From positions 1 to 64,000 of the forward strand of contig JAFWIP010000009.1 in NCBI GenBank assembly GCA_017514805.1: a stretch of DNA of 64,000 nt. The letters are read 5' to 3'. Position numbers and translations under genes: made by a program. Under the pieces are notes generated by a model. The model was not told the DNA's origin. It was given only the letters and a program-made list of their open reading frames with translations, and did not search any database. Shown one piece after another: positions 1 through 64,000 of this stretch. This stretch comes from Candidatus Saccharimonadota bacterium (lineage in GTDB: Bacteria; Patescibacteriota; Saccharimonadia; Saccharimonadales; Saccharimonadaceae). The stretch's first letter is position 1. Each line of letters starts with the position of its first letter.

Positions 1-3000
1 GCCCTCTTGATATGCATTAGTGCCACCCCTCAAAACTCCGTCATAGAAGTTGTACTTACCGCCATAAAGGCCATACTTTCCGCCAATAATTTCTGGAGAT
101 TCAATGCCTAGTTCGTCATCATTTGCGCCAAGAGTGACGTAGTAGTTGCCATTTACGTAGATTCCGTGCGTATCGCCCTCAATTTTGCCATTCTTTATTG
201 ACGCGCTAGAGGCATTATCGATATATATTCCATAAGCACTACCAGATGTTGTCTTAGAGGATATTTTTACATTATCAATATTTAGAGCACACGACGAATA
301 CGACATATACACGCCGCTGCTAACACCTGAAGCGCTTTGCGTATTTATCTCTCCGCCTTCAACCGAAACGTTTCTTGCTACCCCATAAATACCATACGCA
401 GATACTCCGCCATTCGCATTTATGGTTCCATTTTTAAAGATAACATTCTGCGTAGTGTCGGGGAAAATGCCATATGCCCTAGTTCTATTACTATAAGCAC
501 TAATAATTGCATCCTTATTATTGATGGTCGCAAATTTATTAATAGCAATAGCCGTACCGCTACTGCCAGTGGTTGTTGCCGTAATTTTAGCATTACTATT
601 TATCTCAATACCATCTAGCACGCCTCGCGCCATGCTGTTCGATGACTTCACGTCAATAATCGCATTGTCGCCTAGCGTAACGCTACCCCTGACTCCGAAG
701 TTCATTCCATATGAATCTACTTTAATTGTGCTATTCGAAATATTAACTGTCTCTCCCCGAATCCCCCACACGCACCCCCAGCCATTGCGGTCATTTTGCG
801 CCTGGCTGCAAGTCGTATCTCCGGTCGTAACAGATATAATTGTATTTTCTACGGTAATTACACCCTGATTAATCCCCTCATACCAGCCACGATAGCTGCC
901 AGAGCTTGGTCCTTCAATAGTAATGGTGGCGTTTTTAACCGTAGTGTGTGGCGTTCCGTTCGGGCTTTCTATGCCTTGTCCGCGTCCATAGATATTTCCG
1001 CCATCCCATACAAAGTCGTCAAGTGTGTTCCAAATTACGCCGTAGCTAATTTTAAATGAAGCAAAGTATGAATTGTCGTCTAAATCATAAGTTACGCCAC
1101 TTTTTGGTACAATGACATGGCTTGATTCTGCGCCGAGAATAGCATTGGTCATTATGAGCGTTCCACTATCGTCGATAGTGTTATTTGAGCTTGAGCCCGT
1201 TATAAATACTTTGTCGAGAACGAGAGTGCCATAATTCATAATTGTCTGCGGTGTAGAAATTTTGCCGCCATACGTAGCAACATTTGCGGTATCTCCATGA
1301 GGCGTGATGGCTACGTTGTCGTTGATGGATGGTTTCGTATAGGTATTGTCTGCATTGTCGACCGTCTCGACTATTGTTTTACTATCCTCGATGGCGAGCC
1401 TGCCGTTAACAGTAATAGTGTCGTTGAGGGAGATGTCGTAACCGGCAAGGTCGATTGTGACGTCCGTATCGACTGGCGAGGTTATCGTGTAGCCAGCATC
1501 GAAGTCGCGAACGATGTAAATCTTGTAGCCAGTACGAATCGAAGTATTAATGTTATCCTGGAGGTTGTAGTAATAAATGTCTCCATTGACGGTAGTCTTG
1601 GATACGGCGTTGTCTGAGCTAGCGAGAGAGACATGCTGGAGCTGTTTGACATTATTAAAATCTACCAATGGGAAGTAGTAGACAACTACACCATCAAAAG
1701 TATTCCTGTAAGATGGCGCAGCATTGTAGCCGCCTTCGAGAGCCACCTCGCCTTCAATGTAGCCATCGTAGTAGTTAAAGATACCATTTTGATCGATACC
1801 GGTAGTAGTACCGATTAATCTGACGTAATCGTCTTGAATATTTACACGCTGCTCCTCTGCGTCTAGGTAGTCATTAATACCCATCGTGAGTGTACCGTTA
1901 TTAACGAAGGCAGCACCGTCTGGGTTGTTAATCTCACCATTAAGGAGAGTGAGAGTACCGTTATTAGTGATTGAGCCAGTAACAATGAATTCGCCAAGAT
2001 CAAGAGTGAAGTCCTTCCCTTCTGGAATAGTGACGGTTTCTTCGGTGTCAGCGAGGAGGAGGATGGTGTCGCCAGCTTGAAGAGTGTTATCTGAGATGGC
2101 AGCAGCGATTGAGGCGTATTCTTTGTTAGTCCTGGTATTCTTTGCGATAGCTTTGTCGTAGGTAGCAGTAATAGTCACGTCGTCTGAAACAGTGAAGGTA
2201 TAGTCGCTAATTGGAGCGGTTTCGCCATCGCCCACCTTGATGTCCCAATGATTGAATACATAGCCTTCGAGGGTCGGAATGGAATCGGTAAGAGTAAAGC
2301 TCTCGCCCTGGCGGACATTAGTCTCAATTGGCTCAGTATTACCATCTAAGCTACCACCATTAGGATTGACGGTAATAGTATGAAAGATAGAGCTTTGCCA
2401 GTTAGCAACGAGAGTAGTGTCATTGATGATGCGGATACGGTTGTCCGTATAGCTTTCGCTGCCGTTTTTAGTCCAATCGACTAGCTCATGGTCAGTATAG
2501 TTAATGTTAGATAGATCTATTACGGTGCCGTATTGGACAGTGTCGGTATAGACATCGGTAGAACCATTGAATTCGCCGCCATTAGGATCGATAGAAACGC
2601 TGAAAGTTTCGTCATGCGGGAAATCTTCATCAGTAGTTTGGACAGTGATTAAGATATGGTAATCTGCACCTTCGTATGGGCTATGGACATCAGTACAGCC
2701 TTGATCGGTACAGATATGCTGAACAGCGAAGTTGGCAGAACAATCGAAAGTGACAGATTTGAAGAGTGAGCGAGTGGATTCACCTGGAGCGAGTTCGCCT
2801 TTCCAGTAGTACCAGTTGCCGGATAGTTCCCAATCGTCTTCATTCTGGAAGTTGATCGTAGTAAGACGATGACCATCTTGTTCTACTGGGAGATTCTCGG
2901 TATCTGTTTGATTGCGCCACCATTCATCGTAGTTTAGGCGGACTTTAACTGGATGATTAGATTTATTAGTAGTAACAACTGTCTTTGGTGTTTCTTCGCA

Positions 3001-3186
3001 TGGAACCCAATCATCTGGAGAGGTGAAGGTCTCGGTATGCTCGATTTCTTCGGCGTCTAGTTGGAATTTATTATTAAAGACAACGTTTTCAAGATAGATA
3101 GCAGAGGTACCGGCAATGGCAGCCAAAATTATTCCTGCGACTAGCGCAAAAAGGGGCTTACGATTGCGGTGCGTATTGCCTTTAAT
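1..3186 (-). CDS. Large surface protein: TasA/camelysin-like N-terminus, InlB-type repeats, beta-helix (5' part; runs off left edge)
   Basis: The minus-strand frame is open from 3186 to base 1, so about 1060 N-terminal residues are seen and the C-terminus is missing. The start has a basic segment and one hydrophobic segment, then a VFNNKFQLDAEE-type module and a conserved Trp-x-Pro-Cys-Glu-Glu pattern shared with the proteins at 43297, 49494 and 51443. Two PNGG-type repeats (about residues 200-330, InlB-like) follow, then NNGTLTL-type turns and a long Ile/Gly/Asn-rich stretch with recurring Tyr-Gly-Ile, which reads as a right-handed beta-helix adhesin. I infer export and surface display. An ATT codon at 3184-3186 is five bases from GGAGG. 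The in-frame GTG at 3196-3198 has no usable ribosome site, so ATT is preferred. Start choice is uncertain; family assignment is moderately sure. Confidence 0.8.
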   Translation of the reverse strand, partial: MKGNTHRNRKPLFALVAGIILAAIAGTSAIYLENVVFNNKFQLDAEEIEHTETFTSPDDWVPCEETPKTVVTTNKSNHPVKVRLNYDEWWRNQTDTENLPVEQDGHRLTTINFQNEDDWELSGNWYYWKGELAPGESTRSLFKSVTFDCSANFAVQHICTDQGCTDVHSPYEGADYHILITVQTTDEDFPHDETFSVSIDPNGGEFNGSTDVYTDTVQYGTVIDLSNINYTDHELVDWTKNGSESYTDNRIRIINDTTLVANWQSSIFHTITVNPNGGSLDGNTEPIETNVRQGESFTLTDSIPTLEGYVFNHWDIKVGDGETAPISDYTFTVSDDVTITATYDKAIAKNTRTNKEYASIAAAISDNTLQAGDTILLLADTEETVTIPEGKDFTLDLGEFIVTGSITNNGTLTLLNGEINNPDGAAFVNNGTLTMGINDYLDAEEQRVNIQDDYVRLIGTTTGIDQNGIFNYYDGYIEGEVALEGGYNAAPSYRNTFDGVVVYYFPLVDFNNVKQLQHVSLASSDNAVSKTTVNGDIYYYNLQDNINTSIRTGYKIYIVRDFDAGYTITSPVDTDVTIDLAGYDISLNDTITVNGRLAIEDSKTIVETVDNADNTYTKPSINDNVAITPHGDTANVATYGGKISTPQTIMNYGTLVLDKVFITGSSSNNTIDDSGTLIMTNAILGAESSHVIVPKSGVTYDLDDNSYFASFKISYGVIWNTLDDFVWDGGNIYGRGQGIESPNGTPHTTVKNATITIEGPSSGSYRGWYEGINQGVITVENTIISVTTGDTTCSQAQNDRNGWGCVWGIRGETVNISNSTIKVDSYGMNFGVRGSVTLGDNAIIDVKSSNSMARGVLDGIEINSNAKITATTTGSSGTAIAINKFATINNKDAIISAYSNRTRAYGIFPDTTQNVIFKNGTINANGGVSAYGIYGVARNVSVEGGEINTQSASGVSSGVYMSYSSCALNIDNVKISSKTTSGSAYGIYIDNASSASIKNGKIEGDTHGIYVNGNYYVTLGANDDELGIESPEIIGGKYGLYGGKYNFYDGVLRGGTNAYQEG

Positions 3187-3224
3187 ATTAACCTCCACTC
3201 CACATTATATTAATGCTTATTTTT

Positions 3225-3230
3225 ATTATA
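3225..3230 (-). promoter_or_regulatory. -10 element upstream of the surface protein
   Basis: TATAAT on the minus strand, about 39 nt before the ATT start. No good -35 is seen at 16-18 nt. A second TATAAT-like string nearer the gene (about 3205-3210) is an alternative. Confidence 0.4.
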
Positions 3231-3265
3231 CGCGCCTAGAAATAAAAACGGAAGCACTTCGTCTC

Positions 3266-3294
3266 TTGACTTTTTCTTCGTTCTGTGCTATAAT
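3266..3294 (+). promoter_or_regulatory. Promoter TTGACT-N17-TATAAT for the 3344 gene
   Basis: TTGACT (3266-3271), 17-nt spacer, TATAAT (3289-3294), with TTCTGTGC just before the -10. The promoter at 34480-34508 has the same TTCTGTGnTATAATTATA core. Confidence 0.8.
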
Positions 3295-3343
3295 TATATA
3301 CGTTGCAAATTTCGTTCCGAGAAAAAACAAGGAGGTGGAAATA

Positions 3344-3808
3344 ATGGACGAATTTAATAAGCACGTTATAGAAATTTCAATAGACACTGCAGAGAGAAAA
3401 CTGAAGTATCAGATTCCAAGAGAAAAAATTGATATCTTTCAGGAGAGCTTAAACCGGAGCGTAAAAGACTCTATTTACGTCAATAAGGAGAAGATCGAAA
3501 AACTTTTCCAGCGTGGTGTTGAAGAAATGTATATCGTCACAAGGCAGACAACTCAAAAAACCGAGAATAAGTGCACTGGTGAAACGACTACTATGAATAG
3601 AGAAGTAATTGAGTGTTTAACGGTAATTTGGGACAAAAATGCAAATGATATGTATGAGCTCGACGTTTCAACTCGCGATTATAAATCGCTCGAGGAGCTC
3701 GTATATACGGCTTTTTCTGCGATTGATGGCAAAGCAGGCGTTATTCTAGTTGAGATGGGCGACCCAATTCGCAGACATGAAAGCCACTTAATCGAAGAAG
3801 AGATCTAA
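3344..3808 (+). CDS. Unknown small soluble protein (154 aa)
   Basis: I do not recognise this protein. The ATG at 3344 follows a near-perfect AAGGAGGTG by 6 nt and lies about 43 nt downstream of a strong promoter. A longer reading from 3116 would run through the divergent gene and this promoter and is rejected. The product is charged, has no membrane segment or signal peptide, and contains a Lys/Glu-rich helical first half and a Thr-rich stretch (TTQKTENKCTGETTT) near residues 75-90. It stands alone between a divergent surface-protein gene and a terminator. Strong promoter and ribosome site suggest good expression. No function is proposed. Confidence 0.75.
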   Translation: MDEFNKHVIEISIDTAERKLKYQIPREKIDIFQESLNRSVKDSIYVNKEKIEKLFQRGVEEMYIVTRQTTQKTENKCTGETTTMNREVIECLTVIWDKNANDMYELDVSTRDYKSLEELVYTAFSAIDGKAGVILVEMGDPIRRHESHLIEEEI

Positions 3809-3815
3809 TTATTTA

Positions 3816-3840
3816 GAGCTGGACAAATTGTCCGGCTCTT

Positions 3841-3842
<2 letters not shown>
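3816..3842. terminator. Rho-independent terminator after the 3344 gene
   Basis: GAGCTGGACA and TGTCCGGCTC form a 10-bp stem (one G-U pair) with a 3-base loop followed by TTTT. It sits between two convergent gene ends and overlaps the last codon of ligA. Confidence 0.85.
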
Positions 3843-6845
<3,003 letters not shown>

Positions 6846-6859
<14 letters not shown>

Positions 6860-7724
6860 TTTCTAACCTTTCGATACGTGCGTCAATTGGTGGATGAGTC
6901 GAGAATAATCTAGCGATAAACGATTTCTTCAGCGGACCAGCAATAAAGAGCGCCTCAGCAGCAACATTCTGTTGGCGCATCGGGCGAACATGTGTATCAA
7001 GCTTGCGTAACGCATTAATCATATCATCCGCACTAGTCATACTTGCGCTCGAGGCATCCGCTAAGTATTCGCGCTGACGCGAAATAGCGAGCTGAATCAT
7101 CGTCGCGACGAATGGTGCAAGGATAATCGTAAATAAAGCAAAGACGACACCGACCGGTGAATTGTTTTCTTCGTCACGATCACTCCAGAACAACATACGC
7201 AGACCGATATCTGAAATAAGTCCAACGATTGCAGCGAGGCCAAAGACGATCATACTGACGCGAATATCGTAATTTTTTACATGAGACATTTCGTGCCCCA
7301 TAACCGCGCGCAATTCTTTATCGTCCATGATTTCGAGTAGCCCAGTCGTAGCCGCAACGCAAGCGTGTTGTGGATCGCGCCCAGTCGCAAAAGCATTTGG
7401 CGCTGGATCTTCAATAATATAAACTTTCAGCATTGGAAGCTTCGCATCTTCAGCAAGTTTTTCAATGATTTTATAATAGCGAGGGTTTTCAGTTTTCTCG
7501 ATTTGACGTGCGCCAGTGCCAAGAAGCGCAAGTTTATCTGCCAGGAAATACTGAATCAACGCATAGGCAGCCGCGATGATCCCGACCGTAATTAGAATAG
7601 TCGTATTATCGTAGAGCCATGCGAATAGGCCGCCAATCAGCGATACGAATGCTACAAAAATTAATATAACAAGAATAGTGTTGCGTTTGTTTTGCGCAAT
7701 CTGCTTGCGCACAGAAATAGCCAT
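6846..7724 (-). CDS. htpX: HtpX-like M48 membrane zinc metalloprotease
   Basis: HtpX degrades misfolded membrane proteins. Two N-terminal hydrophobic helices (about 17-37 and 42-62) precede the HExxH zinc motif GHEMSHVKN (His144, Glu145, His148). Two more helices follow, then the third-ligand motif REYLADASS. Length (292 aa) fits the family. I start at the ATG at 7724 because a longer reading from 7769 would be translated out of a terminator hairpin, and because the -10 element lies exactly 6 nt upstream. First gene of the htpX-membrane protein-ligA run. Confidence 0.93.
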
Positions 7725-7730
7725 GTATTT

Positions 7731-7739
7731 ATTATAACA
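7731..7739 (-). promoter_or_regulatory. Extended -10 (TGTTATAAT) giving a leaderless htpX mRNA
   Basis: TATAAT ends 6 nt before the ATG and is preceded by TGT. The predicted transcription start is the A of the start codon. Confidence 0.7.
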
Positions 7740-7750
7740 CTTTACAAACA

Positions 7751-7777
7751 AAAAACAGCCGACCCCCATGGGTTGGC
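7751..7777 (-). terminator. Terminator upstream of htpX
   Basis: GCCAACCC and GGGTCGGC form an 8-bp stem followed by TTTTTTG on the minus strand. It insulates htpX from transcription coming from the tRNA-Gly side. The plus strand also has a short T run. Confidence 0.75.
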
Positions 7778-7860
7778 CGAATTTTTATAAAGTTACAAAT
7801 ATCTTCTCTGATGCCTCTTCTGAAATTAGAACATAAATAGCCGTATTGTCAATTAGCCAT

Positions 7861-7883
7861 AAAAATAAGCCCTATATCTGGGC
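7861..7883 (-). terminator. Terminator directly after tRNA-Gly
   Basis: After the CCA end come eight T, then GCCC-AGATATA-GGGC followed by TTATTTTT. A short hairpin typical of tRNA 3' flanks. Confidence 0.55.
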
Positions 7884-7891
7884 AAAAAAAA

Positions 7892-7967
7892 TGGTGCGGG
7901 TTAAGAGACTCTAACTCTCGACCTCTTCCTTGGCAAGGAAGCGCTCTAACAACTGAGCTAAACCCGC
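7892..7967 (-). tRNA. tRNA-Gly (GCC), CCA encoded
   Basis: A complete cloverleaf. The acceptor stem GCGGGTT pairs with AACCCGC, the anticodon arm is CTTCC-TTGCCAA-GGAAG (anticodon GCC), the discriminator is A, and the genome encodes the CCA end. It lies just after the glycosyltransferase operon on the same strand. Confidence 0.95.
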
Positions 7968-8032
7968 AACTAGAGTTAATTATAGCACAGTTGCCACGGA
8001 AATGCTAGTACTTTCCGTGGCAACTATTATTT

Positions 8033-10003
8033 TTATTTGTCCGCTGGGCGGTAATAGATATATTCATATTCGAAATTATATTCGTTTTCTTTCAAAGTCT
8101 TACCAACCTCTTTTTGCGGATAGACGATTCGGTAACCGTTATTTGTGAGATAATCCCTCATTCTCTCGCTATAAAATAGCGCTTTACCGCCAGCCACCAC
8201 AATCTTTGGCTTCTTGGCTTCTAGTGTATTGAAGTACTCGTCGCCCATCCCCTTGAAGTTTTCAATCGTTTGTGTGAAGAAGATGAATCGAGTTGCCGAA
8301 CGGCGATTGCTATGAAGGAAAACGTGCGGGATGATTGAGTTGCCATTATAGACAGCAATTTCGTCATCTTCGTCCGTATAGTTCTGAATCGTATTCGCCA
8401 TTGCTACGGTTGCAATTGAATTCTTATTGTAGTCTTCTTTGCGACCGAGATAAGTATCAAGATCTTTGCGAATAATCATAGACCAAGTCGGGAAAATTGC
8501 GCCAATAATCGCAATAAGGAATAATACTAGGACAAGCGCGTCGTCTTTCGTATAGTGCCAACGGCCATTCTTCTTCGTGTGCTCCGGGAGATGAGTGCAA
8601 ATCATCGCGCATGGATAAATAATTCCATACACTGCAATGATGCCGTAGTGCGGGAATGGGAAGCCGGACATAATCGCCGTAAGCGTATTGAGCGCGAAGA
8701 AAATTCCAAAGTAAACATCGAGTTTTGTACGAGTGGTAAGTAAGCGATAAATCATATAGATTACGCTGAAGATTAGCACAGGCTGAGCAAATAGATAGAA
8801 GAATACATCGACCTTCGCCGCAATACCACCTCTCTCACCAGAGTAAACAAGGTTATATTCAATAAACTGCTCGATACAATCCGCAAGTGCGCCATTAACC
8901 GCTAGCCAAATAACGAGCGGGATAATAACGGTTAATACGCCTAATATGAAGAGAATAATAAAACGAACCAAGTCGCGAATCTTCTTCTCTTTAATACATT
9001 TGACGAGGATTACGATACCAAATGCTACCCAGACCGCAGCAAGATTTGGGCGAATCATTAGCGCGGCACCACAGAGCACGCCACAGAGCCAGACCATTAG
9101 ATTCTTAATTCTGCCAGTCTGGAAATATTTCAAGAAGATATTTAGCGAAATCGTCACGAGCGGCATCGCGTATAGACAACAACAACCACCAACATGGCCA
9201 CCATCGTTCGTTGTATAGAATACATAGAATGGCGTGAGTACTGCGATTGTCGCTAGGAACGCCTGAACTGGCTTACATTTTAAGCGACGAGCGAAACAAT
9301 AGATGGCAAATACGGAAATTGTAATTGCACCTACCTCGAGAATCCATTCACCACGATATTCATTAACGGCGCCTGCCGCTGCTTGCATTACATATAGCAA
9401 TGGGCCCTTATGGTCAAAGACATCACGATACGGCATACCGCCTTCACGAATCGTTTGGCCAACATATTTATAAACGTTTGTGTCACAGAAGCCGTCACGA
9501 TGACGCCATGGACCCCAGTCACTAAGCATCGCTAGACTCAGTGCGATCATACAAAGCGCTGCGAAAACTAGTGATTTTTTATAAATCGACGAATTTTCTT
9601 TTTCGTTAAAGATGACGAGTTTACTTGCAACATAGTTCACGATAATCACGATAATATTAGAGATAATCTTGATTATCAGATCAGGACAATGAAGTCGATC
9701 GACGAAGATATACATAATCGCAATATCGAGGAATCCCGTCAACAGACGACAGGCAGTAAACGAGCAAATCTCGCGGAAAATCGCCTTTTTACCCTTTGCC
9801 TTACTATGAAACACCCAAAGGCGATTCGTAATATAGGCAAAAGCAACTGCAAGTACCCAAGCAATCGAGGTCGAAACAATCGTGCTCAGATGCGCAACAT
9901 GCGCACAGAGCCAATAAGCAACAATATTGACGACTGTCGTGCAGACACCAAAGAATAGGTAAGAGATGATGTCCTTATATTTTACGAATAGTTTCTTAAG
10001 CAT
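8033..10003 (-). CDS. GtrA-like domain fused to a GT-C (PMT/ArnT-like) membrane glycosyltransferase
   Basis: The first 130 residues form a four-helix GtrA-like domain (LFFGVCTTVVNIVAYW, AYITNRLWVFHSK), a family linked to moving polyprenyl-phosphate sugars across the membrane. The remaining 520 residues are a GT39/ArnT-like multi-helix enzyme: an acidic first loop (GFCDTNVYKYVGQTI) and DVFDHKGPLLYVMQA are typical of lipid-sugar-dependent transferases. A C-terminal soluble domain begins near residue 560. I start at the ATG one base after the upstream TGA (TGATATG); an in-frame TTG nine codons earlier is less likely. With the GT2 gene before it, it forms a pair that could make a polyprenyl-phosphate sugar and attach that sugar outside the cell. 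Confidence 0.85.
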   Translation of the reverse strand: MLKKLFVKYKDIISYLFFGVCTTVVNIVAYWLCAHVAHLSTIVSTSIAWVLAVAFAYITNRLWVFHSKAKGKKAIFREICSFTACRLLTGFLDIAIMYIFVDRLHCPDLIIKIISNIIVIIVNYVASKLVIFNEKENSSIYKKSLVFAALCMIALSLAMLSDWGPWRHRDGFCDTNVYKYVGQTIREGGMPYRDVFDHKGPLLYVMQAAAGAVNEYRGEWILEVGAITISVFAIYCFARRLKCKPVQAFLATIAVLTPFYVFYTTNDGGHVGGCCCLYAMPLVTISLNIFLKYFQTGRIKNLMVWLCGVLCGAALMIRPNLAAVWVAFGIVILVKCIKEKKIRDLVRFIILFILGVLTVIIPLVIWLAVNGALADCIEQFIEYNLVYSGERGGIAAKVDVFFYLFAQPVLIFSVIYMIYRLLTTRTKLDVYFGIFFALNTLTAIMSGFPFPHYGIIAVYGIIYPCAMICTHLPEHTKKNGRWHYTKDDALVLVLFLIAIIGAIFPTWSMIIRKDLDTYLGRKEDYNKNSIATVAMANTIQNYTDEDDEIAVYNGNSIIPHVFLHSNRRSATRFIFFTQTIENFKGMGDEYFNTLEAKKPKIVVAGGKALFYSERMRDYLTNNGYRIVYPQKEVGKTLKENEYNFEYEYIYYRPADK

Positions 10004-10004
10004 A

Positions 10005-10739
10005 TCATTTTTTCTTTTCTTCGCGGTCAATCTGCTTAAGCGATTTATTGATTTGGCGGAAATCCTTTAGCGCCTGGCGACCAATACGGAAAATCTTTGG
10101 AAGATTAATCGAGTTGACACCACCCTGGCGTGGACGGAAAGTAATTGGAATGTATTTTACTTTTTGTTTGCGCTTAGCATAGATAACCGAAAGAATAACG
10201 TTTGAGAGGTTAAAATCTTTTGGAACGTATTCAATATTCTCTTTTAAGCTTTTAGCAGTCATGAGACGGAATGGTGTATTTGCATCGGTAACCTTAACGT
10301 GGAAGCGAAGGCGAACGACGAGGCGGAGCGTCTTCGTTACGACGACACGAGCAAAACCATCTTCGCGGCCTTTGCGATGACCAATAACCATATCGTATTC
10401 ATTGCGCAACTTCCAGAACTGATCAAATTCGCTTGGCAAAGTCTGGCCATCAGAGTCGGTCTGGAAGACATAATCTGCGCCATGATCCAAGGCATAGTGA
10501 TAGCCATAAAGAACTGTTGCGCCATGGCCAGCGTTTGGCTTAGTTACGCAAGTTAGCTGTGGGCGATCTTTCTTTAGCTTCTTAAGAATTTTGAATGTAT
10601 CGTCCTTGCTACCATCGTCGATGATGACGAGTTGAGATTCTTTATTGATTTTCTTTACTACTGGATACCAGTCGTCTACTAGTTGTTCGATGTTGTCAGC
10701 CTCATTATACGCAGGAATGACAATAAAAAGTTTCTTCAT
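10005..10739 (-). CDS. GT2 polyprenyl-phosphate glycosyltransferase (DPM1/GtrB-like)
   Basis: The N-terminal FIVIPAYNEADNI, the IIDDGSKDDT motif and the DSDGQTLP metal site mark a GT-A fold of the dolichyl/undecaprenyl-phosphate mannosyl- or glucosyltransferase type. At 244 aa it lacks the C-terminal membrane helices of GtrB, like the shorter DPM1 form. It transfers a nucleotide-sugar residue to a lipid phosphate on the cytosolic face. TAAGGAGG lies a few bases before the ATG. The next gene follows after 1 nt, so a shared lipid-sugar pathway is likely. The sugar cannot be told from sequence. Confidence 0.9.
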   Translation of the reverse strand: MKKLFIVIPAYNEADNIEQLVDDWYPVVKKINKESQLVIIDDGSKDDTFKILKKLKKDRPQLTCVTKPNAGHGATVLYGYHYALDHGADYVFQTDSDGQTLPSEFDQFWKLRNEYDMVIGHRKGREDGFARVVVTKTLRLVVRLRFHVKVTDANTPFRLMTAKSLKENIEYVPKDFNLSNVILSVIYAKRKQKVKYIPITFRPRQGGVNSINLPKIFRIGRQALKDFRQINKSLKQIDREEKKK

Positions 10740-10793
10740 TTACCTCCTTAACTCCTATACACTCTATTGTAATTAATAATAACACAAAAATAT

Positions 10794-11597
10794 CTAATCG
10801 ATGATTTTTTGGATTAATACACTAATAATAAATACAACAAGATTAACGATTACGACCGTTGCGCCAGTTGGCGTAGCAAGAATATACGATAAGACTAGAC
10901 CAATAATAAATGCGATAACCGAAACTAGCGTCGAGACTAGGACGATTCCGCGAAATGTCCGTTTTAGGCGCATCGCGGTGAGGGTTGGAAAAATAATCAA
11001 ACTCGATATTAGCAGTGAGCCAAGAAGGCGCATCCCGAGAACGATAATGACCGAGCAAATAGCCGCAAAAATCGCATCATAAATGCCCGTCTTCACGCCG
11101 ACAGATTTTGCAAATTCCTCGTCAAAAGTAATTGCAAAGATTCGATGATATGCGAATAGATATAACATAAATATAACTAGCGCCAAGATCCCGCTCAGAA
11201 TAACATCAGCCCAACTCACTGATAAAATACTACCAAAGAGATAGCTATTGAGGTCGATATTGACGCCTTTACTTAAAGATATCGCCATCGTACCAATCGC
11301 AAGGCTCGAGGCTGACAGAATTGCAATTGCCGCATCGCCATGAAGTTTGCGGTTCTGACTCAGGCGAAGCACGAAGAAAGACATCGCAATCACGATTGGA
11401 AGCGCAAAATATAGTGGCGCCACGCCCAGGACGGTCGCGAGCGCGAAAGCCGAAAAGGCGGTATGGCTAAGACCGTCACCGATCATCGAGTTGCGACGAA
11501 GAACCAACGAGACGCCGACGAGCGCAGCGCAAATAGATATCAACACGCCGACAAGAAGCGCACGCATCATAAATGGATAGCTGAACATTTCGATCAT
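10794..11597 (-). CDS. znuB: Metal ABC transporter permease (ZnuB/ABC-3 family)
   Basis: A 267-residue ABC-3 family membrane protein with about seven to eight helices. It carries the family-typical N-terminal stretch (MRALLVGVLISICAALVGV, RRNSMIGDGLSHTAFSAFA) and the GMRLLGSLLISSLIIFP motif. It forms the channel for divalent metal uptake, probably zinc given the linked Fur-family regulator and ZnuA. The start overlaps the stop of the ATPase gene by 4 bp (ATGA), indicating translational coupling. Last gene of the fur-znuA-znuC-znuB operon. Confidence 0.93.
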   Translation of the reverse strand: MIEMFSYPFMMRALLVGVLISICAALVGVSLVLRRNSMIGDGLSHTAFSAFALATVLGVAPLYFALPIVIAMSFFVLRLSQNRKLHGDAAIAILSASSLAIGTMAISLSKGVNIDLNSYLFGSILSVSWADVILSGILALVIFMLYLFAYHRIFAITFDEEFAKSVGVKTGIYDAIFAAICSVIIVLGMRLLGSLLISSLIIFPTLTAMRLKRTFRGIVLVSTLVSVIAFIIGLVLSYILATPTGATVVIVNLVVFIISVLIQKIID

Positions 11598-12274
11598 TTT
11601 CGATAGCCCTCCAAATATTCTTTTGTTGTTGTAATTTTAACAACACCATCATTAATTGCGATGACTTTATCGCCAATTAAATCATCCGCGTCGAGATCGT
11701 GCGTAATCATGATAATCGTGAGGTTTTGCTCTGAGTTCAGCTTTTTTAATGTCGCATAGAAACTCTTGCGCGATTGATAATCGAGATTGTTTGATGGCTC
11801 ATCAAGTATTAATAGTTTTTCGGTCGCCGAAAGTGAACGAGCAAGCAAGACCTTCTGACGTTGTCCACCGGAAAGTTTCATATAGCTCTTCTTCGCAAGA
11901 TCAGCAATGCCAAGCGTTTTAAGACTGCGTTTAACATGCTCACGCTCAGAATGACAGTAAAATGGGCGAAATTTCATATGACCAAGACAGCCCGTCTGAA
12001 CTATCTCTTCTACGGTTGCCGGAAAATTTGCATCTGTCCGAAGGTCTTGAGGAAGATAGCCGATTTTCGTCTTATCTAGCCCTTCGCCATATTTAATCTT
12101 CCCCGAGCGCGGCTCAATGAGACCTAAAATACCACGAATTAAAGTGCTCTTTCCTGCACCATTCGTACCGACGACGCAGACAAAGTCGCCCTGCTCTAGT
12201 GCCAACGTAGCATCTTTTATAACAATGTTTTCGCCGTAGCCGAGCTTTAGCTTGGTTAATTCAAGCAGCGCCAT
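11594..12274 (-). CDS. znuC: Metal ABC transporter ATP-binding protein (ZnuC-like)
   Basis: A 226-residue ABC ATPase with Walker A GTNGAGKSTL, the signature LSGGQRQK and Walker B LLILDEPSNNLD, followed by the H-loop THD. It powers the neighbouring permease. The start overlaps the ZnuA stop (TAATG). Zinc specificity is inferred from the operon. Confidence 0.94.
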   Translation of the reverse strand: MALLELTKLKLGYGENIVIKDATLALEQGDFVCVVGTNGAGKSTLIRGILGLIEPRSGKIKYGEGLDKTKIGYLPQDLRTDANFPATVEEIVQTGCLGHMKFRPFYCHSEREHVKRSLKTLGIADLAKKSYMKLSGGQRQKVLLARSLSATEKLLILDEPSNNLDYQSRKSFYATLKKLNSEQNLTIIMITHDLDADDLIGDKVIAINDGVVKITTTKEYLEGYRK

Positions 12275-13227
12275 TAATTTAGGGCCTCCTCTAGTACTTT
12301 TATATTATCCTCAAGAATGTCCGCATAAGTCTTCTTCGCGTCAAAATCTTCCTGAGTAATATTATGCGCGGCATTTAGAGTTAGGATTTTTGCACCTGTT
12401 TCGGCAGATATTGTCTGAGCCAAGTTATCGCTTGTTAGCTCAATTTTTAATACCACCGGGATACGATCGGATTTCACCTTATCGACTAAAAAAGCGATCG
12501 TCTTGCTACTTGCCTCAGTCTGCTCGGCGCAACCAGGAAAGGCGGCATAATAGTCTAGTCCATATTCATCAACGAAATAGCGAAATGGGAAACGATCAGC
12601 GAAAATTAATTCTTTGCGACTCGATCGTGTCACAATGTCACTGATTTTCTGATCACTTTGCATAATGCGCTCAGTATATTTACGCGCATTATCGGTGTAT
12701 TCGTTAATTTTCGTTGCGTCACGTGCGATAAAACGATCACGCATCGCCTCGATAATACTTACTGCATTGCGCGGGCTAGTCCAAATATGCTCGTCATATT
12801 CGGCCTCCTCTTCGCCTTCTTCCTCTTCTTCAACCTCCATACCCTCTTTCGCTTCTTCTTTTTTAAGCTCCACGAAATCCATCAATCGAAGAGTCTTTTT
12901 CTCATCGATATTATTATCGCGCAAGAGATCGGCGACCCACTCATCAGACTCACCGCCAATGTAGATAAAATAGTCCGCATTCGTAATATCGATAATGTCT
13001 TGCGGCGTCGGCTCGAAACCATGCGATTCCGTAGCGGGCTTAAGTAGCATGCGAATATTCGAGTCATCACCAGTAATCGCACGTGCAAAATCGTAGGCGA
13101 CAAAATTAGTTGTAATGATTTTTTGATGATTGCTCTTATTGCGATTTTCTAGAAGAATTACGCCGGCAATACCGCCGATAATTATCGCCACCAAAGCAAA
13201 CGCCGCAATATATTTCTTCAACTTCAT
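12274..13227 (-). CDS. znuA: Metal ABC transporter substrate-binding protein (ZnuA-like, acidic loop)
   Basis: A single hydrophobic N-terminal helix (about 4-25) anchors this 317-residue binding protein; there is no lipobox cysteine. Ligand motifs of cluster A-I proteins are visible: SHGFEPTPQDI and DEHIWTSP. The loop before the second His, His-rich in classical ZnuA, is instead a run of glutamates (about 13 acidic residues). The DRFPFRYFVDEYGLDYYAAF block lacks the third histidine of E. coli ZnuA. From memory, this block resembles a clostridial subfamily, which may mean transfer. ATG at 13227 overlaps the fur stop (ATGA) behind AGGAG. Confidence 0.9.
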   Translation of the reverse strand: MKLKKYIAAFALVAIIIGGIAGVILLENRNKSNHQKIITTNFVAYDFARAITGDDSNIRMLLKPATESHGFEPTPQDIIDITNADYFIYIGGESDEWVADLLRDNNIDEKKTLRLMDFVELKKEEAKEGMEVEEEEEGEEEAEYDEHIWTSPRNAVSIIEAMRDRFIARDATKINEYTDNARKYTERIMQSDQKISDIVTRSSRKELIFADRFPFRYFVDEYGLDYYAAFPGCAEQTEASSKTIAFLVDKVKSDRIPVVLKIELTSDNLAQTISAETGAKILTLNAAHNITQEDFDAKKTYADILEDNIKVLEEALN

Positions 13228-13610
13228 GCGCAGCTCCTGCAAAGACCATTGATGACCATATTAGTATCGTCGACCTTGAACTTATGTTGACGCTCAATAT
13301 GCGCAGTCAAATCACAGATATCCTCACAATCAATATGCTGAAGACGGCCGCAATTATTGCATTTAAGATAGCAATGGCCAAAGTGGTCACAAGATTCCAA
13401 GTACTGATAGCGCACCTCGTTGTCTTCGCCAAGCGTTTTCTTCAGTTGTCCGTCTTCTACCATACTATCTATAATTCGATAAACCGTAGTCTGGCCAACT
13501 TCTTCTCCGGCCGCCGTTAGTTTACAGAAGATTTCTTTGGCAGAAAAATCTCGATTTATCGAGATAATCAGCTGTCTGATTAGTTCTTTTTGTCGCGTAT
13601 TATATGTCAT
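13224..13610 (-). CDS. zur: Fur-family metalloregulator, probably Zur
   Basis: A 128-residue Fur-family repressor: winged helix with TTVYRIIDSM as recognition helix (residues 41-50), the His-rich CDHFGHCYLKC metal region, and structural zinc pairs Cys84/Cys87 and Cys124/Cys127. It heads an operon of three metal-uptake genes, so zinc-dependent repression of its own operon is the simplest reading. A perfect inverted repeat lies where its -35 should be. The putative -10 (TAATAT) is 6 nt before the ATG, so the mRNA may be leaderless. Iron or manganese sensing cannot be excluded. Confidence 0.9.
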   Translation of the reverse strand: MTYNTRQKELIRQLIISINRDFSAKEIFCKLTAAGEEVGQTTVYRIIDSMVEDGQLKKTLGEDNEVRYQYLESCDHFGHCYLKCNNCGRLQHIDCEDICDLTAHIERQHKFKVDDTNMVINGLCRSCA

Positions 13611-13616
13611 ATATCT

Positions 13617-13622
13617 ATATTA
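13617..13622 (-). promoter_or_regulatory. Putative -10 of the fur/znu operon
   Basis: TAATAT on the minus strand, 6 nt from the ATG. A 17-nt spacer would put the -35 inside the palindrome at 13636-13664. Confidence 0.45.
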
Positions 13623-13635
13623 ACGCGTAAAAACG

Positions 13636-13664
13636 AATTTGAAAATGGTTTTCATTTTCAAATT
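13636..13664. promoter_or_regulatory. 29-bp palindrome, probable Fur/Zur operator
   Basis: AATTTGAAAATG and CATTTTCAAATT are perfect 12-base inverted arms around GTTTT. The TGAAAATG..CATTTTCA core resembles Fur-family boxes and covers the -35 region of the metalloregulator operon, as expected for autorepression. It also lies only 2 bp past the end of the next gene upstream. Confidence 0.75.
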
Positions 13665-13665
13665 G

Positions 13666-14079
13666 CTATATTTTAGCCGAATATTCCTTTATATATTCGA
13701 GCGCATTCTTAATAGCCTCAGGATCAGCCGAATTAATTCGATGGAAGTTCTCTTCTGCACCATGTTCGGCTAATACTCTAAATTCACTATCGTGCATATT
13801 ATCGTCAATCCAAACGAATGGTTGCGAGAAATCAATCGCATCAGTTTTCATTGCATCCCAATCAGTTGGCTTAACCTCTTTTATTGCGCGATCACGTATG
13901 TCGTCCGGCAAAAAACCTAGAACTTCATCGCATCGATTAACTCCATGCCGACAATAAGATGTTAGCCAATAGACATGGCCAGGAAAATTATCCAAACAAT
14001 ATTCTAGAAGAGCAACCACATCTTCTATAGGTGACGCTATACCACGAATAGTGCCATAAATATCTAAATATATGTTCAT
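13666..14079 (-). CDS. Small HAD-like protein with altered motif I
   Basis: A 137-residue protein beginning MNIYLDIYGTIRG, which looks like HAD motif I (DxDGT) with the second Asp replaced by Tyr, and containing FVWIDDN, which fits the metal-binding DD motif. A middle helix-strand region (YWLTSYCRHG) fits motif II (T/S). HAD proteins are mostly phosphatases; losing the general acid Asp would impair hydrolysis, so this could be a non-catalytic or altered HAD protein. It follows the tRNA-Leu terminators on the same strand. A -10 TATAAT lies 8 nt before the ATG. Confidence 0.75.
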   Translation of the reverse strand: MNIYLDIYGTIRGIASPIEDVVALLEYCLDNFPGHVYWLTSYCRHGVNRCDEVLGFLPDDIRDRAIKEVKPTDWDAMKTDAIDFSQPFVWIDDNMHDSEFRVLAEHGAEENFHRINSADPEAIKNALEYIKEYSAKI

Positions 14080-14087
14080 CTACTACA

Positions 14088-14093
14088 ATTATA
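14088..14093 (-). promoter_or_regulatory. -10 element of the HAD-like gene
   Basis: TATAAT, 8 nt from the ATG, immediately after the terminator at 14099-14118; near-leaderless transcript expected. Confidence 0.6.
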
Positions 14094-14098
14094 AGCCA

Positions 14099-14118
14099 CA
14101 AAAAAGACCCTTTGGGTC
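14099..14118 (-). terminator. Terminator after the tRNA-Leu-derived element
   Basis: GACCC-AAA-GGGTC followed by TTTTTTG on the minus strand, 13 nt after the second GCACCA end. Confidence 0.8.
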
Positions 14119-14129
14119 ATTTTTTGGTT

Positions 14130-14148
14130 CTGGTGCCCGAGATGAGAC
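14130..14148. repeat. Direct repeat copy 1 (tRNA-Leu 3' end)
   Basis: Nineteen bases (ctggtgcccgagatgagac) identical to 14311-14329, which is the 3' end of tRNA-Leu; offset exactly 181 bp. Confidence 0.9.
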
Positions 14149-14264
14149 AGCCGCTCGCGAGCGAGCGACATAGAAGGGCGTCGCCTCGGAAAAGTCAGAA
14201 CGCAGACGTTCTTTTTTTCGCTCGGCTCCTATCACTACCGAACTACGTTCTCGCCTCATCTCGG
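14131..14264 (-). other. Palindromic tRNA-Leu-derived element or structured RNA
   Basis: The minus strand begins CCGAGATGAG (14264-14255) and ends CTCATCTCGG-GCACCA (14146-14131). The last part copies the T-arm/acceptor 3' end of tRNA-Leu 165 bp away. Between these 10-bp terminal arms are further stems: GAAC-GTA-GTTC; AGCCGAGCGA with TCGCTCG...GGCT, interrupted by CTCGCGAG; and GAACG-TCTG-CGTTC. Its own terminator follows. It may be a degenerate tRNA, an attachment-site scar, or a functional RNA. Confidence 0.6.
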
Positions 14265-14280
14265 AAAGAAATCAGGATAA

Positions 14281-14299
14281 TAAAAAAGGCCTTCGGCCT
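14281..14299 (-). terminator. Terminator after tRNA-Leu
   Basis: AGGCC-GAA-GGCCT followed by TTTTTTA on the minus strand, 12 nt after the tRNA CCA. Confidence 0.85.
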
Positions 14300-14310
14300 A
14301 TTTTATTGTC

Positions 14311-14329
14311 CTGGTGCCCGAGATGAGAC
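14311..14329. repeat. Direct repeat copy 2 (tRNA-Leu 3' end)
   Basis: Partner of 14130-14148; this copy is the real 3' end of the tRNA. Confidence 0.9.
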
Positions 14330-14398
14330 TCGAACTCATAATCCGGTAAAGGAAGCGGATTTTAAGTCCGCCGCGTATACCAATTCCGCCACTCGGGC
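14312..14398 (-). tRNA. tRNA-Leu (TAA), CCA encoded
   Basis: A class II tRNA of 87 nt with acceptor GCCCGAG pairing CTCGGGC, anticodon loop CTTAAAA (anticodon TAA), an extended variable arm, a T arm with GTTCGAGTC, discriminator A and encoded CCA. It lies 17 nt after tRNA-Cys, so the two are probably one transcript. Confidence 0.95.
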
Positions 14399-14415
14399 CA
14401 CTGACCTAAATAATC

Positions 14416-14489
14416 TGGAGGTGCGTACCAGAGTTGCACTGGTCTACGCGGTTTTGCAGACCGCTGCGTAACTGCTCCGCCAACGCACC
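14416..14489 (-). tRNA. tRNA-Cys (GCA), CCA encoded
   Basis: A 74-nt cloverleaf: acceptor GGTGCGT with ACGCACC, anticodon arm GCGGT-CTGCAAA-ACCGC (anticodon GCA), discriminator T as usual for tRNA-Cys, and encoded CCA. First of a Cys-Leu tandem. Confidence 0.95.
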
Positions 14490-14506
14490 ATGAGATTATT
14501 TTACCA

Positions 14507-14535
14507 TAAAAAAGCCACTCCGCTAAAAGAGTGGC
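14507..14535 (-). terminator. Terminator of the 14547 gene
   Basis: GCCACTC and GAGTGGC form a 7-bp stem, followed by TTTTTTATGG on the minus strand. A TAAAAT just after it may be the -10 of the tRNA-Cys transcript. Confidence 0.85.
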
Positions 14536-14546
14536 CCGAAAATTGA

Positions 14547-15080
14547 CTATTTTTTGTATTTTGCGACAAATTTTGCGAAGTTTTCTGCCTGATAAGGAAT
14601 ATTTTTCTCTGAAACGTTGCCGAGCAAGAACATCTTAGCCTTGTCGCCGTAAGAGATGCGGACTTTTTGAATCTTTTTCTGAATAAAGCTGAAGTTTTTA
14701 ACCTCAATCCCCTTAATTAGCCCGTAATCGAGGAACATATACTGATCCAGTTCCGGGGTAAGCTTGTCTGGCTGAATGCGAAGCATTGTGCCGCCCTTAC
14801 CTTGGAGAGCAATTAAATGAAGGCCTTTTTCAGTTGCATTGACGAGCAAACCTTTATAATCGCCCTCTAAGATCTTCTTCGAAGCAGCCGTCTCTTTGTA
14901 GACGCCGACTCCGACACCGAGACCGGCCGCGAGACCGCCAGCCATGCCGCCGGCAATCCCATACTTCATACCCTCGTGCTGTGTATCGAGATAAAGAACG
15001 AAAATACAGTTTTCTTTTCCTAGTGCTTTTTTCTGTTTAAATAAGGCGGTTGCGCCTTCGATAGTTTTAAAATCTTCCAT
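14547..15080 (-). CDS. Unknown protein with a glycine-zipper segment (177 aa)
   Basis: I do not recognise this family. Residues about 40-62 are a Gly/Ala/Met-rich stretch (GIAGGMAGGLAAGLGVGVGV) resembling a glycine zipper or single membrane segment. Both flanks are soluble-looking: an N-terminal half with KALGKENCIFVLYLD and a C-terminal half with alternating strands and Lys-rich ends. Two ATGs sit in tandem; the second (15080) is placed exactly 6 nt from a TGC-extended TATTAT, so I choose it. Upstream lies a candidate small RNA with its own terminator (15096-15181), which might attenuate this gene. Confidence 0.7.
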   Translation of the reverse strand: MEDFKTIEGATALFKQKKALGKENCIFVLYLDTQHEGMKYGIAGGMAGGLAAGLGVGVGVYKETAASKKILEGDYKGLLVNATEKGLHLIALQGKGGTMLRIQPDKLTPELDQYMFLDYGLIKGIEVKNFSFIQKKIQKVRISYGDKAKMFLLGNVSEKNIPYQAENFAKFVAKYKK

Positions 15081-15086
15081 CATTCG

Positions 15087-15095
15087 ATAATAGCA
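15087..15095 (-). promoter_or_regulatory. Extended -10 (TGCTATTAT) of the 14547 gene
   Basis: TATTAT ends 6 nt before the second of two tandem ATGs; same TTATGCTATTAT string as before the PcsB-like gene at 38698-38706. Confidence 0.55.
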
Positions 15096-15181
15096 TAAAA
15101 AAATAAGTCTTTCGCAGATTAGACTTATTTTTTAGTATCCGGCGAATCTCTCAACGATTCGTCCGATACAAACACCTCTTG
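15096..15181 (-). ncRNA. Candidate small RNA or transcription attenuator
   Basis: Predicted start near 15181 from TTGACT (15216-15211), a 17-nt spacer and TAAAAT (15193-15188). The RNA would contain a hairpin GTATC-GG-CGAATC / GATTCG-CC-GATAC with two single-base bulges, then a terminator AATAAGTCT / AGACTTATT followed by seven T. About 85 nt. The downstream gene starts 16 nt later. No known riboswitch class was recognised. This stretch is otherwise without genes from 15084 to 15380. Confidence 0.55.
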
Positions 15182-15187
15182 CCTATT

Positions 15188-15216
15188 ATTTTATACGCAA
15201 GCATTTTTTGAGTCAA
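15188..15216 (-). promoter_or_regulatory. Promoter TTGACT-N17-TAAAAT of the candidate small RNA
   Basis: Good -35 and -10 hexamers at optimal spacing, pointing away from the superoxide reductase gene. Confidence 0.65.
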
Positions 15217-15380
15217 CATTGACTTTCTTCGGATTTATTTTATTATTTTATGCGATTTTACAGAGGTAGATAGCAAAAATCTATTGACTTTTTGAAAATT
15301 TAGTGTGAAATATATGCACAAAATGACGGTAGAAAACGACGCAAAAATAAGCTAAAATAAATAGTAACAAAAGGAGGTAT

Positions 15381-15776
15381 ATGCCAAGAGAAGAAGAAGG
15401 CTTGAAATTTTATCGCTGTAACACTTGCGGTAATTTGATGTTTGTCATGATTGACCCGAATGTACGCCCTACTTGTTGCGGCACCGGGATGGAAATTCTC
15501 GATCATATTCATGGCACCGAAGGTAGCGAGAAGCACGCACCAATTATTGAATTTAATCAAAACGACACCACTGTTCAGGTAGGCCTCCAGCTACACGCGA
15601 TGGAGCCCGAGCATAGGATCGAGTGGGTTGCACTCACTGATGGCGAAAGAGTTGAGATTCAAAAACTCGGCTTAACAACCCCACCTGTCGTAAAATTCTC
15701 CAAGATGAACGAGAACGGCAAAGTTCGCGCCTACGCATTCTGTAATATTCATGGCCTATGGCAATCCGAAAAATAG
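15381..15776 (+). CDS. dfx: Superoxide reductase (desulfoferrodoxin type)
   Basis: Reduces superoxide to peroxide in the cytosol. Residues 1-36 form a desulforedoxin domain with Cys13-x2-Cys16 and adjacent Cys32-Cys33 as rubredoxin-like iron ligands. The neelaredoxin core follows with EKHAP (His52), His72, His78, Cys121 and His124 as Fe(His)4Cys centre ligands. Length (131 aa) is typical of two-iron desulfoferrodoxin. AAAGGAGG precedes the ATG. It heads a four-gene operon with a CPSCG membrane protein, a DsbA-like protein and an SPFH protein; its end overlaps the next gene by 19 bp. Confidence 0.95.
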   Translation: MPREEEGLKFYRCNTCGNLMFVMIDPNVRPTCCGTGMEILDHIHGTEGSEKHAPIIEFNQNDTTVQVGLQLHAMEPEHRIEWVALTDGERVEIQKLGLTTPPVVKFSKMNENGKVRAYAFCNIHGLWQSEK

Positions 15777-16363
15777 CCGAATCTATTGTCGATAAGACAA
15801 AGTTCGCTCTCGTTGGCACGGGAAAACTTTTGAAGCGCCCTGCATATATAGTTCTGTTCTTGCTATGTATGTTGTTATTTCACTATTTCTTAACTTTTTT
15901 CCGCGACGGTAGTAGCAACTGGCAATTACTATGGTCAGGCTTGCCGTTTGGGCGAAAATTGGAAGTATTAGGACGAATCTTTCCATCAATGTTAGACAAT
16001 TTTAGCTCATTCTACGGATGGACAATTGTTCTGCTATCGCTTCTGCAGGCATTAATAATCGTCCAGCTTGTATTTGCATGCAAGAATCGCAAGAGATCAG
16101 ACGCACTAAACCAGGCGAGCGCTGGTGGCGCCGGAGCCATTCTTGGTTTCATTGCGCTTGGATGCCCGAGTTGCGGAATAGGATTGCTCAGCCCGTTGCT
16201 TTCCGCGATAGCTGGCGGAGCGGCGGCGACGTTGGCCGAAGGCATCGGATTCGCCTTTACGATCCTCGCTTTTGTCTTGCTTATCTATTCCTTTATTAAG
16301 TTAGGCTATATCGACTATATTATGATTAGTAGCAAGAAGGAGGAACATGCAAAAAGCAATTAG
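15758..16363 (+). CDS. Membrane protein with GCPSCG motif, possible thiol-redox partner
   Basis: 201 residues with about four hydrophobic helices (30-48, 88-108, 122-158, 166-186). A GCPSCG motif (Cys136, Cys139) lies in or next to helix three, followed by a Gly/Ala-rich segment. The family is not recognised with certainty. A membrane-embedded CxxC beside a DsbA-like gene fits a DsbB- or DsbD-like electron carrier, but this is inference; metal binding is another option. The start overlaps the superoxide reductase gene by 19 bp and the end overlaps the DsbA-like gene by 17 bp, so the three are coupled. Confidence 0.8.
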   Translation: MAIRKIAESIVDKTKFALVGTGKLLKRPAYIVLFLLCMLLFHYFLTFFRDGSSNWQLLWSGLPFGRKLEVLGRIFPSMLDNFSSFYGWTIVLLSLLQALIIVQLVFACKNRKRSDALNQASAGGAGAILGFIALGCPSCGIGLLSPLLSAIAGGAAATLAEGIGFAFTILAFVLLIYSFIKLGYIDYIMISSKKEEHAKSN

Positions 16364-17066
16364 AATAGGGGTACTCGTAGCCCTAATCGGTTTCCTGGGC
16401 GCGCTAGTGATCTATTCAATCCTGAATCCAGCACCACCAGATATGTCAACCTGGAATGCCGGAATGGCGAAAGGCGATCCAGAGACCGCAAAGCATCACT
16501 TCATAATGTACACGGATATCTTTTGCCCGTACTGCGATAAGTTCTCTGATGCGATCGCTGCCAACCTTGAAGACTTCAATAAGCACTACATCGAGGACAA
16601 CAATATTCTCTTCGAGTTACGCGTAACTGACGTAAATTACGAGAACGGACATTCGAATAACAGTAAACCAGCCGGCATTGCCGCATACTGCGCTGCACGC
16701 GAGGGTAACTTCTGGGATTATTATTACGCTCTGCTTGGGCAAATCTTCGAAGATTATCATTCACATGGAGTCGGAGTCGATAAAACCGCGCCAAAAATTC
16801 CAGATTTAGATAAAAGTTACTTTTATCATGTCGCTAAGGGGATCGATGGTCTAGATTACGACAAAATGAAGTCCTGTATCAATAACGAAGAGACACTCAG
16901 CGAACTCCAACAAAATACTGCGAAAGCACAAAAGCAAATCAATGGCGGCGTTCCTCGTTTCGTCTTCGATAAATATACCGCTGACGGCTTCCGCGGCAAC
17001 TGGAACACGACAAATGATTACCAAGAAGTAAAATTAATGATGGACGCAGGCTTAGCGTCTAAATAA
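16347..17066 (+). CDS. DsbA-like membrane-anchored thiol oxidoreductase
   Basis: One N-terminal membrane helix (about 7-26) anchors a thioredoxin-fold domain outside the membrane. The active site is FCPYC (Cys60, Cys63), and a VPRF cis-proline loop lies near residue 205. Length (239 aa) suits the thioredoxin_4/DsbA class with an inserted helical region. It probably forms or isomerises disulfides in secreted proteins; several surface proteins in this window carry paired cysteines that could be substrates. GAAGGAGGAAC precedes the ATG. Confidence 0.9.
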   Translation: MQKAIRIGVLVALIGFLGALVIYSILNPAPPDMSTWNAGMAKGDPETAKHHFIMYTDIFCPYCDKFSDAIAANLEDFNKHYIEDNNILFELRVTDVNYENGHSNNSKPAGIAAYCAAREGNFWDYYYALLGQIFEDYHSHGVGVDKTAPKIPDLDKSYFYHVAKGIDGLDYDKMKSCINNEETLSELQQNTAKAQKQINGGVPRFVFDKYTADGFRGNWNTTNDYQEVKLMMDAGLASK

Positions 17067-17077
17067 AAGGAGGAAAT

Positions 17078-17815
17078 ATGCCAGAATTAATAATCGGAAT
17101 AATTGTATTAGTATTAATACTCGTCATCTTGCCGGGCTGCCGTGTAATCCGTCAATTTGAACGCGGTGTTGTATTCACGCTCGGTAAATATAGCGGTATC
17201 AAACAGCCAGGCTTGCGCATTATCTTTCCATATTTTCAATCAATCCAGCGCGTCGATGTACGCTCAACGCCAATTGACGTGCCGAAGCAGGAAGTGATTA
17301 CGAAGGATAATGTTACGGTCGGCGTAGACGCAATCGTCTACTTCCGCGTGCTCGATCCAGCAAAGGCCTTGCTTGAGACAACGAATTATATCTATGCTAC
17401 TACCAACTTCGCTCAGGCTGCTCTTCGCGATATTACCGGTAACTTTGAGCTCGATGAGCTTCTCTCGAAGCGCGACGAGATTTCGGCACAAATTAAGGAA
17501 ATCGTCGATAAGGAAACGGATAAGTGGGGCATCGACATCGAGAACGTGAAGCTTCAGAACATTGAGCTCCCTGGCGATATGAAGCGCGCAATGGCAAAAC
17601 AGGCCGAGGCCGAACGCGAGCGCCGCGCCGCAATCATCGTGGCAGACGGCGAGAAGGCTTCCGCGGCAGCGGTTGCCGAGGCGGCACATTTGCTCGCTAA
17701 GACGCCTGGCGGTCTCCAGATCCGTACCCTTCAGACGCTCGAGAAGATTTCTTCCGACCCTTCGCAAAAGACCGTTATTGTCTTGCCGAACGAAGTAAAG
17801 AATATCTTGAAATAA
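17078..17815 (+). CDS. SPFH/stomatin-family membrane protein
   Basis: A 245-residue band-7 protein: N-terminal hydrophobic hairpin (residues 2-22), FERGVVFTLGKYSGIKQPGL, then the SPFH domain (VDVRSTPIDVPKQEVITKDNVTVGVDAIVYF) and a coiled-coil tail (KQAEAERERRAAIIVADGEK). Such proteins assemble into membrane rings and scaffold or regulate proteases and microdomains. It is the last gene of the superoxide reductase operon, 11 nt after the DsbA-like gene, with an AAAGGAGG site. Confidence 0.93.
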   Translation: MPELIIGIIVLVLILVILPGCRVIRQFERGVVFTLGKYSGIKQPGLRIIFPYFQSIQRVDVRSTPIDVPKQEVITKDNVTVGVDAIVYFRVLDPAKALLETTNYIYATTNFAQAALRDITGNFELDELLSKRDEISAQIKEIVDKETDKWGIDIENVKLQNIELPGDMKRAMAKQAEAERERRAAIIVADGEKASAAAVAEAAHLLAKTPGGLQIRTLQTLEKISSDPSQKTVIVLPNEVKNILK

Positions 17816-17827
17816 AAAGACAGTAAA

Positions 17828-17857
17828 AACCACCGCGATGAAACTTGCGGTGGTTTT
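17828..17857. terminator. Terminator between SPFH operon and coiled-coil gene
   Basis: AACCACCGC and GCGGTGGTT with T runs on both sides; serves both converging transcripts. Confidence 0.9.
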
Positions 17858-17897
17858 TTGGAGGTGAATATTTTAGTCGATATGACTAATTAATTGT

Positions 17898-18446
17898 TTA
17901 AAGGAATTCTAACGAATCATCATCGTCGGATTCTTCTTCGGCTTTCGCCTTCAATCTGCTGAAAGCATTTCTTGGCTCCGACGTGCCTTTAAGAGCCTCT
18001 CTCGCCTTTTTGGCTTCTTCTGGAGTTGAGGCTAATATTTCCGTCTTCTCGTCAGACGTCTCATCTAAGCCCTCGTCCGTCTCGCCTAGTTCTTCTGGCT
18101 CTTTCAGCTCTTCCGACTCCTCAGGCTCTTCGAATTCTTCTTCATCGTCTTCATCCGGATTAATGAATCCGACAGCAATACGCCAACGGCGCTTACGCCC
18201 AGCCTTATCTTCCGACTCAGGCGTCGGCTCCTCGATTGGTTCCGGCTGTTCCTCTGGAATATCCTCGTCTACTGACTCGCTTTCGAGAATCTTATCTTCA
18301 AGATCCTTATTCCTTGCGGCGAGCTGAATGATATCCTGCTCCATCTTTTCGAGCTGTTTCCTTGCTGGGCCCAACTTCTTAGCTAACTTCTCGATTTCCT
18401 TCTTAATGTCGGCAATCTCATTTAGGTACTCGGATTTTTTATCCAT
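17898..18446 (-). CDS. Coiled-coil protein with a long acidic tail (182 aa)
   Basis: Residues 1-55 form a heptad-like coiled coil (IKKEIEKLAKKLGPARKQL). The rest is low-complexity, rich in Glu, Asp, Pro and Ser, with one basic break (KAGRKRRWRIAVGF) near residue 82. No domain or membrane segment is recognised. AGGAGGG lies 9 nt before the ATG and a full TTGACT-N17-TATAAT promoter stands upstream, so the gene is real and probably well expressed. Function unknown; such acidic coiled-coil proteins can bind nucleic-acid-binding or cell-division proteins, but nothing here proves it. Confidence 0.8.
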   Translation of the reverse strand: MDKKSEYLNEIADIKKEIEKLAKKLGPARKQLEKMEQDIIQLAARNKDLEDKILESESVDEDIPEEQPEPIEEPTPESEDKAGRKRRWRIAVGFINPDEDDEEEFEEPEESEELKEPEELGETDEGLDETSDEKTEILASTPEEAKKAREALKGTSEPRNAFSRLKAKAEEESDDDDSLEFL

Positions 18447-18513
18447 ATCTAATTCCCTCCTATGTAAAAAATACTACTGGTTTTTAGGGATCCAGCTATC
18501 CCGACATTCTTCC

Positions 18514-18542
18514 ATTATAGCACAAAATCACTCATTAGTCAA
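18514..18542 (-). promoter_or_regulatory. Promoter TTGACT-N17-TATAAT of the coiled-coil gene
   Basis: -35 at 18542-18537 and -10 at 18519-18514. Its -35 lies only 7 bp from the -10 region of the divergent plus-strand promoter. Confidence 0.8.
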
Positions 18543-18549
18543 TGTAGTG

Positions 18550-18558
18550 TGATATAAT
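18550..18558 (+). promoter_or_regulatory. Extended -10 (TGATATAAT) of the PEP-synthase-like gene
   Basis: TATAAT ends 8 nt before the ATG at 18567; no separate -35. Predicts a leader of 0-2 nt. Confidence 0.65.
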
Positions 18559-18566
18559 TAACAGAT

Positions 18567-19235
18567 ATGGGAAGCGTTTTAATGCTCGGCGATAGCGATA
18601 ATCCAGAAGTCGTCGGACAGCTCGGTGCCTATCTTACAAAAACAATGCGCGCAGGCTTCACGATTGCGCGCGGACTTGTCGTGCCGATTAGTAAATATGT
18701 TGGTTATGGGATGAGCAATGAAATCCTTAGAAAATGCGATGAACTCAAACTAAACAAGGTAATTATTTATGCTTCGCATCCTTACTTTAGCGACAATTAC
18801 GAGACAGTTGGTCCAGTCAGTCGCCATAATCTGATTTCAGCAATTAATTATATTCAAGATAACGCAAAAAGACGCGGCGAACAAAGCGCAATCATTATTC
18901 AGGAATACCTTGACGGTGAGTTTCGCGGCAAGGTCCACTCCCTAAATCCATATACCGGCGAGCGTAGCGAGATTTTGGCCGAAGTTAAACTCTGGGCAAA
19001 TAATAGCGTGCTTGGGAACGACGAAGATCCAGACATGATTCTAATAAATAAAAAGGACGGAACTGTCTCGCTAGAAAGTAACGAAGACGAATTAGTGCTA
19101 GAAACCGGACAAGTTCAAAAAATATACCGCGCCGCAAAAAAGATGGAAGAATATTTACGCGAGCCTATTACGCTGGACTGGGGATTCGTAAATGGCGTAT
19201 TATATATCTTAAGAACTAGACCAATAGCTAGCTAG
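18567..19235 (+). CDS. Stand-alone PEP synthase/PPDK-type ATP-grasp domain fragment
   Basis: The N-terminus (LGAYLTKTMRAGFTIARGLVVP) resembles the PPDK_N motif GGKGANLAEM..G.PVPPGF, and the C-terminus (PITLDWGFVNGVLYILRTRPI) matches the end of the PEP-synthase ATP-binding domain (IEWA...LYILQARPI). The middle with EYLDGEFRGKVHS fits a reduced nucleotide-binding region. At 222 aa it lacks the phospho-histidine and PEP domains, so it cannot be a full PEP synthase. It may phosphorylate or sense something else, or be a degenerate domain. Near-leaderless promoter; followed after 9 nt by the Nudix gene. Confidence 0.7.
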   Translation: MGSVLMLGDSDNPEVVGQLGAYLTKTMRAGFTIARGLVVPISKYVGYGMSNEILRKCDELKLNKVIIYASHPYFSDNYETVGPVSRHNLISAINYIQDNAKRRGEQSAIIIQEYLDGEFRGKVHSLNPYTGERSEILAEVKLWANNSVLGNDEDPDMILINKKDGTVSLESNEDELVLETGQVQKIYRAAKKMEEYLREPITLDWGFVNGVLYILRTRPIAS

Positions 19236-19244
19236 AGGAGAATC

Positions 19245-20240
19245 ATGATTAGACATTTAGCGCAGATGCTACTAGTACGCGACGGCAAGGTGTTGTTGGG
19301 GGTTAAAAAAACCGGTTTCGGTACCGGAAAACTCGTTTGCCCTGGCGGAAAAGTTGAGTCCGGCGAAACGGAGACTCGAGCTGCAATTCGCGAGACAGAG
19401 GAAGAAGTTGGAATTAAAGTAAAATCTTGCGAAAAAGTCGCGCAAGTTATCTTTCGTAATCTTTACTATAAAGGCGAGCCAGAAACCGACATAATGCACG
19501 TATTCATCTCGGACGATTTCGAGGGCGAAGCCGCGACGACATCGGAGCTTACACCTGAATGGTTCCCGATTGATCAAATTCCGTACGATAAAATGTGGGG
19601 TGATGCAAAACATTGGATGCCAGATGCCCTGCGCCGCAAAAAGACCGATTCTTTCTTCCGTTATAATGATCAAAATGAATTCACTGAATTCTCCGTAAAC
19701 ATGATACCAGATAATCTTATTGCATCATTCCGCGATAGTGATTTCGGTTTCCCGGAAGATAAAGACGAAAGTAGCTTCGCGGAAAGAAATGCAGCGCGCG
19801 CAGTGCTAGTTGATGATGAATATCACGTTGCCTTAATCGATGCGACGAATCGTGACTATTATAAACTCCCGGGCGGAGGAATAGACGAAGGCGAGCTAAT
19901 TGAGGAAGCGCTCCAGCGCGAGGTATTGGAGGAGGCTGGATACGAGATTGAGCCGCTCTGCCCACTCGGATATACACACGAAACGCGCCATAAATTCGAA
20001 CAATTCAATAATTCATACGCTTGGCTTGCACGTGCTAAAAAAGAAGTCGGGCGCAATCTAATGGAAGACGAGATCGAAGATGGCTTCGAAGTAAAGTGGT
20101 TTGATTCAATTGATGACGCAATCGCCGCAGTCGAGAAAGTAGATGTCTCCGATATGATTTACCAGGCGCATTTCTTTACTGCGCGTGAGCTTGCGATTTT
20201 GCGCGCCGCACGCAAGGTATTAAAGGAGCAATATGGATAA
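19245..20240 (+). CDS. Tandem double Nudix hydrolase
   Basis: Two Nudix domains in one 331-residue chain. The first (residues 1-140) has the box GGKVESGETETRAAIRETEEEVG and resembles MTH1-type 8-oxo-dGTP hydrolases (GFGTGKLVCPGGKVE). The second (about 180-330) has GGGIDEGELIEEALQREVLEEAG. Both keep the REXXEE core, so both may be active. Role: probably cleaning oxidised nucleotides or other nucleoside diphosphate derivatives. AGAGGAG precedes the ATG. The end overlaps rarA by 8 bp, which ties it to a DNA-repair context. Confidence 0.9.
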   Translation: MIRHLAQMLLVRDGKVLLGVKKTGFGTGKLVCPGGKVESGETETRAAIRETEEEVGIKVKSCEKVAQVIFRNLYYKGEPETDIMHVFISDDFEGEAATTSELTPEWFPIDQIPYDKMWGDAKHWMPDALRRKKTDSFFRYNDQNEFTEFSVNMIPDNLIASFRDSDFGFPEDKDESSFAERNAARAVLVDDEYHVALIDATNRDYYKLPGGGIDEGELIEEALQREVLEEAGYEIEPLCPLGYTHETRHKFEQFNNSYAWLARAKKEVGRNLMEDEIEDGFEVKWFDSIDDAIAAVEKVDVSDMIYQAHFFTARELAILRAARKVLKEQYG

Positions 20241-21408
20241 TAGAGTTCCGCTCGCCGAACGGATGCGACCAAAGTCGCTCGATGAGGTGGTGGGTCAGGA
20301 CGAGATTATTGGCGACGGCAAGATTTTGACGGAAATCGTGCGCAAACAAGAGCCGGTAAATATTATTTTCTGGGGCCCTCCTGGTACCGGCAAGACAACG
20401 CTCGCGCGGATTATTGCGAATGAATTCAAGGCGGATTTCGTTGAGATTTCGGCAGTGACAGCTGGCAAAAAAGATGTCGAAAAGGTCGTCGAGGCAGCGA
20501 AGCGCAACTGGAACCTCAAGCAGCGCACTGTGCTGTTCGTGGACGAAATTCACCGCTTCAACAAGGCGCAGCAAGATGCATTTTTGCCGCACGTCGAATC
20601 TGGTCTAATTACTCTCATTGGCGCGACGACCGAAAACCCGAGTTTTGAAGTGATTTCCCCGCTGCTTTCGCGCAGCCGTGTCGTGATTGTGAAGCACCTT
20701 AGTAAAGACGATATTATTACGGTGCTCAAGCGCGCGATTAAGGCCGAAAAAGCCGCGAAGCGCGTGACCGCCGCGGCGATTGATTATCTCGCCGAACTGT
20801 CTGGCGGTGATGCCCGCTCGGCGCTTGGCGATCTCGAACTTGCGCTTAGCCTTTCGCAAAAAGTCGGCGTTGAGCAGGTGCTCGAAGCGGCCGGTCGCAA
20901 AGTGCCTGGCTACGACAAAAAAGGCGACAATCATTACGATAATATTTCTGCGTTTATCAAGTCGATGCGTGGCGGCGATGCCGATGCGGCGCTGTATTAT
21001 CTCGCACGCATGCTCAATGCCGGCGAAGATCCAAAGTTCGTCGCGCGGCGCATGGTGATTTTTGCTTCCGAGGATATCGGCCTGGCTGGCAACGGCGCAC
21101 TCGACCTCGCGCTCAATGCCTTCATGGCGGTCGAGCGAATTGGTATGCCAGAAAGCGGCCTCATTCTCGCGCACGTCACAACTGCGCTCGCGAAGGCAAA
21201 GAAGTCCCGCGAGACGACCGACGCTTGGTACAAGGCGCAGGATTTGGCGCGCCGCACGATGGGTTTGCCAGTGCCGATTTGGCTCCGCAATGCCCCGACG
21301 AAGCTCATGAAAGAGCTCGGCTTCGGCGAAGGCCAAAAATGGGAAGCCGGCTTCAAGCTCGACAAAAACTATTTGCCAGACGAAATCAAAGACGAAAAAA
21401 TCTTATAA
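20233..21408 (+). CDS. rarA: Replication-associated recombination protein RarA (MgsA/WRNIP1 family)
   Basis: A 391-residue AAA+ ATPase: Walker [14 protein letters not shown], Walker [24 protein letters not shown], sensor 1 [10 protein letters not shown], then the family's C-terminal tetramerisation domain ([18 protein letters not shown]). RarA acts at stalled replication forks. The start overlaps the Nudix gene by 8 bp. Codon use in rarA is richer in G+C than in neighbours. A hairpin terminator follows. Confidence 0.95.
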
Positions 21409-21412
21409 AAAA

Positions 21413-21465
21413 GGAAGCCTTCGGGCTCGGCTCCGTAGAGCCCTCCAAAAGCTTCATATTTTTAT
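21413..21465 (+). terminator. Terminator after rarA
   Basis: GGGCTC-GGCTCCGTA-GAGCCC inside an outer GAAGC/GCTTC pair, followed by ATATTTTTATT. The rest of 21466-21550 shows nothing recognisable. Confidence 0.7.
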
Positions 21466-21551
21466 TCTATCTTCTCGAATGATAAATGTCAATCACGCAT
21501 CCACTCTTCGTAACAAGGATCAGGTCTTTTAACCCTCTGCGTAATATGCAA

Positions 21552-21575
21552 CAAAAACCAGCCCCGAAGGGCTGG
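21552..21575 (-). terminator. Terminator after the giant surface protein
   Basis: CCAGCCC-TTCG-GGGCTGG followed by TTTTTG on the minus strand, 20 nt past the stop. Confidence 0.9.
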
Positions 21576-21595
21576 CATTTGTAGCGATACAATTA

Positions 21596-24500
21596 CTATT
21601 CCGTCAATGTCGCCGTGACCATATCTCCGTAAATGGTATGCTCTACACCATCTGCATCTTTATACTTCAAATATGCTTTTACATATACAGTCTGCTCAGA
21701 TATGACGTTGCTTTTACTCCATGTAAAGTAGTAATTGTAATCGTCGATATTATCATTATCCTCATCTGGCCTTACATATGTGGCAGTTTGATCGTCAAAT
21801 GTACCGTTGGCGATATTTGCATCGAGAGTTGCAATTACGCCAGACTTTACAATTTCATATTCATCTGGGACATAAGAATATGAGCGTACGACTATCTTAT
21901 TGTTGCTATATTGTCTATAAATATCCGAAATATATGTGTCCGGCTGTCGACTCTCTAAATCACTTTCGCTTCCATAGATAGCCCTGATTGTTAAATCTTT
22001 ACCCTGGAACATATGCATCGAATAATGCTCGCTATAAGATTTCTTTGCGCCATCTACTTCCCAATATAAGAATTGTTTGCCAGCAACATTTTGAGCATTT
22101 AGCTCTACCTCATCGTCTATTCCGTAACTTGCGATTGTAGGTGTTTCCGATTCGCCATTGTATATAGTCACAGTAAACCGGTCATTCCAAATTGCGTACA
22201 AAGTAGTATCGCCAGCATTCGCGTAAATTGAACCTGAGGTTATAGTATCACCCGTGCCATCTGCTTTTGTATTCCATTCTTTAAACTCATATTTACCGCT
22301 AAGTATAGAGCTTGCAGTGTCAAAGTCATATCTTACTGGCGTTGGCAATTCACCGTATGGTTGCAAATACGTTACCGTCTTCGCGCTCTGAAGCACTTCT
22401 CCGCCATTCGCATTAAGGGTGACAGTGTATGGCGCCGCGCCCCACTGCGCATAAAGCTCGAGCGGAGTCTTGGACTCGACGAGGCCGGCCATGACTTGCT
22501 CGTCAGTATAGTCGTTGTTATCGGCATCCTTCCAGCCAGTAAATATGTAACCGTCACGGACGAAGGCATTCTTCTTGAGCGAGTCGCCCGCCTTGAGGTA
22601 TTCGCTCCTCATTGCGCCGTATGGAGTAGCATTGTCTGCACCGTTGCCGTTGTAACGGATGTAGCGAGCGCCCTTGATCGTAAAGTAGCCTGGCTCGCCA
22701 TTGTCTGGATCGTCGATACGCGCATACTCTTTGTTATTATTTGGCGAATTTGCGTATGAAGTGCCCGCGCCGCCTACGAGGTTAGTTGCGCCTTTAAATA
22801 AATTATGCCCATCCGAATTTACATCTTGATTAGGTACGAGTTCGGTTTTGAAGTCGTCGGATGCGTAAATTGTCGTAATGGCCGTATTTGACAGGAATAG
22901 ATTCCTCATCACATTGATCCTTGAAGTATCGAAAGTAGTAAGATCCAGCACAGCGGTGCCGTTTTTACTAAACATACTTTCAATTGCGCCTTCGAGTGAA
23001 CTCGTATCAAAGCCGCTTACATCGACATTTGCCAACATCGGCGTAAATCTAAACATACCGTTCATATCTTTTACGTTGGCAGTATCAAAGTTGCTTACGT
23101 CCGCGTTTTGCAAATTTGGACAATCATTAAAGAGACCTGCCATTGTAGTTGCTCTCGATGTATTGATATCGTCTGGGAAGATAATTGATTCAATGGCGCT
23201 CATTTTAGCAAACATATTAAACATATTTTCAACATTACTAAAGTCGAAATCACTCAAATCCAAATACGTTATTTTTGAATATGAAAACATGCCACTAACA
23301 TCGGTTGTTGCTTCCGTTACTAACTTACCAACATTTAGCGTCTCGATACCAGAGTGCCCAAACATTTCGTGTGTAGTTTGGAGATGCTTTCCTTCCCACT
23401 TTTCAATTCCGCTAATAGTCTGCAGAGCGTATGTATTATAGAACATACTGCTCATTTTCTCGGCACCGGAAACATCCCAATTATCCGCATCTACGGCCGT
23501 TAATCTCTGACAGTTATAGAACATATTGCCAATATTAGTGGCCTTTGATGTCATTAGATTTGGAATACTAACACTTATTATTCCGGAGTCTTTAAACATA
23601 TTCATTGCGTTTTCTAGATTGTCACCTCTCCAATTTTCCATTCCAGTCACAGTTTCTAGACTGGTAGTGGCGATAAACATATTAGTGGCATTTACGATAC
23701 TAGAAGAATCTAATCCGGCAAGGTCAATCGTCTTAATTGTGCTCATATTACCAAAGAGGTTATAGGTGCTTGCATTCATATATACCGTTTCCGCTTCACT
23801 CCACCAGTAAATCGTGTCGCCATCGGCCCAGGCCCAGACTGGTGTATTCGAGCTCGAAGTGAGTGCAATGTTAACTTTTCCGGCTAAGTTGTCGAAATCC
23901 GGGAGATTCTCGCCATCGAAATGCTTGAATGTGGTCGGTGCGGCAGTAAGTCCCCTAAGTGCCGCGTTTACGTTAGCACCAGCGTTGAGAGTCGCCGTGA
24001 GTTCTTCCCACTGCGCATATAGCTCAAGTGGAGTCTTGGACTCGGTGAGGTCAGTCATAGCTTGTTCGTCGGTATATTCGTTATCATCGGCATCTTTCCA
24101 GCCATTGAACCTAAAGCCCCTGCGAGTAAAAGCGTTCTTCTTGAGTGAGTCACCCGCCTTGAGATATTCGCTCGTCATGGCGCCGTATGGCGTAGCGTTG
24201 TCTGCTCCGTTGCCGTTGTAGCGGATGTAGCGAGCGCCCTTGATAGTGAACATGCCTGGTTTACCATTGTCCGGATCATCGATGCGGGCTTTATCGTATT
24301 CTGAAAGCCCAAGCAATGTAAGCTGAGGTAGGGTCGAACCGGCGCCACCCACGAGCTTTGATTGGCCGCCATAGTCCATTGGTACACCCAAGTTTGTATC
24401 TGGGACGGAACTATAGTCGTGGAAATGTAGCTTTTCCGTCGCGTAAATAGTTTCGACACTATTGGAAATGTGAAGAATGTTTGCCATGCCAATATTAGCG

Positions 24501-27412
24501 ACTCTCACGGCGCTGATGTCGAAGCTACTAAGGTCAATCACGCTAGCATTTGTCCCATTGAACATTTCATACATACTGCCATTAAGACTTGTCGTGTCAA
24601 AGTGCGACAGATCAAGAACTTGGCCATGGGCGTTAAAGGCGGTGAACATACTGCCAAACGTAGTTGCGTTATGCGTATCAAATCCTGAAATATCTAAGTT
24701 TGCGACATCTGCATGATAGAATAACTCGTCGAAATGCGTAACGTTTCCAGTATCAAGGTCGCTGAGATCTAGGTTTGCAATCTTTGCGCCGCCAAACATC
24801 CAGCTCATCTTTTTTAGATTTGGCGTATTTACGCCCGTGAAATTAAGGCTTTCGAGTTTCTTGTCGCTATAGAACATATGGTTCATATCCTCTACGCTCG
24901 ATAGGTTATTATGGCTAAAGTCTACGCTCTTAAGATTAGTGCTATTACTAAATAGATAACTCATGTCTGTCACGTTAGCGGTATTAATAGCCGACAAATT
25001 CACGGTCTCGAGCGTAGTAGTACTATTAAACATGCCCTTCATATTGGTTGTCTGTGTAGTGTTGAGCGGTGACAAATCAACTGATGCGATGCCCGAACCG
25101 TAGAACATTTCTTCAAGCGTCGTCGGGTTAGCGACGGCAAGCGGCGATAAGTCAATTGTGCTCAAAGCAGCTGTATTCCTAAAGAAGCCCGTAAGATTCT
25201 TAGTTAGACTAAAGTTGAATCCTGAGTAGTCGATAGTTTCAGCCTTCTTGAGACCACTAAAGAAGTTGCGAGAATCTTCGTGTGCATAAATTGTTTCGGC
25301 TTCGCTCCACCAGTAGATTGTTTCGCCATCTATCCAAGTATAGACCGGGAAGTTTGATGAACTGATAGCCATATTATATTTCGTTTCGATTTCGTCGAAA
25401 TTAGGCTCGCCTTCGTAATGGCTAAATGAAGTTGCGGCCGAATAGCCCTGCAAGGATCTAATCATATCACCGGCGCTACCCCAAGAATTATTAACCGTAC
25501 CTTTAAGATAAGCCGTGCGCTCTTTCCATTGAGCATAGAGATCAATCGTTGCACCGTCTTCGGTCGTTAGATTAAAGATGCTTGCCTGGTCATCATATTT
25601 GGTGCCAGTACCGTTCGCTGCTGTAGTCCAGCCCATGAATTTGTAGTGGTCTTTTACGAAAGCGTTCTGGGTTAGCTGCTTTTCTTCATCATAGGTGAAG
25701 ACCTGGCTCGACATATTGCCAGTAACTCCATCGGAGTTCTGATGGAAGGCAATTGTGTAATGAATCGGATTCCACTGCGCATAGAGCGTGATAACCGCAT
25801 TGTCCGTAGTAGTGAGATTATGGAATTCTTGCTCATCCGTAAGGCCAAAGTTGCGACCGTCAATCTCGGTATTCCAGCCGCCAAAATTGTAGCCCGTACG
25901 CGTGAAGGCGTTTGCGGTGAGAGTATAATCGTGATCATACTCGAGGTTCGCCATATCTGCCATATCGCCAGCAGCGTTTGAATCGTCAGTATTAATATCG
26001 AAGACGATAGTGTAGTGATTAACTTCCCACTGAGCAACCATTGTAATGGTGCCACCCTCAATGATGTTTTTGACGTCTGCCTTATCGGCGTAGTCGTTAT
26101 TGCTATATTTCCAGCCGACGAAGTGATAGCCGGTCTTTGCGAAAGCATTCTCACGAAGAACACATTCGCTGTCATATTCGCAGTTCGTCGTAGCCATTTC
26201 GCCGCTCGTAGCGCCGTTGCCGTCGTAGTCGATATGGAATGGATTGATAGACCACTGAGCGTAAAGTGTGACGATGCCGTTGTCTTCAGCAGTGAGGTTC
26301 TTTACCTCAGCTTGGTCGTCGTAATGAATGCCGGAACCGTTGGCTTCAGTATCCCAACCGGCATAGGTGCGGCCTGGGAAATTAAAGGCATTGGCTGGGA
26401 GAGTCTTGGTCTCGTCATAGGTCATGGCGAGGTTCGCCATTTCACCAGATGTAGCGCCGTTGCCATTGAATTTAACAGTGTAAGTATGGGCGCGGTAGAT
26501 TGGATGAATCTTGACGTCTTCCGCGATTGGTTGAGTTGGATCGACTGGGTTGCCTTGCTCGTCTTCCCAACCAGTGAGCGTATAGCCATCTTTGCTTTGG
26601 TCTGGGATATTAGCTGGTTCGTTGTAGTTCGAGATCAGTTCTCGTTCATCGCCATTCTTGTCAGTATAGGTAACGACAACTTTGTCATAGAAGCCATAGT
26701 TGGTCGTGAGCGTGAAGCTATTAACTTCGACCGTGGCAGCCTTGACTGACGTGATGGCGGCAGTAGCGAGCGCCGCGACAAGCGCGGCAGTGAGGATCTT
26801 GGCGGCCTTCTTGTGGTTCTTGATATAGATAGCGGCACAGACGATGAGGCCGAGGCTCGAAATTGCAAGCACGACAAAGCTCGCGCCGAGACCGTCGTAG
26901 GTACTTGGCGCCACAATGACTTCTTCTGGCTCATCAATATCCGTAAAGCGAATGCTGAATTTAACTTTCGAAACCTGTTGGCGCTCATTGGTATTTGGCG
27001 TCTTGGTGTATTTCGCCTCAAAGACAAAATCTAAGTTTGAGCCGGCCGCGATAGTTTCATTGGTGTGTTTGTCGTAAGAATAAGAGATGTGGGAGTTTAC
27101 ATTATCGTCGGAGATTGTTTCGATAACATGGTCTTTGGAGTCGGTATTCTGGAGAACAACTTTATAGGTGGCGGTATCGCCAAGTTTATGAAAAGTAACG
27201 TCGCTCACGATCGTGGAGTCATCGTGGCTCGAAATAGCGCCGTCGACGCCGCTAGATAGCTGCGTAATTTCGGCAGATTTGATTTTGAAAATTGCGCCCT
27301 CGGCAATCGCCCGAATTGACGGAACGAGAGACACAATAAAGCTAGCTGCAAAAATAATTGCAGACAAGCCAAATACTTGTTTACGCCAACCTCGGCGCCT
27401 TGTTTTCTCCAT
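21596..27412 (-). CDS. Giant surface protein with InlB-type repeats and BspA/DUF285 repeats (1938 aa)
   Basis: Hydrophobic helices at about 14-32, 176-197 and 206-224. The third ends in SVKA-A, like a signal-peptidase site, so residues 1-200 look like a small anchored protein joined to a second secreted protein. After residue 226 come about six InlB/Listeria-Bacteroides repeats (GNGATSGEM ... TLYAQW). Two long BspA-like (DUF285) blocks follow, with recurring LETVNLSAINTANVTDMSYLF-type units, each headed by an IYWWSEAET module and ended by a GARYIRYNGNGADNATPYG repeat. A final 180-residue beta-rich tail has no LPXTG motif. It probably mediates adhesion. GGAG lies 8 nt before the ATG. Confidence 0.92.
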   Translation of the reverse strand: MEKTRRRGWRKQVFGLSAIIFAASFIVSLVPSIRAIAEGAIFKIKSAEITQLSSGVDGAISSHDDSTIVSDVTFHKLGDTATYKVVLQNTDSKDHVIETISDDNVNSHISYSYDKHTNETIAAGSNLDFVFEAKYTKTPNTNERQQVSKVKFSIRFTDIDEPEEVIVAPSTYDGLGASFVVLAISSLGLIVCAAIYIKNHKKAAKILTAALVAALATAAITSVKAATVEVNSFTLTTNYGFYDKVVVTYTDKNGDERELISNYNEPANIPDQSKDGYTLTGWEDEQGNPVDPTQPIAEDVKIHPIYRAHTYTVKFNGNGATSGEMANLAMTYDETKTLPANAFNFPGRTYAGWDTEANGSGIHYDDQAEVKNLTAEDNGIVTLYAQWSINPFHIDYDGNGATSGEMATTNCEYDSECVLRENAFAKTGYHFVGWKYSNNDYADKADVKNIIEGGTITMVAQWEVNHYTIVFDINTDDSNAAGDMADMANLEYDHDYTLTANAFTRTGYNFGGWNTEIDGRNFGLTDEQEFHNLTTTDNAVITLYAQWNPIHYTIAFHQNSDGVTGNMSSQVFTYDEEKQLTQNAFVKDHYKFMGWTTAANGTGTKYDDQASIFNLTTEDGATIDLYAQWKERTAYLKGTVNNSWGSAGDMIRSLQGYSAATSFSHYEGEPNFDEIETKYNMAISSSNFPVYTWIDGETIYWWSEAETIYAHEDSRNFFSGLKKAETIDYSGFNFSLTKNLTGFFRNTAALSTIDLSPLAVANPTTLEEMFYGSGIASVDLSPLNTTQTTNMKGMFNSTTTLETVNLSAINTANVTDMSYLFSNSTNLKSVDFSHNNLSSVEDMNHMFYSDKKLESLNFTGVNTPNLKKMSWMFGGAKIANLDLSDLDTGNVTHFDELFYHADVANLDISGFDTHNATTFGSMFTAFNAHGQVLDLSHFDTTSLNGSMYEMFNGTNASVIDLSSFDISAVRVANIGMANILHISNSVETIYATEKLHFHDYSSVPDTNLGVPMDYGGQSKLVGGAGSTLPQLTLLGLSEYDKARIDDPDNGKPGMFTIKGARYIRYNGNGADNATPYGAMTSEYLKAGDSLKKNAFTRRGFRFNGWKDADDNEYTDEQAMTDLTESKTPLELYAQWEELTATLNAGANVNAALRGLTAAPTTFKHFDGENLPDFDNLAGKVNIALTSSSNTPVWAWADGDTIYWWSEAETVYMNASTYNLFGNMSTIKTIDLAGLDSSSIVNATNMFIATTSLETVTGMENWRGDNLENAMNMFKDSGIISVSIPNLMTSKATNIGNMFYNCQRLTAVDADNWDVSGAEKMSSMFYNTYALQTISGIEKWEGKHLQTTHEMFGHSGIETLNVGKLVTEATTDVSGMFSYSKITYLDLSDFDFSNVENMFNMFAKMSAIESIIFPDDINTSRATTMAGLFNDCPNLQNADVSNFDTANVKDMNGMFRFTPMLANVDVSGFDTSSLEGAIESMFSKNGTAVLDLTTFDTSRINVMRNLFLSNTAITTIYASDDFKTELVPNQDVNSDGHNLFKGATNLVGGAGTSYANSPNNNKEYARIDDPDNGEPGYFTIKGARYIRYNGNGADNATPYGAMRSEYLKAGDSLKKNAFVRDGYIFTGWKDADNNDYTDEQVMAGLVESKTPLELYAQWGAAPYTVTLNANGGEVLQSAKTVTYLQPYGELPTPVRYDFDTASSILSGKYEFKEWNTKADGTGDTITSGSIYANAGDTTLYAIWNDRFTVTIYNGESETPTIASYGIDDEVELNAQNVAGKQFLYWEVDGAKKSYSEHYSMHMFQGKDLTIRAIYGSESDLESRQPDTYISDIYRQYSNNKIVVRSYSYVPDEYEIVKSGVIATLDANIANGTFDDQTATYVRPDEDNDNIDDYNYYFTWSKSNVISEQTVYVKAYLKYKDADGVEHTIYGDMVTATLTE
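22441..22723. repeat. Internal 283-bp direct repeat, copy A (in the giant gene)
   Basis: Closely matches 24008-24290 base for base with scattered changes; encodes an InlB-like repeat and the junction GARYIRYNGNGADNA. The offset is about 1567 bp, i.e. one whole BspA block. Confidence 0.8.
24008..24290. repeat. Internal 283-bp direct repeat, copy B
   Basis: Partner of 22441-22723. High DNA identity points to a recent block duplication and offers a site for recombination. Confidence 0.8.
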
Positions 27413-27518
27413 TAGTAAACTCCACTTTACTTATGTTTATTTTAACACGGTCGTGGTTAATTGCGATATAGTTTTTATGGCTTTTGTTGTAATTTTTGCC
27501 AAGAAAAATGGCGCCGTT

Positions 27519-27546
27519 TTGGCGCTCATGATTTCCATGATATAAT
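27519..27546 (+). promoter_or_regulatory. Promoter TTGGCG-N16-TATAAT of the RNA region
   Basis: The same TTGGCG -35 hexamer is used by both divergent promoters at 32595-32636. Confidence 0.55.
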
Positions 27547-27591
27547 AGACGCAGTAGGTCAGGGGCTAGGACTCCCGACCTCTTGGTTGGA

Positions 27592-27626
27592 ATCTACCTT
27601 AGCCTAACGGCGGGTAGATTTTTTGA
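27592..27626 (+). terminator. Internal terminator-like hairpin in the RNA region
   Basis: AATCTACC and GGTAGATT form an 8-bp stem followed by six T. If it works, a 75-nt RNA would end here. Confidence 0.5.
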
Positions 27627-27824
27627 GTTTCCGACTCCGGATTCTCAACTCCACAATCAACTTAAAGACATAAAGTCTCAGTATCATGTTTCGCTTCCTC
27701 TCCAGGAGCTTCTAGCTTACCTAGCATTGCCGTTCACTAAAGCCCCTGCGAATCGGACTTAATGGCTTTAAGGCGATAACACTCAGGACGTCCACCCCGC
27801 CCACATAGCAGAATAACCTGCTAA

Positions 27825-27875
27825 CAAAAAACTGCCAAGCATAAGTACGTTATTTTTGGCAGTTTTTGAGAATTA
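27825..27875. terminator. Bidirectional terminator between RNA region and DUF167 gene
   Basis: AAAAACTGCCAA and TTGGCAGTTTTT are perfect 12-base arms, with T runs on both strands; ends the galU-DUF167 transcript from the other side. Confidence 0.85.
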
Positions 27876-27886
27876 TGATCTAATTA

Positions 27887-28105
27887 CTACAGTTCGACAA
27901 TCTTATCGCGAGATTTTGCGCCAGCAACGATTACGATGCTAGTTTTTGGGACCTTAAATTCGTCCGAGATTAATTCGAGCAGTGCCTTATTCGCTTCCCC
28001 GTCGTGGGCGCGGGCATGCAAAAAGGCGATAAAACTACCGTCTTCTTGTTTTTCAAGGCGCGTCGCGCCCTTAGTGCCAGGCTTAACACGCACAGAAATT
28101 CGCAT
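27887..28105 (-). CDS. DUF167 (YggU-family) protein
   Basis: A 72-residue protein of the YggU/DUF167 family: MRISVRVKPGTKG at the start, the conserved ARAHDGEANKALLELIS helix and KSRDKIVEL at the end. The family's job is unknown; it has a small alpha/beta fold. The start codon overlaps the galU stop (TAATG), so the two are co-translated. Confidence 0.92.
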   Translation of the reverse strand: MRISVRVKPGTKGATRLEKQEDGSFIAFLHARAHDGEANKALLELISDEFKVPKTSIVIVAGAKSRDKIVEL

Positions 28106-28944
28106 TATTTATTACCGCAAACGACATTATTTGCATGGAGCCAGCCGGCCTCGGAGCCACCATCAAGGTATTCGCCCTGAATCGGCTTAACGTAAATCTT
28201 CTCGCCAGCTTTGATGTGGTCGATAATCGGGTCAGTAATGAGATATTCCTGATCGCCAGGGCCAAAATCGTGCTCGTGACAGTAATCGACGATGCGCTTC
28301 AAGAGCGCAGGCGACATTATGTATTTGCTGATATTGATGAGGTTGCTTGGCGCTTCCTCTTTCTTTGGCTTTTCATAAATACCAGTCAAAATACCATCTT
28401 CGACTTTGAGCACACCGTATTTTTCGACGTCATTCGGGTCAATCTCGGTCGCAAGCATTGCAGAATCAGTTGGTTCCTGAATTAAATCCATTAAGCGCGC
28501 AAGATCTGAAGAACCATCCGCATTATAAATGAAATCATCGCCCATAAGAACGACTGTCGGTTCATCAATGCCGTATTCCTCAACAACCTGCGCGACTGGG
28601 CAAGCAGAGCCATAGCGTGCATCGACATCTTTTTGACAGAAGAAATGAATTGTCATCCCAGGGCGCTGTGTGTTCGCAACCGCAACCTTATCGCCCTTTC
28701 CGCGAGCAACGAGATAGTCATTTAGTTTCGCATTCTCTTCATAATAAGCCTTGATCTGCGAATAAGGCTTTTCGTCAATAACTATATAAACTTCTTCAAT
28801 ACCAGCCTTAGCACAATCCTCGACAACGTAGTCTGCGAGCGGGCGATTACCAATCGGAAGCATTGCCTTCTCAATAACTTTAGTGATTGGCAGGCGGCGA
28901 GTACCCCAACCGGCGACTGGAATAATAGCTTTTTTGATTTGCAT
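28105..28944 (-). CDS. galU: UTP-glucose-1-phosphate uridylyltransferase
   Basis: GalU makes UDP-glucose from UTP and glucose-1-phosphate. The start IPVAGWGTRRLPITKVIEKAML is the nucleotide-binding signature, followed by the conserved ADYVVEDCAKAGI, LMGDDF and ILTGIYEKPK blocks. Length (279 aa) is normal. It supplies activated glucose for glycolipids or glycans, which fits the lipid-sugar glycosyltransferases at 8033-10739. It lies in a row with gpmI and an unknown membrane protein on the minus strand. Confidence 0.95.
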   Translation of the reverse strand: MQIKKAIIPVAGWGTRRLPITKVIEKAMLPIGNRPLADYVVEDCAKAGIEEVYIVIDEKPYSQIKAYYEENAKLNDYLVARGKGDKVAVANTQRPGMTIHFFCQKDVDARYGSACPVAQVVEEYGIDEPTVVLMGDDFIYNADGSSDLARLMDLIQEPTDSAMLATEIDPNDVEKYGVLKVEDGILTGIYEKPKKEEAPSNLINISKYIMSPALLKRIVDYCHEHDFGPGDQEYLITDPIIDHIKAGEKIYVKPIQGEYLDGGSEAGWLHANNVVCGNK

Positions 28945-28956
28945 AATACCTATAGT

Positions 28957-29646
28957 TTAGCGATTTTTGTACTTTTTTACAACAAGGGTAGTAATCTGAA
29001 GCAGACAGACATAAACTAGGAAGCCCGTCGCGCTCGCCATATAGACGCCCATCGAACGAAAATTCGGATGACAAAATAGATAAACAAGTATCGCCGAAAT
29101 CGGCATCGCACAAAGAGATATGGCGGTAATTAATATATTTTGACCGCGTGATAATCTAGCCTCTTGAAAGCGACCAATTGTCGATACTTCACTCATCAAT
29201 CGTAACAGGATTACTGAGCATAAAACCATGACGCCAGTACCAGTAGTAACCATAAAACTCATACCCGAGGCTAAACCGTAGGCGACACCAATAGCTAGTT
29301 CTATCACAATCAAAATCAATAGCGACGACGCAGAAATCTGCTTCTTTTTCTTCTTTTTTCGTTCGAGAATAATTCGCTTGCTCGCTTCGATAATACGTCC
29401 AAGCACTGCGAAACAAATCATACTAACAAAGACCGTCCAGTATAACAAACCGTCGTCGACTAAATCAGCCGTATCAACCAAGAGAAAATTAAAAATCGTA
29501 ATAAAGGCAATAACTATACCTAAAAATACGCCATATCTACGAATAAAGTCGGCAAAATCGCTACCAATATCGAATAGTTTAATACCGCAATAAATCACAA
29601 ATGCCGCTGCAATATTGGCCGCAATTACTGTCGCAATTGCATTCAT
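28957..29646 (-). CDS. Membrane protein of unknown function (229 aa)
   Basis: About seven hydrophobic helices (5-25, 35-57, 65-85, 105-125, 130-150, 170-190, 200-222). A strongly basic loop (ERKKKKKKQ) lies between the third and fourth, placing that loop in the cytosol. No family recognised. Its ATG overlaps the gpmI stop (ATGA), and galU follows after 12 nt, so it is expressed with central carbon genes. A polysaccharide or lipid-related role would be a guess. Confidence 0.75.
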   Translation of the reverse strand: MNAIATVIAANIAAAFVIYCGIKLFDIGSDFADFIRRYGVFLGIVIAFITIFNFLLVDTADLVDDGLLYWTVFVSMICFAVLGRIIEASKRIILERKKKKKKQISASSLLILIVIELAIGVAYGLASGMSFMVTTGTGVMVLCSVILLRLMSEVSTIGRFQEARLSRGQNILITAISLCAMPISAILVYLFCHPNFRSMGVYMASATGFLVYVCLLQITTLVVKKYKNR

Positions 29647-31229
29647 TCTTTTACCTCAATTATAGACGGCAGCCATGCCTCATCTGGTTCAACGCCGAGC
29701 AAATCTGCAACCGTGGCCGCCACATTTGCAAGACCAAATTCGCCTTTTGCGAGGGTGTATTTTTTACGATTCTCCGTTTCATCGACAAGCGCAAATGGAA
29801 TCTTATTGGTCGTATGCGAAGTCTTCGGGTTCCCCTGCTCATCAATTAATTCCTCGGCATTGCCATGATCGGCAGTAATAATTGTTATACCACCAAGCTT
29901 ATTGACGGCCTCGACGATACGCTTCAAACAAATATCGATTGCCTCCATGGCGATAATCGTCGGCTGCAATTCGCCAAAGTGGCCAACCATATCGCCGCCC
30001 GGATAGTTAATGCGCAGAAAATCAAATTCTTCGCTCTCGATTGCCTCGATTAATCGATCGGTGATTTCGGCAGATTTCATCCATGGACGAGTATTGAACG
30101 GCTCTTTATAGGACGGAACTTCTTCTTCGGCTTCACCGTTCGGGATATCATGAGAGTTGCCGTTAAAATAGTAAGTTATGTGACCGAATTTAACCGTTTC
30201 AGAGATTGCGTACTGACGAACACCATGATTAGATAAGTGTTTCGTAAGCGTATGCTTGAACTCAGGTGTCTTGACTAAAGTATATTGAGGAACATGCAAG
30301 TCTTCGTTATATTCCGTCATACCGACAAAACGAACATCTGGACGGCGAACGCGGTCAAAATGCGGAAAATCATTATAAGTAAAGGCTTGCGCAATCTCGA
30401 TGGCGCGATCAGCGCGAAAATCTATATAGATTACAGCATCACCATCATTAATCGTGCCGATCGGCTGGCCACCTTCGGCAACAACGAATGCCGGCATATA
30501 TTGGTCCTGGAGATTGGCTTGTTCTTTGCGATATGTTTCGATTGCTTCGGTAGCAGTCGCAAATTGACGACCTTCACCTAATACATGCGTACGCCAGCCC
30601 TGCTCAACCATCCCCCAATCATTTTCATATCGATCACAAGTAATCACCATGCGGCCACCGCCACTGGCAATTTTATAATCTGGATTACCGAGATCTTTAA
30701 TGAATTTTTCAATGCGCTGAATATATTTTGGTTCACTCTGCGGCGGCACATCGCGACCATCAATCAAAGCATGGATACGAATGCGCTTCACGCCGTCTTT
30801 ATGAGCTTGCTCAAGCATCTTTTCGAGATGCGCAATATTTGAATGAACATTACCATCACTAAAAATACCCATAAAATGCAGAGTCGAGTCATTGTCGACA
30901 ACGCGCTTCACGGTGTCTTGCCAGACCGGCTCAGCAAAAGCTTTTCCGCCCATAATAGCTTCCTCGACCGCAGCACTGCGCTGCAAGACAATTTCACCAG
31001 CACCCATCGCATTATGACCAACTTCACTGTTGCCCATGTCGCCATCAGGTATGCCTACCCACTTGCCACTCGCGTTTATTGCGGCGCAAGGATAATCCTC
31101 AATTAGGTGATTGTAGGTTTCGAGATGAGCTTTCTTAACCGCGTTGAAACTCTCGTTTTCGCGAATGCCAACGCCATCAAGAACAACCAAAACGACTGGC
31201 CCATCATAATGAAGCTTCTGTTTATCCAT
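29643..31229 (-). CDS. gpmI: Cofactor-independent phosphoglycerate mutase
   Basis: Interconverts 3- and 2-phosphoglycerate. Conserved blocks are LVVLDGVGIRENES at the start (metal Asp), GNSEVGHNAMGAGEIVLQ with the phospho-serine, HALIDGRDVPP, GGGRMVITCDRYENDW, and the metal site ITADHGNAEE near the end. 528 aa is normal. I start at the ATG at 31229: a TATAAT ends exactly 6 nt upstream, whereas the in-frame extension to 31307 would be translated through a terminator hairpin. First gene of the gpmI-membrane protein-galU-DUF167 run. Confidence 0.95.
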   Translation of the reverse strand: MDKQKLHYDGPVVLVVLDGVGIRENESFNAVKKAHLETYNHLIEDYPCAAINASGKWVGIPDGDMGNSEVGHNAMGAGEIVLQRSAAVEEAIMGGKAFAEPVWQDTVKRVVDNDSTLHFMGIFSDGNVHSNIAHLEKMLEQAHKDGVKRIRIHALIDGRDVPPQSEPKYIQRIEKFIKDLGNPDYKIASGGGRMVITCDRYENDWGMVEQGWRTHVLGEGRQFATATEAIETYRKEQANLQDQYMPAFVVAEGGQPIGTINDGDAVIYIDFRADRAIEIAQAFTYNDFPHFDRVRRPDVRFVGMTEYNEDLHVPQYTLVKTPEFKHTLTKHLSNHGVRQYAISETVKFGHITYYFNGNSHDIPNGEAEEEVPSYKEPFNTRPWMKSAEITDRLIEAIESEEFDFLRINYPGGDMVGHFGELQPTIIAMEAIDICLKRIVEAVNKLGGITIITADHGNAEELIDEQGNPKTSHTTNKIPFALVDETENRKKYTLAKGEFGLANVAATVADLLGVEPDEAWLPSIIEVKE

Positions 31230-31235
31230 AAGCAT

Positions 31236-31241
31236 ATTATA
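31236..31241 (-). promoter_or_regulatory. -10 (TATAAT) giving leaderless gpmI mRNA
   Basis: Ends 6 nt before the ATG, just after the terminator at 31250-31275. Confidence 0.65.
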
Positions 31242-31249
31242 ATACAAAA

Positions 31250-31275
31250 GCGCCATTTGCGGGGCAAGATGGCGC
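31250..31275 (-). terminator. Terminator of the candidate RNA downstream of obgE
   Basis: GCGCCAT and ATGGCGC with a 12-nt loop followed by TTTTGTATT on the minus strand. Confidence 0.8.
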
Positions 31276-31403
31276 TTTCTCGCTGCTACGCGCCCACCCA
31301 GGGGCACAAAGCAAATGTTTGTTTTAATCCGCTGTTTTTATTTTTGTATCTAGTCTCCACACTGTCCACAATCTCAGTGGAACCCCGCAGAGCGTACCAG
31401 CTT
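31276..31403 (-). ncRNA. Candidate structured small RNA between obgE and gpmI
   Basis: TTGACG (31438-31433), N17 and TAAATT (31415-31410) predict a start near 31403. The transcript begins GCTGGTACGC, which pairs with GCGTAGCAGC (31291-31282) with one mismatch, then GGGG pairs with CCCC. Inside lie a TCCAC/GTGGA hairpin and CAAA/TTTG stem. A terminator follows at once. About 120 nt plus terminator. Not 5S, SRP or 6S RNA by the motifs I know. Confidence 0.5.
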
Positions 31404-31409
31404 GTAGTT

Positions 31410-31438
31410 AATTTATCACGATTATGCTTATTCGTCAA
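31410..31438 (-). promoter_or_regulatory. Promoter TTGACG-N17-TAAATT inside the 3' end of obgE
   Basis: -35 overlaps the last codons of obgE. It has the AATAAGCAT string in its spacer. Confidence 0.5.
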
Positions 31439-32588
31439 GTAGCTCGTCGTCAGAATAATCCGTCTGCGGATCAATCTGCATAATAGTATTGCGCTCGCCC
31501 ATCTGGTATTTTTGATGATGTGCGCGATGCTTTTGCTCTTTTACTTCAAGTGTAATTACCGGAATATCCGATTCTTCTTCGGTCTCAATTGGCGCTTCCT
31601 TAACTTTGCTTGCGTCGATAATCTGCCAGAGTTCGCGAAGTACTTCAGTAAGGCCCTGATGCGCAGAGCTGGAAATCGTAAAGATTTTCGCGTCCGGATT
31701 TTGCTCGAGAATCGATTGCATTTGCATCTCAATAATCTCTTCGTCGAGTCCTTCGCATTTTGTCAAAGCAATAATCTCTGGGCGAGCGGCAAGCTCGGTA
31801 GAATATTTTTCGAGTTCAGCACGGATATCTTTATAAGATTTACCAGCGTCTTCAGAATAGACATCAATAAGATGAAGGAGAGCTTTCGTACGCTCGACAT
31901 GGCGAAGAAAACGATCGCCAAGACCCTTGCCGTCGGAAGCGCCCTCAATGAGGCCCGGAATATCCGCAATTAGAATACTATGATCGTCGACTTTTGCGAC
32001 GCCAAGATTTGGCGTGATGGTCGTGAATGGATAATCGGCAATTTCCGGCGTTGCATTCGAGACAACAGAAAGGAATGTAGATTTGCCAGCGTTCGGAAAG
32101 CCAACAAGACCAACATCAGCAAGAAGTTTGAGCTCAAGTTCAGCATCAAAAGATTCGCCTGGGTTGCCAAGCTCGGCAATCTTTGGCGTCTGGCGTGTAG
32201 AGCTGCGGAAGTGCCAGTTGCCATAGCCACCATCGCCGCCGTGAGCGACAATTTGACGGTCGCCATCAAAAGTAAGGTCAGCGATAATTTCGCCGTCGCG
32301 TTTTACGACTGTACCGATTGGCACCTCGACTTCGAGGTCTTTGCCGGATTTGCCGCTGGACTTTTGGCCAGAACCTGCCTTGCCATCCTGCGCAATAAGT
32401 TTTGGCTGGAAGCGAAAATCAATCAAAGTGTCACAATCTTTACTTGCAACAAAAACCACATCACCGCCCTTGCCGCCATCACCACCATCAGGGCCGCCTT
32501 TCGGGATGTAGATTTCGTGCCGGAAAGAGATAGCTCCGTTGCCACCCTTGCCGGCTTTAATATAAACTTTCGCCGTATCAACAAACAT
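31428..32588 (-). CDS. obgE: GTPase Obg/CgtA
   Basis: Ribosome-assembly GTPase. Residues 1-158 form the glycine-rich Obg fold (PKGGPDGGDGGKGGDVVFVA). The G domain follows with P-loop GFPNAGKSTFLS, switch II DIPGLIEGASDGKGLG and the NKxD equivalent LTKCEG (usually NKxD, here TKCE). The C-terminal tail is short (386 aa total), with HRAHHQKYQMGERN, shorter than the full OCT domain of B. subtilis Obg. A -10 (TGTTAAAAT) ends 6 nt before the ATG. Confidence 0.94.
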   Translation of the reverse strand: MFVDTAKVYIKAGKGGNGAISFRHEIYIPKGGPDGGDGGKGGDVVFVASKDCDTLIDFRFQPKLIAQDGKAGSGQKSSGKSGKDLEVEVPIGTVVKRDGEIIADLTFDGDRQIVAHGGDGGYGNWHFRSSTRQTPKIAELGNPGESFDAELELKLLADVGLVGFPNAGKSTFLSVVSNATPEIADYPFTTITPNLGVAKVDDHSILIADIPGLIEGASDGKGLGDRFLRHVERTKALLHLIDVYSEDAGKSYKDIRAELEKYSTELAARPEIIALTKCEGLDEEIIEMQMQSILEQNPDAKIFTISSSAHQGLTEVLRELWQIIDASKVKEAPIETEEESDIPVITLEVKEQKHRAHHQKYQMGERNTIMQIDPQTDYSDDELLDE

Positions 32589-32594
32589 ATCTAT

Positions 32595-32603
32595 ATTTTA
32601 ACA
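32595..32603 (-). promoter_or_regulatory. Extended -10 (TGTTAAAAT) of obgE
   Basis: Ends exactly 6 nt before the ATG; TTGGCG in the palindrome serves as -35 at 18 nt. Confidence 0.7.
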
Positions 32604-32608
32604 TATTT

Positions 32609-32624
32609 TTGGCGTTAACGCCAA
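32609..32624. promoter_or_regulatory. 16-bp perfect palindrome between divergent promoters
   Basis: TTGGCGTTAACGCCAA. Each half is a TTGGCG -35 for one of the two divergent promoters, so the site may be two back-to-back -35 boxes or an operator that controls both genes. Confidence 0.65.
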
Positions 32625-32627
32625 TGA

Positions 32628-32636
32628 TGCTATACT
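32628..32636 (+). promoter_or_regulatory. Extended -10 (TGCTATACT) of the kinase-like gene
   Basis: Ends 7 nt before the ATG at 32644; TTGGCG lies 16 nt upstream. Confidence 0.65.
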
Positions 32637-32643
32637 AATAGCA

Positions 32644-33225
32644 ATGGAAAAGAAAGATGTAAAAATCCTAGCAGTGGTAGGTATGTGCGGTAGTGGCAAA
32701 TCGACCGCCATTGATTATTTGATAGAAAAGAAAATTCCGAAGATTTATTTCGGCGGAATTATTTATAAGGCGATGGCTGAGGCCGGCATTGAGCGCACAG
32801 AAGACGGCGAGAGCGAAAAGATTTTCCGCGAGGAAATCCGCAAAAAAGAAGGCAAGGATTTTGTCGTTAAGCGCGTCGTCAAAGAGACGAAGGATTTGAT
32901 TGCCGCCGGACAAAAGCGTATCGTGTTAGACGGTCTTTATTCTTGGACAGAATACAAGATTCTTCGCAAAGAATTCCCTACCGAGATGACCGTAGTCGCG
33001 ATTGTTGTGCCAAAAGCCTTGCGCCGCAAACGCCTCGCAATTCGCCCAGATCGTCCATTCGATGCGCAAGCAGCTGCCGAGCGTGATCGCTCCGAAATCG
33101 AGAATCTTGAAAAAGGTGGCCCAATCGCAATTGCCGATTATTACGTAGATAACTCTGGTACAATTAAGGAATTCCACGAAAAATTTGCAGGACTCTGCAA
33201 GGAGATTGGTTTCCTAGATGCCTAA
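32644..33225 (+). CDS. P-loop kinase, UPF0200 / archaeal-type dephospho-CoA kinase-like
   Basis: 193 residues starting with a P-loop AVVGMCGSGKSTAID (about residues 10-24), then IVLDGLYSWTEYKILRKEF, a lid with RRKRLAIRPDRPFD, and ERDRSEIENLEKGGPIAIADYYVDNSGTI. This order matches the UPF0200 family, known mainly from archaea and related to nucleotide and dephospho-CoA kinases. The substrate is not provable here. Starts essentially without a leader, divergent from obgE, and overlaps the methyltransferase gene by 8 bp. Confidence 0.85.
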   Translation: MEKKDVKILAVVGMCGSGKSTAIDYLIEKKIPKIYFGGIIYKAMAEAGIERTEDGESEKIFREEIRKKEGKDFVVKRVVKETKDLIAAGQKRIVLDGLYSWTEYKILRKEFPTEMTVVAIVVPKALRRKRLAIRPDRPFDAQAAAERDRSEIENLEKGGPIAIADYYVDNSGTIKEFHEKFAGLCKEIGFLDA

Positions 33226-33802
33226 GGAATTGCAAATTCCAGACCGCGAAACAAAGCTACTACTCGACGAGCTCGAAAAAACTTTAGACTTGCCCGGCGA
33301 CGTAGTAGAGTTTGGCTGCTATGAAGGCGATACTTCGATTTTGCTTGCCGGCGTCTTGCGCGACCGACCAGACAAGTGGCTCTATCTTTATGATTCTTTT
33401 GAGGGTTTACCGGCAAAGACCGCTGAAGATAATAGCGCGGACGGTTGGCGTTTTAAGTCGGGCGAGCTAAAGGCGTCGCCGGATACCGTGCGCCACAAAT
33501 TCAAGAAGTACGCCCTACCCGATCCGGTTATCGTAAAAGGTTGGTTTAATGAGTTAGGCAATTCAGATTTGCCTAGCGAAATTTCTTTTGCCCTACTTGA
33601 TGGAGATTTTTACGAATCAATCAAGGCTAGTTTTAAACTAGTCGCTTCACGCATGACGAGTGGCGGAATTATCGTAGTTCACGATTATCGGAATGCAGAA
33701 TTGCCGGGCGCAGGCTTAGCCGTGAATGAATTCCTCGAAGAAAATGAAAATGATTTCGATTTTCATATTGCCGCATCGATGGCGGTTTTAGTAAAACGCT
33801 AA
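33218..33802 (+). CDS. TylF/macrocin O-methyltransferase-like SAM enzyme
   Basis: 194 residues with the class I methyltransferase start VVEFGCYEGDTSILLAGVL (SAM loop), the family hallmark YLYDSFEGLP, and LLDGDFYESIKASFKLV / GGIIVVHDY near the end (Asp pair for metal or substrate). TylF-like enzymes methylate sugar hydroxyls, often on glycolipids or surface glycans. The start lies within the end of the kinase gene. Its 3' end overlaps the convergent traX-like gene by 15 bp. Confidence 0.88.
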   Translation: MPKELQIPDRETKLLLDELEKTLDLPGDVVEFGCYEGDTSILLAGVLRDRPDKWLYLYDSFEGLPAKTAEDNSADGWRFKSGELKASPDTVRHKFKKYALPDPVIVKGWFNELGNSDLPSEISFALLDGDFYESIKASFKLVASRMTSGGIIVVHDYRNAELPGAGLAVNEFLEENENDFDFHIAASMAVLVKR

Positions 33803-34453
33803 TTTTATAAATAAGAGAATTAGAAGGTGCGCCGGATAGTAGGCGTAACCAAACCAGCGCGGAAGGCGCTTTCCTTTTTTGCCGGAATATAGTGCAATTG
33901 GAATAATCGCAAGAATGCCATACGCGAGAATATCCCAACCTTCATACTGCGCAAGCGAGACCATCATTGCAGTAAGAATAGTCGCCTGAGCGGCAACCAG
34001 CAGCACGCGGCGCTTCGTAAAGAAATAATCCGCATAGTAAAAACCAACTACTAGCAGCACGCCATGAACGCCATACTCGCAATTTAGCGCGCCAGGAATT
34101 AAGGCAACGATAGGCAATGCGATTAGCGCAAGACCACGCCGCTCGGCGAGCACTAAGGCTAAGAACGAGAATGCGAGCGTAAATAGAACATTATGCGAAT
34201 ACTCAATATGCGACACTACAGAAATAAGAAATACCGGCAATTCAGCAACGAGCGCGGTTGCGACGATTCTAAGGAAATAGTTTCGACGCGAATGAGTATG
34301 CTTGAAGCCCTCCACTAACATGAATGCGAATAGCGGAAAAGCAATTCGCCCGATGATACGAAACGGCTCTGGATCGCCAAGCAAATACAAGCCGACATGA
34401 TCGATCGTCATTGTCACGAGAGCGATAATCTGGATTGTTGCTGAGCTCAACAT
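33788..34453 (-). CDS. TraX-family membrane protein
   Basis: A 221-residue TraX-like protein with about eight hydrophobic helices. The start (SATIQIIALVTMTIDHVGLYLLGDPEPFRIIGRIAFPLFAFM) is the conserved TraX block with His in helix one and a Gly-Arg-Ile-Ala-Phe-Pro motif. TraX acetylates pilin in F plasmids, but chromosomal relatives are probably membrane acyltransferases acting on surface glycans. A TATAAT ends 6 nt before the ATG. Together with the TylF-like enzyme it may modify exported sugars. Confidence 0.9.
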   Translation of the reverse strand: MLSSATIQIIALVTMTIDHVGLYLLGDPEPFRIIGRIAFPLFAFMLVEGFKHTHSRRNYFLRIVATALVAELPVFLISVVSHIEYSHNVLFTLAFSFLALVLAERRGLALIALPIVALIPGALNCEYGVHGVLLVVGFYYADYFFTKRRVLLVAAQATILTAMMVSLAQYEGWDILAYGILAIIPIALYSGKKGKRLPRWFGYAYYPAHLLILLFIKLAFY

Positions 34454-34459
34454 AGTTAT

Positions 34460-34465
34460 ATTATA
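34460..34465 (-). promoter_or_regulatory. -10 (TATAAT) giving leaderless traX-like mRNA
   Basis: Ends 6 nt before the ATG; lies 15 bp from the -35 of the divergent promoter. Confidence 0.6.
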
Positions 34466-34479
34466 CTACGCTTCGTTCC

Positions 34480-34508
34480 TTGACTATCGCAGCATTCTGT
34501 GGTATAAT
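34480..34508 (+). promoter_or_regulatory. Promoter TTGACT-N17-TATAAT of the 34557 gene
   Basis: Same TTCTGTGnTATAATTATA core as the promoter at 3266-3294. Confidence 0.85.
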
Positions 34509-34556
34509 TATAGTATAGCTTCGCATCGATCTTTTACAATAACTGGGGGTGATTTA

Positions 34557-34880
34557 ATGAGTTTTCATATGCAGAACAAATATGAAACCAGAGAGCCGAT
34601 TGAGGTCATGGGAGAGGATTGTGTTAGAGTATTAGCCGTCTCCTTATTTCTTCTTGCCTGCTGGTTCATTATTTCGATATTCATGTTCTGTTTCAGTCCG
34701 GACAGAACACCAGTACTTTACTGGGTTTTTAGAGTCTTAAAAATAATTTCAAAATGGGGAGGAATCCTCCTTTTTATCTTATTTATCGTCTTCGAAATCT
34801 ACGTAAAAATATTAAAGAAGAAAGGCTACGGCGACGATGACGAAACTGAGACAACCGACGACGCGGAAGGCGAAGCTTAA
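34557..34880 (+). CDS. Small two-helix membrane protein (107 aa)
   Basis: Two hydrophobic helices (about 25-45 and 62-84) and an acidic C-terminal tail (DDDETETTDDAEGEA). No family recognised. The leader of about 42 nt ends in GGGGGTGATTTA, an extended Shine-Dalgarno sequence almost identical to that of the 46219 gene. Strong promoter and a clean terminator bracket it as a single-gene transcript. The topology puts both ends on the same side of the membrane. Confidence 0.8.
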   Translation: MSFHMQNKYETREPIEVMGEDCVRVLAVSLFLLACWFIISIFMFCFSPDRTPVLYWVFRVLKIISKWGGILLFILFIVFEIYVKILKKKGYGDDDETETTDDAEGEA

Positions 34881-34908
34881 GGAGCCAACTATGGCTCCTA
34901 TTTTTTTA
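34881..34908 (+). terminator. Terminator after the 34557 gene
   Basis: GGAGCC-AACTAT-GGCTCC then TATTTTTTT; overlaps the end of the convergent ATPase gene. Confidence 0.9.
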
Positions 34909-37537
34909 TCCCCTCCCTCGCGCGAAGAATAAACTTGTATGATTCTACTGCGACAGTTATCAGCAACGAATAGACAAATAGCTGAATAACTAAACCGAAC
35001 GGCATCGAAATAGTTTGGAGGAATTCCGAAAGAACGGGGACTTCCATCACGACTAGCTGGAGCAAGATTGTTCCCATGACGCCGAACAGAAATACTGGAT
35101 TAGACAATAGCGATACCTTAAAGGCGGATTGTTTTTCGCTGCGGCAATTAAAGGCATGGACGTTTTGGATAAATACCATTAGGCACATCGTGTAGCTACG
35201 AGCAACGATTATTTCTACACCAGCAACATTGACGAGATAGTAATAATACGAGAAGACGATTGCCGTAATAATTGCGCTAGAAAACAGGATTTTATGGAGC
35301 AGAGTCTTATCGAAAATCGACTCCTTAGGGCTACGTGGCGGCTCGCGGAGGATATTCTTCTCTGCCTTTTCAAAACTAAGCGCGAAATCGTGGACGCCAT
35401 CAGTTACGACATTTAGCCACAGAAGCTGAACAGCAACGAACGGCATAGGCATGTCAAAGGCGATCGCTAGACAAAAGAATACCGCCTCGGCAATATTACA
35501 GGAAATGAGGAAGTAGATGATTTTACGAATATTTGCGTAGGCAACACGGCCTTCCTTAACGCCAGCAACAATCGATTTAAAGTTATCGTCAACAATAATC
35601 ATATCAGCCGTTTCGCGCGCAATGTCTGTACCGGAACCCATCGCGATTCCGATATTAGCCGCTTTTAATGCTGGCGCATCATTTACACCATCACCCGTGA
35701 CGGCCACAAATTCGCCTTGGCGCTTAAGTGAATTTACGATATTTAATTTCTGCAATGGCGTAACGCGCGCAAATACGAGTTTGCTTGATACAAAATCATC
35801 AAATTCTTTTTCGCCGCGACGGAAGTATTTTTCGACTTCTTCGCCATGCGTTACTTGCTCGGAATTTTCCACCAGCGAAAGATCACGAGCAATCGAAAGC
35901 GCAGTCAGTGGGTGGTCGCCAGTAATCATGAGGACCTTAATTCCCGCCGTGCAGCATTCGCGAATTGAGGCGACCGCTTCTTTGCGAATCGGATCGATGA
36001 AAGCAACGAAGCCCATGAATTTTAGATTCTTAATATCCTTATCAGTATACTTCTCTTTTTTAGCAACTTTCGCAGAAGCCAAGGCAATAACACGATAACC
36101 CTCTTGCGCAAGCGCCTCGTTTTGCGAGCGAAGCTTTTTCGCGTCTTTGCCGCGAGCAAAATTTACTTCGCTACAAAAGCTCTCAACAACCTCAGGCGAA
36201 CCTTTTACGGTGCAAAAAGTCTCACCATCTTGTTCATAAAATACCGCAGAGTATTTATTCTCCGACTCGTACGGAATACGCTCAATAATTTTAATCCCAC
36301 GCGTATTGATGCCTAATTTTTTACCAAGTACAAGAAAGGCAATATCGATCGAGTCGCCAATGTGTTGGCCATTATCAATTGAAGCCTCATTATTTAACAC
36401 ACCGAGAAGGCCAATTTCCTCGGCATATTCCATAACATTGCCTGTCACTTTGCCAGTCGTACTAAAGCCAGTGCCAGAAATCTGATATTCTTCCCCATTC
36501 GGAAGCACGATTTTCTTCGCGGTTTGCTGATTAACTGTAAGGGTGCCCGTTTTGTCTGACGCTATTACAGTACAGCTACCGAGCGATTCGGCAGAGTTAA
36601 GCTTGCGCACGACGACATTTTTCTTCGCCATGCGATTCGAAGCAATACTGAGCGCCATCGTTAGGGCCAGCGGCAAGCCTTCCGGCATCGCAGAGACAGC
36701 AAAGGCAATCACGGTCAGAAGAATTTCTGTATACGGTACACGTTTTACGATTAGAAGCGTCGTCAAAATCGACGCAATTATCAGAATCATGACCGTAATT
36801 TGGCGTGAAAGCTTCTCGACGCGCAACGTGAGCGGAGATTTTGCTTTATCGGTGTTGTTTAGACTGTCAGCAATCTTACCTAGCTCAGTCGCTAAGCCTG
36901 TTTTTACAACAATCGCTTTTGCACGCCCGGAAACTACTGCCGTACCAGAAAAAGCCATATTGCGCTGGTCGCCAAGTGTCGCGCCAACCTTACGAATTGT
37001 TTCGGGATGCTTAGCGATTTGTACACTCTCGCCTGTTAGCACCGATTCGTCGACTGAAAAATTATGCGTTTCAATTAGACGCATATCAGCAGAGATTTTA
37101 TCGCCAGATTCAAGCAATACATAATCTCCAGGAACTAATTCTTCGGCATTTATAATTTGTTCTTCACTATCGCGAATTACTTTGACTTGAACCTTGATGT
37201 AGTTTTCCAGTGCCGCCGCAGTATTCTTGGCACGATTCTCCTGGTAAGTACCCATAATAGCATCAACCAGGATGATAAAGGCAATAATGACTGCATCAAT
37301 TAATTCACCAGCGATTAGTGAGGCGACAATCGCCACAACAAGCAGCATAATCATCGGATCAATAAATTCGCGCAAAAAAATCTTTATGATACTATCTGGC
37401 TTCTTTCTCGGAAGGATGTTAGCGCCATATTTCTCGCGTCGCGAGCGCACCTCACTATTTTTTAGCCCTAATTCACTTGTGCCGAATTGAAACAAAATAT
37501 CGGCAATATCCCTATCGTAAAACGATTCGTCATTCAT
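34898..37537 (-). CDS. Cation-transporting P-type ATPase (P2-type, calcium-like)
   Basis: 879 residues in P2-type order: N-terminal GTSELGLKNSEVRSRREKYGAN, A-domain TGES, helix four with AMPEGLPLALTMALSIA, phosphorylation site DKTGTLT, N-domain, then MITGDHPLTA and TGDGVNDAPALKAANIGIAMG. The PEGLPLALT motif is of the plasma-membrane calcium pump type. It probably exports calcium or a related divalent cation. It follows the PcsB-like gene by 2 nt and is probably co-transcribed. The two in-frame starts MNDESF are four bases apart from that stop, with no strong ribosome site. Confidence 0.93.
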   Translation of the reverse strand: MNDESFYDRDIADILFQFGTSELGLKNSEVRSRREKYGANILPRKKPDSIIKIFLREFIDPMIMLLVVAIVASLIAGELIDAVIIAFIILVDAIMGTYQENRAKNTAAALENYIKVQVKVIRDSEEQIINAEELVPGDYVLLESGDKISADMRLIETHNFSVDESVLTGESVQIAKHPETIRKVGATLGDQRNMAFSGTAVVSGRAKAIVVKTGLATELGKIADSLNNTDKAKSPLTLRVEKLSRQITVMILIIASILTTLLIVKRVPYTEILLTVIAFAVSAMPEGLPLALTMALSIASNRMAKKNVVVRKLNSAESLGSCTVIASDKTGTLTVNQQTAKKIVLPNGEEYQISGTGFSTTGKVTGNVMEYAEEIGLLGVLNNEASIDNGQHIGDSIDIAFLVLGKKLGINTRGIKIIERIPYESENKYSAVFYEQDGETFCTVKGSPEVVESFCSEVNFARGKDAKKLRSQNEALAQEGYRVIALASAKVAKKEKYTDKDIKNLKFMGFVAFIDPIRKEAVASIRECCTAGIKVLMITGDHPLTALSIARDLSLVENSEQVTHGEEVEKYFRRGEKEFDDFVSSKLVFARVTPLQKLNIVNSLKRQGEFVAVTGDGVNDAPALKAANIGIAMGSGTDIARETADMIIVDDNFKSIVAGVKEGRVAYANIRKIIYFLISCNIAEAVFFCLAIAFDMPMPFVAVQLLWLNVVTDGVHDFALSFEKAEKNILREPPRSPKESIFDKTLLHKILFSSAIITAIVFSYYYYLVNVAGVEIIVARSYTMCLMVFIQNVHAFNCRSEKQSAFKVSLLSNPVFLFGVMGTILLQLVVMEVPVLSEFLQTISMPFGLVIQLFVYSLLITVAVESYKFILRAREGIKK

Positions 37538-37539
37538 AC

Positions 37540-38691
37540 TTATTTACCGAAGTAAATATACTGATACATGCCCTGATCGACCCACTGTTCTGAATATTCG
37601 CCTGGTCGATAATTTGTAGCAGCATTACGAGCGTTGTACTGAGAAATATAAACGCGATTACCAGCAACAGCTTCGACCCAAACAGCGTGACCATAAGCAC
37701 CACCAGTAGAGATACCAACTGCGCCAACCTTTGGTACATTTGTCACAGTGTAACCGGCAGCACGCGCATTGGCTGGCCACTGCTTTGCATTGCCGCGACC
37801 ACCCCAATATGGCATGTAGCCATAGGTGCTATAAACTTTCCATGCAGTATAAGAAACACATTCACAAATATACATACCCCACTGGTCTGCGAAGGCATCC
37901 TTTTGCTGAGGACAGCGACCAGAGTATGGATAGCCACCTTTGCTTGGATCGCCTGCCGTAATACCAGAGGCGTTATATTGCGCGGCGAGATCAGCGAGAA
38001 TCTTTTGCTGCTCTTCCTCAAGCGAAGCCTTCTGCGAAGCAGCACTGTTCTTGAGCTCACGATAGGACGATTCATTTTCGCGTGCTTGAGCAAGCAAGAC
38101 CGCCTGTTGTGCCTCGAGCGAAGCAAGCTGAGTCTTTTGCGTATTTAAATCTTCCAGAATTAACTCAGCGTTTTTCTTCTTTACTTCTAGCTCGGCTTTG
38201 AGATTCTTATTCTCTTCAATAATGCCAGCAAGCGTGTCAGTAAGGCTAGATAGTTTTACCTCTTCGTCAATGAAGCTGGAAAAAGATTCAGATGATGCGA
38301 TACGTTCAATTGTAGTAACTTCATCATTGTAGTAATACTGAGCAATCGTATATCCTACCGTCTCAGAGTTATCATTGATGCGCTTAGTCGTACTTTCGAT
38401 CTCGGCCATGAGCTGCTCGCGCTCAGCCTGCTTTAGCTCAATCTGAGTCTTGAGCGCAGCCTGTTGTGCCTGAAGAGAATTAATCTCGCCCTGGATATTA
38501 TTCGCCTCGGCAGCATAAGCGCTAGCCTGTTCTTCATAGGCCTTCATCTGCGTGCGAAGATTGGAGATTTTGGAATTAATATTATTAAGATCTTGTTGAG
38601 TATAAGCGTGTGCGTGTGGAATAGGAAGACTATTCGCAATCACGGCGAGCGAAGCAAAGAGTAAACAGATAGCACTGCGCTTGATTTTCAT
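37540..38691 (-). CDS. PcsB-like secreted coiled-coil CHAP peptidoglycan hydrolase
   Basis: A signal peptide (residues 1-28, ending AHAHA) leads to a long coiled coil (about 30-235) and a C-terminal CHAP domain with catalytic Cys in CECVSYTAWKVY and His in GAYGHAVWVEAV. This is the architecture of streptococcal PcsB, whose coiled coil binds FtsX and is activated by FtsEX during division. Here ftsX and ftsE are the next genes upstream on the same strand. I start at the ATG at 38691: a TGC-extended TATTAT ends 6 nt before it and the longer reading (38790) would start inside ftsX. Confidence 0.93.
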   Translation of the reverse strand: MKIKRSAICLLFASLAVIANSLPIPHAHAYTQQDLNNINSKISNLRTQMKAYEEQASAYAAEANNIQGEINSLQAQQAALKTQIELKQAEREQLMAEIESTTKRINDNSETVGYTIAQYYYNDEVTTIERIASSESFSSFIDEEVKLSSLTDTLAGIIEENKNLKAELEVKKKNAELILEDLNTQKTQLASLEAQQAVLLAQARENESSYRELKNSAASQKASLEEEQQKILADLAAQYNASGITAGDPSKGGYPYSGRCPQQKDAFADQWGMYICECVSYTAWKVYSTYGYMPYWGGRGNAKQWPANARAAGYTVTNVPKVGAVGISTGGAYGHAVWVEAVAGNRVYISQYNARNAATNYRPGEYSEQWVDQGMYQYIYFGK

Positions 38692-38697
38692 GACATT

Positions 38698-38706
38698 ATA
38701 ATAGCA
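38698..38706 (-). promoter_or_regulatory. Extended -10 (TGCTATTAT) of the PcsB-like gene
   Basis: Ends 6 nt before the ATG; gives the hydrolase its own promoter apart from ftsEX. An overlapping TATAAT sits 3 nt from the ATG. Confidence 0.6.
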
Positions 38707-38737
38707 TAAGCGGGTTAATTTTTCAATGCCGCCTATC

Positions 38738-39763
38738 TTATTTTTGCTTGAGATATTTGCGCGTGGCAAAGAGAGATGAGATGACGCCAATTAAAACGCC
38801 GGTCACCAATAAAGCACATGCAGCGAGATACCAGTAGTGCGACATTATGTCGAGTGTTGGTTCGAGCGTAGTACCGAAGTTATTCTTTAGACCAAAGGCC
38901 GCTAGATAAGCCACAACACCAGCGATGGCAGCCGCGATGATGCCATAGAAGCTAGCCTCAACAACGAATGGGCCAACAATGAACCAGCGGCTTGCGCCAA
39001 CGAGGCGCATCATATAAATCTCTTCTTTGCGGTTATAAATCGCCATACGAATCGTGTTAAAGACAACCAAGATTGCAATCAATGCAAAGATGCCAGCAGC
39101 AATCAAGCCGATCAGCTCGATGCGATTCATGATATTGGCGATGCGATCAATAGTATCGCGACGACTAGAAGCGTAGCTTGGCGCACGATTCTCATCAATC
39201 ATGCCACTAATCGAATCGTCAGTATTTACGAAATTCTCGAGTTCGGAAGTATTATTGAGATTTACGAGCTTAATATTAAGCGTCCACGGAAGCTTATTTG
39301 GGGCTTCGTAGAGGCTATTAATATATTCCTCGTCAGTAATATGACCGGCTTCAATAATTTTTTGAATTGAATCCTTATTTGCCTCTTCTGGAGAAGTATA
39401 GTTTACCTCCATAACGGTCTCGAGCTGCACTAGGCGGCCAACAATACGATCGATTTGATCCTGCGTCGCGCCCTGCTTAATATAAACAGACATATCGACC
39501 TGCTGCTCAATCTTATCAATCGCCGTGCCCATTGCATGAGTAGCAATGAGTGTGGCCGACAAAACAATTAGTGTAACGGCCATGATAGCAATTGCTGCAA
39601 CACTCAGCCAGGTATTACGAACAAAACTCTTGGCGCCATATTTGACAATACGCGCATTTGTACGCAGGCTATGCTTGCGAGTTTTTGCGATTCGCTCCAG
39701 GCGCTCATGACTAAGCTCTGCCGCGACGCGCTGTTCTTCTTTACTAATTTTCCTACTTGGCAT
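38738..39763 (-). CDS. ftsX: Cell division ABC transporter permease FtsX
   Basis: 341 residues: basic cytosolic head, helix one (about 53-77), an extracellular loop domain (80-210) that would contact the hydrolase, then three helices (220-245, 265-290, 310-335). The motif YMMRLVGASRWFIVGPFVVEA is typical of FtsX. With FtsE it forms the division-site complex that switches on peptidoglycan hydrolases. The start overlaps ftsE by 11 bp. Confidence 0.95.
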   Translation of the reverse strand: MPSRKISKEEQRVAAELSHERLERIAKTRKHSLRTNARIVKYGAKSFVRNTWLSVAAIAIMAVTLIVLSATLIATHAMGTAIDKIEQQVDMSVYIKQGATQDQIDRIVGRLVQLETVMEVNYTSPEEANKDSIQKIIEAGHITDEEYINSLYEAPNKLPWTLNIKLVNLNNTSELENFVNTDDSISGMIDENRAPSYASSRRDTIDRIANIMNRIELIGLIAAGIFALIAILVVFNTIRMAIYNRKEEIYMMRLVGASRWFIVGPFVVEASFYGIIAAAIAGVVAYLAAFGLKNNFGTTLEPTLDIMSHYWYLAACALLVTGVLIGVISSLFATRKYLKQK

Positions 39764-40775
39764 TTGGATACAAACTCCTTCTCTTAGCGACAGTTTTTGG
39801 CTTTGCGGTGTCGGCAGCTTTAGCGCGACGCATCTGTTCTAGGACAGCTGAGCCAGAAGTGCTAGTTGCGGCTGGCTTCGCGACGGTACGCGGAGCTGGA
39901 GTAGCAACACGACGAGCGGTAGGTTGAGCAGCTGGAGTAGCAACACGACGAGCGGTAGTAGGAGCAACGGACGGCGCAACTGGCGCAGTCGGAGTCTGGA
40001 TAATCTGAGTTGGAGCTGGATTTGGCTGAACTACCTGCGTAGGCGCTGGGCCACCAAGCGAACGCTTAGCAATACGTGTGCGCGAACCATCAAGGTCATA
40101 ATGGCCACCTTGCTTCTGATCGCCAATAATTCTGCCGTGACTCAAAGTAACAACACGTTTCTTGAGCTGGTTAACCACCTCTGCATCGTGCGTAGTAACC
40201 AGAATGGTAGTGCCAAAATTATTAATTTCCTCAAGCAAACGAATAATCTCCCATGAAGTCTCTGGATCGAGGTTACCAGTAGGCTCATCGGCGATAAGAA
40301 TCTTTGGCTGGCGCGCCATCGAGCGTGCAATTGCGACGCGCTGGCGCTCACCGCCGGATAGATTGCCTGGAAATTCATGTGCTTTTTCGCTAAGACCAAC
40401 AAGTTCAAGAACCTTCGGAACAGTGCGCTTAATCTCGGCACCTGAAACACCGACAATCTCTAGCGCAAATGCAACATTTTCATAGACGGTGCGATTTGGC
40501 AGCAACTTAAAATCCTGAAAGACAACACCGATACGACGGCGAAGATATGGAATATATTTCTTCTTCATGCATTTATAATCGATGCCACCAACAACAATAT
40601 CACCATAACTCGGCTTCTCTTCGCGAGTAAGCATCTTGATAAGAGTCGACTTGCCGGCACCAGACGCGCCTACCAAGAAAACGAACTCTTTCGGCTGAAT
40701 ATGAAGATTAATCTCCTCGAGTGCGGGAGTTTTGTAGCCAGGATAATATTTAGAAACATTATCGAGCAATATCAT
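39753..40775 (-). CDS. ftsE: Cell division ATPase FtsE with a long Pro/Ala/Thr-rich tail
   Basis: Residues 1-225 are a standard FtsE ATPase: Walker A GASGAGKSTLIK, signature LSGGERQRVAIARS and Walker B ILIADEPTGNLDPETSW. FtsE usually ends near 220-230; here about 110 more residues follow, rich in Pro, Ala, Thr and Arg, with a repeated ARRVATPA unit. The tail looks disordered and could bind other division proteins or the nucleoid. TGTTATCAT ends 6 nt before the ATG, so it is probably leaderless; it starts 25 nt after the prfB stop. Confidence 0.95.
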   Translation of the reverse strand: MILLDNVSKYYPGYKTPALEEINLHIQPKEFVFLVGASGAGKSTLIKMLTREEKPSYGDIVVGGIDYKCMKKKYIPYLRRRIGVVFQDFKLLPNRTVYENVAFALEIVGVSGAEIKRTVPKVLELVGLSEKAHEFPGNLSGGERQRVAIARSMARQPKILIADEPTGNLDPETSWEIIRLLEEINNFGTTILVTTHDAEVVNQLKKRVVTLSHGRIIGDQKQGGHYDLDGSRTRIAKRSLGGPAPTQVVQPNPAPTQIIQTPTAPVAPSVAPTTARRVATPAAQPTARRVATPAPRTVAKPAATSTSGSAVLEQMRRAKAADTAKPKTVAKRRSLYPNAK

Positions 40776-40781
40776 AGAACT

Positions 40782-40790
40782 ATGATAACA
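40782..40790 (-). promoter_or_regulatory. Extended -10 (TGTTATCAT) of ftsE
   Basis: Ends 6 nt before the ATG. Confidence 0.65.
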
Positions 40791-40799
40791 TAAGCACTA

Positions 40800-41870
40800 T
40801 TAATTGTCCAAAAAGCTTGTGATAAAACCGTCAATTTTTCCGTCTAAAACTGCCTCAGCATCATTCTCTTCATACTTCGTGCGCGTATCCTTAACAAGCT
40901 TGTATGGATGGAGAACATAATTGCGAATTTGTTGCCCCCAACTAGCCGATTCGCCAGCACGAAGTTTGTCGACCGATTCGGCGTTTTGCTCTTGCATCAT
41001 TTGTTGGAGTTTACCACGTAAGATCTCCATTGCCTTCTCTTTATTTTGAAGCTGACTACGTTCATTCTGAATCGCAACCACAATATTCGTCGGCAAATGT
41101 GTAATACGAACCGCAGAATTAGTTGTATTAACCGACTGCCCACCATGACCACCAGAGTGATATACATCAATACGAAGATCTTTCGGGTCAATCTGAACAT
41201 CATCATCGTTTTCAATAATCGGCAAAACTTCCACGAGCGAGAAAGAGGTTTGGCGCAAGTGGTCAGCATTGAATGGACTAAGGCGCACGAGGCGATGAGT
41301 GCCGTGCTCTGACTTAAGTTGCCCATACACGTTCGAGCCAGTCATTTCAATGACGCTAGTTTTAATCCCCGCTTCTTCCCCATCAACACGGTCGAGAATT
41401 GCCGCCTTAACATTATGTTGTTCCGCCCAGCGCAAATACATACGCTCGAGCATTCCGGACCAATCCATCGCCTCGGTGCCGCCAGCCCCTGCCGTAATAC
41501 GTAGAATCGCACCATTGTGATCATATTTTCCAGTGAAGCGAAGCTCTTGTTTTAATTTATCGAGATTTGCCTCCATCGCGGAAAGTTGCTCGGAAAATTC
41601 CTCCGTCAAACTCTCGTCACCTAACTGCATTAATTCCGCCAAATCATTAATCTGAGTCTTCAATAGAGTCCATGAGTCGAGCTCATCGTGCAATTGAGCG
41701 ACTTTCGTAGTTTTTTCGCGCGCAACGTCAGGATTATTCCAAATTTCAGGCACAGCGACTTCACGCTCGAGCGCTACGAGCTTCTCAAGGCGATTATCTA
41801 CATCAAGTTTTTGCCAAATAGTATTAAAAGCATCCTTGAGTGATTCAAGACGCTTTTGTAAGTCAAACAT
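40800..41870 (-). CDS. prfB: Peptide chain release factor 2
   Basis: RF2 reads UGA and UAA stops. It has the RF2 anticodon-like tripeptide in RLSPFNADHLRQTSFS and the catalytic GGQ loop in HSGGHGGQSVNTTNSAVR. Length 356 aa. Unlike many bacterial prfB genes it has no in-frame TGA and no frameshift site near codon 25; the reading is uninterrupted. I start at 41870 because TATAAT ends exactly 6 nt upstream; the longer start (41885) would place five extra residues inside the promoter. Confidence 0.95.
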   Translation of the reverse strand: MFDLQKRLESLKDAFNTIWQKLDVDNRLEKLVALEREVAVPEIWNNPDVAREKTTKVAQLHDELDSWTLLKTQINDLAELMQLGDESLTEEFSEQLSAMEANLDKLKQELRFTGKYDHNGAILRITAGAGGTEAMDWSGMLERMYLRWAEQHNVKAAILDRVDGEEAGIKTSVIEMTGSNVYGQLKSEHGTHRLVRLSPFNADHLRQTSFSLVEVLPIIENDDDVQIDPKDLRIDVYHSGGHGGQSVNTTNSAVRITHLPTNIVVAIQNERSQLQNKEKAMEILRGKLQQMMQEQNAESVDKLRAGESASWGQQIRNYVLHPYKLVKDTRTKYEENDAEAVLDGKIDGFITSFLDN

Positions 41871-41876
41871 AGGTCT

Positions 41877-41882
41877 ATTATA
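41877..41882 (-). promoter_or_regulatory. -10 (TATAAT) giving leaderless prfB mRNA
   Basis: Preceded by TG without a spacer base; ends 6 nt before the ATG. Confidence 0.7.
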
Positions 41883-41896
41883 CACTACTACTTATG

Positions 41897-42541
41897 TTAT
41901 TCTGGAAGGTTAAAAAGAGGAAGTTCGTCTATTTCATAGTCGGCAATCTGTGTGCGGCGAAGCGCAGAACAGTACGCACCGCAACCGAGTACCTTACCAA
42001 TATCCTCTGCAAGTGTACGAATATAAGTACCACTACTAACATGAGTACGAATTTTTAATTCCGGTGCCTCATAGCTTAAAATATCCAAAGAATAAATCTC
42101 AACAGTACGCGACGGAATCTCGACTTCCTTACCTGCGCGAGCTAGCTTGTAGGCGCGCTGACCATTAACTTTGATCGCCGAAAAAGCCGGCGGCGTTTGC
42201 TGAATTTTGCCTAAAAATTGCGGAATGATCGCATCAATTTCTGCGCGCGCGGGTGCTGTTCCGGATACCGTAATCTCTCCTTCCGGATCACCAGTAGTTG
42301 ATACTTCGCCAAGACGAATTGTCGCCTCGTAGACCTTATCAAGCTTAGTGAGCTCAGGTGCCTTTTTAGTTGCCTTGCCGGCAAGCAAAATCAGAAGACC
42401 CGTAGCAAACGGATCAAGAGTGCCAGTATGGCCGACTTTAACTTTATGCCCTTCGCGCTCAGAAAGAATGCGGCGAACGCGCGCAACGGCGCCAAAACTC
42501 GTCATGCCAGATGGTTTATCGACAAAAATTATCTCTTCCAT
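41897..42541 (-). CDS. truB: tRNA pseudouridine(55) synthase TruB
   Basis: 214 residues. Motif I FVDKPSGMTSFGAVARVR opens the protein, the catalytic Asp lies in KVGHTGTLDPFATGLL, then LGKIQQTPPAFSAIKVNGQRAYKLAR and the later SGTYIRTLAEDIG block. It lacks the C-terminal PUA domain, giving a compact enzyme. TGCTAGAAT ends 7 nt before the ATG. The prfB promoter follows after 14 nt. Confidence 0.95.
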   Translation of the reverse strand: MEEIIFVDKPSGMTSFGAVARVRRILSEREGHKVKVGHTGTLDPFATGLLILLAGKATKKAPELTKLDKVYEATIRLGEVSTTGDPEGEITVSGTAPARAEIDAIIPQFLGKIQQTPPAFSAIKVNGQRAYKLARAGKEVEIPSRTVEIYSLDILSYEAPELKIRTHVSSGTYIRTLAEDIGKVLGCGAYCSALRRTQIADYEIDELPLFNLPE

Positions 42542-42548
42542 TGGCTAT

Positions 42549-42557
42549 ATTCTAGCA
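42549..42557 (-). promoter_or_regulatory. Extended -10 (TGCTAGAAT) of truB
   Basis: Ends 7 nt before the ATG; leader of about one base. Confidence 0.6.
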
Positions 42558-42563
42558 CGAATC

Positions 42564-43175
42564 TTATTCTTCAGTAGCGGCGCTATATTTCTGGAGGAAG
42601 AAAGTTAAATCATCTTCATCTTTTACATCATCAAGACGGTCAAAGATTACGCCATTCTTAATATAAAGGAATGTCGGAGTTGATTCATAGTTTATTAAAG
42701 CTTTAACGCTATCATCTTCGGAAGTTTGATCTTCCGCTATATTGTAGCGGAATACCTTATCTGTGTCTCCGGCAATACTCTTAACGCGGCGAGCAAAGGC
42801 GTCGCAGTCCATGCTGTTAGCGTCGCTGACGATTAAGAAGCCAGTCTTGCCGCTATTCATCATATCGATAGTTGCGCCAGCAGTAAGCGTCGCGAAGCCA
42901 TTCTCATCTTTCGAATTATTAGTGACTTCCGTATCGAAACGACCATTATAAATATAGCTAGCTGGACGAAATAGTTCGCGTACAGATTTGTTAAAGCTGA
43001 GCGAGACTACGAGCACCGTCATCGTAGCAACAAGTATAGCAATTAAAACATAGAAAGAGGCTTGGCTATGAATGACGCCGCATTTACAATTCTCGCAATC
43101 ACATTTTTTTGCTTTAGCCGTAGCTTTAGGTGTTTTTGTTGCTTTTGATGTTTTATTTGCCGATTTCGTGGCCAT
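42564..43175 (-). CDS. Membrane-anchored thioredoxin-fold protein without CxxC in the fold
   Basis: 203 residues. A Lys/Thr/Ala-rich head (1-25) precedes a CDCENCKCG cluster (about 26-34), one membrane helix (about 42-64), then a thioredoxin-like domain: FLIVSDANSMDCDAF, FRYNIAEDQ, INYESTPTFLYIKNGV (cis-Pro) and a final helix. The usual active-site pair is missing (a single Cys in MDCDAF). I start at ATG 43175 with GGAG 7 nt upstream, because earlier in-frame starts lie in the promoter. Role unknown; the cytosolic Cys cluster may bind a metal. Confidence 0.75.
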   Translation of the reverse strand: MATKSANKTSKATKTPKATAKAKKCDCENCKCGVIHSQASFYVLIAILVATMTVLVVSLSFNKSVRELFRPASYIYNGRFDTEVTNNSKDENGFATLTAGATIDMMNSGKTGFLIVSDANSMDCDAFARRVKSIAGDTDKVFRYNIAEDQTSEDDSVKALINYESTPTFLYIKNGVIFDRLDDVKDEDDLTFFLQKYSAATEE

Positions 43176-43200
43176 GAAAATTCTCCAGATAATTTCTTTC

Positions 43201-43209
43201 ATTATAACA
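43201..43209 (-). promoter_or_regulatory. Extended -10 (TGTTATAAT) of the thioredoxin-like gene
   Basis: About 25 nt upstream of the ATG, so this gene has a leader with a ribosome site. Confidence 0.6.
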
Positions 43210-43231
43210 CGCTTATGCTTATTTGCCTCGC

Positions 43232-43261
43232 TTGACATCAGCAGAATGAAACGCTTATACT
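43232..43261 (+). promoter_or_regulatory. Promoter TTGACA-N18-TATACT of the TasA-like gene
   Basis: Consensus -35; leader of about 29 nt with AAAGGAA. Confidence 0.7.
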
Positions 43262-43296
43262 TAGGGTAATCTAACCATAAAAGGAATTGACATTTT

Positions 43297-43827
43297 ATGA
43301 AGAGTAAAAAATCCTTGATCGCGGTCTTAGCAATCGCATTTATCGCGGGCATTGGCGGAACATTCGCCTATTTTCGCTTCACGGAATCATTTGACAATAA
43401 GTTTCATCTCGCTGCCGAAGTCGTAGAATTTACTGAGAAGTTTACTAGCCCACAAGATTGGACTCCATGTACGGAAACGCCAAAAGAGCTCGAACTCACT
43501 AATACTAGCTCTTTTGCGATCAAGGCACGCGTTAGCTATGAAGAATATTGGGAAAAGCTAGACGAAACCGGTCAGCCAACTGGCGAAAGATTACCGGTAC
43601 AAGTATCGGGAGAAGATGCTGCTATAAAGGATATCAATACGACCGATTGGCGACTAAATGCTGATGGCTACTATTATTACAAAGAAGATATTGCAAGCGG
43701 CGCCAAAAGTAGCAAGTTTATCAATAAAGTTACTTTCAACTGTAATGCAGATTCAACTTATAGCTCAGCCCAGTATCACTTGATTATTAAAGTTCAAACA
43801 CTTCAAGCTGACGGCACTTGGAATTAG
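43297..43827 (+). CDS. Small SipW-type surface protein (TasA/camelysin-like)
   Basis: 176 residues. The N-terminus (AIAFIAGIGGTFAYFRFTESFDNKF in part) has the SipW-dependent signal pattern GGTxAYF and the following FxNxF segment. The DWTPCTETPKELELTN block and the DGYYYYKEDIASGAKSSKF segment are shared with the three larger surface proteins in this window, so this is the minimal form of that domain. Two cysteines (about 50 and 150) could form a disulfide. Such proteins form fibres or matrix. Ends at a bidirectional terminator shared with RNase J. Confidence 0.88.
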   Translation: MKSKKSLIAVLAIAFIAGIGGTFAYFRFTESFDNKFHLAAEVVEFTEKFTSPQDWTPCTETPKELELTNTSSFAIKARVSYEEYWEKLDETGQPTGERLPVQVSGEDAAIKDINTTDWRLNADGYYYYKEDIASGAKSSKFINKVTFNCNADSTYSSAQYHLIIKVQTLQADGTWN

Positions 43828-43842
43828 TCGGTTGACCGCCTC

Positions 43843-43870
43843 AAAAAATCTCCCTTTCGGGAGATTTTTT
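43843..43870. terminator. Bidirectional terminator between the TasA-like gene and rnj
   Basis: AAAAAATCTCCC-TTTC-GGGAGATTTTTT; a perfect stem with T runs both ways. Confidence 0.92.
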
Positions 43871-43871
43871 C

Positions 43872-46034
43872 TTAGACCTTATTGATGACTGGAATCACGA
43901 TTGGCGTATGACCAGTAGCATCGTAAAGAATATGTGTGACGTCTTCTTTGATTTCTTCCTTGAGTGCCTTAATATCGGCATCGGAGTTGACCATATGGTC
44001 GGTCTTCGCACGGAGATAGTGGCGAATCTTACCAATTAACTCTTCGGAGTTATCGAGATAAATGAACGCACGAGAGACGATATCAGGCGTCTTGATGAGG
44101 CGACCAGTTTTCTTGCTAATTGTGAGAATTACGACAAAGATACCCTCGCGAGAAATATGAATACGATCCTTGACAACTGCTTCATTGACCTGCTGATCAG
44201 CGTCATCATAGAGCTTGTTACCCACTGCGATGCGACCATTCTTGCGAATCGTCTGGTTCGGAAGAAGTTCAACAATATCACCGTCGTCAGCGACAAGAAT
44301 ACGATCGCGCGGAATGCCGACAACATTCTCCGCCATCTCAGCATTATGCTCGAGCATATAGAACTCGCCGTGATATGGCATGTAGTTCTTTGGATGTAAA
44401 TCAGTGACAAATTTTACATGGTCCTCATAGTAGGCATGACCAGAAAGATGAAGCGGGCCAATGTTCGTAAGGTGAGTCTTATTATGCTGGACAACCTGTG
44501 CGCCTTCACGAAGGAGACCATCGACCGTACCCATAACCTTTGGCTCATTGCCTGGGATTGGACTAGAACAGAAGACGATCGTATCGGTCGCCTTGATCTT
44601 GATATGGCGATGGGCGCCGGTAACCATACGGTTAAGCACGGCATTCATTTCGCCCTGCGAACCGGTACAAACAATCGTAACCTTCTCATCTGGAAGTTTT
44701 ACGATGTCTTCCATCTTCATAATGGTATCTTTTGGTACCTTGATTGCCTTGGCGCGAAGAGCAACCTCGACGTTATTAATCATCGAGAAACCAGCGAAAG
44801 CGACTTTGCGACCACGCGCAGCGGCTTCCTTGAGAACACACTCAATACGCTTCACCTGGCTCGAGAAACAGCTAATAATTACGCGACCAGAGGCATAGTT
44901 GTCCATTACTTTACCAATGTTGTCGCCAACATCATATTCGCTATGTGGATGCGTGCCCGGAACGTCGATGTTTGTCGACTCATTAAGAACGAGAGCAAAG
45001 CCTTCCTTGTCAGCAATTTCCTTGAGACGATCATAATCGGCTGGAATATCCATCGGATTATCTTCGAAACGCCAGTCGCCCGAGAGAAGAATTGGACCGT
45101 TTGGCGTACGGATAACGATCGAACAGTTGCCCGGAATCGAGTGAAGCATATGGACGAATTCAGCCGAAAGATGCTGGCTGAGCTTGATTTCCTTATGCTC
45201 AAGCGGATTAACGATGTTATAGTTCATCTCCGGAACATCAGGAACTTCCGACATTTGCTTCTTAATCATGCCGATTGTAAAGCTGGAGCCATAGATTGGG
45301 ATTAATGGACCAAAATACGGCAAGAGGTGACGGCAGGCGCCAATATGGTCAAGGTGAGCGTGCGTAAAGAGAATTGCCTTAACTTTATCACGATTGTCGT
45401 CGAGCCACTTGCTATCTGGAACCATGTAGTTGACGCCAGGATAATCAGCATTAGCAAAGAGTGTGCCCATATCAATAAGAACAATTTCGCCCTGGTATTC
45501 GATAGCGGTCATATTCTTGCCAATACCGAACTCGCCAAGACCACCAATTGGGATAATACGGACAGCGTCTTTATCTGGGCGAGCAGTACGAATCTGCGCC
45601 ATGCTGAGCTGAGCGCCCTTGAAGCCGTTATAGCGCGATTTATTGACCGGAATACCAATAATATGCTGGGTAGCCTGCGCGTTTACATCTTGGCTAAGCA
45701 TGCGCTGATGGTGAACCATTTCGCCCTTGCGTGTGCTAACCATGAGCTTTACATCATTGCGCTTCTCTGTTGCGGCCTGCTGTTTTTTGCCCTTGGACGA
45801 AGATTTCGCATTAGATTTCGCGTTAGAGGCCTTTTTTGCCGCTTTTGGCGCGTTTTTACCCTTTTTGGCGGATTTTGCCACTAATTTTTCATCTTTACCA
45901 CCTGGAGCAAAATTCGCATTAAAATTGCGTTTCTGGTTCTCTTCAAACTGTTTTTTAATATCGGGAAGACGTTCGGCGCGTGATTTTAAGAGTCTTGCGC
46001 GACGCTCGGCCTCCGCTTTAGATTTATCGTTCAT
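43872..46034 (-). CDS. rnj: Ribonuclease J with a basic N-terminal extension
   Basis: RNase J is a 5'-3' exonuclease and endonuclease of mRNA decay and rRNA maturation. The metallo-beta-lactamase motif FTHAHLDHIGACRHLLP, LLSGDWRFEDNP, the beta-CASP part with STNIDVPGTHPHSEYDV and the late HLSGHAYYEDH are all present. Length 720 aa against about 555 usual: residues 1-150 are an extra Lys/Ala/Ser-rich basic arm that may bind RNA. The leader is about 100 nt, longer than for any other gene here, so autoregulation by RNA cleavage is possible. AAAGGA precedes the ATG. Confidence 0.95.
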   Translation of the reverse strand: MNDKSKAEAERRARLLKSRAERLPDIKKQFEENQKRNFNANFAPGGKDEKLVAKSAKKGKNAPKAAKKASNAKSNAKSSSKGKKQQAATEKRNDVKLMVSTRKGEMVHHQRMLSQDVNAQATQHIIGIPVNKSRYNGFKGAQLSMAQIRTARPDKDAVRIIPIGGLGEFGIGKNMTAIEYQGEIVLIDMGTLFANADYPGVNYMVPDSKWLDDNRDKVKAILFTHAHLDHIGACRHLLPYFGPLIPIYGSSFTIGMIKKQMSEVPDVPEMNYNIVNPLEHKEIKLSQHLSAEFVHMLHSIPGNCSIVIRTPNGPILLSGDWRFEDNPMDIPADYDRLKEIADKEGFALVLNESTNIDVPGTHPHSEYDVGDNIGKVMDNYASGRVIISCFSSQVKRIECVLKEAAARGRKVAFAGFSMINNVEVALRAKAIKVPKDTIMKMEDIVKLPDEKVTIVCTGSQGEMNAVLNRMVTGAHRHIKIKATDTIVFCSSPIPGNEPKVMGTVDGLLREGAQVVQHNKTHLTNIGPLHLSGHAYYEDHVKFVTDLHPKNYMPYHGEFYMLEHNAEMAENVVGIPRDRILVADDGDIVELLPNQTIRKNGRIAVGNKLYDDADQQVNEAVVKDRIHISREGIFVVILTISKKTGRLIKTPDIVSRAFIYLDNSEELIGKIRHYLRAKTDHMVNSDADIKALKEEIKEDVTHILYDATGHTPIVIPVINKV

Positions 46035-46141
46035 TGATTCCTTTTGTTTAAAAACTTGATATTTATTCCCACACTAAAAGCGCCATAATAGCCTAGAATA
46101 AGACAAAGATTGTTGCGCTAAAAGTAATAATTAGTATCTAT

Positions 46142-46150
46142 ATTATAGCA
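46142..46150 (-). promoter_or_regulatory. Extended -10 (TGCTATAAT) of rnj
   Basis: Transcription would start near 46135, leaving a 100-nt leader that holds AGCGC/GCGCT and other short inverted repeats. Confidence 0.6.
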
Positions 46151-46180
46151 AAGATAAGGATTTTTTACAAGCAAAAGAAT

Positions 46181-46203
46181 AGGGCGCCAGATATAGACGC
46201 CCT
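46181..46203 (-). terminator. Terminator after the 46219 gene
   Basis: AGGGCG and CGCCCT arms followed by ATTCTTTT on the minus strand. Confidence 0.75.
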
Positions 46204-46218
46204 AAAATGTACAAGTTA

Positions 46219-46710
46219 TTAATGTCTCTTGCGGCTTCTCCAGTCGCTAATCATTTTTTCCGCACTATAAATTACGGCTTTGTTGGGATCTGCGGCCTGT
46301 TGATATTTCGTCTCAATGCGGCCATACATGGCTTTCCTGAAACCAGACTCATCGTTCCTCGTTAGAGCTAACTTATAAAATTCATTATCTCTATGAGGGG
46401 GACAATCGACGCCGACAACTTTACAATACTGCTCAAAGTCAGTCCAAGCCTTTGCAAAATCTGAACGGATTTCATTAAATTCCCTCTTAATGAAATCTTT
46501 TTCTTTACGGTAGTAAACGCTTGCGTATAACGCTTCAACTTCGGGCGGCATCCACATGTTCGGATTTTCTATCACGTAATAATATAGTGGATAGATCCGA
46601 TTATATTCGCCCGAAACTACAAGGAACTTCGCCATACGAATATAGTAAATCTGCGCAGACGTCGTCCCAGTTCTTCGCCACCATTTACTCCTTTTCTTGT
46701 ACGTAGGCAC
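46219..46710 (-). CDS. Unknown small basic protein (163 aa)
   Basis: I do not recognise this protein. It starts with a basic segment (TYKKRSKWWRRTG), then aromatic-rich helices (YRIYPLYYYVIENPNMWMPPEVEALYASVYY in part) and Lys/Arg/Asp-rich helices; no membrane segment is clear. The start I prefer is the GTG at 46710, 8 nt after GGGGGTGATT; an in-frame GTG nine bases earlier overlaps the ribosome site. The leader matches that of the 34557 gene. Single-gene transcript with its own promoter and terminator. Confidence 0.7.
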   Translation of the reverse strand: MPTYKKRSKWWRRTGTTSAQIYYIRMAKFLVVSGEYNRIYPLYYYVIENPNMWMPPEVEALYASVYYRKEKDFIKREFNEIRSDFAKAWTDFEQYCKVVGVDCPPHRDNEFYKLALTRNDESGFRKAMYGRIETKYQQAADPNKAVIYSAEKMISDWRSRKRH

Positions 46711-46754
46711 ATAAATCACCCCCTTTTCTAATAGATTCGTACCTAGTTATAAAT

Positions 46755-46783
46755 ATTATGGCATAATCCGAGCAGATAGTCAA
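46755..46783 (-). promoter_or_regulatory. Promoter TTGACT-N17-CATAAT of the 46219 gene
   Basis: The -35 is 4 bp from the -35 of the divergent nusA promoter. Confidence 0.75.
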
Positions 46784-46787
46784 TTGC

Positions 46788-46816
46788 TTGACGCGCGTTT
46801 TACCCCGTGCTACAAT
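46788..46816 (+). promoter_or_regulatory. Promoter TTGACG-N17-TACAAT of nusA
   Basis: Back-to-back with the previous promoter. The leader (46823-46905) contains GGCTCGAAAAGAGGCGG and TTTTTAAGCCCGCGCC and is long enough for a regulatory structure. Confidence 0.75.
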
Positions 46817-46905
46817 AATCACATACAGATACAGACCGGCTCGAAAAGAGGCGGTGTTTTTAAGCCCGCGCCCAAGAAGTAAATATGGCGCAGAAAGGAA
46901 TAAAA

Positions 46906-48027
46906 ATGAATTTAGACATCAAGCAAATGATCGCTATGGTCGATGTCGTCGCTGAAGAGAAGAATCTCCCTCGCGAAGTTATTATTGATGTGATTGAGCA
47001 GGCTATCGCTGCCGCTTGGCGCAAAGATAACGGCGAGAAAGACATGGATGTTCGCTGTGAGCTCGACCTTAATACTGGCGAAGCAAATGTATTTATCGCA
47101 CGCGAAGTCGTCGAAGACGATGTTGCCTATATCCCAGAAACCGAGATCCCAGTCTCCGAAGCTAAGGGCAAGAAGGTTGGCGACAAGGTTGAAGAAAAAG
47201 TTAAGGTTGAAGGCTTCGGCTATGTCGCTTCCCAGACCGCAAAGCAGGTTATCACTCAGCGCCTACGCGAAGCAGAACGCGATGCTGTCCTTACCCTCTT
47301 CGAAGATCGCGTCGGCGAAGTTCTTACTGGCACGATTGTCCGTGTCGAGCCACGCGTTGTTCGCATTGACCTTGGCAAAGCAACCGGTATTATGCCAAAG
47401 CAGGAACAGATTGAAGGCGAATATTATGCCGTCGGTTCCCGCATTAAGGTTTATATCAAAGAGATTGAGCGCAATGAGCGCGGTGCTCAGTTAATTCTTA
47501 GCCGCGGTTGCGCAGAATTTGTTGAATATCTCTTCCGTCAGGAAGTTCCAGAAATCGAAAACGGTTCAGTCGAAATTAAGGCTATCGCTCGCGAAGCTGG
47601 CCGTCGCACCAAGATCGCAGTCGCCGCCACAATGCCAGGTATCGACCCAGTTGGTACATTCGTAGGCGGCCGCGGTGTTCGCGTTCAGGCTGTCATGAAT
47701 GAAATCGGCGAACGCGAGAAGATTGATATCGTTAACTGGAGCGAAAACATCTCTGAGTATATTCGCGAGGCACTTAGCCCAGCTGAAATTCAGACCGTCG
47801 AAATCGAAGACAAGAAAGCAACTGTCTATGTCGCTAAGGATCAGCAGTCTATCGCGATTGGCCGCGTTGGCCAGAATGTCCGCCTAGCATCTAAGCTTAC
47901 CGGCTACGACATCGATGTCGAGGTCGCCAAGGCGCCAGAGAAAAAGAAGAAAAAGAACGTTGAGGATTCTCTTCTCTCCGCTCTCGACGAAGTTGAGGAC
48001 GAAGAGCCAGAAACTAGCGAAGAATAA
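46906..48027 (+). CDS. nusA: Transcription termination/antitermination factor NusA
   Basis: NusA binds RNA polymerase and nascent RNA. The N-terminal domain (IKQMIAMVDVVAEEKNLPREVIIDVIEQA) is followed by the S1 domain (VLTGTIVRVEPRVVRIDLGKATGIMPKQEQ) and two KH domains (GVRVQAVMNEIGEREKIDIVNW; SIAIGRVGQNVRLASKLTGYDIDV), then a short acidic tail. 373 aa, without extra C-terminal acidic repeats. Of two ATGs I take 46906, which has AGAAAGGA at 7 nt; 46885 has none. The usual rimP gene is not upstream. Confidence 0.95.
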   Translation: MNLDIKQMIAMVDVVAEEKNLPREVIIDVIEQAIAAAWRKDNGEKDMDVRCELDLNTGEANVFIAREVVEDDVAYIPETEIPVSEAKGKKVGDKVEEKVKVEGFGYVASQTAKQVITQRLREAERDAVLTLFEDRVGEVLTGTIVRVEPRVVRIDLGKATGIMPKQEQIEGEYYAVGSRIKVYIKEIERNERGAQLILSRGCAEFVEYLFRQEVPEIENGSVEIKAIAREAGRRTKIAVAATMPGIDPVGTFVGGRGVRVQAVMNEIGEREKIDIVNWSENISEYIREALSPAEIQTVEIEDKKATVYVAKDQQSIAIGRVGQNVRLASKLTGYDIDVEVAKAPEKKKKKNVEDSLLSALDEVEDEEPETSEE

Positions 48028-48036
48028 TACACAAAA

Positions 48037-48064
48037 AATAGCCTCGTCGATGAGGCTATTTTTT
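48037..48064. terminator. Bidirectional terminator after nusA
   Basis: AATAGCCTC-GTCGAT-GAGGCTATT followed by TTTT; overlaps the end of the next minus-strand gene. Confidence 0.88.
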
Positions 48065-48296
48065 ATTCTCCTTGAATTTCGCAATTATTCGCCGATTCCC
48101 CAAATACACCAGCTTTATTTAATGTATCCATGCCCTCTTTGTTTTCGCAGGCTTCTTTTGCGCTAGTTGACGGATTGCCGCCATCAATATGATCGAGGAC
48201 TATCTTGGCGCCTGCTGCGATTGCTAAAATTGCCGCAGCAGCACAAATAGCCATTAAGATACTATGGGCGCCATGTTCGTTTTTTTCTTCGTACAT
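48063..48296 (-). CDS. Small membrane protein (77 aa)
   Basis: One Ala/Ile-rich hydrophobic helix (about 14-35), a cytosolic acidic head MYEEKNEHGAHS and an exposed tail with two cysteines (KEACENKEG, ANNCEIQ) that could form a disulfide outside the membrane. No family recognised. It begins 23 nt after the DUF2130 gene; a TACAAT lies 8 nt before the ATG, so it may have its own near-leaderless promoter. Confidence 0.65.
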   Translation of the reverse strand: MYEEKNEHGAHSILMAICAAAAILAIAAGAKIVLDHIDGGNPSTSAKEACENKEGMDTLNKAGVFGESANNCEIQGE

Positions 48297-48319
48297 TACT
48301 ATTAATTGTAATATCGTGC

Positions 48320-49471
48320 TTATGCTTTTTCAAGCTCGTCGAATTTCTTTTTCATCGTCGGATTGCCGCGCGTGAGGCGTTTGATTGTAAGATTATCTAG
48401 TTTGCCTTCAGCGCTAGCGAGATGCTTGTCGGACAAAATAAGCGCATCGCGAGTTTTTTCGAGATCTTTGATTGCTTTGTTGATTTGCTCAATCGCCTCA
48501 ACATGCTTCTTACCAGCATTTTTCATTGTATTAAGCCAAGAATCTTTCCAATCATTCATATCTTTTTCGAAATTTGAGATATCAACGTCTTGATTCTTTA
48601 CGGCAATGAGCTCTTTTTTATACTTCATAGAATTAAGAGCGGCATTGCGCAAGAGCGTAATAATCGGGATAAAGAATTGCGGACGAACAACATACATCTT
48701 TTCGTATTTATATGAGACATCAACGATGCCAGTATTATATAGTTCACTATCAGCCTCGAGCATACTCACGAGAACAGCATATTCGCACTTCTTTTCGTTG
48801 CGATCCTTATCAAGTTCTTTAAAGAAATCTTCATTTTTATGCTTAGTTGCAGTGGTCTCGTTTTCATTCTTCATCTCGAACATAATCGAGATTATTTCAT
48901 TACCCTGCTCGTCGCACTCGCGGAAAATATAGTCACCTTTACTACCGGTACGCGCATCGTTATCCTTTTCGAAATAAGCACTCGGAAAGGCAGCCATACG
49001 AATCTGATTGAAACTATTCTGGCAATGCTGCTCGAGCGTTTCGCCGACCATCTTAGTACTAAGCTTCGCCTTCATATCTTTAAGACGTTCAATTTCTTCG
49101 TTCTTTACCTCAATAGCACCTTTGTATTTCTCGACTAGCGCAGTTTCGTTTGCCTTAGCTTCCGCCTCCTTCAGCTTGAGGTCGTTTTCGAGCTTATCGC
49201 GTTGCCTTTCAATTGGCGCAATCGCCTCAGCGATCGCGAGCTTCTTCTCGGTATCAGTATTTTTTAGCTCATTTTTAAGCTTTTCGATTTCAGCTTCGAG
49301 TTTTGCTGCGCTCAGTTTCTGATCGGTTACAGCCTGTTTCTTCGCCTCTTCAAGACGAGCATGAAGTTCGGCCTCGAATTCCGCTCCGCGAACTTGACTC
49401 AAAATATCCGCATAGCTCGAATCGTCAACCTTAAAAGTAGTCCCACACTTTGGGCATTTGATTTCTGACAT
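48320..49471 (-). CDS. DUF2130 protein with zinc-ribbon start and coiled coil
   Basis: 383 residues. It begins KCPKCGTTFKVDD (one CxxC), continues with a long coiled coil (about 25-130), then the DUF2130 core: MVGETLEQHCQNSF, YIFRECDEQGNEIISIMFEMKNE and KNEDFFKELDKDRNEKKCEYAVLVSMLE. DUF2130 proteins have a PD-(D/E)XK nuclease-like fold according to family descriptions; the Asp/Glu-x-Lys in FEMKNE fits that. Cellular role unknown. A TATAAT ends 6 nt before the ATG. Confidence 0.9.
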   Translation of the reverse strand: MSEIKCPKCGTTFKVDDSSYADILSQVRGAEFEAELHARLEEAKKQAVTDQKLSAAKLEAEIEKLKNELKNTDTEKKLAIAEAIAPIERQRDKLENDLKLKEAEAKANETALVEKYKGAIEVKNEEIERLKDMKAKLSTKMVGETLEQHCQNSFNQIRMAAFPSAYFEKDNDARTGSKGDYIFRECDEQGNEIISIMFEMKNENETTATKHKNEDFFKELDKDRNEKKCEYAVLVSMLEADSELYNTGIVDVSYKYEKMYVVRPQFFIPIITLLRNAALNSMKYKKELIAVKNQDVDISNFEKDMNDWKDSWLNTMKNAGKKHVEAIEQINKAIKDLEKTRDALILSDKHLASAEGKLDNLTIKRLTRGNPTMKKKFDELEKA

Positions 49472-49477
49472 ACTTTA

Positions 49478-49483
49478 ATTATA
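49478..49483 (-). promoter_or_regulatory. -10 (TATAAT) giving leaderless DUF2130 mRNA
   Basis: Ends 6 nt before the ATG, in the 22-bp gap after the surface-protein stop; position may be off by one. Confidence 0.6.
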
Positions 49484-49493
49484 GCGCAAACAG

Positions 49494-51359
49494 CTATTCG
49501 ATTACGAATGGAGAGTTCGTCTTGCCGTCGCCAGTAGTATAGCGAGTCCCCTCTTTGAGTGAGATTACCGGACGAAGAATACCGTTTTCGTATTGCTGAG
49601 AACTCAAACCTTGTCCGTATAGATAGTTAAAGAAGGCAAATTCGTCATTGTCGACATGATATGGACTCATTGTCCAAGTGCTTTGAGCATGCGCCGCAAC
49701 TAGATAACCGTCGTCGCTCGCCAAAGTTACGTCATCCGCCGTCAACGTGCCGATCGGATAATTATTGGCACCATTCCCAATAGTGCTACTTACCGTAAAG
49801 GCGTCTCTTTTATCAATACAGTCCACGCTCGGCTTATATGTCTCCTTGTTGCGCACATAGACGTTGTATTTCATTTTATACATATAGTCATAGTCACCAA
49901 GGCCGTCGCCAGCAAGAGTACGATCATTGCAATAAACCGTATCTTCAATCTGATTGCTGTAAGTAAGCAGTTTTCTTTCATACCACTCCTCAAAGGCCGT
50001 CTTTGCTTCAGAGGCTACATCATTAGCATGCATCGCATCGTCGTATTTCTGGCCGTTTTCGAGTATATAGCGATGGATATAAATATTGTAATCGAGGTTA
50101 TAAGCTACTCTACTGCAAGTCGTACTTACTTGGTCTTCACAATAATAACGATGGGTGTTAATTATACTGTCTGGAGTCACTTGTGATGCGTAAATCGTGT
50201 ACGGATCAACGAGGGTATAGTTCGTGCCATCCCAAGTCACGTCTGTGCCCATCGTACGATCCGGCTCTAATGATGGCGCCTGCTCTAGCGGATGATACAT
50301 GTAGCCGCCCACATGAGGAGCATAATGGCCGCCAAGATTATTTACGGTACCAGACGAGTAGATACGATACCAGCTGCCAGTTGGGCCGGTTAATGCAGGT
50401 GGCATATAAGATGTCGCGCTGTCGCTAAAATCAGGGCAAATCGTTTCGCCATTAATATTATATGATTGGCCATTATAGACAAGCTTCACGCCACCAGTAC
50501 CTGTCGTCTGTAGTGCGCGCCAACAATAGCCGGCAAATAAGACGTGGTTATCAACCGTGCCTCCACGATAATAATAGACTGGATAATTATCGTTAGCATG
50601 AGCCGCCAAGGTATTAACACCGAGGCCGTTCGACTCTGTACCACTTTCACTAAAGTCAATGTTCGTATCGAGACCATTCGTTAGGCAGGCGATAGTATCA
50701 TAAAGTACTTTATCGCTACAATCTGCAATATGCTGTGGAGGAGGAAATGGAATGTCTTTTATTTCAAAAATCACATAGACATGATATTCGGAATCGGAAT
50801 AATTAGATTGGGTATTCTGAGCGACATGACCATCTTGACTATAGGTCATTTCGCCGGCCAAGTTAGCATCACAGTTGAATTTGGCAGACTTTAGAAGCGA
50901 TTCGGTCGTAGCGCCAGGAGCGAGCGGATCATTGTAGTAATAGTAGCCATCAGCAGCAAGCGTCCACTTATCTTCATTCTGGAGGTTATAGAAAGCGTAT
51001 TTATGAGTGCCAGAACCATCAGTCCAGGTCATCGGAAGGTCGGAAGTTTCATGGTCAGTTTGTTGGCTGTTTTGTACGCGCCAGTAGTCAACGATCTTTG
51101 TTCTTACGTAGCGAGGAGTGTCGTTTTTATTCTTCACGACTGCAGTTTTTGGATACTCTTCACATGGTTGCCAATGGTCAACTGGTGGAACAACATCGAC
51201 TGCCTCAATTTCGTCACCCTTGAGATTAAATTTATTATTAAAGACTGCAACCGTTTGGTTGTACGCAATTGTGCCACCAACTGCGAGAACTGCCAAACCT
51301 ACACCAGCAATAGCGAGTTTTCGCTTATTGCTTAGCGAAGTATTTTTGAAACGCTTCAT
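49494..51359 (-). CDS. Surface protein, TasA-like N-terminus plus Firmicute-type C-terminal domain (621 aa)
   Basis: One N-terminal helix (AIAGVGLAVLAVGGTIAYNQT, in part) with SipW-type GGTIAY and FNNKF, the shared WQPCEEYPKTAVVKN block, and DGYYYYNDPLAPGATTESL. The second half has HVLFAGYCWRALQTTGTGGVKLVYNG, then LTADDVTLAS, WTMSPYHVDNDE and ILRPVISLKEGT...GDG...SPFVI, a domain seen in many Firmicute surface proteins. Many cysteines (about 15) suggest disulfides. It is a paralogue of the 51443 gene; the first 210 residues are nearly identical. Consensus promoter, leader of about 40 nt. Confidence 0.88.
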   Translation of the reverse strand: MKRFKNTSLSNKRKLAIAGVGLAVLAVGGTIAYNQTVAVFNNKFNLKGDEIEAVDVVPPVDHWQPCEEYPKTAVVKNKNDTPRYVRTKIVDYWRVQNSQQTDHETSDLPMTWTDGSGTHKYAFYNLQNEDKWTLAADGYYYYNDPLAPGATTESLLKSAKFNCDANLAGEMTYSQDGHVAQNTQSNYSDSEYHVYVIFEIKDIPFPPPQHIADCSDKVLYDTIACLTNGLDTNIDFSESGTESNGLGVNTLAAHANDNYPVYYYRGGTVDNHVLFAGYCWRALQTTGTGGVKLVYNGQSYNINGETICPDFSDSATSYMPPALTGPTGSWYRIYSSGTVNNLGGHYAPHVGGYMYHPLEQAPSLEPDRTMGTDVTWDGTNYTLVDPYTIYASQVTPDSIINTHRYYCEDQVSTTCSRVAYNLDYNIYIHRYILENGQKYDDAMHANDVASEAKTAFEEWYERKLLTYSNQIEDTVYCNDRTLAGDGLGDYDYMYKMKYNVYVRNKETYKPSVDCIDKRDAFTVSSTIGNGANNYPIGTLTADDVTLASDDGYLVAAHAQSTWTMSPYHVDNDEFAFFNYLYGQGLSSQQYENGILRPVISLKEGTRYTTGDGKTNSPFVIE

Positions 51360-51404
51360 TTTGACCTTTTGACCTGTTTATTTTTACGTAAATAGCTTAA
51401 GCTT

Positions 51405-51433
51405 ATTATAGTTTAAGCAGTGCGTTTTGTCAA
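51405..51433 (-). promoter_or_regulatory. Promoter TTGACA-N17-TATAAT of the 49494 gene
   Basis: Perfect hexamers and spacing, followed by AAGC; twin of the promoter at 53408-53436. Confidence 0.9.
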
Positions 51434-51442
51434 TGCTAACCA

Positions 51443-53362
51443 CTATTGGCCAATAACATACGGCGTAGCCAAGGTACCATCGCCTGAGGAGAAAGTTGTG
51501 CCTTCCTTTAGCGAGATAACTGGTTGGATGCGGCCAACGTTGTTCGTTGAGGTTGTAGTAGATTTCGGAAATAGGTAAGAACAGTATGAGAGCTCGTCAT
51601 AAACGAATTGCGATGGGCTCATAGTCCAAGTACAGCCTCTAGTATTAACCTTTACATATAGCCAAGTCTTCTCGCCAGAGCCGCCGTCTTTCTGCATGCC
51701 AGCCAAGGTTGCTTCATCGGCCGTGATCATACCGATTGGGTAAGTCAATGCGCCATTGCCATTCGCTGAGCTCGTCGTGAAAGCATCACGATTATCCACG
51801 CAATCAACTGATGGACCGAATTTGTCCGCCTTTGCCGCCGTATAGTTATTGCGATAATAGACATCGAAGTACATGTGTGGGTTATAGTAATCGTCCGAGT
51901 AGAAGTAATCAAGGTCATAACTTCTATCATTACAGAATTGCGTATCTTCGAGTTGGCTCTGGTAGCTCAAGAGATTACTCTCAAACCAGCCATCTAGATA
52001 ATCCTTAGCATCTGATGCAATATTGTTTTCATGTGCATAATCTTCATAGCGCTTGCCATCTCTTAATATATACCAGCGGTGAGCGCCATTATCATAGGAC
52101 AGAGAGAACACAACTTCACTACAGTGCGAGCTTTCGAAGTCTGGACAATAGAAGCGATACATTTCATATCCCGTACCACCGAGCGTAGTCACAGTGCGCA
52201 TGATCGTATCTTGTAGAACATACTCACTACCATTCCACTCGGCATTTTTACCAACTGGGAATTCACCATAATGAGTATTGTTGTTCAGCTTATCAAGATC
52301 AGTATGCATGAAGCCGCCTAAGTGCGGGGCATATTGACCGCCAGTTGTATCCGTATGCGCATTAGTATAGTTGTTATATAACAGATCAAAGCCACTGTCC
52401 GGAATGAATGGCGGCATACCATTTGCGACATTAACGAAGTCGACACACATGCCGTAGTTCAAAACGCCGTTATAGACGAGCTTTACGCCACCGGTACCGG
52501 TAGTGCGCATCGCACGCCAACATTTATCGGCGAAGATAACATAGTTGTTTTCGATGTCGCCGCGATAGTAATATACTGGGTAGCTATCATTTTGATGAGC
52601 AGACAAAGTATTTACGCCGTTACCATTGCCGACAGCCGACGAAACATTACCGCGGAAGTCGACATTATCGTCTGGACCATTCGTCTGACAGGCAATTGCA
52701 TCGTACAGAATATTACTATTACAATCTACAGTATGTCCTGGAGGTGGGAACGGAACATCGCTCGTCTCAAAGATCACATAGATATGATACTCGGAATCGG
52801 AATAATTAGATTGGGTATTCTGAGCGACATGACCATCTTGACTATAGGTCATTTCGCCGGCCAAGTTAACGTCACAGTTGAATTCGGCAGACTTTAGAAG
52901 CGATTCGGTCGTAGCACCGCCAGCGAGTGGCTGGTAATAGTAATAGTAACCGTCACTCTCAAGACTCCATTTGTCGTCATTCTGGGTGTTATAAAAGGCA
53001 TATTTATGTGTACCAGTTCCATCGGTCCAGGTCATCGGAAGGTCGGAAGTTTCATGGTCAGTTTGCGCACTATTCTTAACACGCCAGTAATCATTAATCT
53101 TCATGCGAACATAGCGCGGAGTATCATTCTCGTTCTTTACGACTGCAGTTTTTGGATACTCTTCACATGGTTGCCAATCGTCAACAGGCGGAACAATATC
53201 AATTGCTTTAATGTTGTCGCCGACTAGATTAAATTTATTATTAAAGACTGCAACCGTTTGGTTGTACGCAATTGTGCCACCAACCGCAAGAATCACAGCG
53301 CTAACACCAGCAATAGCGAGAGCACGCTTCTTCTTTAGCGACATGGATTCGAAACGCTTCAT
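51443..53362 (-). CDS. Surface protein, paralogue of the 49494 product (639 aa)
   Basis: Same layout: N-terminal helix with GGTIAYNQTVAVFNNKFNL, WQPCEEYPKTAVVKNENDT block, DGYYYYYQPLAGGATTESL, then ENNYVIFADKCWRAMRTTGTGG, LTYPIGMITADEATLAG, CTWTMSPSQFVYDEL and IQPVISLKEGTTFSSGDGT...PYVI at the end. The N-terminal third is nearly identical to the neighbour while the middle differs strongly, as in antigen- or ligand-variable families. About 16 cysteines. Probably secreted and surface bound by its uncleaved or SipW-type-processed start. No sorting motif at the C-terminus. Confidence 0.88.
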   Translation of the reverse strand: MKRFESMSLKKKRALAIAGVSAVILAVGGTIAYNQTVAVFNNKFNLVGDNIKAIDIVPPVDDWQPCEEYPKTAVVKNENDTPRYVRMKINDYWRVKNSAQTDHETSDLPMTWTDGTGTHKYAFYNTQNDDKWSLESDGYYYYYQPLAGGATTESLLKSAEFNCDVNLAGEMTYSQDGHVAQNTQSNYSDSEYHIYVIFETSDVPFPPPGHTVDCNSNILYDAIACQTNGPDDNVDFRGNVSSAVGNGNGVNTLSAHQNDSYPVYYYRGDIENNYVIFADKCWRAMRTTGTGGVKLVYNGVLNYGMCVDFVNVANGMPPFIPDSGFDLLYNNYTNAHTDTTGGQYAPHLGGFMHTDLDKLNNNTHYGEFPVGKNAEWNGSEYVLQDTIMRTVTTLGGTGYEMYRFYCPDFESSHCSEVVFSLSYDNGAHRWYILRDGKRYEDYAHENNIASDAKDYLDGWFESNLLSYQSQLEDTQFCNDRSYDLDYFYSDDYYNPHMYFDVYYRNNYTAAKADKFGPSVDCVDNRDAFTTSSANGNGALTYPIGMITADEATLAGMQKDGGSGEKTWLYVKVNTRGCTWTMSPSQFVYDELSYCSYLFPKSTTTSTNNVGRIQPVISLKEGTTFSSGDGTLATPYVIGQ

Positions 53363-53407
53363 TTTTGACTTTGTTTGACCTATTTATTTTGCAAAATTGT
53401 TATGCTT

Positions 53408-53436
53408 ATTATAATTTCCTTATGCCCGGTTGTCAA
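53408..53436 (-). promoter_or_regulatory. Promoter TTGACA-N17-TATAAT of the 51443 gene
   Basis: Perfect consensus; the transcript would begin near AAGCAT and have a leader of about 40 nt. Confidence 0.9.
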
Positions 53437-53440
53437 GAGA

Positions 53441-53466
53441 TAAAAACAGCCGCAGGAGGCGGCTGT
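53441..53466 (-). terminator. Terminator after the LysM-CHAP gene
   Basis: ACAGCCGC-CTCCT-GCGGCTGT followed by TTTTTA; insulates the surface-protein promoter 5 bp away. Confidence 0.9.
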
Positions 53467-53470
53467 TTAA

Positions 53471-54667
53471 CTAGCGTCCGTAAATATAATTAAACTTAAC
53501 GGCATTAGACCAATCAATAGTCGACTGATAAACGATGTTTAGCTTGCCGTTCGGGCCAGCGTAGTTCATTTCCTGGATTGTAATATTTACGCCTGGATTA
53601 ACACCGACGACGACACCAACGTGGCCGTAACCGCTCGTAGCAGTCTGGACAACCGCACCGTAAGCAGGCTCCTTGCCGACTGGGAAGCCGCGCGCAGCGA
53701 GAGTGGTATTCCAGCTGCGTGCATTGCCGAGCGTACCAGTTGGGAGCCAGTAGTTAGACGGCATATTTGCGCGACGCCAGTACCAAGCGAACCAAGTACA
53801 GTTACCGAATGCGCCTGGGTTATTCCAGCTCTTTGTTGCGTAATACATATCCTTCCAATAAGCATAGCTCTGAACCATAAAGAGATTATGGCGCATGCCA
53901 GAGTCTGTAACATATGAGTAAGAATAACCGCCGCCGCGACGAGTGTTGTTGCCGCCGCCAGTATTTGTGCTTGGTTTTGGTTTTGGTGCGACATATTCTG
54001 GACGCTCAGTCTCCGGCAGTTCGCCGCCAGGTAGCAAGAGTACCATGCCCTCGCGAATCTCAGTATTCTCAAGGTCGTTACGTGCAATTATTTCGTCATG
54101 ATCAGACTTGTACTTCTCGGCGATACCGTAGTAGTTGTCACCATTCTTTACAATATATACAATACCTGGAACACTAGGTATCAATAGCTTCTGACCAACA
54201 GTTAGTTCTTCGGTCTTCATACCGTTACTCCAGCGTACCTGGTCCTTCGTAACGCCAGTGAGCTTGTATTTCTTTAGGATAGAATCGATGTTTTCGCCCT
54301 GTTCGACCGTATGCGTGATAACGCCACGGCTAAGGTTAGAGGTATCGATAATACTTGGTTTAACAATCACCGTGCCAGACGTGCTAGTCGTACCGGTACT
54401 CTCATAAATCGCATTAACCGTAACATAGTTTTCAGCGATAGTCGCAGCCGATGGCAAAGTGACCGTATTGGCAATATCGGCAACCGTATAAGTCTCAGAA
54501 ATCTGATCAGCAGTCACAGAAAAGCTGGCGTCATTAAAGACGGCTGCAATTGGTGCCTTGATGCCCTGATTGTTATTCTGCGAGCCGATATACATTAGCG
54601 CAAAAGCAATCAAAAACGCTGCTAAATAAGGTAATATTTTTGTCAATAATAGTTGAAATCTTTTCAT
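53471..54667 (-). CDS. LysM-CHAP peptidoglycan hydrolase
   Basis: 398 residues: N-terminal membrane helix (about 10-27), a Thr/Ser-rich stalk, two LysM domains (HTVEQGENIDSILKKYKLTG at 118 onward; YIVKNGDNYYGIAEKYKSD at 170 onward), a Pro/Gly-rich linker (about 225-250) and a CHAP domain with Cys in FGNCTWFAWYW and His in GYGHVGVVVGV. LysM binds the glycan and CHAP cuts peptides. It lies downstream of mltG and may serve division or septum cleavage. A TGCTATAAT stands 50 nt upstream; the leader contains an ATAGGC/GCCTAT hairpin and no clear ribosome site. Confidence 0.94.
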   Translation of the reverse strand: MKRFQLLLTKILPYLAAFLIAFALMYIGSQNNNQGIKAPIAAVFNDASFSVTADQISETYTVADIANTVTLPSAATIAENYVTVNAIYESTGTTSTSGTVIVKPSIIDTSNLSRGVITHTVEQGENIDSILKKYKLTGVTKDQVRWSNGMKTEELTVGQKLLIPSVPGIVYIVKNGDNYYGIAEKYKSDHDEIIARNDLENTEIREGMVLLLPGGELPETERPEYVAPKPKPSTNTGGGNNTRRGGGYSYSYVTDSGMRHNLFMVQSYAYWKDMYYATKSWNNPGAFGNCTWFAWYWRRANMPSNYWLPTGTLGNARSWNTTLAARGFPVGKEPAYGAVVQTATSGYGHVGVVVGVNPGVNITIQEMNYAGPNGKLNIVYQSTIDWSNAVKFNYIYGR

Positions 54668-54716
54668 AGATAGAGTGTTAATAGGCGCCCATTTTTAAGC
54701 CTATCCCCGCATAACC

Positions 54717-54725
54717 ATTATAGCA
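54717..54725 (-). promoter_or_regulatory. Extended -10 (TGCTATAAT) of the LysM-CHAP gene
   Basis: Lies just after mltG; leader of about 44 nt with an ATAGGC/GCCTAT stem-loop. Confidence 0.6.
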
Positions 54726-54729
54726 TAAT

Positions 54730-55800
54730 TTAGAGGATCTTGCAGAGCTCCTTGCAGTACAAGCGAGCGTTTTCATTATGCTGCGCTTCGGTAGTCGCAT
54801 AGTACATGTTACCGTCGTCGCCAGTAAGGAAATAGAGATCTTGCGTGTCAGTAGGGTCGGCGACAGACTTGAGCGCATTGCGTCCCGGCGAAGATATCGG
54901 CGTTGGCGGCAAACCAACGCAGCGACGCGAATTCCATGGGCAATCAATCGAAGTAAGGTAGGACATGTCGCCTTTATCGCGATACGGATTAATCTGGTCT
55001 GCGCGATAAGCGATAATAGCATCGGAACCAAGCGCAATGCCGCGTGCGTAACGAGTTAAGAATACCTGTGCGACATGGCGTTGCTCTTCATATTTTGCCG
55101 GAGCCTCACGCTGAACTACCGAAGCGAGCGTAACGCCTTGGTGTAATGTTAGTCCGCGCGCTTGATATTTTGCGACTAGATCTTCTTCTTTTACGACCTT
55201 CAGCATCTGGTCAAAGAGCGCTTTAAGAATATCCTCGACTTTCGAGTCGGCATAAAATTCGTAAGTATCACCCCAAATATAGCCCTCAAGCGAGGCGTCG
55301 TTCGGCTTTGTTTTGAGTAGTTCGTGATTATATTGCTTTCCTAGCGCTTCGTCAACTTCGGTCTCAGCAAATCCAGCATCAATCAGCTTCTTACGGGTAG
55401 CGCGAATCGTTTCGCCAGGGAGAAAAGTAATCGTAACCGTGCGCGCAACGATGCCAGTATTAAGCGACTTTACGATTTGCTCGACAGACATATTCTTGCT
55501 GAAATAATATTCGCCAGGAAGAAGATTCTTATTGTCGGCCTGAATCGTCAAATAAATGCGAAACGCAAAGGCAGATTTAATGAGACCAGCTTGCTCGAGT
55601 TTGTCGGCAATCTGCGAAGCGCCTTCGCCCTGAGCGACGACAAACTTCTGCGACTCACATTCTTTGGTTGTGCATTTGACGTCATAAATTGCAGTAATAT
55701 TTGATTGATACCAAATTACCGCGCCGGCGCCGGCAATAATTAATAACAAAACGACAATCGCAGCAATATAGCCAATGCGCTTCAAAATACGTTTCTTCAT
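54730..55800 (-). CDS. mltG: Endolytic murein transglycosylase MltG
   Basis: MltG cuts growing glycan strands and sets their length. One N-terminal helix (about 10-31) anchors the YceG domain: an LysM-like part (FVVAQGEGASQIADKLEQAGLI) and the catalytic part with ASVVQREA (active Glu), FLTRYARGIALGSDA, and the conserved PISSPGRNALKSVADP end. 356 aa is normal. It overlaps the ruvX stop, as mltG often sits next to ruvX/yqgF in bacteria. Confidence 0.95.
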   Translation of the reverse strand: MKKRILKRIGYIAAIVVLLLIIAGAGAVIWYQSNITAIYDVKCTTKECESQKFVVAQGEGASQIADKLEQAGLIKSAFAFRIYLTIQADNKNLLPGEYYFSKNMSVEQIVKSLNTGIVARTVTITFLPGETIRATRKKLIDAGFAETEVDEALGKQYNHELLKTKPNDASLEGYIWGDTYEFYADSKVEDILKALFDQMLKVVKEEDLVAKYQARGLTLHQGVTLASVVQREAPAKYEEQRHVAQVFLTRYARGIALGSDAIIAYRADQINPYRDKGDMSYLTSIDCPWNSRRCVGLPPTPISSPGRNALKSVADPTDTQDLYFLTGDDGNMYYATTEAQHNENARLYCKELCKIL

Positions 55801-56240
55801 TACAGCTTTTCCTCGATCTCTTTTAGATCTGGACGTTCGAGAAAATCTTGCAAGATAACCGCAGCCGCCTCTTCGTCAACTTTGCCGGCCTTGCGGTCAG
55901 CGCGAGTCGGCTTTAGTAATTCTTCCGCCGTAATTGACGTGTACGACTCGTCTTGAAAGAACACCTTTGGTTCTGCATTGCCCTGCTCAACAAAATACTG
56001 TTTCAGCCCATCGATGAATTGACGGACCGATTCGGTTTGACGAGTTTCTTCGCCGCTGTTATTACGCGGGCTGCCAGAAACAATAATGTCTGCTTTTTCG
56101 AGACGGAATTGCTTGGCGATTTCGGCGAATTCACTGCCATCAACCGGAATCATTCCGCGCGGAATTGCAATGCGCACGGCAGTATCGGCGAACGCTACGC
56201 CGATACGCTTGGTGCCTACATCAAGTGCTAAAATTCGCAT
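55800..56240 (-). CDS. ruvX: RuvX/YqgF RNase H-fold nuclease
   Basis: 146 residues with the YqgF start ILALDVGTKRIGVAFADTA (catalytic Asp), VSGSPRNNSGEE in place of the usual GLP.N..G, the FFQDESYTSITAEE block and the DEEAAAVILQDFLE end with the last Asp. It works in pre-16S rRNA 5' processing or Holliday-junction resolution. Its start shares one base with the upstream stop and its stop with the mltG start, so the three genes are tightly coupled. Confidence 0.95.
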   Translation of the reverse strand: MRILALDVGTKRIGVAFADTAVRIAIPRGMIPVDGSEFAEIAKQFRLEKADIIVSGSPRNNSGEETRQTESVRQFIDGLKQYFVEQGNAEPKVFFQDESYTSITAEELLKPTRADRKAGKVDEEAAAVILQDFLERPDLKEIEEKL

Positions 56241-57970
56241 TACTCTTCGTTTTCGATATTAATTTCAACTTTGTTCGTGTCGTCAGGAACAGTCGTAACA
56301 AAGAAGTAGCTCGTATTAACCTTAACTTCAGAGACGCCCTTAATAGACTTAAGAAGAGATTGAACTTCGCCAGTCTTCTTGCCGAGCGCCTTCTCGCGAA
56401 TCATTTCGTCAGTAACGCGTGGACCAGTCTTGGTCGTGGTTTTTAGCTTAGCTGAGCTGTCATCCTTGGAATTCTGGAATGCCTCAAAGAAAGCTTTATC
56501 GATGCCAGTATCATAAATCTCCTGCGTGTCATCGCCAAGATTTGCGCTTACAACCTCAGTAATATAAGTCTTAACCTGCTCGCGATTGACCGCATACATC
56601 GTATAGGTAACTTCTTTAATGATTTTTGGCGTAACATTGTCGCCGACCTCTTCATTGAGGTTAGGAGAAGTAGTAATCTTTGGATCGCCCTGGTCCATGT
56701 TGCCAAGAAGAATATATTCATCGCCAAGCTCGCTCTTTAGCTCATCGCGAGCTTCATTTGATTCGTTGCCAGTGATCAGTTTGCTCGATGCACCCTCAAC
56801 GTCTTCTTTGGAAACAACTTTAACAATCTTACTAGAGCCGCCAGTCATTGCGGTGCTGGAAACAGTATACTCGCCCGGAATTGAAACGCTACTAGAGATA
56901 CCGCTTGTTGCAGCCGCAACATTATATGAATCACCATTTTCTTTCGCTACTACAGGAATAGATCCGGAAGTAATAGCATTTTTCGAACATGGATCAAGAG
57001 ATGAATTACTGCAAAATACCCAGTATTCGTTATAATTTCCAGGAGAAACTTGCTGAATAGGAATAGACTTCCCTTCCGTCACGACATATATTTTCCCGTT
57101 TATAGTAAAGGTGGCATCCTTAGGAATAGAGATCGTCTTTTTGTCTTTTAGTGGTTTTCCGGCAGGCAAAGTAATCGTAACTGTGCCGCTAGCTTTCGTG
57201 CCCTTGTCGACTTCGCCAGTAGCCTCGAAGTCGCCTTCCGCTTTCTTAGTGACAGTCTTTTTCTCAAGGAAGAAGATGCCCGCTTTTGCGTCAGCCTTCG
57301 ATTCGTCTTCGACGAAAGTTACCTTTTCGGTAAAGTTCTGAGCAGTAGTGTGGACCTTGACAGAAATCTTTGCATACGGCGCAATCAAGTTCGCCCAGAG
57401 GCTGAAAACAATAATCACGACAAGCGCAGCTGCGCCGATAATAATGAATTTGCGGTATTTCTTGATATTTGGAATCTTGGCGCCCTTCATCTTGGCGAGA
57501 TTCTTTTCGTTCTTCGTCTTCGGCTTTTCCTCTTCCGGCTCTGGCTCACCCTCAATAATGTCATCTTCTACTGGGGTGGCAGGCTTTTTTGGAGTAACCT
57601 TGACAGCTTGTGCAACAGGAACAGCCTTCGGCTTTGGCGCTTCCGGCTCCTCGATCGTGTCGTCTTCCTCGCCAAATTCTTCAGCATCCTCAGTGCTTGG
57701 AAGCTGCGGCTTACTCTGAAGACTCTTCGCGATCGGCATTGCAACGCTTCCAGCAAGACGGCGAAGTGATTCATCGGCCGTAATTAATACAACGGTTTTT
57801 TCATTCTGCTTAGCAGTTTTTGCAATAAGTTTAAAGTTGACCGCGCTACGTAAAACACCAGCCTTCTTTGGCGGGACGAGCGCAATAATCTTGTGCTTCG
57901 AAGCCTTGATGTTAGCAAGAATATCAGTGATATCCTGCTCTGGCTCGATATAGATGACATCTTTATTCAT
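56240..57970 (-). CDS. CPR-type baseplate-J-like membrane protein (576 aa)
   Basis: Residues 1-90 form an N-terminal alpha/beta domain (DVIYIEPEQDITDILANIK, LVPPKKAGVLRSAVNFKLI, NEKTVVLITADESLRRLA) that I recall only from CPR genomes. An acidic Pro-rich linker follows, then a single membrane helix (about 178-198) and a large outer part with GTKASGTVTITLPAGKPL, similar to the baseplate J family of contractile-tail and pilus-like systems. Function unknown; outside location inferred. No other tail gene is in the window. TGGTATAAT ends 7 nt before the ATG, divergent from the histidine kinase. Confidence 0.8.
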   Translation of the reverse strand: MNKDVIYIEPEQDITDILANIKASKHKIIALVPPKKAGVLRSAVNFKLIAKTAKQNEKTVVLITADESLRRLAGSVAMPIAKSLQSKPQLPSTEDAEEFGEEDDTIEEPEAPKPKAVPVAQAVKVTPKKPATPVEDDIIEGEPEPEEEKPKTKNEKNLAKMKGAKIPNIKKYRKFIIIGAAALVVIIVFSLWANLIAPYAKISVKVHTTAQNFTEKVTFVEDESKADAKAGIFFLEKKTVTKKAEGDFEATGEVDKGTKASGTVTITLPAGKPLKDKKTISIPKDATFTINGKIYVVTEGKSIPIQQVSPGNYNEYWVFCSNSSLDPCSKNAITSGSIPVVAKENGDSYNVAAATSGISSSVSIPGEYTVSSTAMTGGSSKIVKVVSKEDVEGASSKLITGNESNEARDELKSELGDEYILLGNMDQGDPKITTSPNLNEEVGDNVTPKIIKEVTYTMYAVNREQVKTYITEVVSANLGDDTQEIYDTGIDKAFFEAFQNSKDDSSAKLKTTTKTGPRVTDEMIREKALGKKTGEVQSLLKSIKGVSEVKVNTSYFFVTTVPDDTNKVEINIENEE

Positions 57971-57977
57971 AGTAATT

Positions 57978-57986
57978 ATTATACCA
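57978..57986 (-). promoter_or_regulatory. Extended -10 (TGGTATAAT) of the baseplate-J-like gene
   Basis: Ends 7 nt before the ATG. Confidence 0.65.
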
Positions 57987-58000
57987 GAGAAATGCGCTTG

Positions 58001-58009
58001 TGGTAAAAT
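58001..58009 (+). promoter_or_regulatory. Extended -10 (TGGTAAAAT) of the histidine kinase gene
   Basis: Ends 7 nt before the ATG at 58017; divergent from the previous promoter, 14 bp apart. Confidence 0.65.
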
Positions 58010-58016
58010 AGAAGCA

Positions 58017-59366
58017 ATGGGCTTATTTAAGAAAAAAACCGAAAATCAAGCAACCGTCGCAATGGCGCCAATGGTGTGCGGAAGCGCCGCACAATCCGGC
58101 AGCGGCCAAGAACTAAGCGAACTCGTACTCAAGTCGATTCGCGAGGGCGTTCTAATTGTTGGTCCAGACGGCAATATCGTATTGGCGAACCCAATGGCGA
58201 GCGTCATGCTCGGCAAAAGCACTGATGAATTAGTTGGGCTGAATTATGAATCAGGTATTAACCTTTTTGATAAATCCGGAAATCGTATTACTGAAAACTT
58301 TAATCCAATTCCAAATTGTATTAAGAGTGGCGAGGTCGCCGAAAAGCGCGATTTGAGCATCGTTACCGTCGGCAGCAATAAGACAATACCTGTTTCCCTA
58401 ATCGTCGCACCGACAAATGGTCCAGGCTCGAGCGTCGTCGTGACTTTCCGCGACATCGCAAAAGAACTCGAAGAAGAGCGCGAGCGCATGGATTTCATTT
58501 CTACTGCAAGCCACGAGATGCGTACGCCAGTCGCGAGCATTGAGGGCTACCTTGGGCTCGCAATGAATCCGGCTACCGCTACAATTGATGCGCGCGCGAT
58601 GCAATATCTTAATAAGGCGCATGAATCTTCGCAACATCTTGGGCGGCTCTTCCAAGATTTACTCGATACTACTAAACTTGATGAGGGTAAAGTTCGCACC
58701 CACATGGAGCCAGTCGAAATTGTTAGTGTCGTTAAAGAATATGCAGATGCACAGCTGCCAAATATTCAGGCTAAGGGCTTGAGCTACCAGTTTGGCTCGA
58801 ATAACGCCGAGAATCAGGTTGGCGGGCTAAATATTTCGCAGGTTATTTATGCTAGCATCGATCGCGACTTTCTGCAGGAAATCGTCAATAACTTGATCGA
58901 GAATGCGATTAAATATACGCCAGCTGGCTGGATTACTGTAAATGTGAAGGCTGACGAATACAATGTTCAAATCATCGTAGAAGATACTGGCATCGGTATT
59001 CCGCGTGATGAGACTGAGCATATTTTCCAGAAGTTCTATCGTGTCGATAATAGCGATACGCGCGAAATTGGCGGAACCGGTCTAGGGCTTGCGCTCGTTA
59101 AACAACGCGTTGAATTGATGGGTGGCAAGATTTGGGTCGAAAGCGAGCAAGGTAAAGGTTCGCGCTTTATCGTGATGCTTCCGCGCCTTAGTAAAGAATC
59201 TTACGATCAGCAACGATTCCTGTTTGAGAATCAACAAAAGATGCAGAGCAATTTAGCCTCACACGATCAAGCCGTTCAAGCCTTCGTGGCGGGCGGTGCG
59301 CCAAATATGACGCCAGAAGCCGCGCCGATTATACCAACCGCTCCGACACCACCGACAAATGTATAA
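58017..59366 (+). CDS. Soluble PAS-domain sensor histidine kinase
   Basis: 449 residues without any membrane segment. A PAS domain (about 33-150: [25 protein letters not shown] in part) is followed by HisKA with [19 protein letters not shown] (His166), and HATPase_c with [18 protein letters not shown] and [12 protein letters not shown]. It resembles the WalK/VicK kinase core but has lost the transmembrane sensor, so it must sense a cytosolic signal. A Pro/Ala-rich tail ends the chain. The response regulator gene follows after a terminator. Start at 58017 by the -10 spacing. Confidence 0.93.
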
Positions 59367-59370
59367 AAAT

Positions 59371-59395
59371 CCACCGCTTTTGCGGTGGTTTTTTT
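59371..59395 (+). terminator. Terminator between kinase and regulator genes
   Basis: CCACCGC-TTTT-GCGGTGG followed by seven T; the pair is therefore not a simple operon. Confidence 0.9.
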
Positions 59396-59424
59396 AGCAT
59401 AAGTGTTATAAAATAAAAATAACT

Positions 59425-60642
59425 ATGACCAAGATTATGTTAGTCGAGGACGACAAGTCCTTGCGAGAGATTTACAGCATTAGGCTGGTCGCTGAAGGTT
59501 ACGATATTGTTTCCGCCGGCGATGGTGAGGAGGCACTCGCACTCGCCGTTCAAGAAAAGCCAGAACTAATCGTTTCGGATGTAATGATGCCGAAAATTTC
59601 TGGTTTTGACATGCTAGATATTTTGCGTTCGACGCCAGAGACTAGCAATATCAAGGTAATCATGATGACCGCTCTCTCGAGCGACGATCAGCGCATGCGC
59701 GGCGAGAGTCTTGGCGCAGACCGCTATCTCGTCAAATCCCAGGTTGGCATCGAAGATGTTATTAATACCGTTCATGAAGTTCTCGGCGACAAGCCAACCG
59801 CAAATGCGGCAACAAATCTCGATGTCGCTGCCTCGGCAACTCCAGCACCAGCTGCTGCGCCAGCTCCAGCACCAGCACCGGCACCGGCGCCAGCGCCAGT
59901 AGCTACACCAGCTCCAGCTCCTGCACCAATTCCGCAGCCAGTAGCGCCAGCTCCAGCACCAGCACCGACTCCAGCACCAGCACCGGCTCCAATTCCTCAG
60001 CCAATCATTCCTAATGCTCCAGAACCGGCCGCAGCACCTCAACCAATTATTCCAAACGCTCCAGCTCCAGCTCCGCAGCCAGCAGCGCCACAAGCGCCAC
60101 AGGCTCCAAACGCAAATTTTAATCCAGCTCCTGCCGCACAGCCGGCTGCAGTGCCAGCTCCTGTCGCACCGCAGGCCGCAGGAGTTCCTGCAGCACCTAG
60201 TACTCCGGCGCCAATCGCTGCCGCGCCGGCACCACAAGGCCCAACACCAGTTACGCCCAGCGGCGAACAAGGTGGCGAGCGCGTAATTCAACCGCTCCAC
60301 GACACGAATACTGAACAGCAGCGCGAAGAAATGGAGCGCAAGATGGATGAACTACTCGGCAATGTTCCAACTGAGCAGAGTCGCCCAACGCAAGAGCAAG
60401 AGGAAGAAGCATTCTCCGAAGAAGAGCCGGATCCAGATTCAATTCAGCCTGGATATGCACAGAACCTTGCAAATGCGCTTAGCCATGACATGCAGCAAGA
60501 TGGACAAGTCGCACCAGATTCAATGGCGGCACGCATGAGTGAAGATCTAAAAGATGATCCGCTAACTCAGCAAGCACAGGCAATGCCCGCAGCTGCGCCA
60601 GAGCAAGCTCCAGCACCAGCTGAACCAATGGAAAATGCTTAG
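59425..60642 (+). CDS. Response regulator with receiver domain and Pro/Ala-rich tail, no DNA-binding domain
   Basis: Residues 1-120 are a receiver: Asp9-Asp10, phospho-acceptor Asp52 in LIVSDVMMP, Thr in MMTALSS and Lys in YLVKSQ. Residues 130-280 are almost only Pro, Ala, Gln and Asn, with PAPAPAP runs and a twice-used IIPNAP unit. The last 120 residues are acidic and helical (EQQREEMERKMDELLG, NLANALSHDMQQDG). No output domain is recognised. It could work by protein contact, e.g. on the cell envelope or pili. A TGTTATAAA lies just upstream. The 3' end overlaps the pseudouridine synthase gene by 8 bp. Confidence 0.9.
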   Translation: MTKIMLVEDDKSLREIYSIRLVAEGYDIVSAGDGEEALALAVQEKPELIVSDVMMPKISGFDMLDILRSTPETSNIKVIMMTALSSDDQRMRGESLGADRYLVKSQVGIEDVINTVHEVLGDKPTANAATNLDVAASATPAPAAAPAPAPAPAPAPAPVATPAPAPAPIPQPVAPAPAPAPTPAPAPAPIPQPIIPNAPEPAAAPQPIIPNAPAPAPQPAAPQAPQAPNANFNPAPAAQPAAVPAPVAPQAAGVPAAPSTPAPIAAAPAPQGPTPVTPSGEQGGERVIQPLHDTNTEQQREEMERKMDELLGNVPTEQSRPTQEQEEEAFSEEEPDPDSIQPGYAQNLANALSHDMQQDGQVAPDSMAARMSEDLKDDPLTQQAQAMPAAAPEQAPAPAEPMENA

Positions 60643-61309
60643 ATTAAATAAATATATTGCAACGAATCTCGGAGTTTCTCGCCGAGAAGCCGATAATCTG
60701 ATATCTGCTGGCAAAGTCTTGGTCAATAATAAGCCAGCAGAAATCGGAGGACGCATATCCGAAAAGGATACTATTATTGTTGATGGCAAAAAAATTGTTC
60801 CCGATAAACTAATTTATATCGCGCTCAATAAACCCGTCAATTATGTCTGCAGTCGTAAACGTCAGGGTGAGACGCCGACGATTTATGAATTGCTGCCAGA
60901 AAAATATCAGGCATTAAAAAGCGTCGGACGCCTCGATAAAGATTCTTCTGGTTTGATTTTACTGACAAATGACGGCGATTTTACTTTTCGTATGACACAT
61001 CCGAGCTTCGTGAAGACAAAGATTTATGAAGTGCGCCTTGATCGCGCGCTTGAACCGCTCCATCAGCAAATGATTGCCGATTTTGGTGTACAGTTGCCTG
61101 ATGGGCCGAGCAAACTCGGCCTTGAGAAGCTTGATGATAATCGAACGTTTTGGCGTATTACGATGAGCGAGGGTCGCAATCGCCAGATTCGCCGCACCTT
61201 CGATGCGCTGGGTTATAAAGTTATTGCCCTACACCGTACGAATTTTGGGCGCTATAGCTTAGATGGTTTGGAAACCGGCAAATTCGTAGAAGTTCCGCGC
61301 GCTGATTAG
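60635..61309 (+). CDS. RsuA/RluB-family rRNA pseudouridine synthase
   Basis: 224 residues: S4 domain first (MLRLNKYIATNLGVSRREAD, AGKVLVNN), then the RsuA-type core with the catalytic Asp in VGRLDKDSSGLILLTNDG, and MSEGRNRQIRRTFDALGYKVIALHR. It modifies a uridine in 16S or 23S rRNA; the length and S4 fusion fit RluB/RsuA, and the exact target cannot be decided. The ATG lies inside the response regulator gene (8-bp overlap). Confidence 0.92.
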   Translation: MLRLNKYIATNLGVSRREADNLISAGKVLVNNKPAEIGGRISEKDTIIVDGKKIVPDKLIYIALNKPVNYVCSRKRQGETPTIYELLPEKYQALKSVGRLDKDSSGLILLTNDGDFTFRMTHPSFVKTKIYEVRLDRALEPLHQQMIADFGVQLPDGPSKLGLEKLDDNRTFWRITMSEGRNRQIRRTFDALGYKVIALHRTNFGRYSLDGLETGKFVEVPRAD

Positions 61310-61328
61310 TTTTTTTACGAACCGTTTG

Positions 61329-61499
61329 AACTTCCGAAGATTTTTTACGCCATACTCCCCTACTTCGCAACTTCCGAAGACATCACGAACTGACGAAGGT
61401 TCGGCGGCGAAGGCTATATATAGTGCTTTCGGAAGTTCGTTATGTTTTCGGAAGTTCAGAAGTACCTATGTGGCAACGAAAAATCTTTCGGAAGTTCGC
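61329..61499. repeat. Five-copy GAACTTCCGAA motif array in a convergent gap
   Basis: Two copies in one direction (61329-61339; 61369-61379, with C for the first G) and three reversed as TTCGGAAGTTC (61428-61438, 61447-61457, 61487-61497). Copies 1-2 and 4-5 are both exactly 40 bp apart; copies 3-4 are 19 bp apart. Located between the ends of two convergent genes, so it is not a promoter region. No other exact cluster was seen in the window. Confidence 0.85.
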
Positions 61500-61509
61500 A
61501 AAAAATATA

Positions 61510-62805
61510 CTAATTCTTTAGAAGTTTTGAGAGCTTTGCTTTAAGGCTGCCATTTTCTGGTACGCCAACAAGCGTATCCATGCCAACACGTAGCAGGCCC
61601 ATAGCGGTTACAAAAGTATGATCAAGTTCGCGGTCGGTGACATTCTCAATCCCCTCAATCATGTCAGGCTCAATAATACTAACAATTGGCCGACGAGCGA
61701 ACGGAAGGTCCTGATACCAATCGCCAGTCGCGAGTAGCTCCGGGATCTCTGATAAGCCAGCGCCGCCGCCACATAGCAGAATCTGGCCCGGAAGAGTCTC
61801 AAGCTGATCAAATTCCTCAATAGCGAGCTCAACGCCGGATTGCCAAACCTCGAGATTGCGCTCAATCGCGGCTTCATATTTTTTATGAATTTCAGGCTTC
61901 ATTTTTGGCGAATCGGCAAGGAGTTTCAACTTCTCGGCATCTTCAAAACTTAAACCAAGGCGCTGTGCGACTTGATGCGTGAAGCTACGGCCACCGAGTG
62001 AAAACATCTTCGTACCCTCGACGCCACCGTCATCAACAATCGCGATGTCTGTAGTACCACCACCGATATCCATTACGATACCAGAGAAATTCGACTCAAC
62101 ATCATCGCCGAGACAAGCACGACAAACTGCAAAAGGCTCAACCGCAACCGTCACAAGATCAAGTTCTAACTCATCGCAAACACGCTCGATTGCTGAGATA
62201 TGTACGAGCGGCGCAAAAGCCGTATAGATTTGAACAACGACTTCTTTGCCCTTAAAGCCAATCGGGTTGGAAACCTTATAGCCATCAATGCGGAGTGAAA
62301 CGAGCGCAGAATTAATCAGACGAACTTCAACGTCCTTATTGTTAGTCTCAAGTGCAACCTCGCGACGAGCGCGCTCGCCAGCCTTTTGCTGAACCTGTTT
62401 AATAATATGCTCCATTTCAGCATCAGTAATTGGCTTGCTTGCGTCGGCGCGGCGATATTTAATCGAAGCCGTATTCCCCTTAATGAGTTCACCGGCAATG
62501 CCAATGACAACTTCTTGGGCGCGAACGCCAGCCATCTCTTCAGCCTTACTCAGTGCCTCTTCGCAAGTCTGAACAACCCCTTCAATATCCGCAATCGCGC
62601 CAGAATACATATTCGTTGGCGCCTCGTGAGCTTTGCCAACACCAACAACTTTGAGCATAGTTTTGCTCTTTTTCGCAATCAATGCCTTTACGTACTCGGT
62701 GCCAATATCTAGCGCTAGTAAATAATTATCTGGATTTTTCTGTTTGCCAGTCGGTGCGCCAGTAGCTTTGGCGGCAATCTCTTTGCCGCGAGAAATAATG
62801 CTCAT
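61510..62805 (-). CDS. ftsA: Cell division protein FtsA
   Basis: Actin-like ATPase that tethers FtsZ to the membrane. It starts with a short linker and ALDIGTEYVKALIAK (phosphate 1), has the SHS2-like 1C region (EVVIGIAGELIKGNTA), phosphate 2 in MDIGGGTTDIAIVDDG, adenosine motif LCGGGAGLSEIPELL, and a C-terminal LKAKLSKLLKN amphipathic helix for membrane binding. 431 aa is normal. TGTTATAAT ends exactly 6 nt before the ATG. ftsZ is not next to it on this side. Confidence 0.95.
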   Translation of the reverse strand: MSIISRGKEIAAKATGAPTGKQKNPDNYLLALDIGTEYVKALIAKKSKTMLKVVGVGKAHEAPTNMYSGAIADIEGVVQTCEEALSKAEEMAGVRAQEVVIGIAGELIKGNTASIKYRRADASKPITDAEMEHIIKQVQQKAGERARREVALETNNKDVEVRLINSALVSLRIDGYKVSNPIGFKGKEVVVQIYTAFAPLVHISAIERVCDELELDLVTVAVEPFAVCRACLGDDVESNFSGIVMDIGGGTTDIAIVDDGGVEGTKMFSLGGRSFTHQVAQRLGLSFEDAEKLKLLADSPKMKPEIHKKYEAAIERNLEVWQSGVELAIEEFDQLETLPGQILLCGGGAGLSEIPELLATGDWYQDLPFARRPIVSIIEPDMIEGIENVTDRELDHTFVTAMGLLRVGMDTLVGVPENGSLKAKLSKLLKN

Positions 62806-62811
62806 GTTATT

Positions 62812-62820
62812 ATTATAACA
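62812..62820 (-). promoter_or_regulatory. Extended -10 (TGTTATAAT) of ftsA
   Basis: Ends 6 nt before the ATG; same nine bases as before htpX. Confidence 0.7.
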
Positions 62821-62823
62821 CTT

Positions 62824-63699
62824 TTAGAGCGAGGCGACACGTTCGCTATCGAGATTACGATAGACGGCGCGCAATTCTTTCGCGAGCGCATTGTGCTCGG
62901 AAACGAGTTGGTTGTAGCTATTGATCGCCGAATTAGTTAAACGAGATTTATTCGAAATCAGTGAATCAATGCGAGTTTTTTCAGCTGCGAGAGTCTGGCG
63001 CGAAGCGTCGATTCTGTTGTTTAGGATAGTGAGCTGCATCTCATTTTGCGCCTGTTTAGCAATCAAAGCATCATTTGGCGAGAAATATTCGCGATAGATT
63101 TTTGCGAGTTTCGTATCGCCAAGAGCGTCAGCATGCTCACTACCAACACGCGCGAAGGCTTCCGTACAATACTGAGATTCACTATATAGCGACAATTCGC
63201 TTTGCATTTGAGAATAGTTCGGAACAATTGTCTTTAGCTCCGCACAGATTTCAGATTGATTATCGAGGCGGGCATAGACAGCATGAAGCATCTCATGAAG
63301 AACAGTCACGGTGCGCTGCGTATTGAAGTCGAAAGAAATATGTTCATTATTCAGCGAACTAAGACCGTTATCGAAAATATCTATATGCTCGCTGCCATCA
63401 TCGTAATAACAGCCAAGGGTGTAAGTCTTGCCGCCATCCTGGCCACACTTTTGATTGAACTGGGCCTCGTCTTGAAGTGTGGGCTGAGCGGCATAAAACA
63501 CCGCGCGTCCTTTTCTGGTCAAATTTAATTCATTCGCAATCTCGGTCATTTTTGCCGACGGCTTATAATTGCGTCCTTTTTGTTCATCTTTAAGCATTTG
63601 CCAGTCAGTTTTGAGCCAAATCAAGAAGAAGATGGCAGCGAGCGCAGCAAAAATTGTCAAAAATAGACAAATCTTTCCTTTTTTAGTCCACACTCTCAT
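62824..63699 (-). CDS. Membrane-anchored predicted zinc metalloprotease (zincin)
   Basis: 291 residues: a basic head, one helix (about 9-28), then a domain with VTVLHEMLHAVYARL (HExxH) near residue 135, followed by a Cys-containing helical part (SQYCTEAFARVGSEHADALG; the Glu may be the third ligand), and a C-terminal coiled coil (about 215-285). The catalytic part faces outward. Family not recognised beyond zincin-like. I start at the ATG at 63699 with AGAGGTGG upstream; the GTG two codons earlier overlaps that site. A TGCTATAAT lies about 38 nt upstream. ftsA's promoter follows right after its stop. Confidence 0.8.
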   Translation of the reverse strand: MRVWTKKGKICLFLTIFAALAAIFFLIWLKTDWQMLKDEQKGRNYKPSAKMTEIANELNLTRKGRAVFYAAQPTLQDEAQFNQKCGQDGGKTYTLGCYYDDGSEHIDIFDNGLSSLNNEHISFDFNTQRTVTVLHEMLHAVYARLDNQSEICAELKTIVPNYSQMQSELSLYSESQYCTEAFARVGSEHADALGDTKLAKIYREYFSPNDALIAKQAQNEMQLTILNNRIDASRQTLAAEKTRIDSLISNKSRLTNSAINSYNQLVSEHNALAKELRAVYRNLDSERVASL

Positions 63700-63736
63700 A
63701 TCCACCTCTGTTATATCAATAACTAGATATGGCTAT

Positions 63737-63745
63737 ATTATAGCA
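63737..63745 (-). promoter_or_regulatory. Extended -10 (TGCTATAAT) of the zincin gene
   Basis: Leader of about 31 nt with a strong ribosome site. Confidence 0.6.
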
Positions 63746-63778
63746 TACTTTAGCTATTTTGTAAAGAGGTAGAGCTTA

Positions 63779-64000
63779 TTATTCTTCGGTTTTCTCAGGA
63801 AGAGCTTCGGCTTTTTCGTCTTCTTCGCCCTTCAGAGTCTTGGCAATCTTATCGGCATCTTCGAGCGTATCTTTGATCGTCTGCTCGTTTAGCGAGGTTG
63901 CAACAGCGAGAACGCCGGCGATTGTCGTAATAATACCCATGATAAGATAGCTACTAATGCCGATTGAGTCGGAGGCGATAATAAAGTAAATACCCCAGAC
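63779..64000 (-). CDS. C-terminal part of a small membrane protein (truncated by window edge)
   Basis: The last 73 residues of a minus-strand gene are visible, in frame from base 64000. They hold one or two hydrophobic helices (WGIYFIIASDSIGISSYLI; GIITTIAGVLAVATSL) and an acidic, Lys/Glu-rich cytosolic tail (DADKIAKTLKGEEDEKAEALP). The family cannot be told from this part. Confidence 0.75.
   Translation of the reverse strand, partial: VWGIYFIIASDSIGISSYLIMGIITTIAGVLAVATSLNEQTIKDTLEDADKIAKTLKGEEDEKAEALPEKTEE

Follow-up and report, generated by a model that had tools for sequence, protein, structure and literature searches.

Extended −10 elements directly before start codons point to leaderless gene expression in a Saccharibacterium

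We examined the sequences ahead of 17 gene starts in a 64,000-nucleotide stretch of DNA (the window) from a Saccharibacterium, an organism with a tiny genome. The genes include htpX, fur, gpmI, obgE, traX, ftsE, prfB, truB and ftsA homologues (Table 1). A preliminary description of the window had noted a TATAAT-like hexamer ending 6–8 nt before the ATG of each gene, often preceded by TG. The hexamer can be read at all 17 starts, at a distance of 6 nt in 11, 7 nt in 4 and 8 nt in 2. It matches TATAAT at five or six of six bases in 16 of the genes, and 11 carry TGn; the exception is fur, a weak case with a four-base match and without TGn. Two of the genes, those starting at 57970 and 58017, form a divergent pair separated by 46 nt.

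Table 1. Predicted −10 elements ahead of the 17 gene starts (window positions; distance is from hexamer to ATG)
Hexamer position	Strand	Hexamer	TGn	Distance (nt)	ATG	Gene and remarks
7731..7736	-	TATAAT	TGT	6	7724	htpX-like, M48 peptidase
13617..13622	-	TAATAT		6	13610	Fur family; weak −10-like element
14088..14093	-	TATAAT		8	14079	no Pfam match
15087..15092	-	TATTAT	TGC	6	15080	no Pfam match
18553..18558	+	TATAAT	TGA	8	18567	PPDK_N-like
31236..31241	-	TATAAT		6	31229	gpmI; second ATG adjoins hexamer
32595..32600	-	TAAAAT	TGT	6	32588	obgE; element recurs in relatives
32631..32636	+	TATACT	TGC	7	32644	P-loop kinase, divergent from obgE
34460..34465	-	TATAAT		6	34453	traX-like
38698..38703	-	TATTAT	TGC	6	38691	PcsB-like CHAP protein; automated start choice differed
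40782..40787	-	TATCAT	TGT	6	40775	ftsE (ABC ATPase next to ftsX)
41877..41882	-	TATAAT		6	41870	prfB (release-factor domains)
42549..42554	-	TAGAAT	TGC	7	42541	truB
49478..49483	-	TATAAT		6	49471	DUF2130
57978..57983	-	TATAAT	TGG	7	57970	no Pfam match
58004..58009	+	TAAAAT	TGG	7	58017	histidine kinase
62812..62817	-	TATAAT	TGT	6	62805	ftsA

Pfam gave no match for the products called 'HAD-like', 'glycine-zipper' or 'baseplate-J-like', of which the first two were paired with the starts at 14079 and 15080, respectively, by their order in the earlier list, which gave no coordinates per gene. The 'UPF0200' kinase has only general P-loop matches, and the name 'PcsB' corresponds to a CHAP domain together with a coiled-coil match under the curated cut-off.

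We extended the analysis from the window to a further 385,879 bases of the same genome, giving a sample of 449,879 of 880,861 bases (51%). Start codons were picked for 316 genes from coding signal only, with no promoter information. At these promoter-blind starts the hexamer lies at exactly 6 nt in 46 genes and at 7 nt in 16, against means of 1.07 and 1.03 in 200 dinucleotide shuffles, in which the maximum was 5. The comparison of distances with shuffled upstream regions that had been proposed for the whole genome was thus run on about half of it, and the predicted peak (46 genes at 6 nt against about one) is present. The sampled genome is 56% A+T and has a low background of hexamers near ATGs, which might favour chance A/T-rich sequence ahead of start codons as the source of the elements. 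However, the shuffles yield about one hexamer per distance and interior and antisense ATGs have no peak, and we regard this explanation as refuted for practical purposes. The window taken alone has 88 candidate ATGs, before which exact TATAAT peaks at 6 nt (6 cases); none of 983 interior ATGs has it at that distance. In the additional sequence, the exact hexamer stands 6 nt before 34 and 7 nt before 13 of 521 candidate ATGs; at these two distances 5,198 interior ATGs yield 0 and 4 cases, and 3,773 antisense ATGs yield 1 and 2. Across the full genome TATAATN{6,7}ATG occurs 125 times versus 29 for TATAATN{13,14}ATG, and TGNTATAATN{6,7}ATG occurs 51 times versus once for the reversed pattern.

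We sorted 347 genes into a leaderless class (120), a Shine-Dalgarno (SD) class (173) and a remainder with neither feature (54). The leaderless classifier demanded an ATG, so that all 120 of its genes start with this codon; decoy ATGs passed it in 70 of 6,595 and 48 of 4,441 cases. Matches of 4 nt were enough for the SD class and occur in 15% of decoys too; under a stricter limit of 5 nt or more, reached by about 4% of decoys, 110 of its genes remain. Because the assembly contains no 16S match, the anti-SD sequence was taken from relatives: all 11 loci of the same family whose 16S match is full-length carry CCTCCTTTC, and the 3' tail of these 16S sequences is GGATTACC, not GGATCACC. A clear SD site precedes about a third of genes, and only 3 of the 120 leaderless-class genes reach the 5-nt limit.

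The sequence around the hexamer has promoter-like features. Over 107 sites, in whose choice the flanks played no part, the sequence upstream of the hexamer shows T-R-T-G, and TGn accompanies 33 of 62 hexamer-only sites at 6–7 nt versus 7% of 248 hexamers inside genes. A −35 box (at least five of six bases, spacer of 16–18 nt) is found at 4 of 78 leaderless promoters and at 14 of 45 leadered ones (p = 0.0003), the latter figure resting on the 45 of 73 leadered first genes that have a strong −10. The division into two promoter classes made in the preliminary description is borne out by this difference. The elements are, as judged from sequence, probable extended −10 promoters, mostly lacking a −35 box. 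A search for the sigma-70 region-3 family returned one protein, which is SigA-like and whose regions 2.3–3.0 and 4.2 align to solved SigA structures.

Genes of the leaderless class are concentrated at the heads of transcription units. They make up 100 of 218 genes that have a divergent neighbour or follow a gap of more than 25 nt, versus 16 of 107 that closely trail a gene on the same strand (odds ratio 4.8, p = 2e-8); this comparison excludes 22 genes next to the ends of the sequences. Gaps between divergent genes have a median of 81 nt for 49 leaderless genes versus 165 nt for 39 SD-class genes, which suggests a link between leaderless starts and genome compaction.

The hexamer lies at a distance typical of ribosome sites, and non-canonical AT-rich sites have been reported for the FCB group (PMC9581028). 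The same pattern could therefore arise if the hexamer were a translation signal within a leader, an A/T-rich ribosome site rather than a promoter. However, the upstream extension into TRTGn is a promoter feature, and the hexamer is depleted within operons, although a translation signal would be expected to remain there. Moreover, SD-class first genes have similar hexamers 30–86 nt upstream (quartiles); of 45 such elements, 25 carry TGn and 14 a −35 box. The equivalent motif of Deinococcus is described as not replaceable by a ribosome-binding site (PMC12340547). A purely translational role is thus very improbable.

The base just before the ATG provides information on where transcription starts. 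With 6-nt spacing, 65 of 71 genes have a pyrimidine there, which is what transcription starting at the A of ATG would predict; the figures are 14 of 28 for genes with 7-nt spacing, 80 of 173 for SD-class genes and 54 of 110 for strict SD matches. This specificity also bears on whether the hexamers could be ordinary −10 elements whose genes truly start farther downstream, behind a leader. Such misassignment might be suspected at several genes, which have more in-frame ATGs nearby, and at gpmI, where two ATGs follow the hexamer. Against it, in addition to the −1 pyrimidine, the peak persists with start choice based on coding signal, and ObgE homology runs from residue 1 in 51 of 56 related loci (L059–L114). 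We consider misassigned starts highly unlikely.

Conservation between orthologues was assessed on one gene, obgE. The element lies 5–11 nt before the start in 35 of 51 related loci, with TGn in 33 of these 35, and is missing from the other 16; none of 24 outgroup loci has it. In some relatives the spacing is 9–11 nt, which would leave short leaders of about 3–5 nt. The start of the divergent kinase was sought in same-genus loci, among which only the window's own copy was found. Across taxa, the family shows a strong spacing signal; over the phylum it is patchy, and 8 of 10 outgroups lack it. The peak is weak in the sample from one genome of the same family (G342; 3, 1, 0 and 3 genes at 6, 7, 8 and 9 nt among 54), and the spacing ratio is lower in other families of the order (287 versus 155; seven genomes). 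Four stretches of one comparison genome (G075; below 2 kb) were excluded from these samples, and another (G183) is represented by a single stretch.

The preliminary description had further proposed that leaderless genes are housekeeping genes and that surface proteins have leaders. We find no clear functional separation of this kind, and at best a weak bias. The window's housekeeping genes ligA, nusA, rnj, rarA and ruvX are not called leaderless. Transmembrane proteins account for 42 of 120 leaderless versus 86 of 173 SD-class genes (p = 0.016), a bias with p = 0.06 when the comparison is with the strict SD matches. Hydrophobic N-terminal segments fail to distinguish leaderless from other first-in-unit genes (19 of 73 versus 31 of 94, p = 0.40). 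Leaderless genes score slightly lower for codon adaptation (p 0.03–0.08 over four comparisons, with a reference set of only five genes).

In summary, the pattern very probably reflects promoters that the housekeeping sigma factor reads and that leave no leader or almost none, with ribosomes initiating directly at a 5' AUG. From the exact 6-nt peak, the −1 pyrimidine, the conservation and the depletion inside operons we infer, in keeping with the original proposal, that transcription starts at or next to the A of ATG; initiation on the 5' AUG would ensue. SigA RNA polymerase would recognize an extended −10 (consensus TRTGnTATAAT), mostly with no −35 box, and begin transcription at the purine 6–7 nt downstream, which would be the A of ATG. 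The mRNA would then begin with AUG or bear a few nucleotides at most, and ribosomes would bind the 5'-terminal AUG directly, without SD pairing. This mode would most likely serve 20–35% of genes, mostly at the heads of transcription units. For some genes there may be an additional promoter farther upstream that yields a leadered transcript.

A broader reading, to which we give an even chance, is that leaderless initiation from extended −10 promoters lacking a −35 box is a principal, inherited mode of expression in the class Saccharimonadia, weaker in much of Patescibacteria. The genome would then hold two promoter classes, leaderless mRNAs being made from −35-less extended −10 elements and SD-led ones from promoters with both a −35 and a −10, and the reduced ribosomes of these episymbionts would routinely start on 5'-terminal AUGs. 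If between a fifth and a third of saccharibacterial genes are leaderless, start-site annotation, reporter design and expression models based on leaders and ribosome sites need revision for Saccharibacteria, and short −10-to-ATG fragments should suffice for driving genes in the few cultured strains. These include Nanosynbacter lyticus TM7x and Southlakia epibionticum, and for the latter transformation and chromosomal nanoluciferase reporters have been published (PMC10633639). Leaderless expression would also make these organisms a natural setting for testing how patescibacterial ribosomes, which are described as smaller (PMC12641178), start on 5'-terminal AUGs.

Our search of the literature, whose scope excluded preprints and most subscription papers, found no account of leaderless transcription in Saccharibacteria, TM7, Patescibacteria or the candidate phyla radiation. 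In PMC12641178, PMC6851277, PMC7441243 and PMC10434106 the word 'leaderless' is confined to the titles of cited works, apart from one general mention concerning YchF. TM7 is absent from the main text of Zheng et al. 2011 (PMC3160421), and the bacteria-wide motif survey in PMC12340547 may include the phylum.

Leaderless expression is known in other bacteria, and the likely share of genes here is as in Deinococcota and Actinobacteria. In Zheng et al., a TA-like signal with its first T about 12 bp upstream of the start is described for many bacteria, in the form TAtaaT in medium-GC groups; TA-led genes make up about 20% in 89 genomes treated as one group, which from the context are Actinobacteria, and about 40% in Deinococcus-Thermus, and leaderless genes are fewer in the translation category (PMC3160421). 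Many leaderless transcripts are known in mycobacteria from start-site mapping and ribosome profiling, whereas those proposed here are predicted from sequence (PMC3898074, PMC4633059). A close likeness is to Deinococcus-Thermus as described in PMC12340547, where nearly one third of D. radiodurans genes have a −10-like motif about 6–7 bp ahead of the ORF, with no bias toward specific pathways reported there. In both lineages the −10 adjoins the ORF, coexists with a ribosome-binding-site motif and is conserved within the lineage, as judged from obgE in the present case. The motifs differ, however, being TANNNT (most often TACACT) in Deinococcus, where promoter function has been tested, and TATAAT with TRTGn in the Saccharibacterium.

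Gene prediction by a codon model covered the window, which is positions 1-64000 of contig 8, and 20 further stretches from the same genome. The sample amounts to 449,879 bases and 353 genes, about half of a genome of 880,861 bases in 11 contigs that is 98.87% complete. We took the organism for a gut-type Saccharibacterium: among the best 80 loci listed for ObgE, the best named relatives are Candidatus Saccharibacteria genomes, and identity is 82% to Tb.RUG.403, 78% to a sheep-rectum genome and, over residues 1-225, 94% to a horse-faeces genome.

The preliminary description proposed comparing the distances between -10 hexamers and ATGs with those in shuffled upstream regions, and the predicted 6-7 nt peak is found on this half of the genome. 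With the starts of 316 genes chosen solely by coding signal and upstream position, and so blind to promoters, strong hexamers lie at 6 nt in 46 genes and at 7 nt in 16 (together 20%), with counts of 0-7 at all remaining distances to 59 nt. In 200 dinucleotide shuffles the mean is 1.07 at 6 nt and 1.03 at 7 nt, and the maximum is 5. No hexamer peak precedes ATGs within genes or on the opposite strand.

Inspected singly, the 17 genes of the window described as leaderless all have the hexamer where it had been placed, 6 nt upstream of the ATG in 11, 7 nt in four and 8 nt in two. It matches TATAAT at five or six bases in all except fur (TAATAT), and TGn, a TG one base upstream of the hexamer, precedes it in 11. 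Pfam backs most of the gene names, with matches to M48 peptidase, FUR, PPDK_N, iPGM, OBG, TraX, TruB, DUF2130, histidine kinase, FtsA and release-factor domains, to an ABC ATPase for ftsE, which adjoins an FtsX, and to CHAP plus PcsB coiled coil below cut-off for the PcsB-like gene. It does not back UPF0200, the name originally given to the kinase, which matches general P-loop families only, nor the names of three further genes (Table). The automatic procedure recovered all the named genes but the PcsB-like gene and fur, whose frame reached a score of 1.65 where the coding cut-off is 12. This fur-family gene precedes znuA and ABC transporter genes, and the inverted repeat just upstream of it resembles a Fur/Zur operator.

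Table. Individual features in the window
Position	Feature	Observation
13636-13664	Inverted repeat upstream of fur-family gene	Perfect, 12 bp: AATTTGAAAATG, 5-nt centre, CATTTTCAAATT
14079	Start of named gene	No Pfam match
15080	Start of named gene	No Pfam match
21596-27412	1,938-aa protein	DUF285 and Listeria-Bacteroides (Flg_new) repeats; not classed leaderless
31229-31241	gpmI start region	Two in-frame ATGs follow the -10, the first directly at the hexamer and the second 6 nt from it; either may serve as start
38691	Start of PcsB-like gene	More plausible than the automatic start, an upstream TTG with a five-base Shine-Dalgarno match
57970	Start of named gene	No Pfam match
59425	Response regulator	Weaker further leaderless candidate, hexamer at 10 nt

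A simple classifier applied to 347 genes placed 120 in the leaderless class, 173 in the Shine-Dalgarno (SD) class and 54 in neither. The resulting 35% leaderless is an upper estimate because starts were chosen partly by leaderless score; about 1% of decoy ATGs pass the same test. The SD class includes 110 genes with a match of at least 5 nt, seen at about 4% of decoys, and 63 with a mere 4-nt match, a length also present at 15% of decoy ATGs. Leaderless genes account for 100 of 218 genes whose neighbour is divergent or whose gap exceeds 25 nt, compared with 16 of 107 lying closely behind a same-strand gene, a distribution that promoters, but not ribosome sites, would be expected to show. The median distance between divergent neighbours is 81 nt for leaderless genes versus 165 nt for SD-class genes, and the window holds two divergent leaderless pairs, 46 and 55 nt apart.

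At 107 sites, the bases outside the selection form a T-R-T-G-n extension upstream of the hexamer (T 0.60, A/G 0.80, T 0.65, G 0.64), corresponding to the extended -10 of Gram-positive promoters. TGn is equally common in leaderless promoters (41 of 78, a count partly built in, as the classifying matrix contains the extension) and SD-class promoters (25 of 45). When selection was by hexamer only, it accompanied 33 of 62 hexamers at 6-7 nt versus 7% of 248 in-gene hexamers. The -35 boxes attributed to leadered genes were also borne out: 14 of 45 SD-class promoters match the box at five or more of its six bases, versus 4 of 78 leaderless promoters (p = 0.0003). The 45 come from 73 first-in-unit genes and are those with a strong -10 found 20-140 nt upstream.

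Among 71 genes with 6-nt spacing, 65 have a pyrimidine (T or C) immediately before the ATG; the figure for the SD class is 80 of 173, or 54 of 110 under a strict SD match. This fits the pyrimidine-purine preference of transcription starts and would place the start at 6-nt spacing on the A of the ATG. At 7-nt spacing 14 of 28 genes have a pyrimidine there, which would suit a start either on the A or at the base before it.

Twenty leaderless genes were drawn at random from the 53 outside the window that are first in unit and have 6-7 nt spacing; they include ruvB, acetate kinase, SpoU methylase and PP-loop ATPase, as well as penicillin-binding protein, sortase and signal peptidase; five have no Pfam match. 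Twenty of 61 SD-class genes include ribosomal proteins S2 and L25, Hsp70, M41 protease and nucleoside diphosphate kinase, together with a pilin-like protein and a DUF11 repeat protein, and eight lack a Pfam match. These samples hint at a preference of highly expressed and exported products for the SD class. The statistics are weak, however, and we therefore do not endorse the suggested functional division between leaderless and leadered genes.

Upstream of obgE, the surrounding sequence is highly divergent among relatives, yet the TGn-hexamer beside the ATG recurs. Fifty-six related loci were collected, most titled Saccharibacteria, and five with no start codon at the match were dropped. A strong hexamer lies at 5-11 nt in 35 of the remaining 51, 33 of them with TGn; 6-nt spacing accounts for 15 hits, and another 15 cluster at 9-11 nt. 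The element precedes none of 24 outgroup obg genes. At least eight relatives (loci L080, L087, L090-L094 and L099) have a hairpin-like repeat, for example CGCCTCTGT...ACAGGGGCG, with a short T-run almost abutting the obgE -10, as if an upstream terminator and the promoter were packed together.

Across the phylum, 285 genomes were counted for TATAATN{6,7}ATG against TATAATN{13,14}ATG. The counts are 1,477 versus 375 in the family itself (17 genomes, ratio 3.9), 287 versus 155 in other families of the order (7 genomes), 203 versus 52 in the rest of the class (4 genomes) and 11,785 versus 6,993 in the rest of the phylum (257 genomes, ratio 1.7), where, with 1 added to both counts, the ratio is at least 2 in 96 genomes and at most 1.2 in 43. 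Strong signals recur elsewhere in Patescibacteria, as in two genomes outside the class, G183 (60 versus 6) and G174 (57 versus 12). For genomes behind the obgE loci, relatives give 809 versus 272 (12 counted of 56), with CRAIB_MAG28 showing no clear signal (17 versus 15), and outgroups 698 versus 683 (10 counted of 24). Eight counted outgroups have ratios of 0.7-1.2; an Armatimonadetes genome gives 11 versus 4, and an Erysipelotrichaceae genome from goat jejunum (G326, locus L118) 79 versus 18. Leaderless expression may therefore extend to this second lineage, although the obg gene of that genome lacks the element.

A TGN-containing pattern, compared with its reverse in 15 selected genomes, occurs 51 versus 1 times in this genome, 74, 129, 115, 55 and 120 versus 1, 1, 1, 0 and 2 times in five relatives, and from 1 versus 3 to 33 versus 0 times in the other nine; one of these nine, a 5.6-Mb outgroup (G330), gives 14 versus 6. 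Small promoter-blind samples place hexamers at 6 and 7 nt in six and three of 37 genes (G130) and three and one of 54 (G342) in the same family; elsewhere in the phylum, G183 has one at 6, one at 7 and three at 8 nt (12 genes), and G081 one at 6 and none at 7 nt (38 genes).

A single match to the sigma-70 region-3 family was obtained in the genome, within a 324-aa SigA-like protein. Over 37 residues (regions 2.3-3.0) this protein is identical to 7ckq_F, the best solved SigA (Bacillus), and so it is over VTRERIRQIEAKAL in region 4.2; in SigA, TGn and the -35 box are read by these regions. The genome also encodes an IF3 domain. All 11 same-family 16S loci that matched over their full length have CCTCCTTTC at the 3' end, which should allow SD pairing. 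These ends (L139-L149) read GGATTACCTCCTTTCTAG in 11 of 11, with T at the place where E. coli has C in GGATCACCTCC.

The architecture is real, strong and recurrent through the family, and sequence-based membership tests for leaderless genes with ORF-adjacent -10 elements gave positive results. In its mode of action it would resemble both the leaderless genes of Actinobacteria and the -10 promoters that adjoin ORFs in Deinococcota.

Follow-up and report, generated by a model that had tools for sequence, protein, structure and literature searches.

Between two converging genes, the window (the whole stretch of 64,000 nucleotides analysed here) carries an array of a short repeated motif, and the question is what such an array is and how it came to lie there. 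The exact 11-mer TTCGGAAGTTC occurs at 61428, 61447 and 61487 on the forward strand and at 61328 on the reverse strand, and at 61368 on the reverse strand there is a fifth, which has one mismatch; all lie within 170 bp. By chance, 0.05 exact copies would be expected in the window, where there are four, a number that 0 of 100 shuffles attained. The array described in an earlier note on this DNA is real, and chance does not explain it. The coordinates in that note hold, with the strand counts swapped: three motifs are forward and two are reverse. Both 40-bp spacings that it described (61328 to 61368 and 61447 to 61487) were confirmed, and a further spacing of 19 bp separates 61428 from 61447. 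It had also named the gene context correctly, as an RsuA/RluF-type pseudouridine synthase gene and an FtsA/PilM-type gene (below, rsuA-like and ftsA-like) converge at the array. We consider that the array is probably the inner architecture of a MITE-like mobile element, whose inverted ends are built of phased sites and which was inserted at a TA. The parts of this element and its two neighbours are listed below in window coordinates.

60635–61309, + strand: RsuA/RluF-type pseudouridine synthase, left neighbour, C-terminus unaltered by the insertion
61307–61308, no strand: left TA target duplication, the first two bases of the rsuA-like stop, seen against the uninterrupted GATTAATTC of congeners
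61309–61510, + strand: whole insertion, 202 bp, with ends G...C, absent in congeners; its removal restores the empty site
61328–61397, + strand: left arm, well-conserved end type, spacings 40 and 19
61328–61338, − strand: motif, exact TTCGGAAGTTC
61368–61378, − strand: motif, one mismatch
61387–61397, − strand: degenerate third left-arm motif, two mismatches, position set by the family alignment
61398–61427, no strand: loop separating the arms, 30 bp, where the copy on contig C11 has a 113-aa ORF
61428–61497, − strand: right arm, diverged end type, three exact motifs, spacings 19 and 40
61428–61438, + strand: motif, exact
61447–61457, + strand: motif, exact
61487–61497, + strand: motif, exact
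61510–62805, − strand: FtsA/PilM-type actin-like protein, right neighbour, C-terminus unaltered by the insertion
61511–61512, no strand: right TA target duplication, the first two bases (− strand) of the ftsA-like stop, from the congener comparison
End sequences for matching to the ends of a transposase: GTTTTTTTACGAAC / GTATATTTTTTGCGAAC

The congeners show the same locus without the array. In most readable close congeners, the stops of the rsuA-like and ftsA-like genes overlap or abut (gap of −4 to −11, or 0), and in the remoter congeners the gap is mostly 21–85 bp long and lacks the element. The joined gene ends of the congeners read GATTAATTC or near variants, which the window splits into GATTA-[G...C]-TAATTC. 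When 61309–61510 and one TA were excised in silico, the result was GATTAATTCTTTAGAAG, identical to the site of congener G051, and the C-termini stayed unaltered (RAD* for the rsuA-like and LLKN* for the ftsA-like protein). Judged from this one clean empty site at one locus, the insertion went into the TTAA of the overlapping stops with a 2-bp TA duplication. Each gene regained a TAG stop because each element end begins with G. At the other copies, any TA duplications are masked by diverged flanks, so the duplication is read from the window insertion. With one genome compared per species, the presence of the element at the rsuA–ftsA gap varies between species. The 202-bp element has a GC content of 42%, compared with 45% in the window, and the sole ORF spanning it is a mechanical one of 72 aa.

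The window copy, on contig C8, belongs to a family. The source genome (G000; 880,861 bp in 11 contigs, 98.9% complete), of which 828 kb (94%) were read directly, contains no fewer than four other copies, full or partial:

C9:52615–52809: copy in the nusG–rplK gap, between co-directional genes
C10:30588–30804: copy between the divergent pbp and leuS
C11:115843–115952 with 116401–116474: gene-bearing copy with two arms
C11:44154–44190: partial copy upstream of valS

All ten exact 11-mers in the 828 kb fell inside family copies, as did 17 of the 19 occurrences of the 10-mer AACTTCCGAA; the motif is clustered, a point on which the earlier note had made its claim depend. An ungapped inverted-repeat census of the same 828 kb returned six repeats, three of them from this family. 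Two further strong inverted repeats, at G000:C9:26910–26995 and C1:17885–18003, are unrelated to it, and pattern scans gave five apparently unrelated matches in the genome and none in viral contigs. A DNA uptake sequence, expected in hundreds of copies and also in coding sequence, was rejected on the ten exact copies, all in elements.

The copies occupy convergent, co-directional and divergent gaps. Since the window copy is missing from the same gap of the congeners, which is an empty site, and the gaps that hold the remaining copies include co-directional and divergent ones, the array is not a fixed chromosomal landmark. The earlier note had offered a chromosome-organising or partition site as one interpretation, and a repeated, palindrome-like site that clusters in a few places would suit a parS/KOPS/matS-like function. 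However, the copies are few and dispersed, the arm model has no match in 40 of 44 congeners, and the polymorphism is of the insertion type, which makes such a role highly improbable. Nothing spoke positively for it, and the conserved position, near the origin, expected of a parS site was contradicted by congeners that lack the array in the same gap. On parS, the earlier note had itself reported no match.

The neighbourhoods of the other copies also drew our attention. Among congeners, the nusG–rplK gap resembles an insertion hotspot, with differing inserted sequences or genes (L097–L107). At the position of the G000 element upstream of leuS, several congeners carry GC-rich, structured-looking inverted repeats of the GGCCGGACGAC type (L127, L130–L134), for which no Rfam match was found. 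The valS leader of the genus contains the conserved blocks CCCCTGTTA ... GCAGGGAA and ATATGTTCTAATAT, with the look of a regulatory leader (L156–L165).

The window element consists of two inverted arms, each laid out as motif, 40 bp, motif, 19 bp, motif. The arms align nearly gap-free across copies and species, and some (C9, C11) have an extra 40-bp unit. Averaged over the G000 arms, identity is 86% in the motif columns, compared with 63% for spacers between elements and 54–59% for spacers within an element. One end type is better conserved (left in C8, right in C9, right in C10 and left in C11), which suggests that the left end of the element is distinct from its right end. With motif and spacing kept while the spacers drift, the arms are best read as phased arrays of predicted protein-binding sites. 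Among the proposals of the earlier note, the protein-binding array thus fares best as a description of the arms, within a dispersed repeat of insertion type and not a fixed landmark. In the same gap of related genomes, which the note had proposed to compare, the array is absent and the site is empty; the 40/19 spacing is kept across species.

We also considered a functional structured RNA, or a processing or termination hairpin, transcribed from the gap, as the earlier note had hinted at a folded RNA. The predicted fold is indeed a single long hairpin and very stable on both strands (−82.3 kcal/mol, where shuffled sequences average −44.3, z −9.3; reverse strand −69.2, z −6.3). Nevertheless, spacers match no better within an element (0.54–0.59 identity) than they do between elements (0.63), so there is no special upkeep of the pairing. 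The two arms of an element resemble each other no more than arms taken from different elements; this disfavours a functional folded RNA, and the hairpin looks like a by-product of the inverted ends, not a selected RNA. Moreover, the gap has no Rfam match, no promoter was found in it, the hairpin lacks a terminator-type U tail, and the gene-bearing copies have ~450 bp in the loop. Covariation was likewise rejected as a sign of RNA: G-U counts differ between strands, by rough estimate within the effect of choosing the better strand, and within-element pairing is not elevated. Altogether, we regard an RNA function as very unlikely.

A guide RNA array of the TIGR or CRISPR-like type deserves almost no credence. 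TIGR arrays occur in Patescibacteria and have repeats of 8–12 nt (PMC12045711), but they run head-to-tail with ~9-nt spacers, mostly in 5–15 units, as dual repeats next to a Nop-domain gene (PMC12045711). The window array is inverted, with 3+3 sites, and its spacers are homologous between copies instead of unique. This layout contradicts a guide array; the earlier note had itself remarked that the array does not match CRISPR structure.

The C11 arms flank an ORF (C11:116003–116344) for a 113-aa helix-turn-helix-like (HTH) protein. HTH matches were obtained only below threshold in Pfam and NCBIfam, a PHROGs search returned nothing significant, and none of the three collections recognised a catalytic domain in the protein. 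Its structure model was poor (pLDDT 54.7). The remoter relatives, assigned by reading sequences, are RhuM/Fic-type proteins from the same family of genomes; no relatives were found in viral contigs. In G051, the corresponding location holds this element too, and its ORF encodes a protein that is 66% identical. The two ORFs differ by 27, 21 and 59% at the three codon positions, a pattern that points to selection on the protein, and the third-position divergence is similar to that of the neighbouring genes (63 and 47%). In G012, a homologue 48% identical adjoins rplK and is flanked by arm-like sequence, so that a related HTH gene is found at arms in three genomes (G000, G051 and G012). The homologues in G051 (L187, 2509–2847, minus strand) and G012 (L309, G012:C211, 43–375, minus strand) each have one in-frame TGA, at different places, and the reading frame downstream is conserved in both. 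These codons may reflect either two recent losses or some TGA peculiarity of the HTH gene. In terms of the relation between the two forms, the short copies without a gene would most simply be internal-deletion derivatives of the HTH-bearing form.

The presence of this gene gives rise to the main rival of the MITE-like reading, in which the arms serve as operator arrays and the HTH protein, at the head of a small regulon, represses or activates itself and the genes beside the other copies (rplK, leuS, valS and others). The fixed 40/19 spacing, the better preservation of motifs than of spacers (0.86 vs 0.63 between G000 copies) and the arms or arm-like sequence around the HTH gene would all suit such a regulon. 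Promoter-like sequence follows several of the copies, and the motif core and the HTH sequence differ together between species. The siting of most copies upstream of promoters would equally agree with an operator array and counts against the MITE-like reading. The window copy, however, is located between convergent gene ends, where no promoter was found, and is a precise insertion; the places of the copies differ between species, and binding of the arms by the HTH protein is only putative. We thus judge a regulon unlikely and prefer the MITE-like element.

A search of 45 congeneric genomes with the arm model gave strong matches only in G000, G051, G041 and G012, and a weak one in G060. Across these species the spacing is fixed while the motif core differs. 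The core is CC in 17 of 21 G000 motifs, AT in five of the six scored G051 motifs (and in the G051 C12 copy) and AT in all three G041 motifs; G012 has a third core, TGTATAAA. The rplK element of G012 reads GAACTGTATAAAGA - 40 - GAACCGTCTAAAGA - 19 - CAACTTG, spaced as elsewhere, and another G012 copy retains the CC core. The C11 insertion shared by G000 and G051 has every one of its six motifs switched together between the two, in flanking arm sequence that aligns. In the tree, G000 groups with G046/G056, and G051 with G012/G041. As the two genomes stand apart, either the C11 insertion is old and has disappeared on several occasions, or two insertions went into one and the same gap. Some copies may be old and immobile, to judge from insertions apparently common to different species. 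A further idea is that the RhuM-like HTH protein and its phased inverted arrays form a pair of reader and sites that moves as an element, with a species-private dialect rewritten at all copies at once, including shared insertions; we find this doubtful enough to mention only as a conjecture. Were the HTH protein itself to drive the movement or the correction of copies, elements would be mobilised in a new way that needs no classical transposase. The two-base core switch in all six sites beside a diverging HTH gene would be a compact natural case in which the specificity of a DNA-binding protein shifts along with its sites, and one that the 113-aa protein and a 70-bp DNA would suffice to test.

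The insertion relative to congeners, the dispersed copies, the inverted arms, the fixed spacing and the longer copy with its HTH-like gene can be read directly from the sequence. The mechanism that we infer for the MITE-like element, from binding and end pairing to mobility and the identity of binder and mobilising enzyme, would be as follows. Two inverted ends of ~70 bp each hold three ~11-bp sites, at spacings of 40 and 19 bp, which correspond to about four and two turns of the helix. A trans-acting protein, perhaps the HTH protein, perhaps a transposase that targets TA and was not seen, or the two jointly, would bind the sites cooperatively, bring the two ends together and move the element into TA targets. 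The 202-bp copy entered the TA in the overlapping rsuA/ftsA stops, duplicated it and rebuilt a TAG for each gene; the short copies may have arisen by internal deletion from the gene-bearing element. Site and binder would change together, yielding the species-specific cores.

As published, bacterial MITEs are ~100–200 bp long and have TIR, TA ends, TSD and stable stem-loops (PMC2229807), and the size, stem-loop, TA ends and duplication of the window element fit this definition (PMC2229807, PMC3049150). The element is 202 bp long, with inverted ends in a long stem-loop, several dispersed copies and, at one locus, a TA duplication. MITEs have ends in common with an autonomous transposase element; here the ends are common with the HTH-gene element, and a PF13358 domain search of the source genome found no IS630-type DDE transposase. 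The low copy number also counts against the MITE-like reading, as do the insertions apparently common to different species. A 2024 review of MITEs does not mention Patescibacteria (PMC10969869), and our literature searches retrieved no description of a MITE from Saccharibacteria, Patescibacteria or the candidate phyla radiation. Therefore, if the genome, which by its size and gene content is putatively of the Patescibacteria type, belongs there, this family may be the first MITE family described in those groups.

The closest known kind is thus the MITE of the Correia/RUP/ERIC type. Like the Correia/NEMIS, RUP and ERIC elements, the window family is ~200 bp long, with a long stem-loop, inverted ends and TA duplication, and is mostly intergenic, dispersed and devoid of its own transposase (PMC2229807, PMC3049150). 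It differs from them in its low copy number, three phased sites per end and species-specific core. Its longer relative has an HTH gene and not a recognisable transposase, and no IS630-type partner was found. Repeated binding sites inside inverted repeats and a TA target are known from Tc1/mariner-type transposons with the IR/DR layout, e.g., Sleeping Beauty. The window family shares the direct repeats within inverted repeats and the TA target, but has shorter arms and spacing and three sites per arm, and no DDE transposase was seen in the PF13358 search. REP units are short, high-copy hairpins, and RAYT is a Y1 transposase. Their arrangement is similar in that palindromic, dispersed intergenic repeats are tied to a protein gene flanked by them; here, copies are few and the protein is RhuM-like, with an HTH and no known nuclease domain, in place of a Y1 transposase. 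RhuM/Fic-type proteins with an N-terminal HTH are remote sequence relatives of the 113-aa protein, whereas in this family the protein is a stand-alone one of 111–113 aa, without C-terminal domains and flanked by arms.
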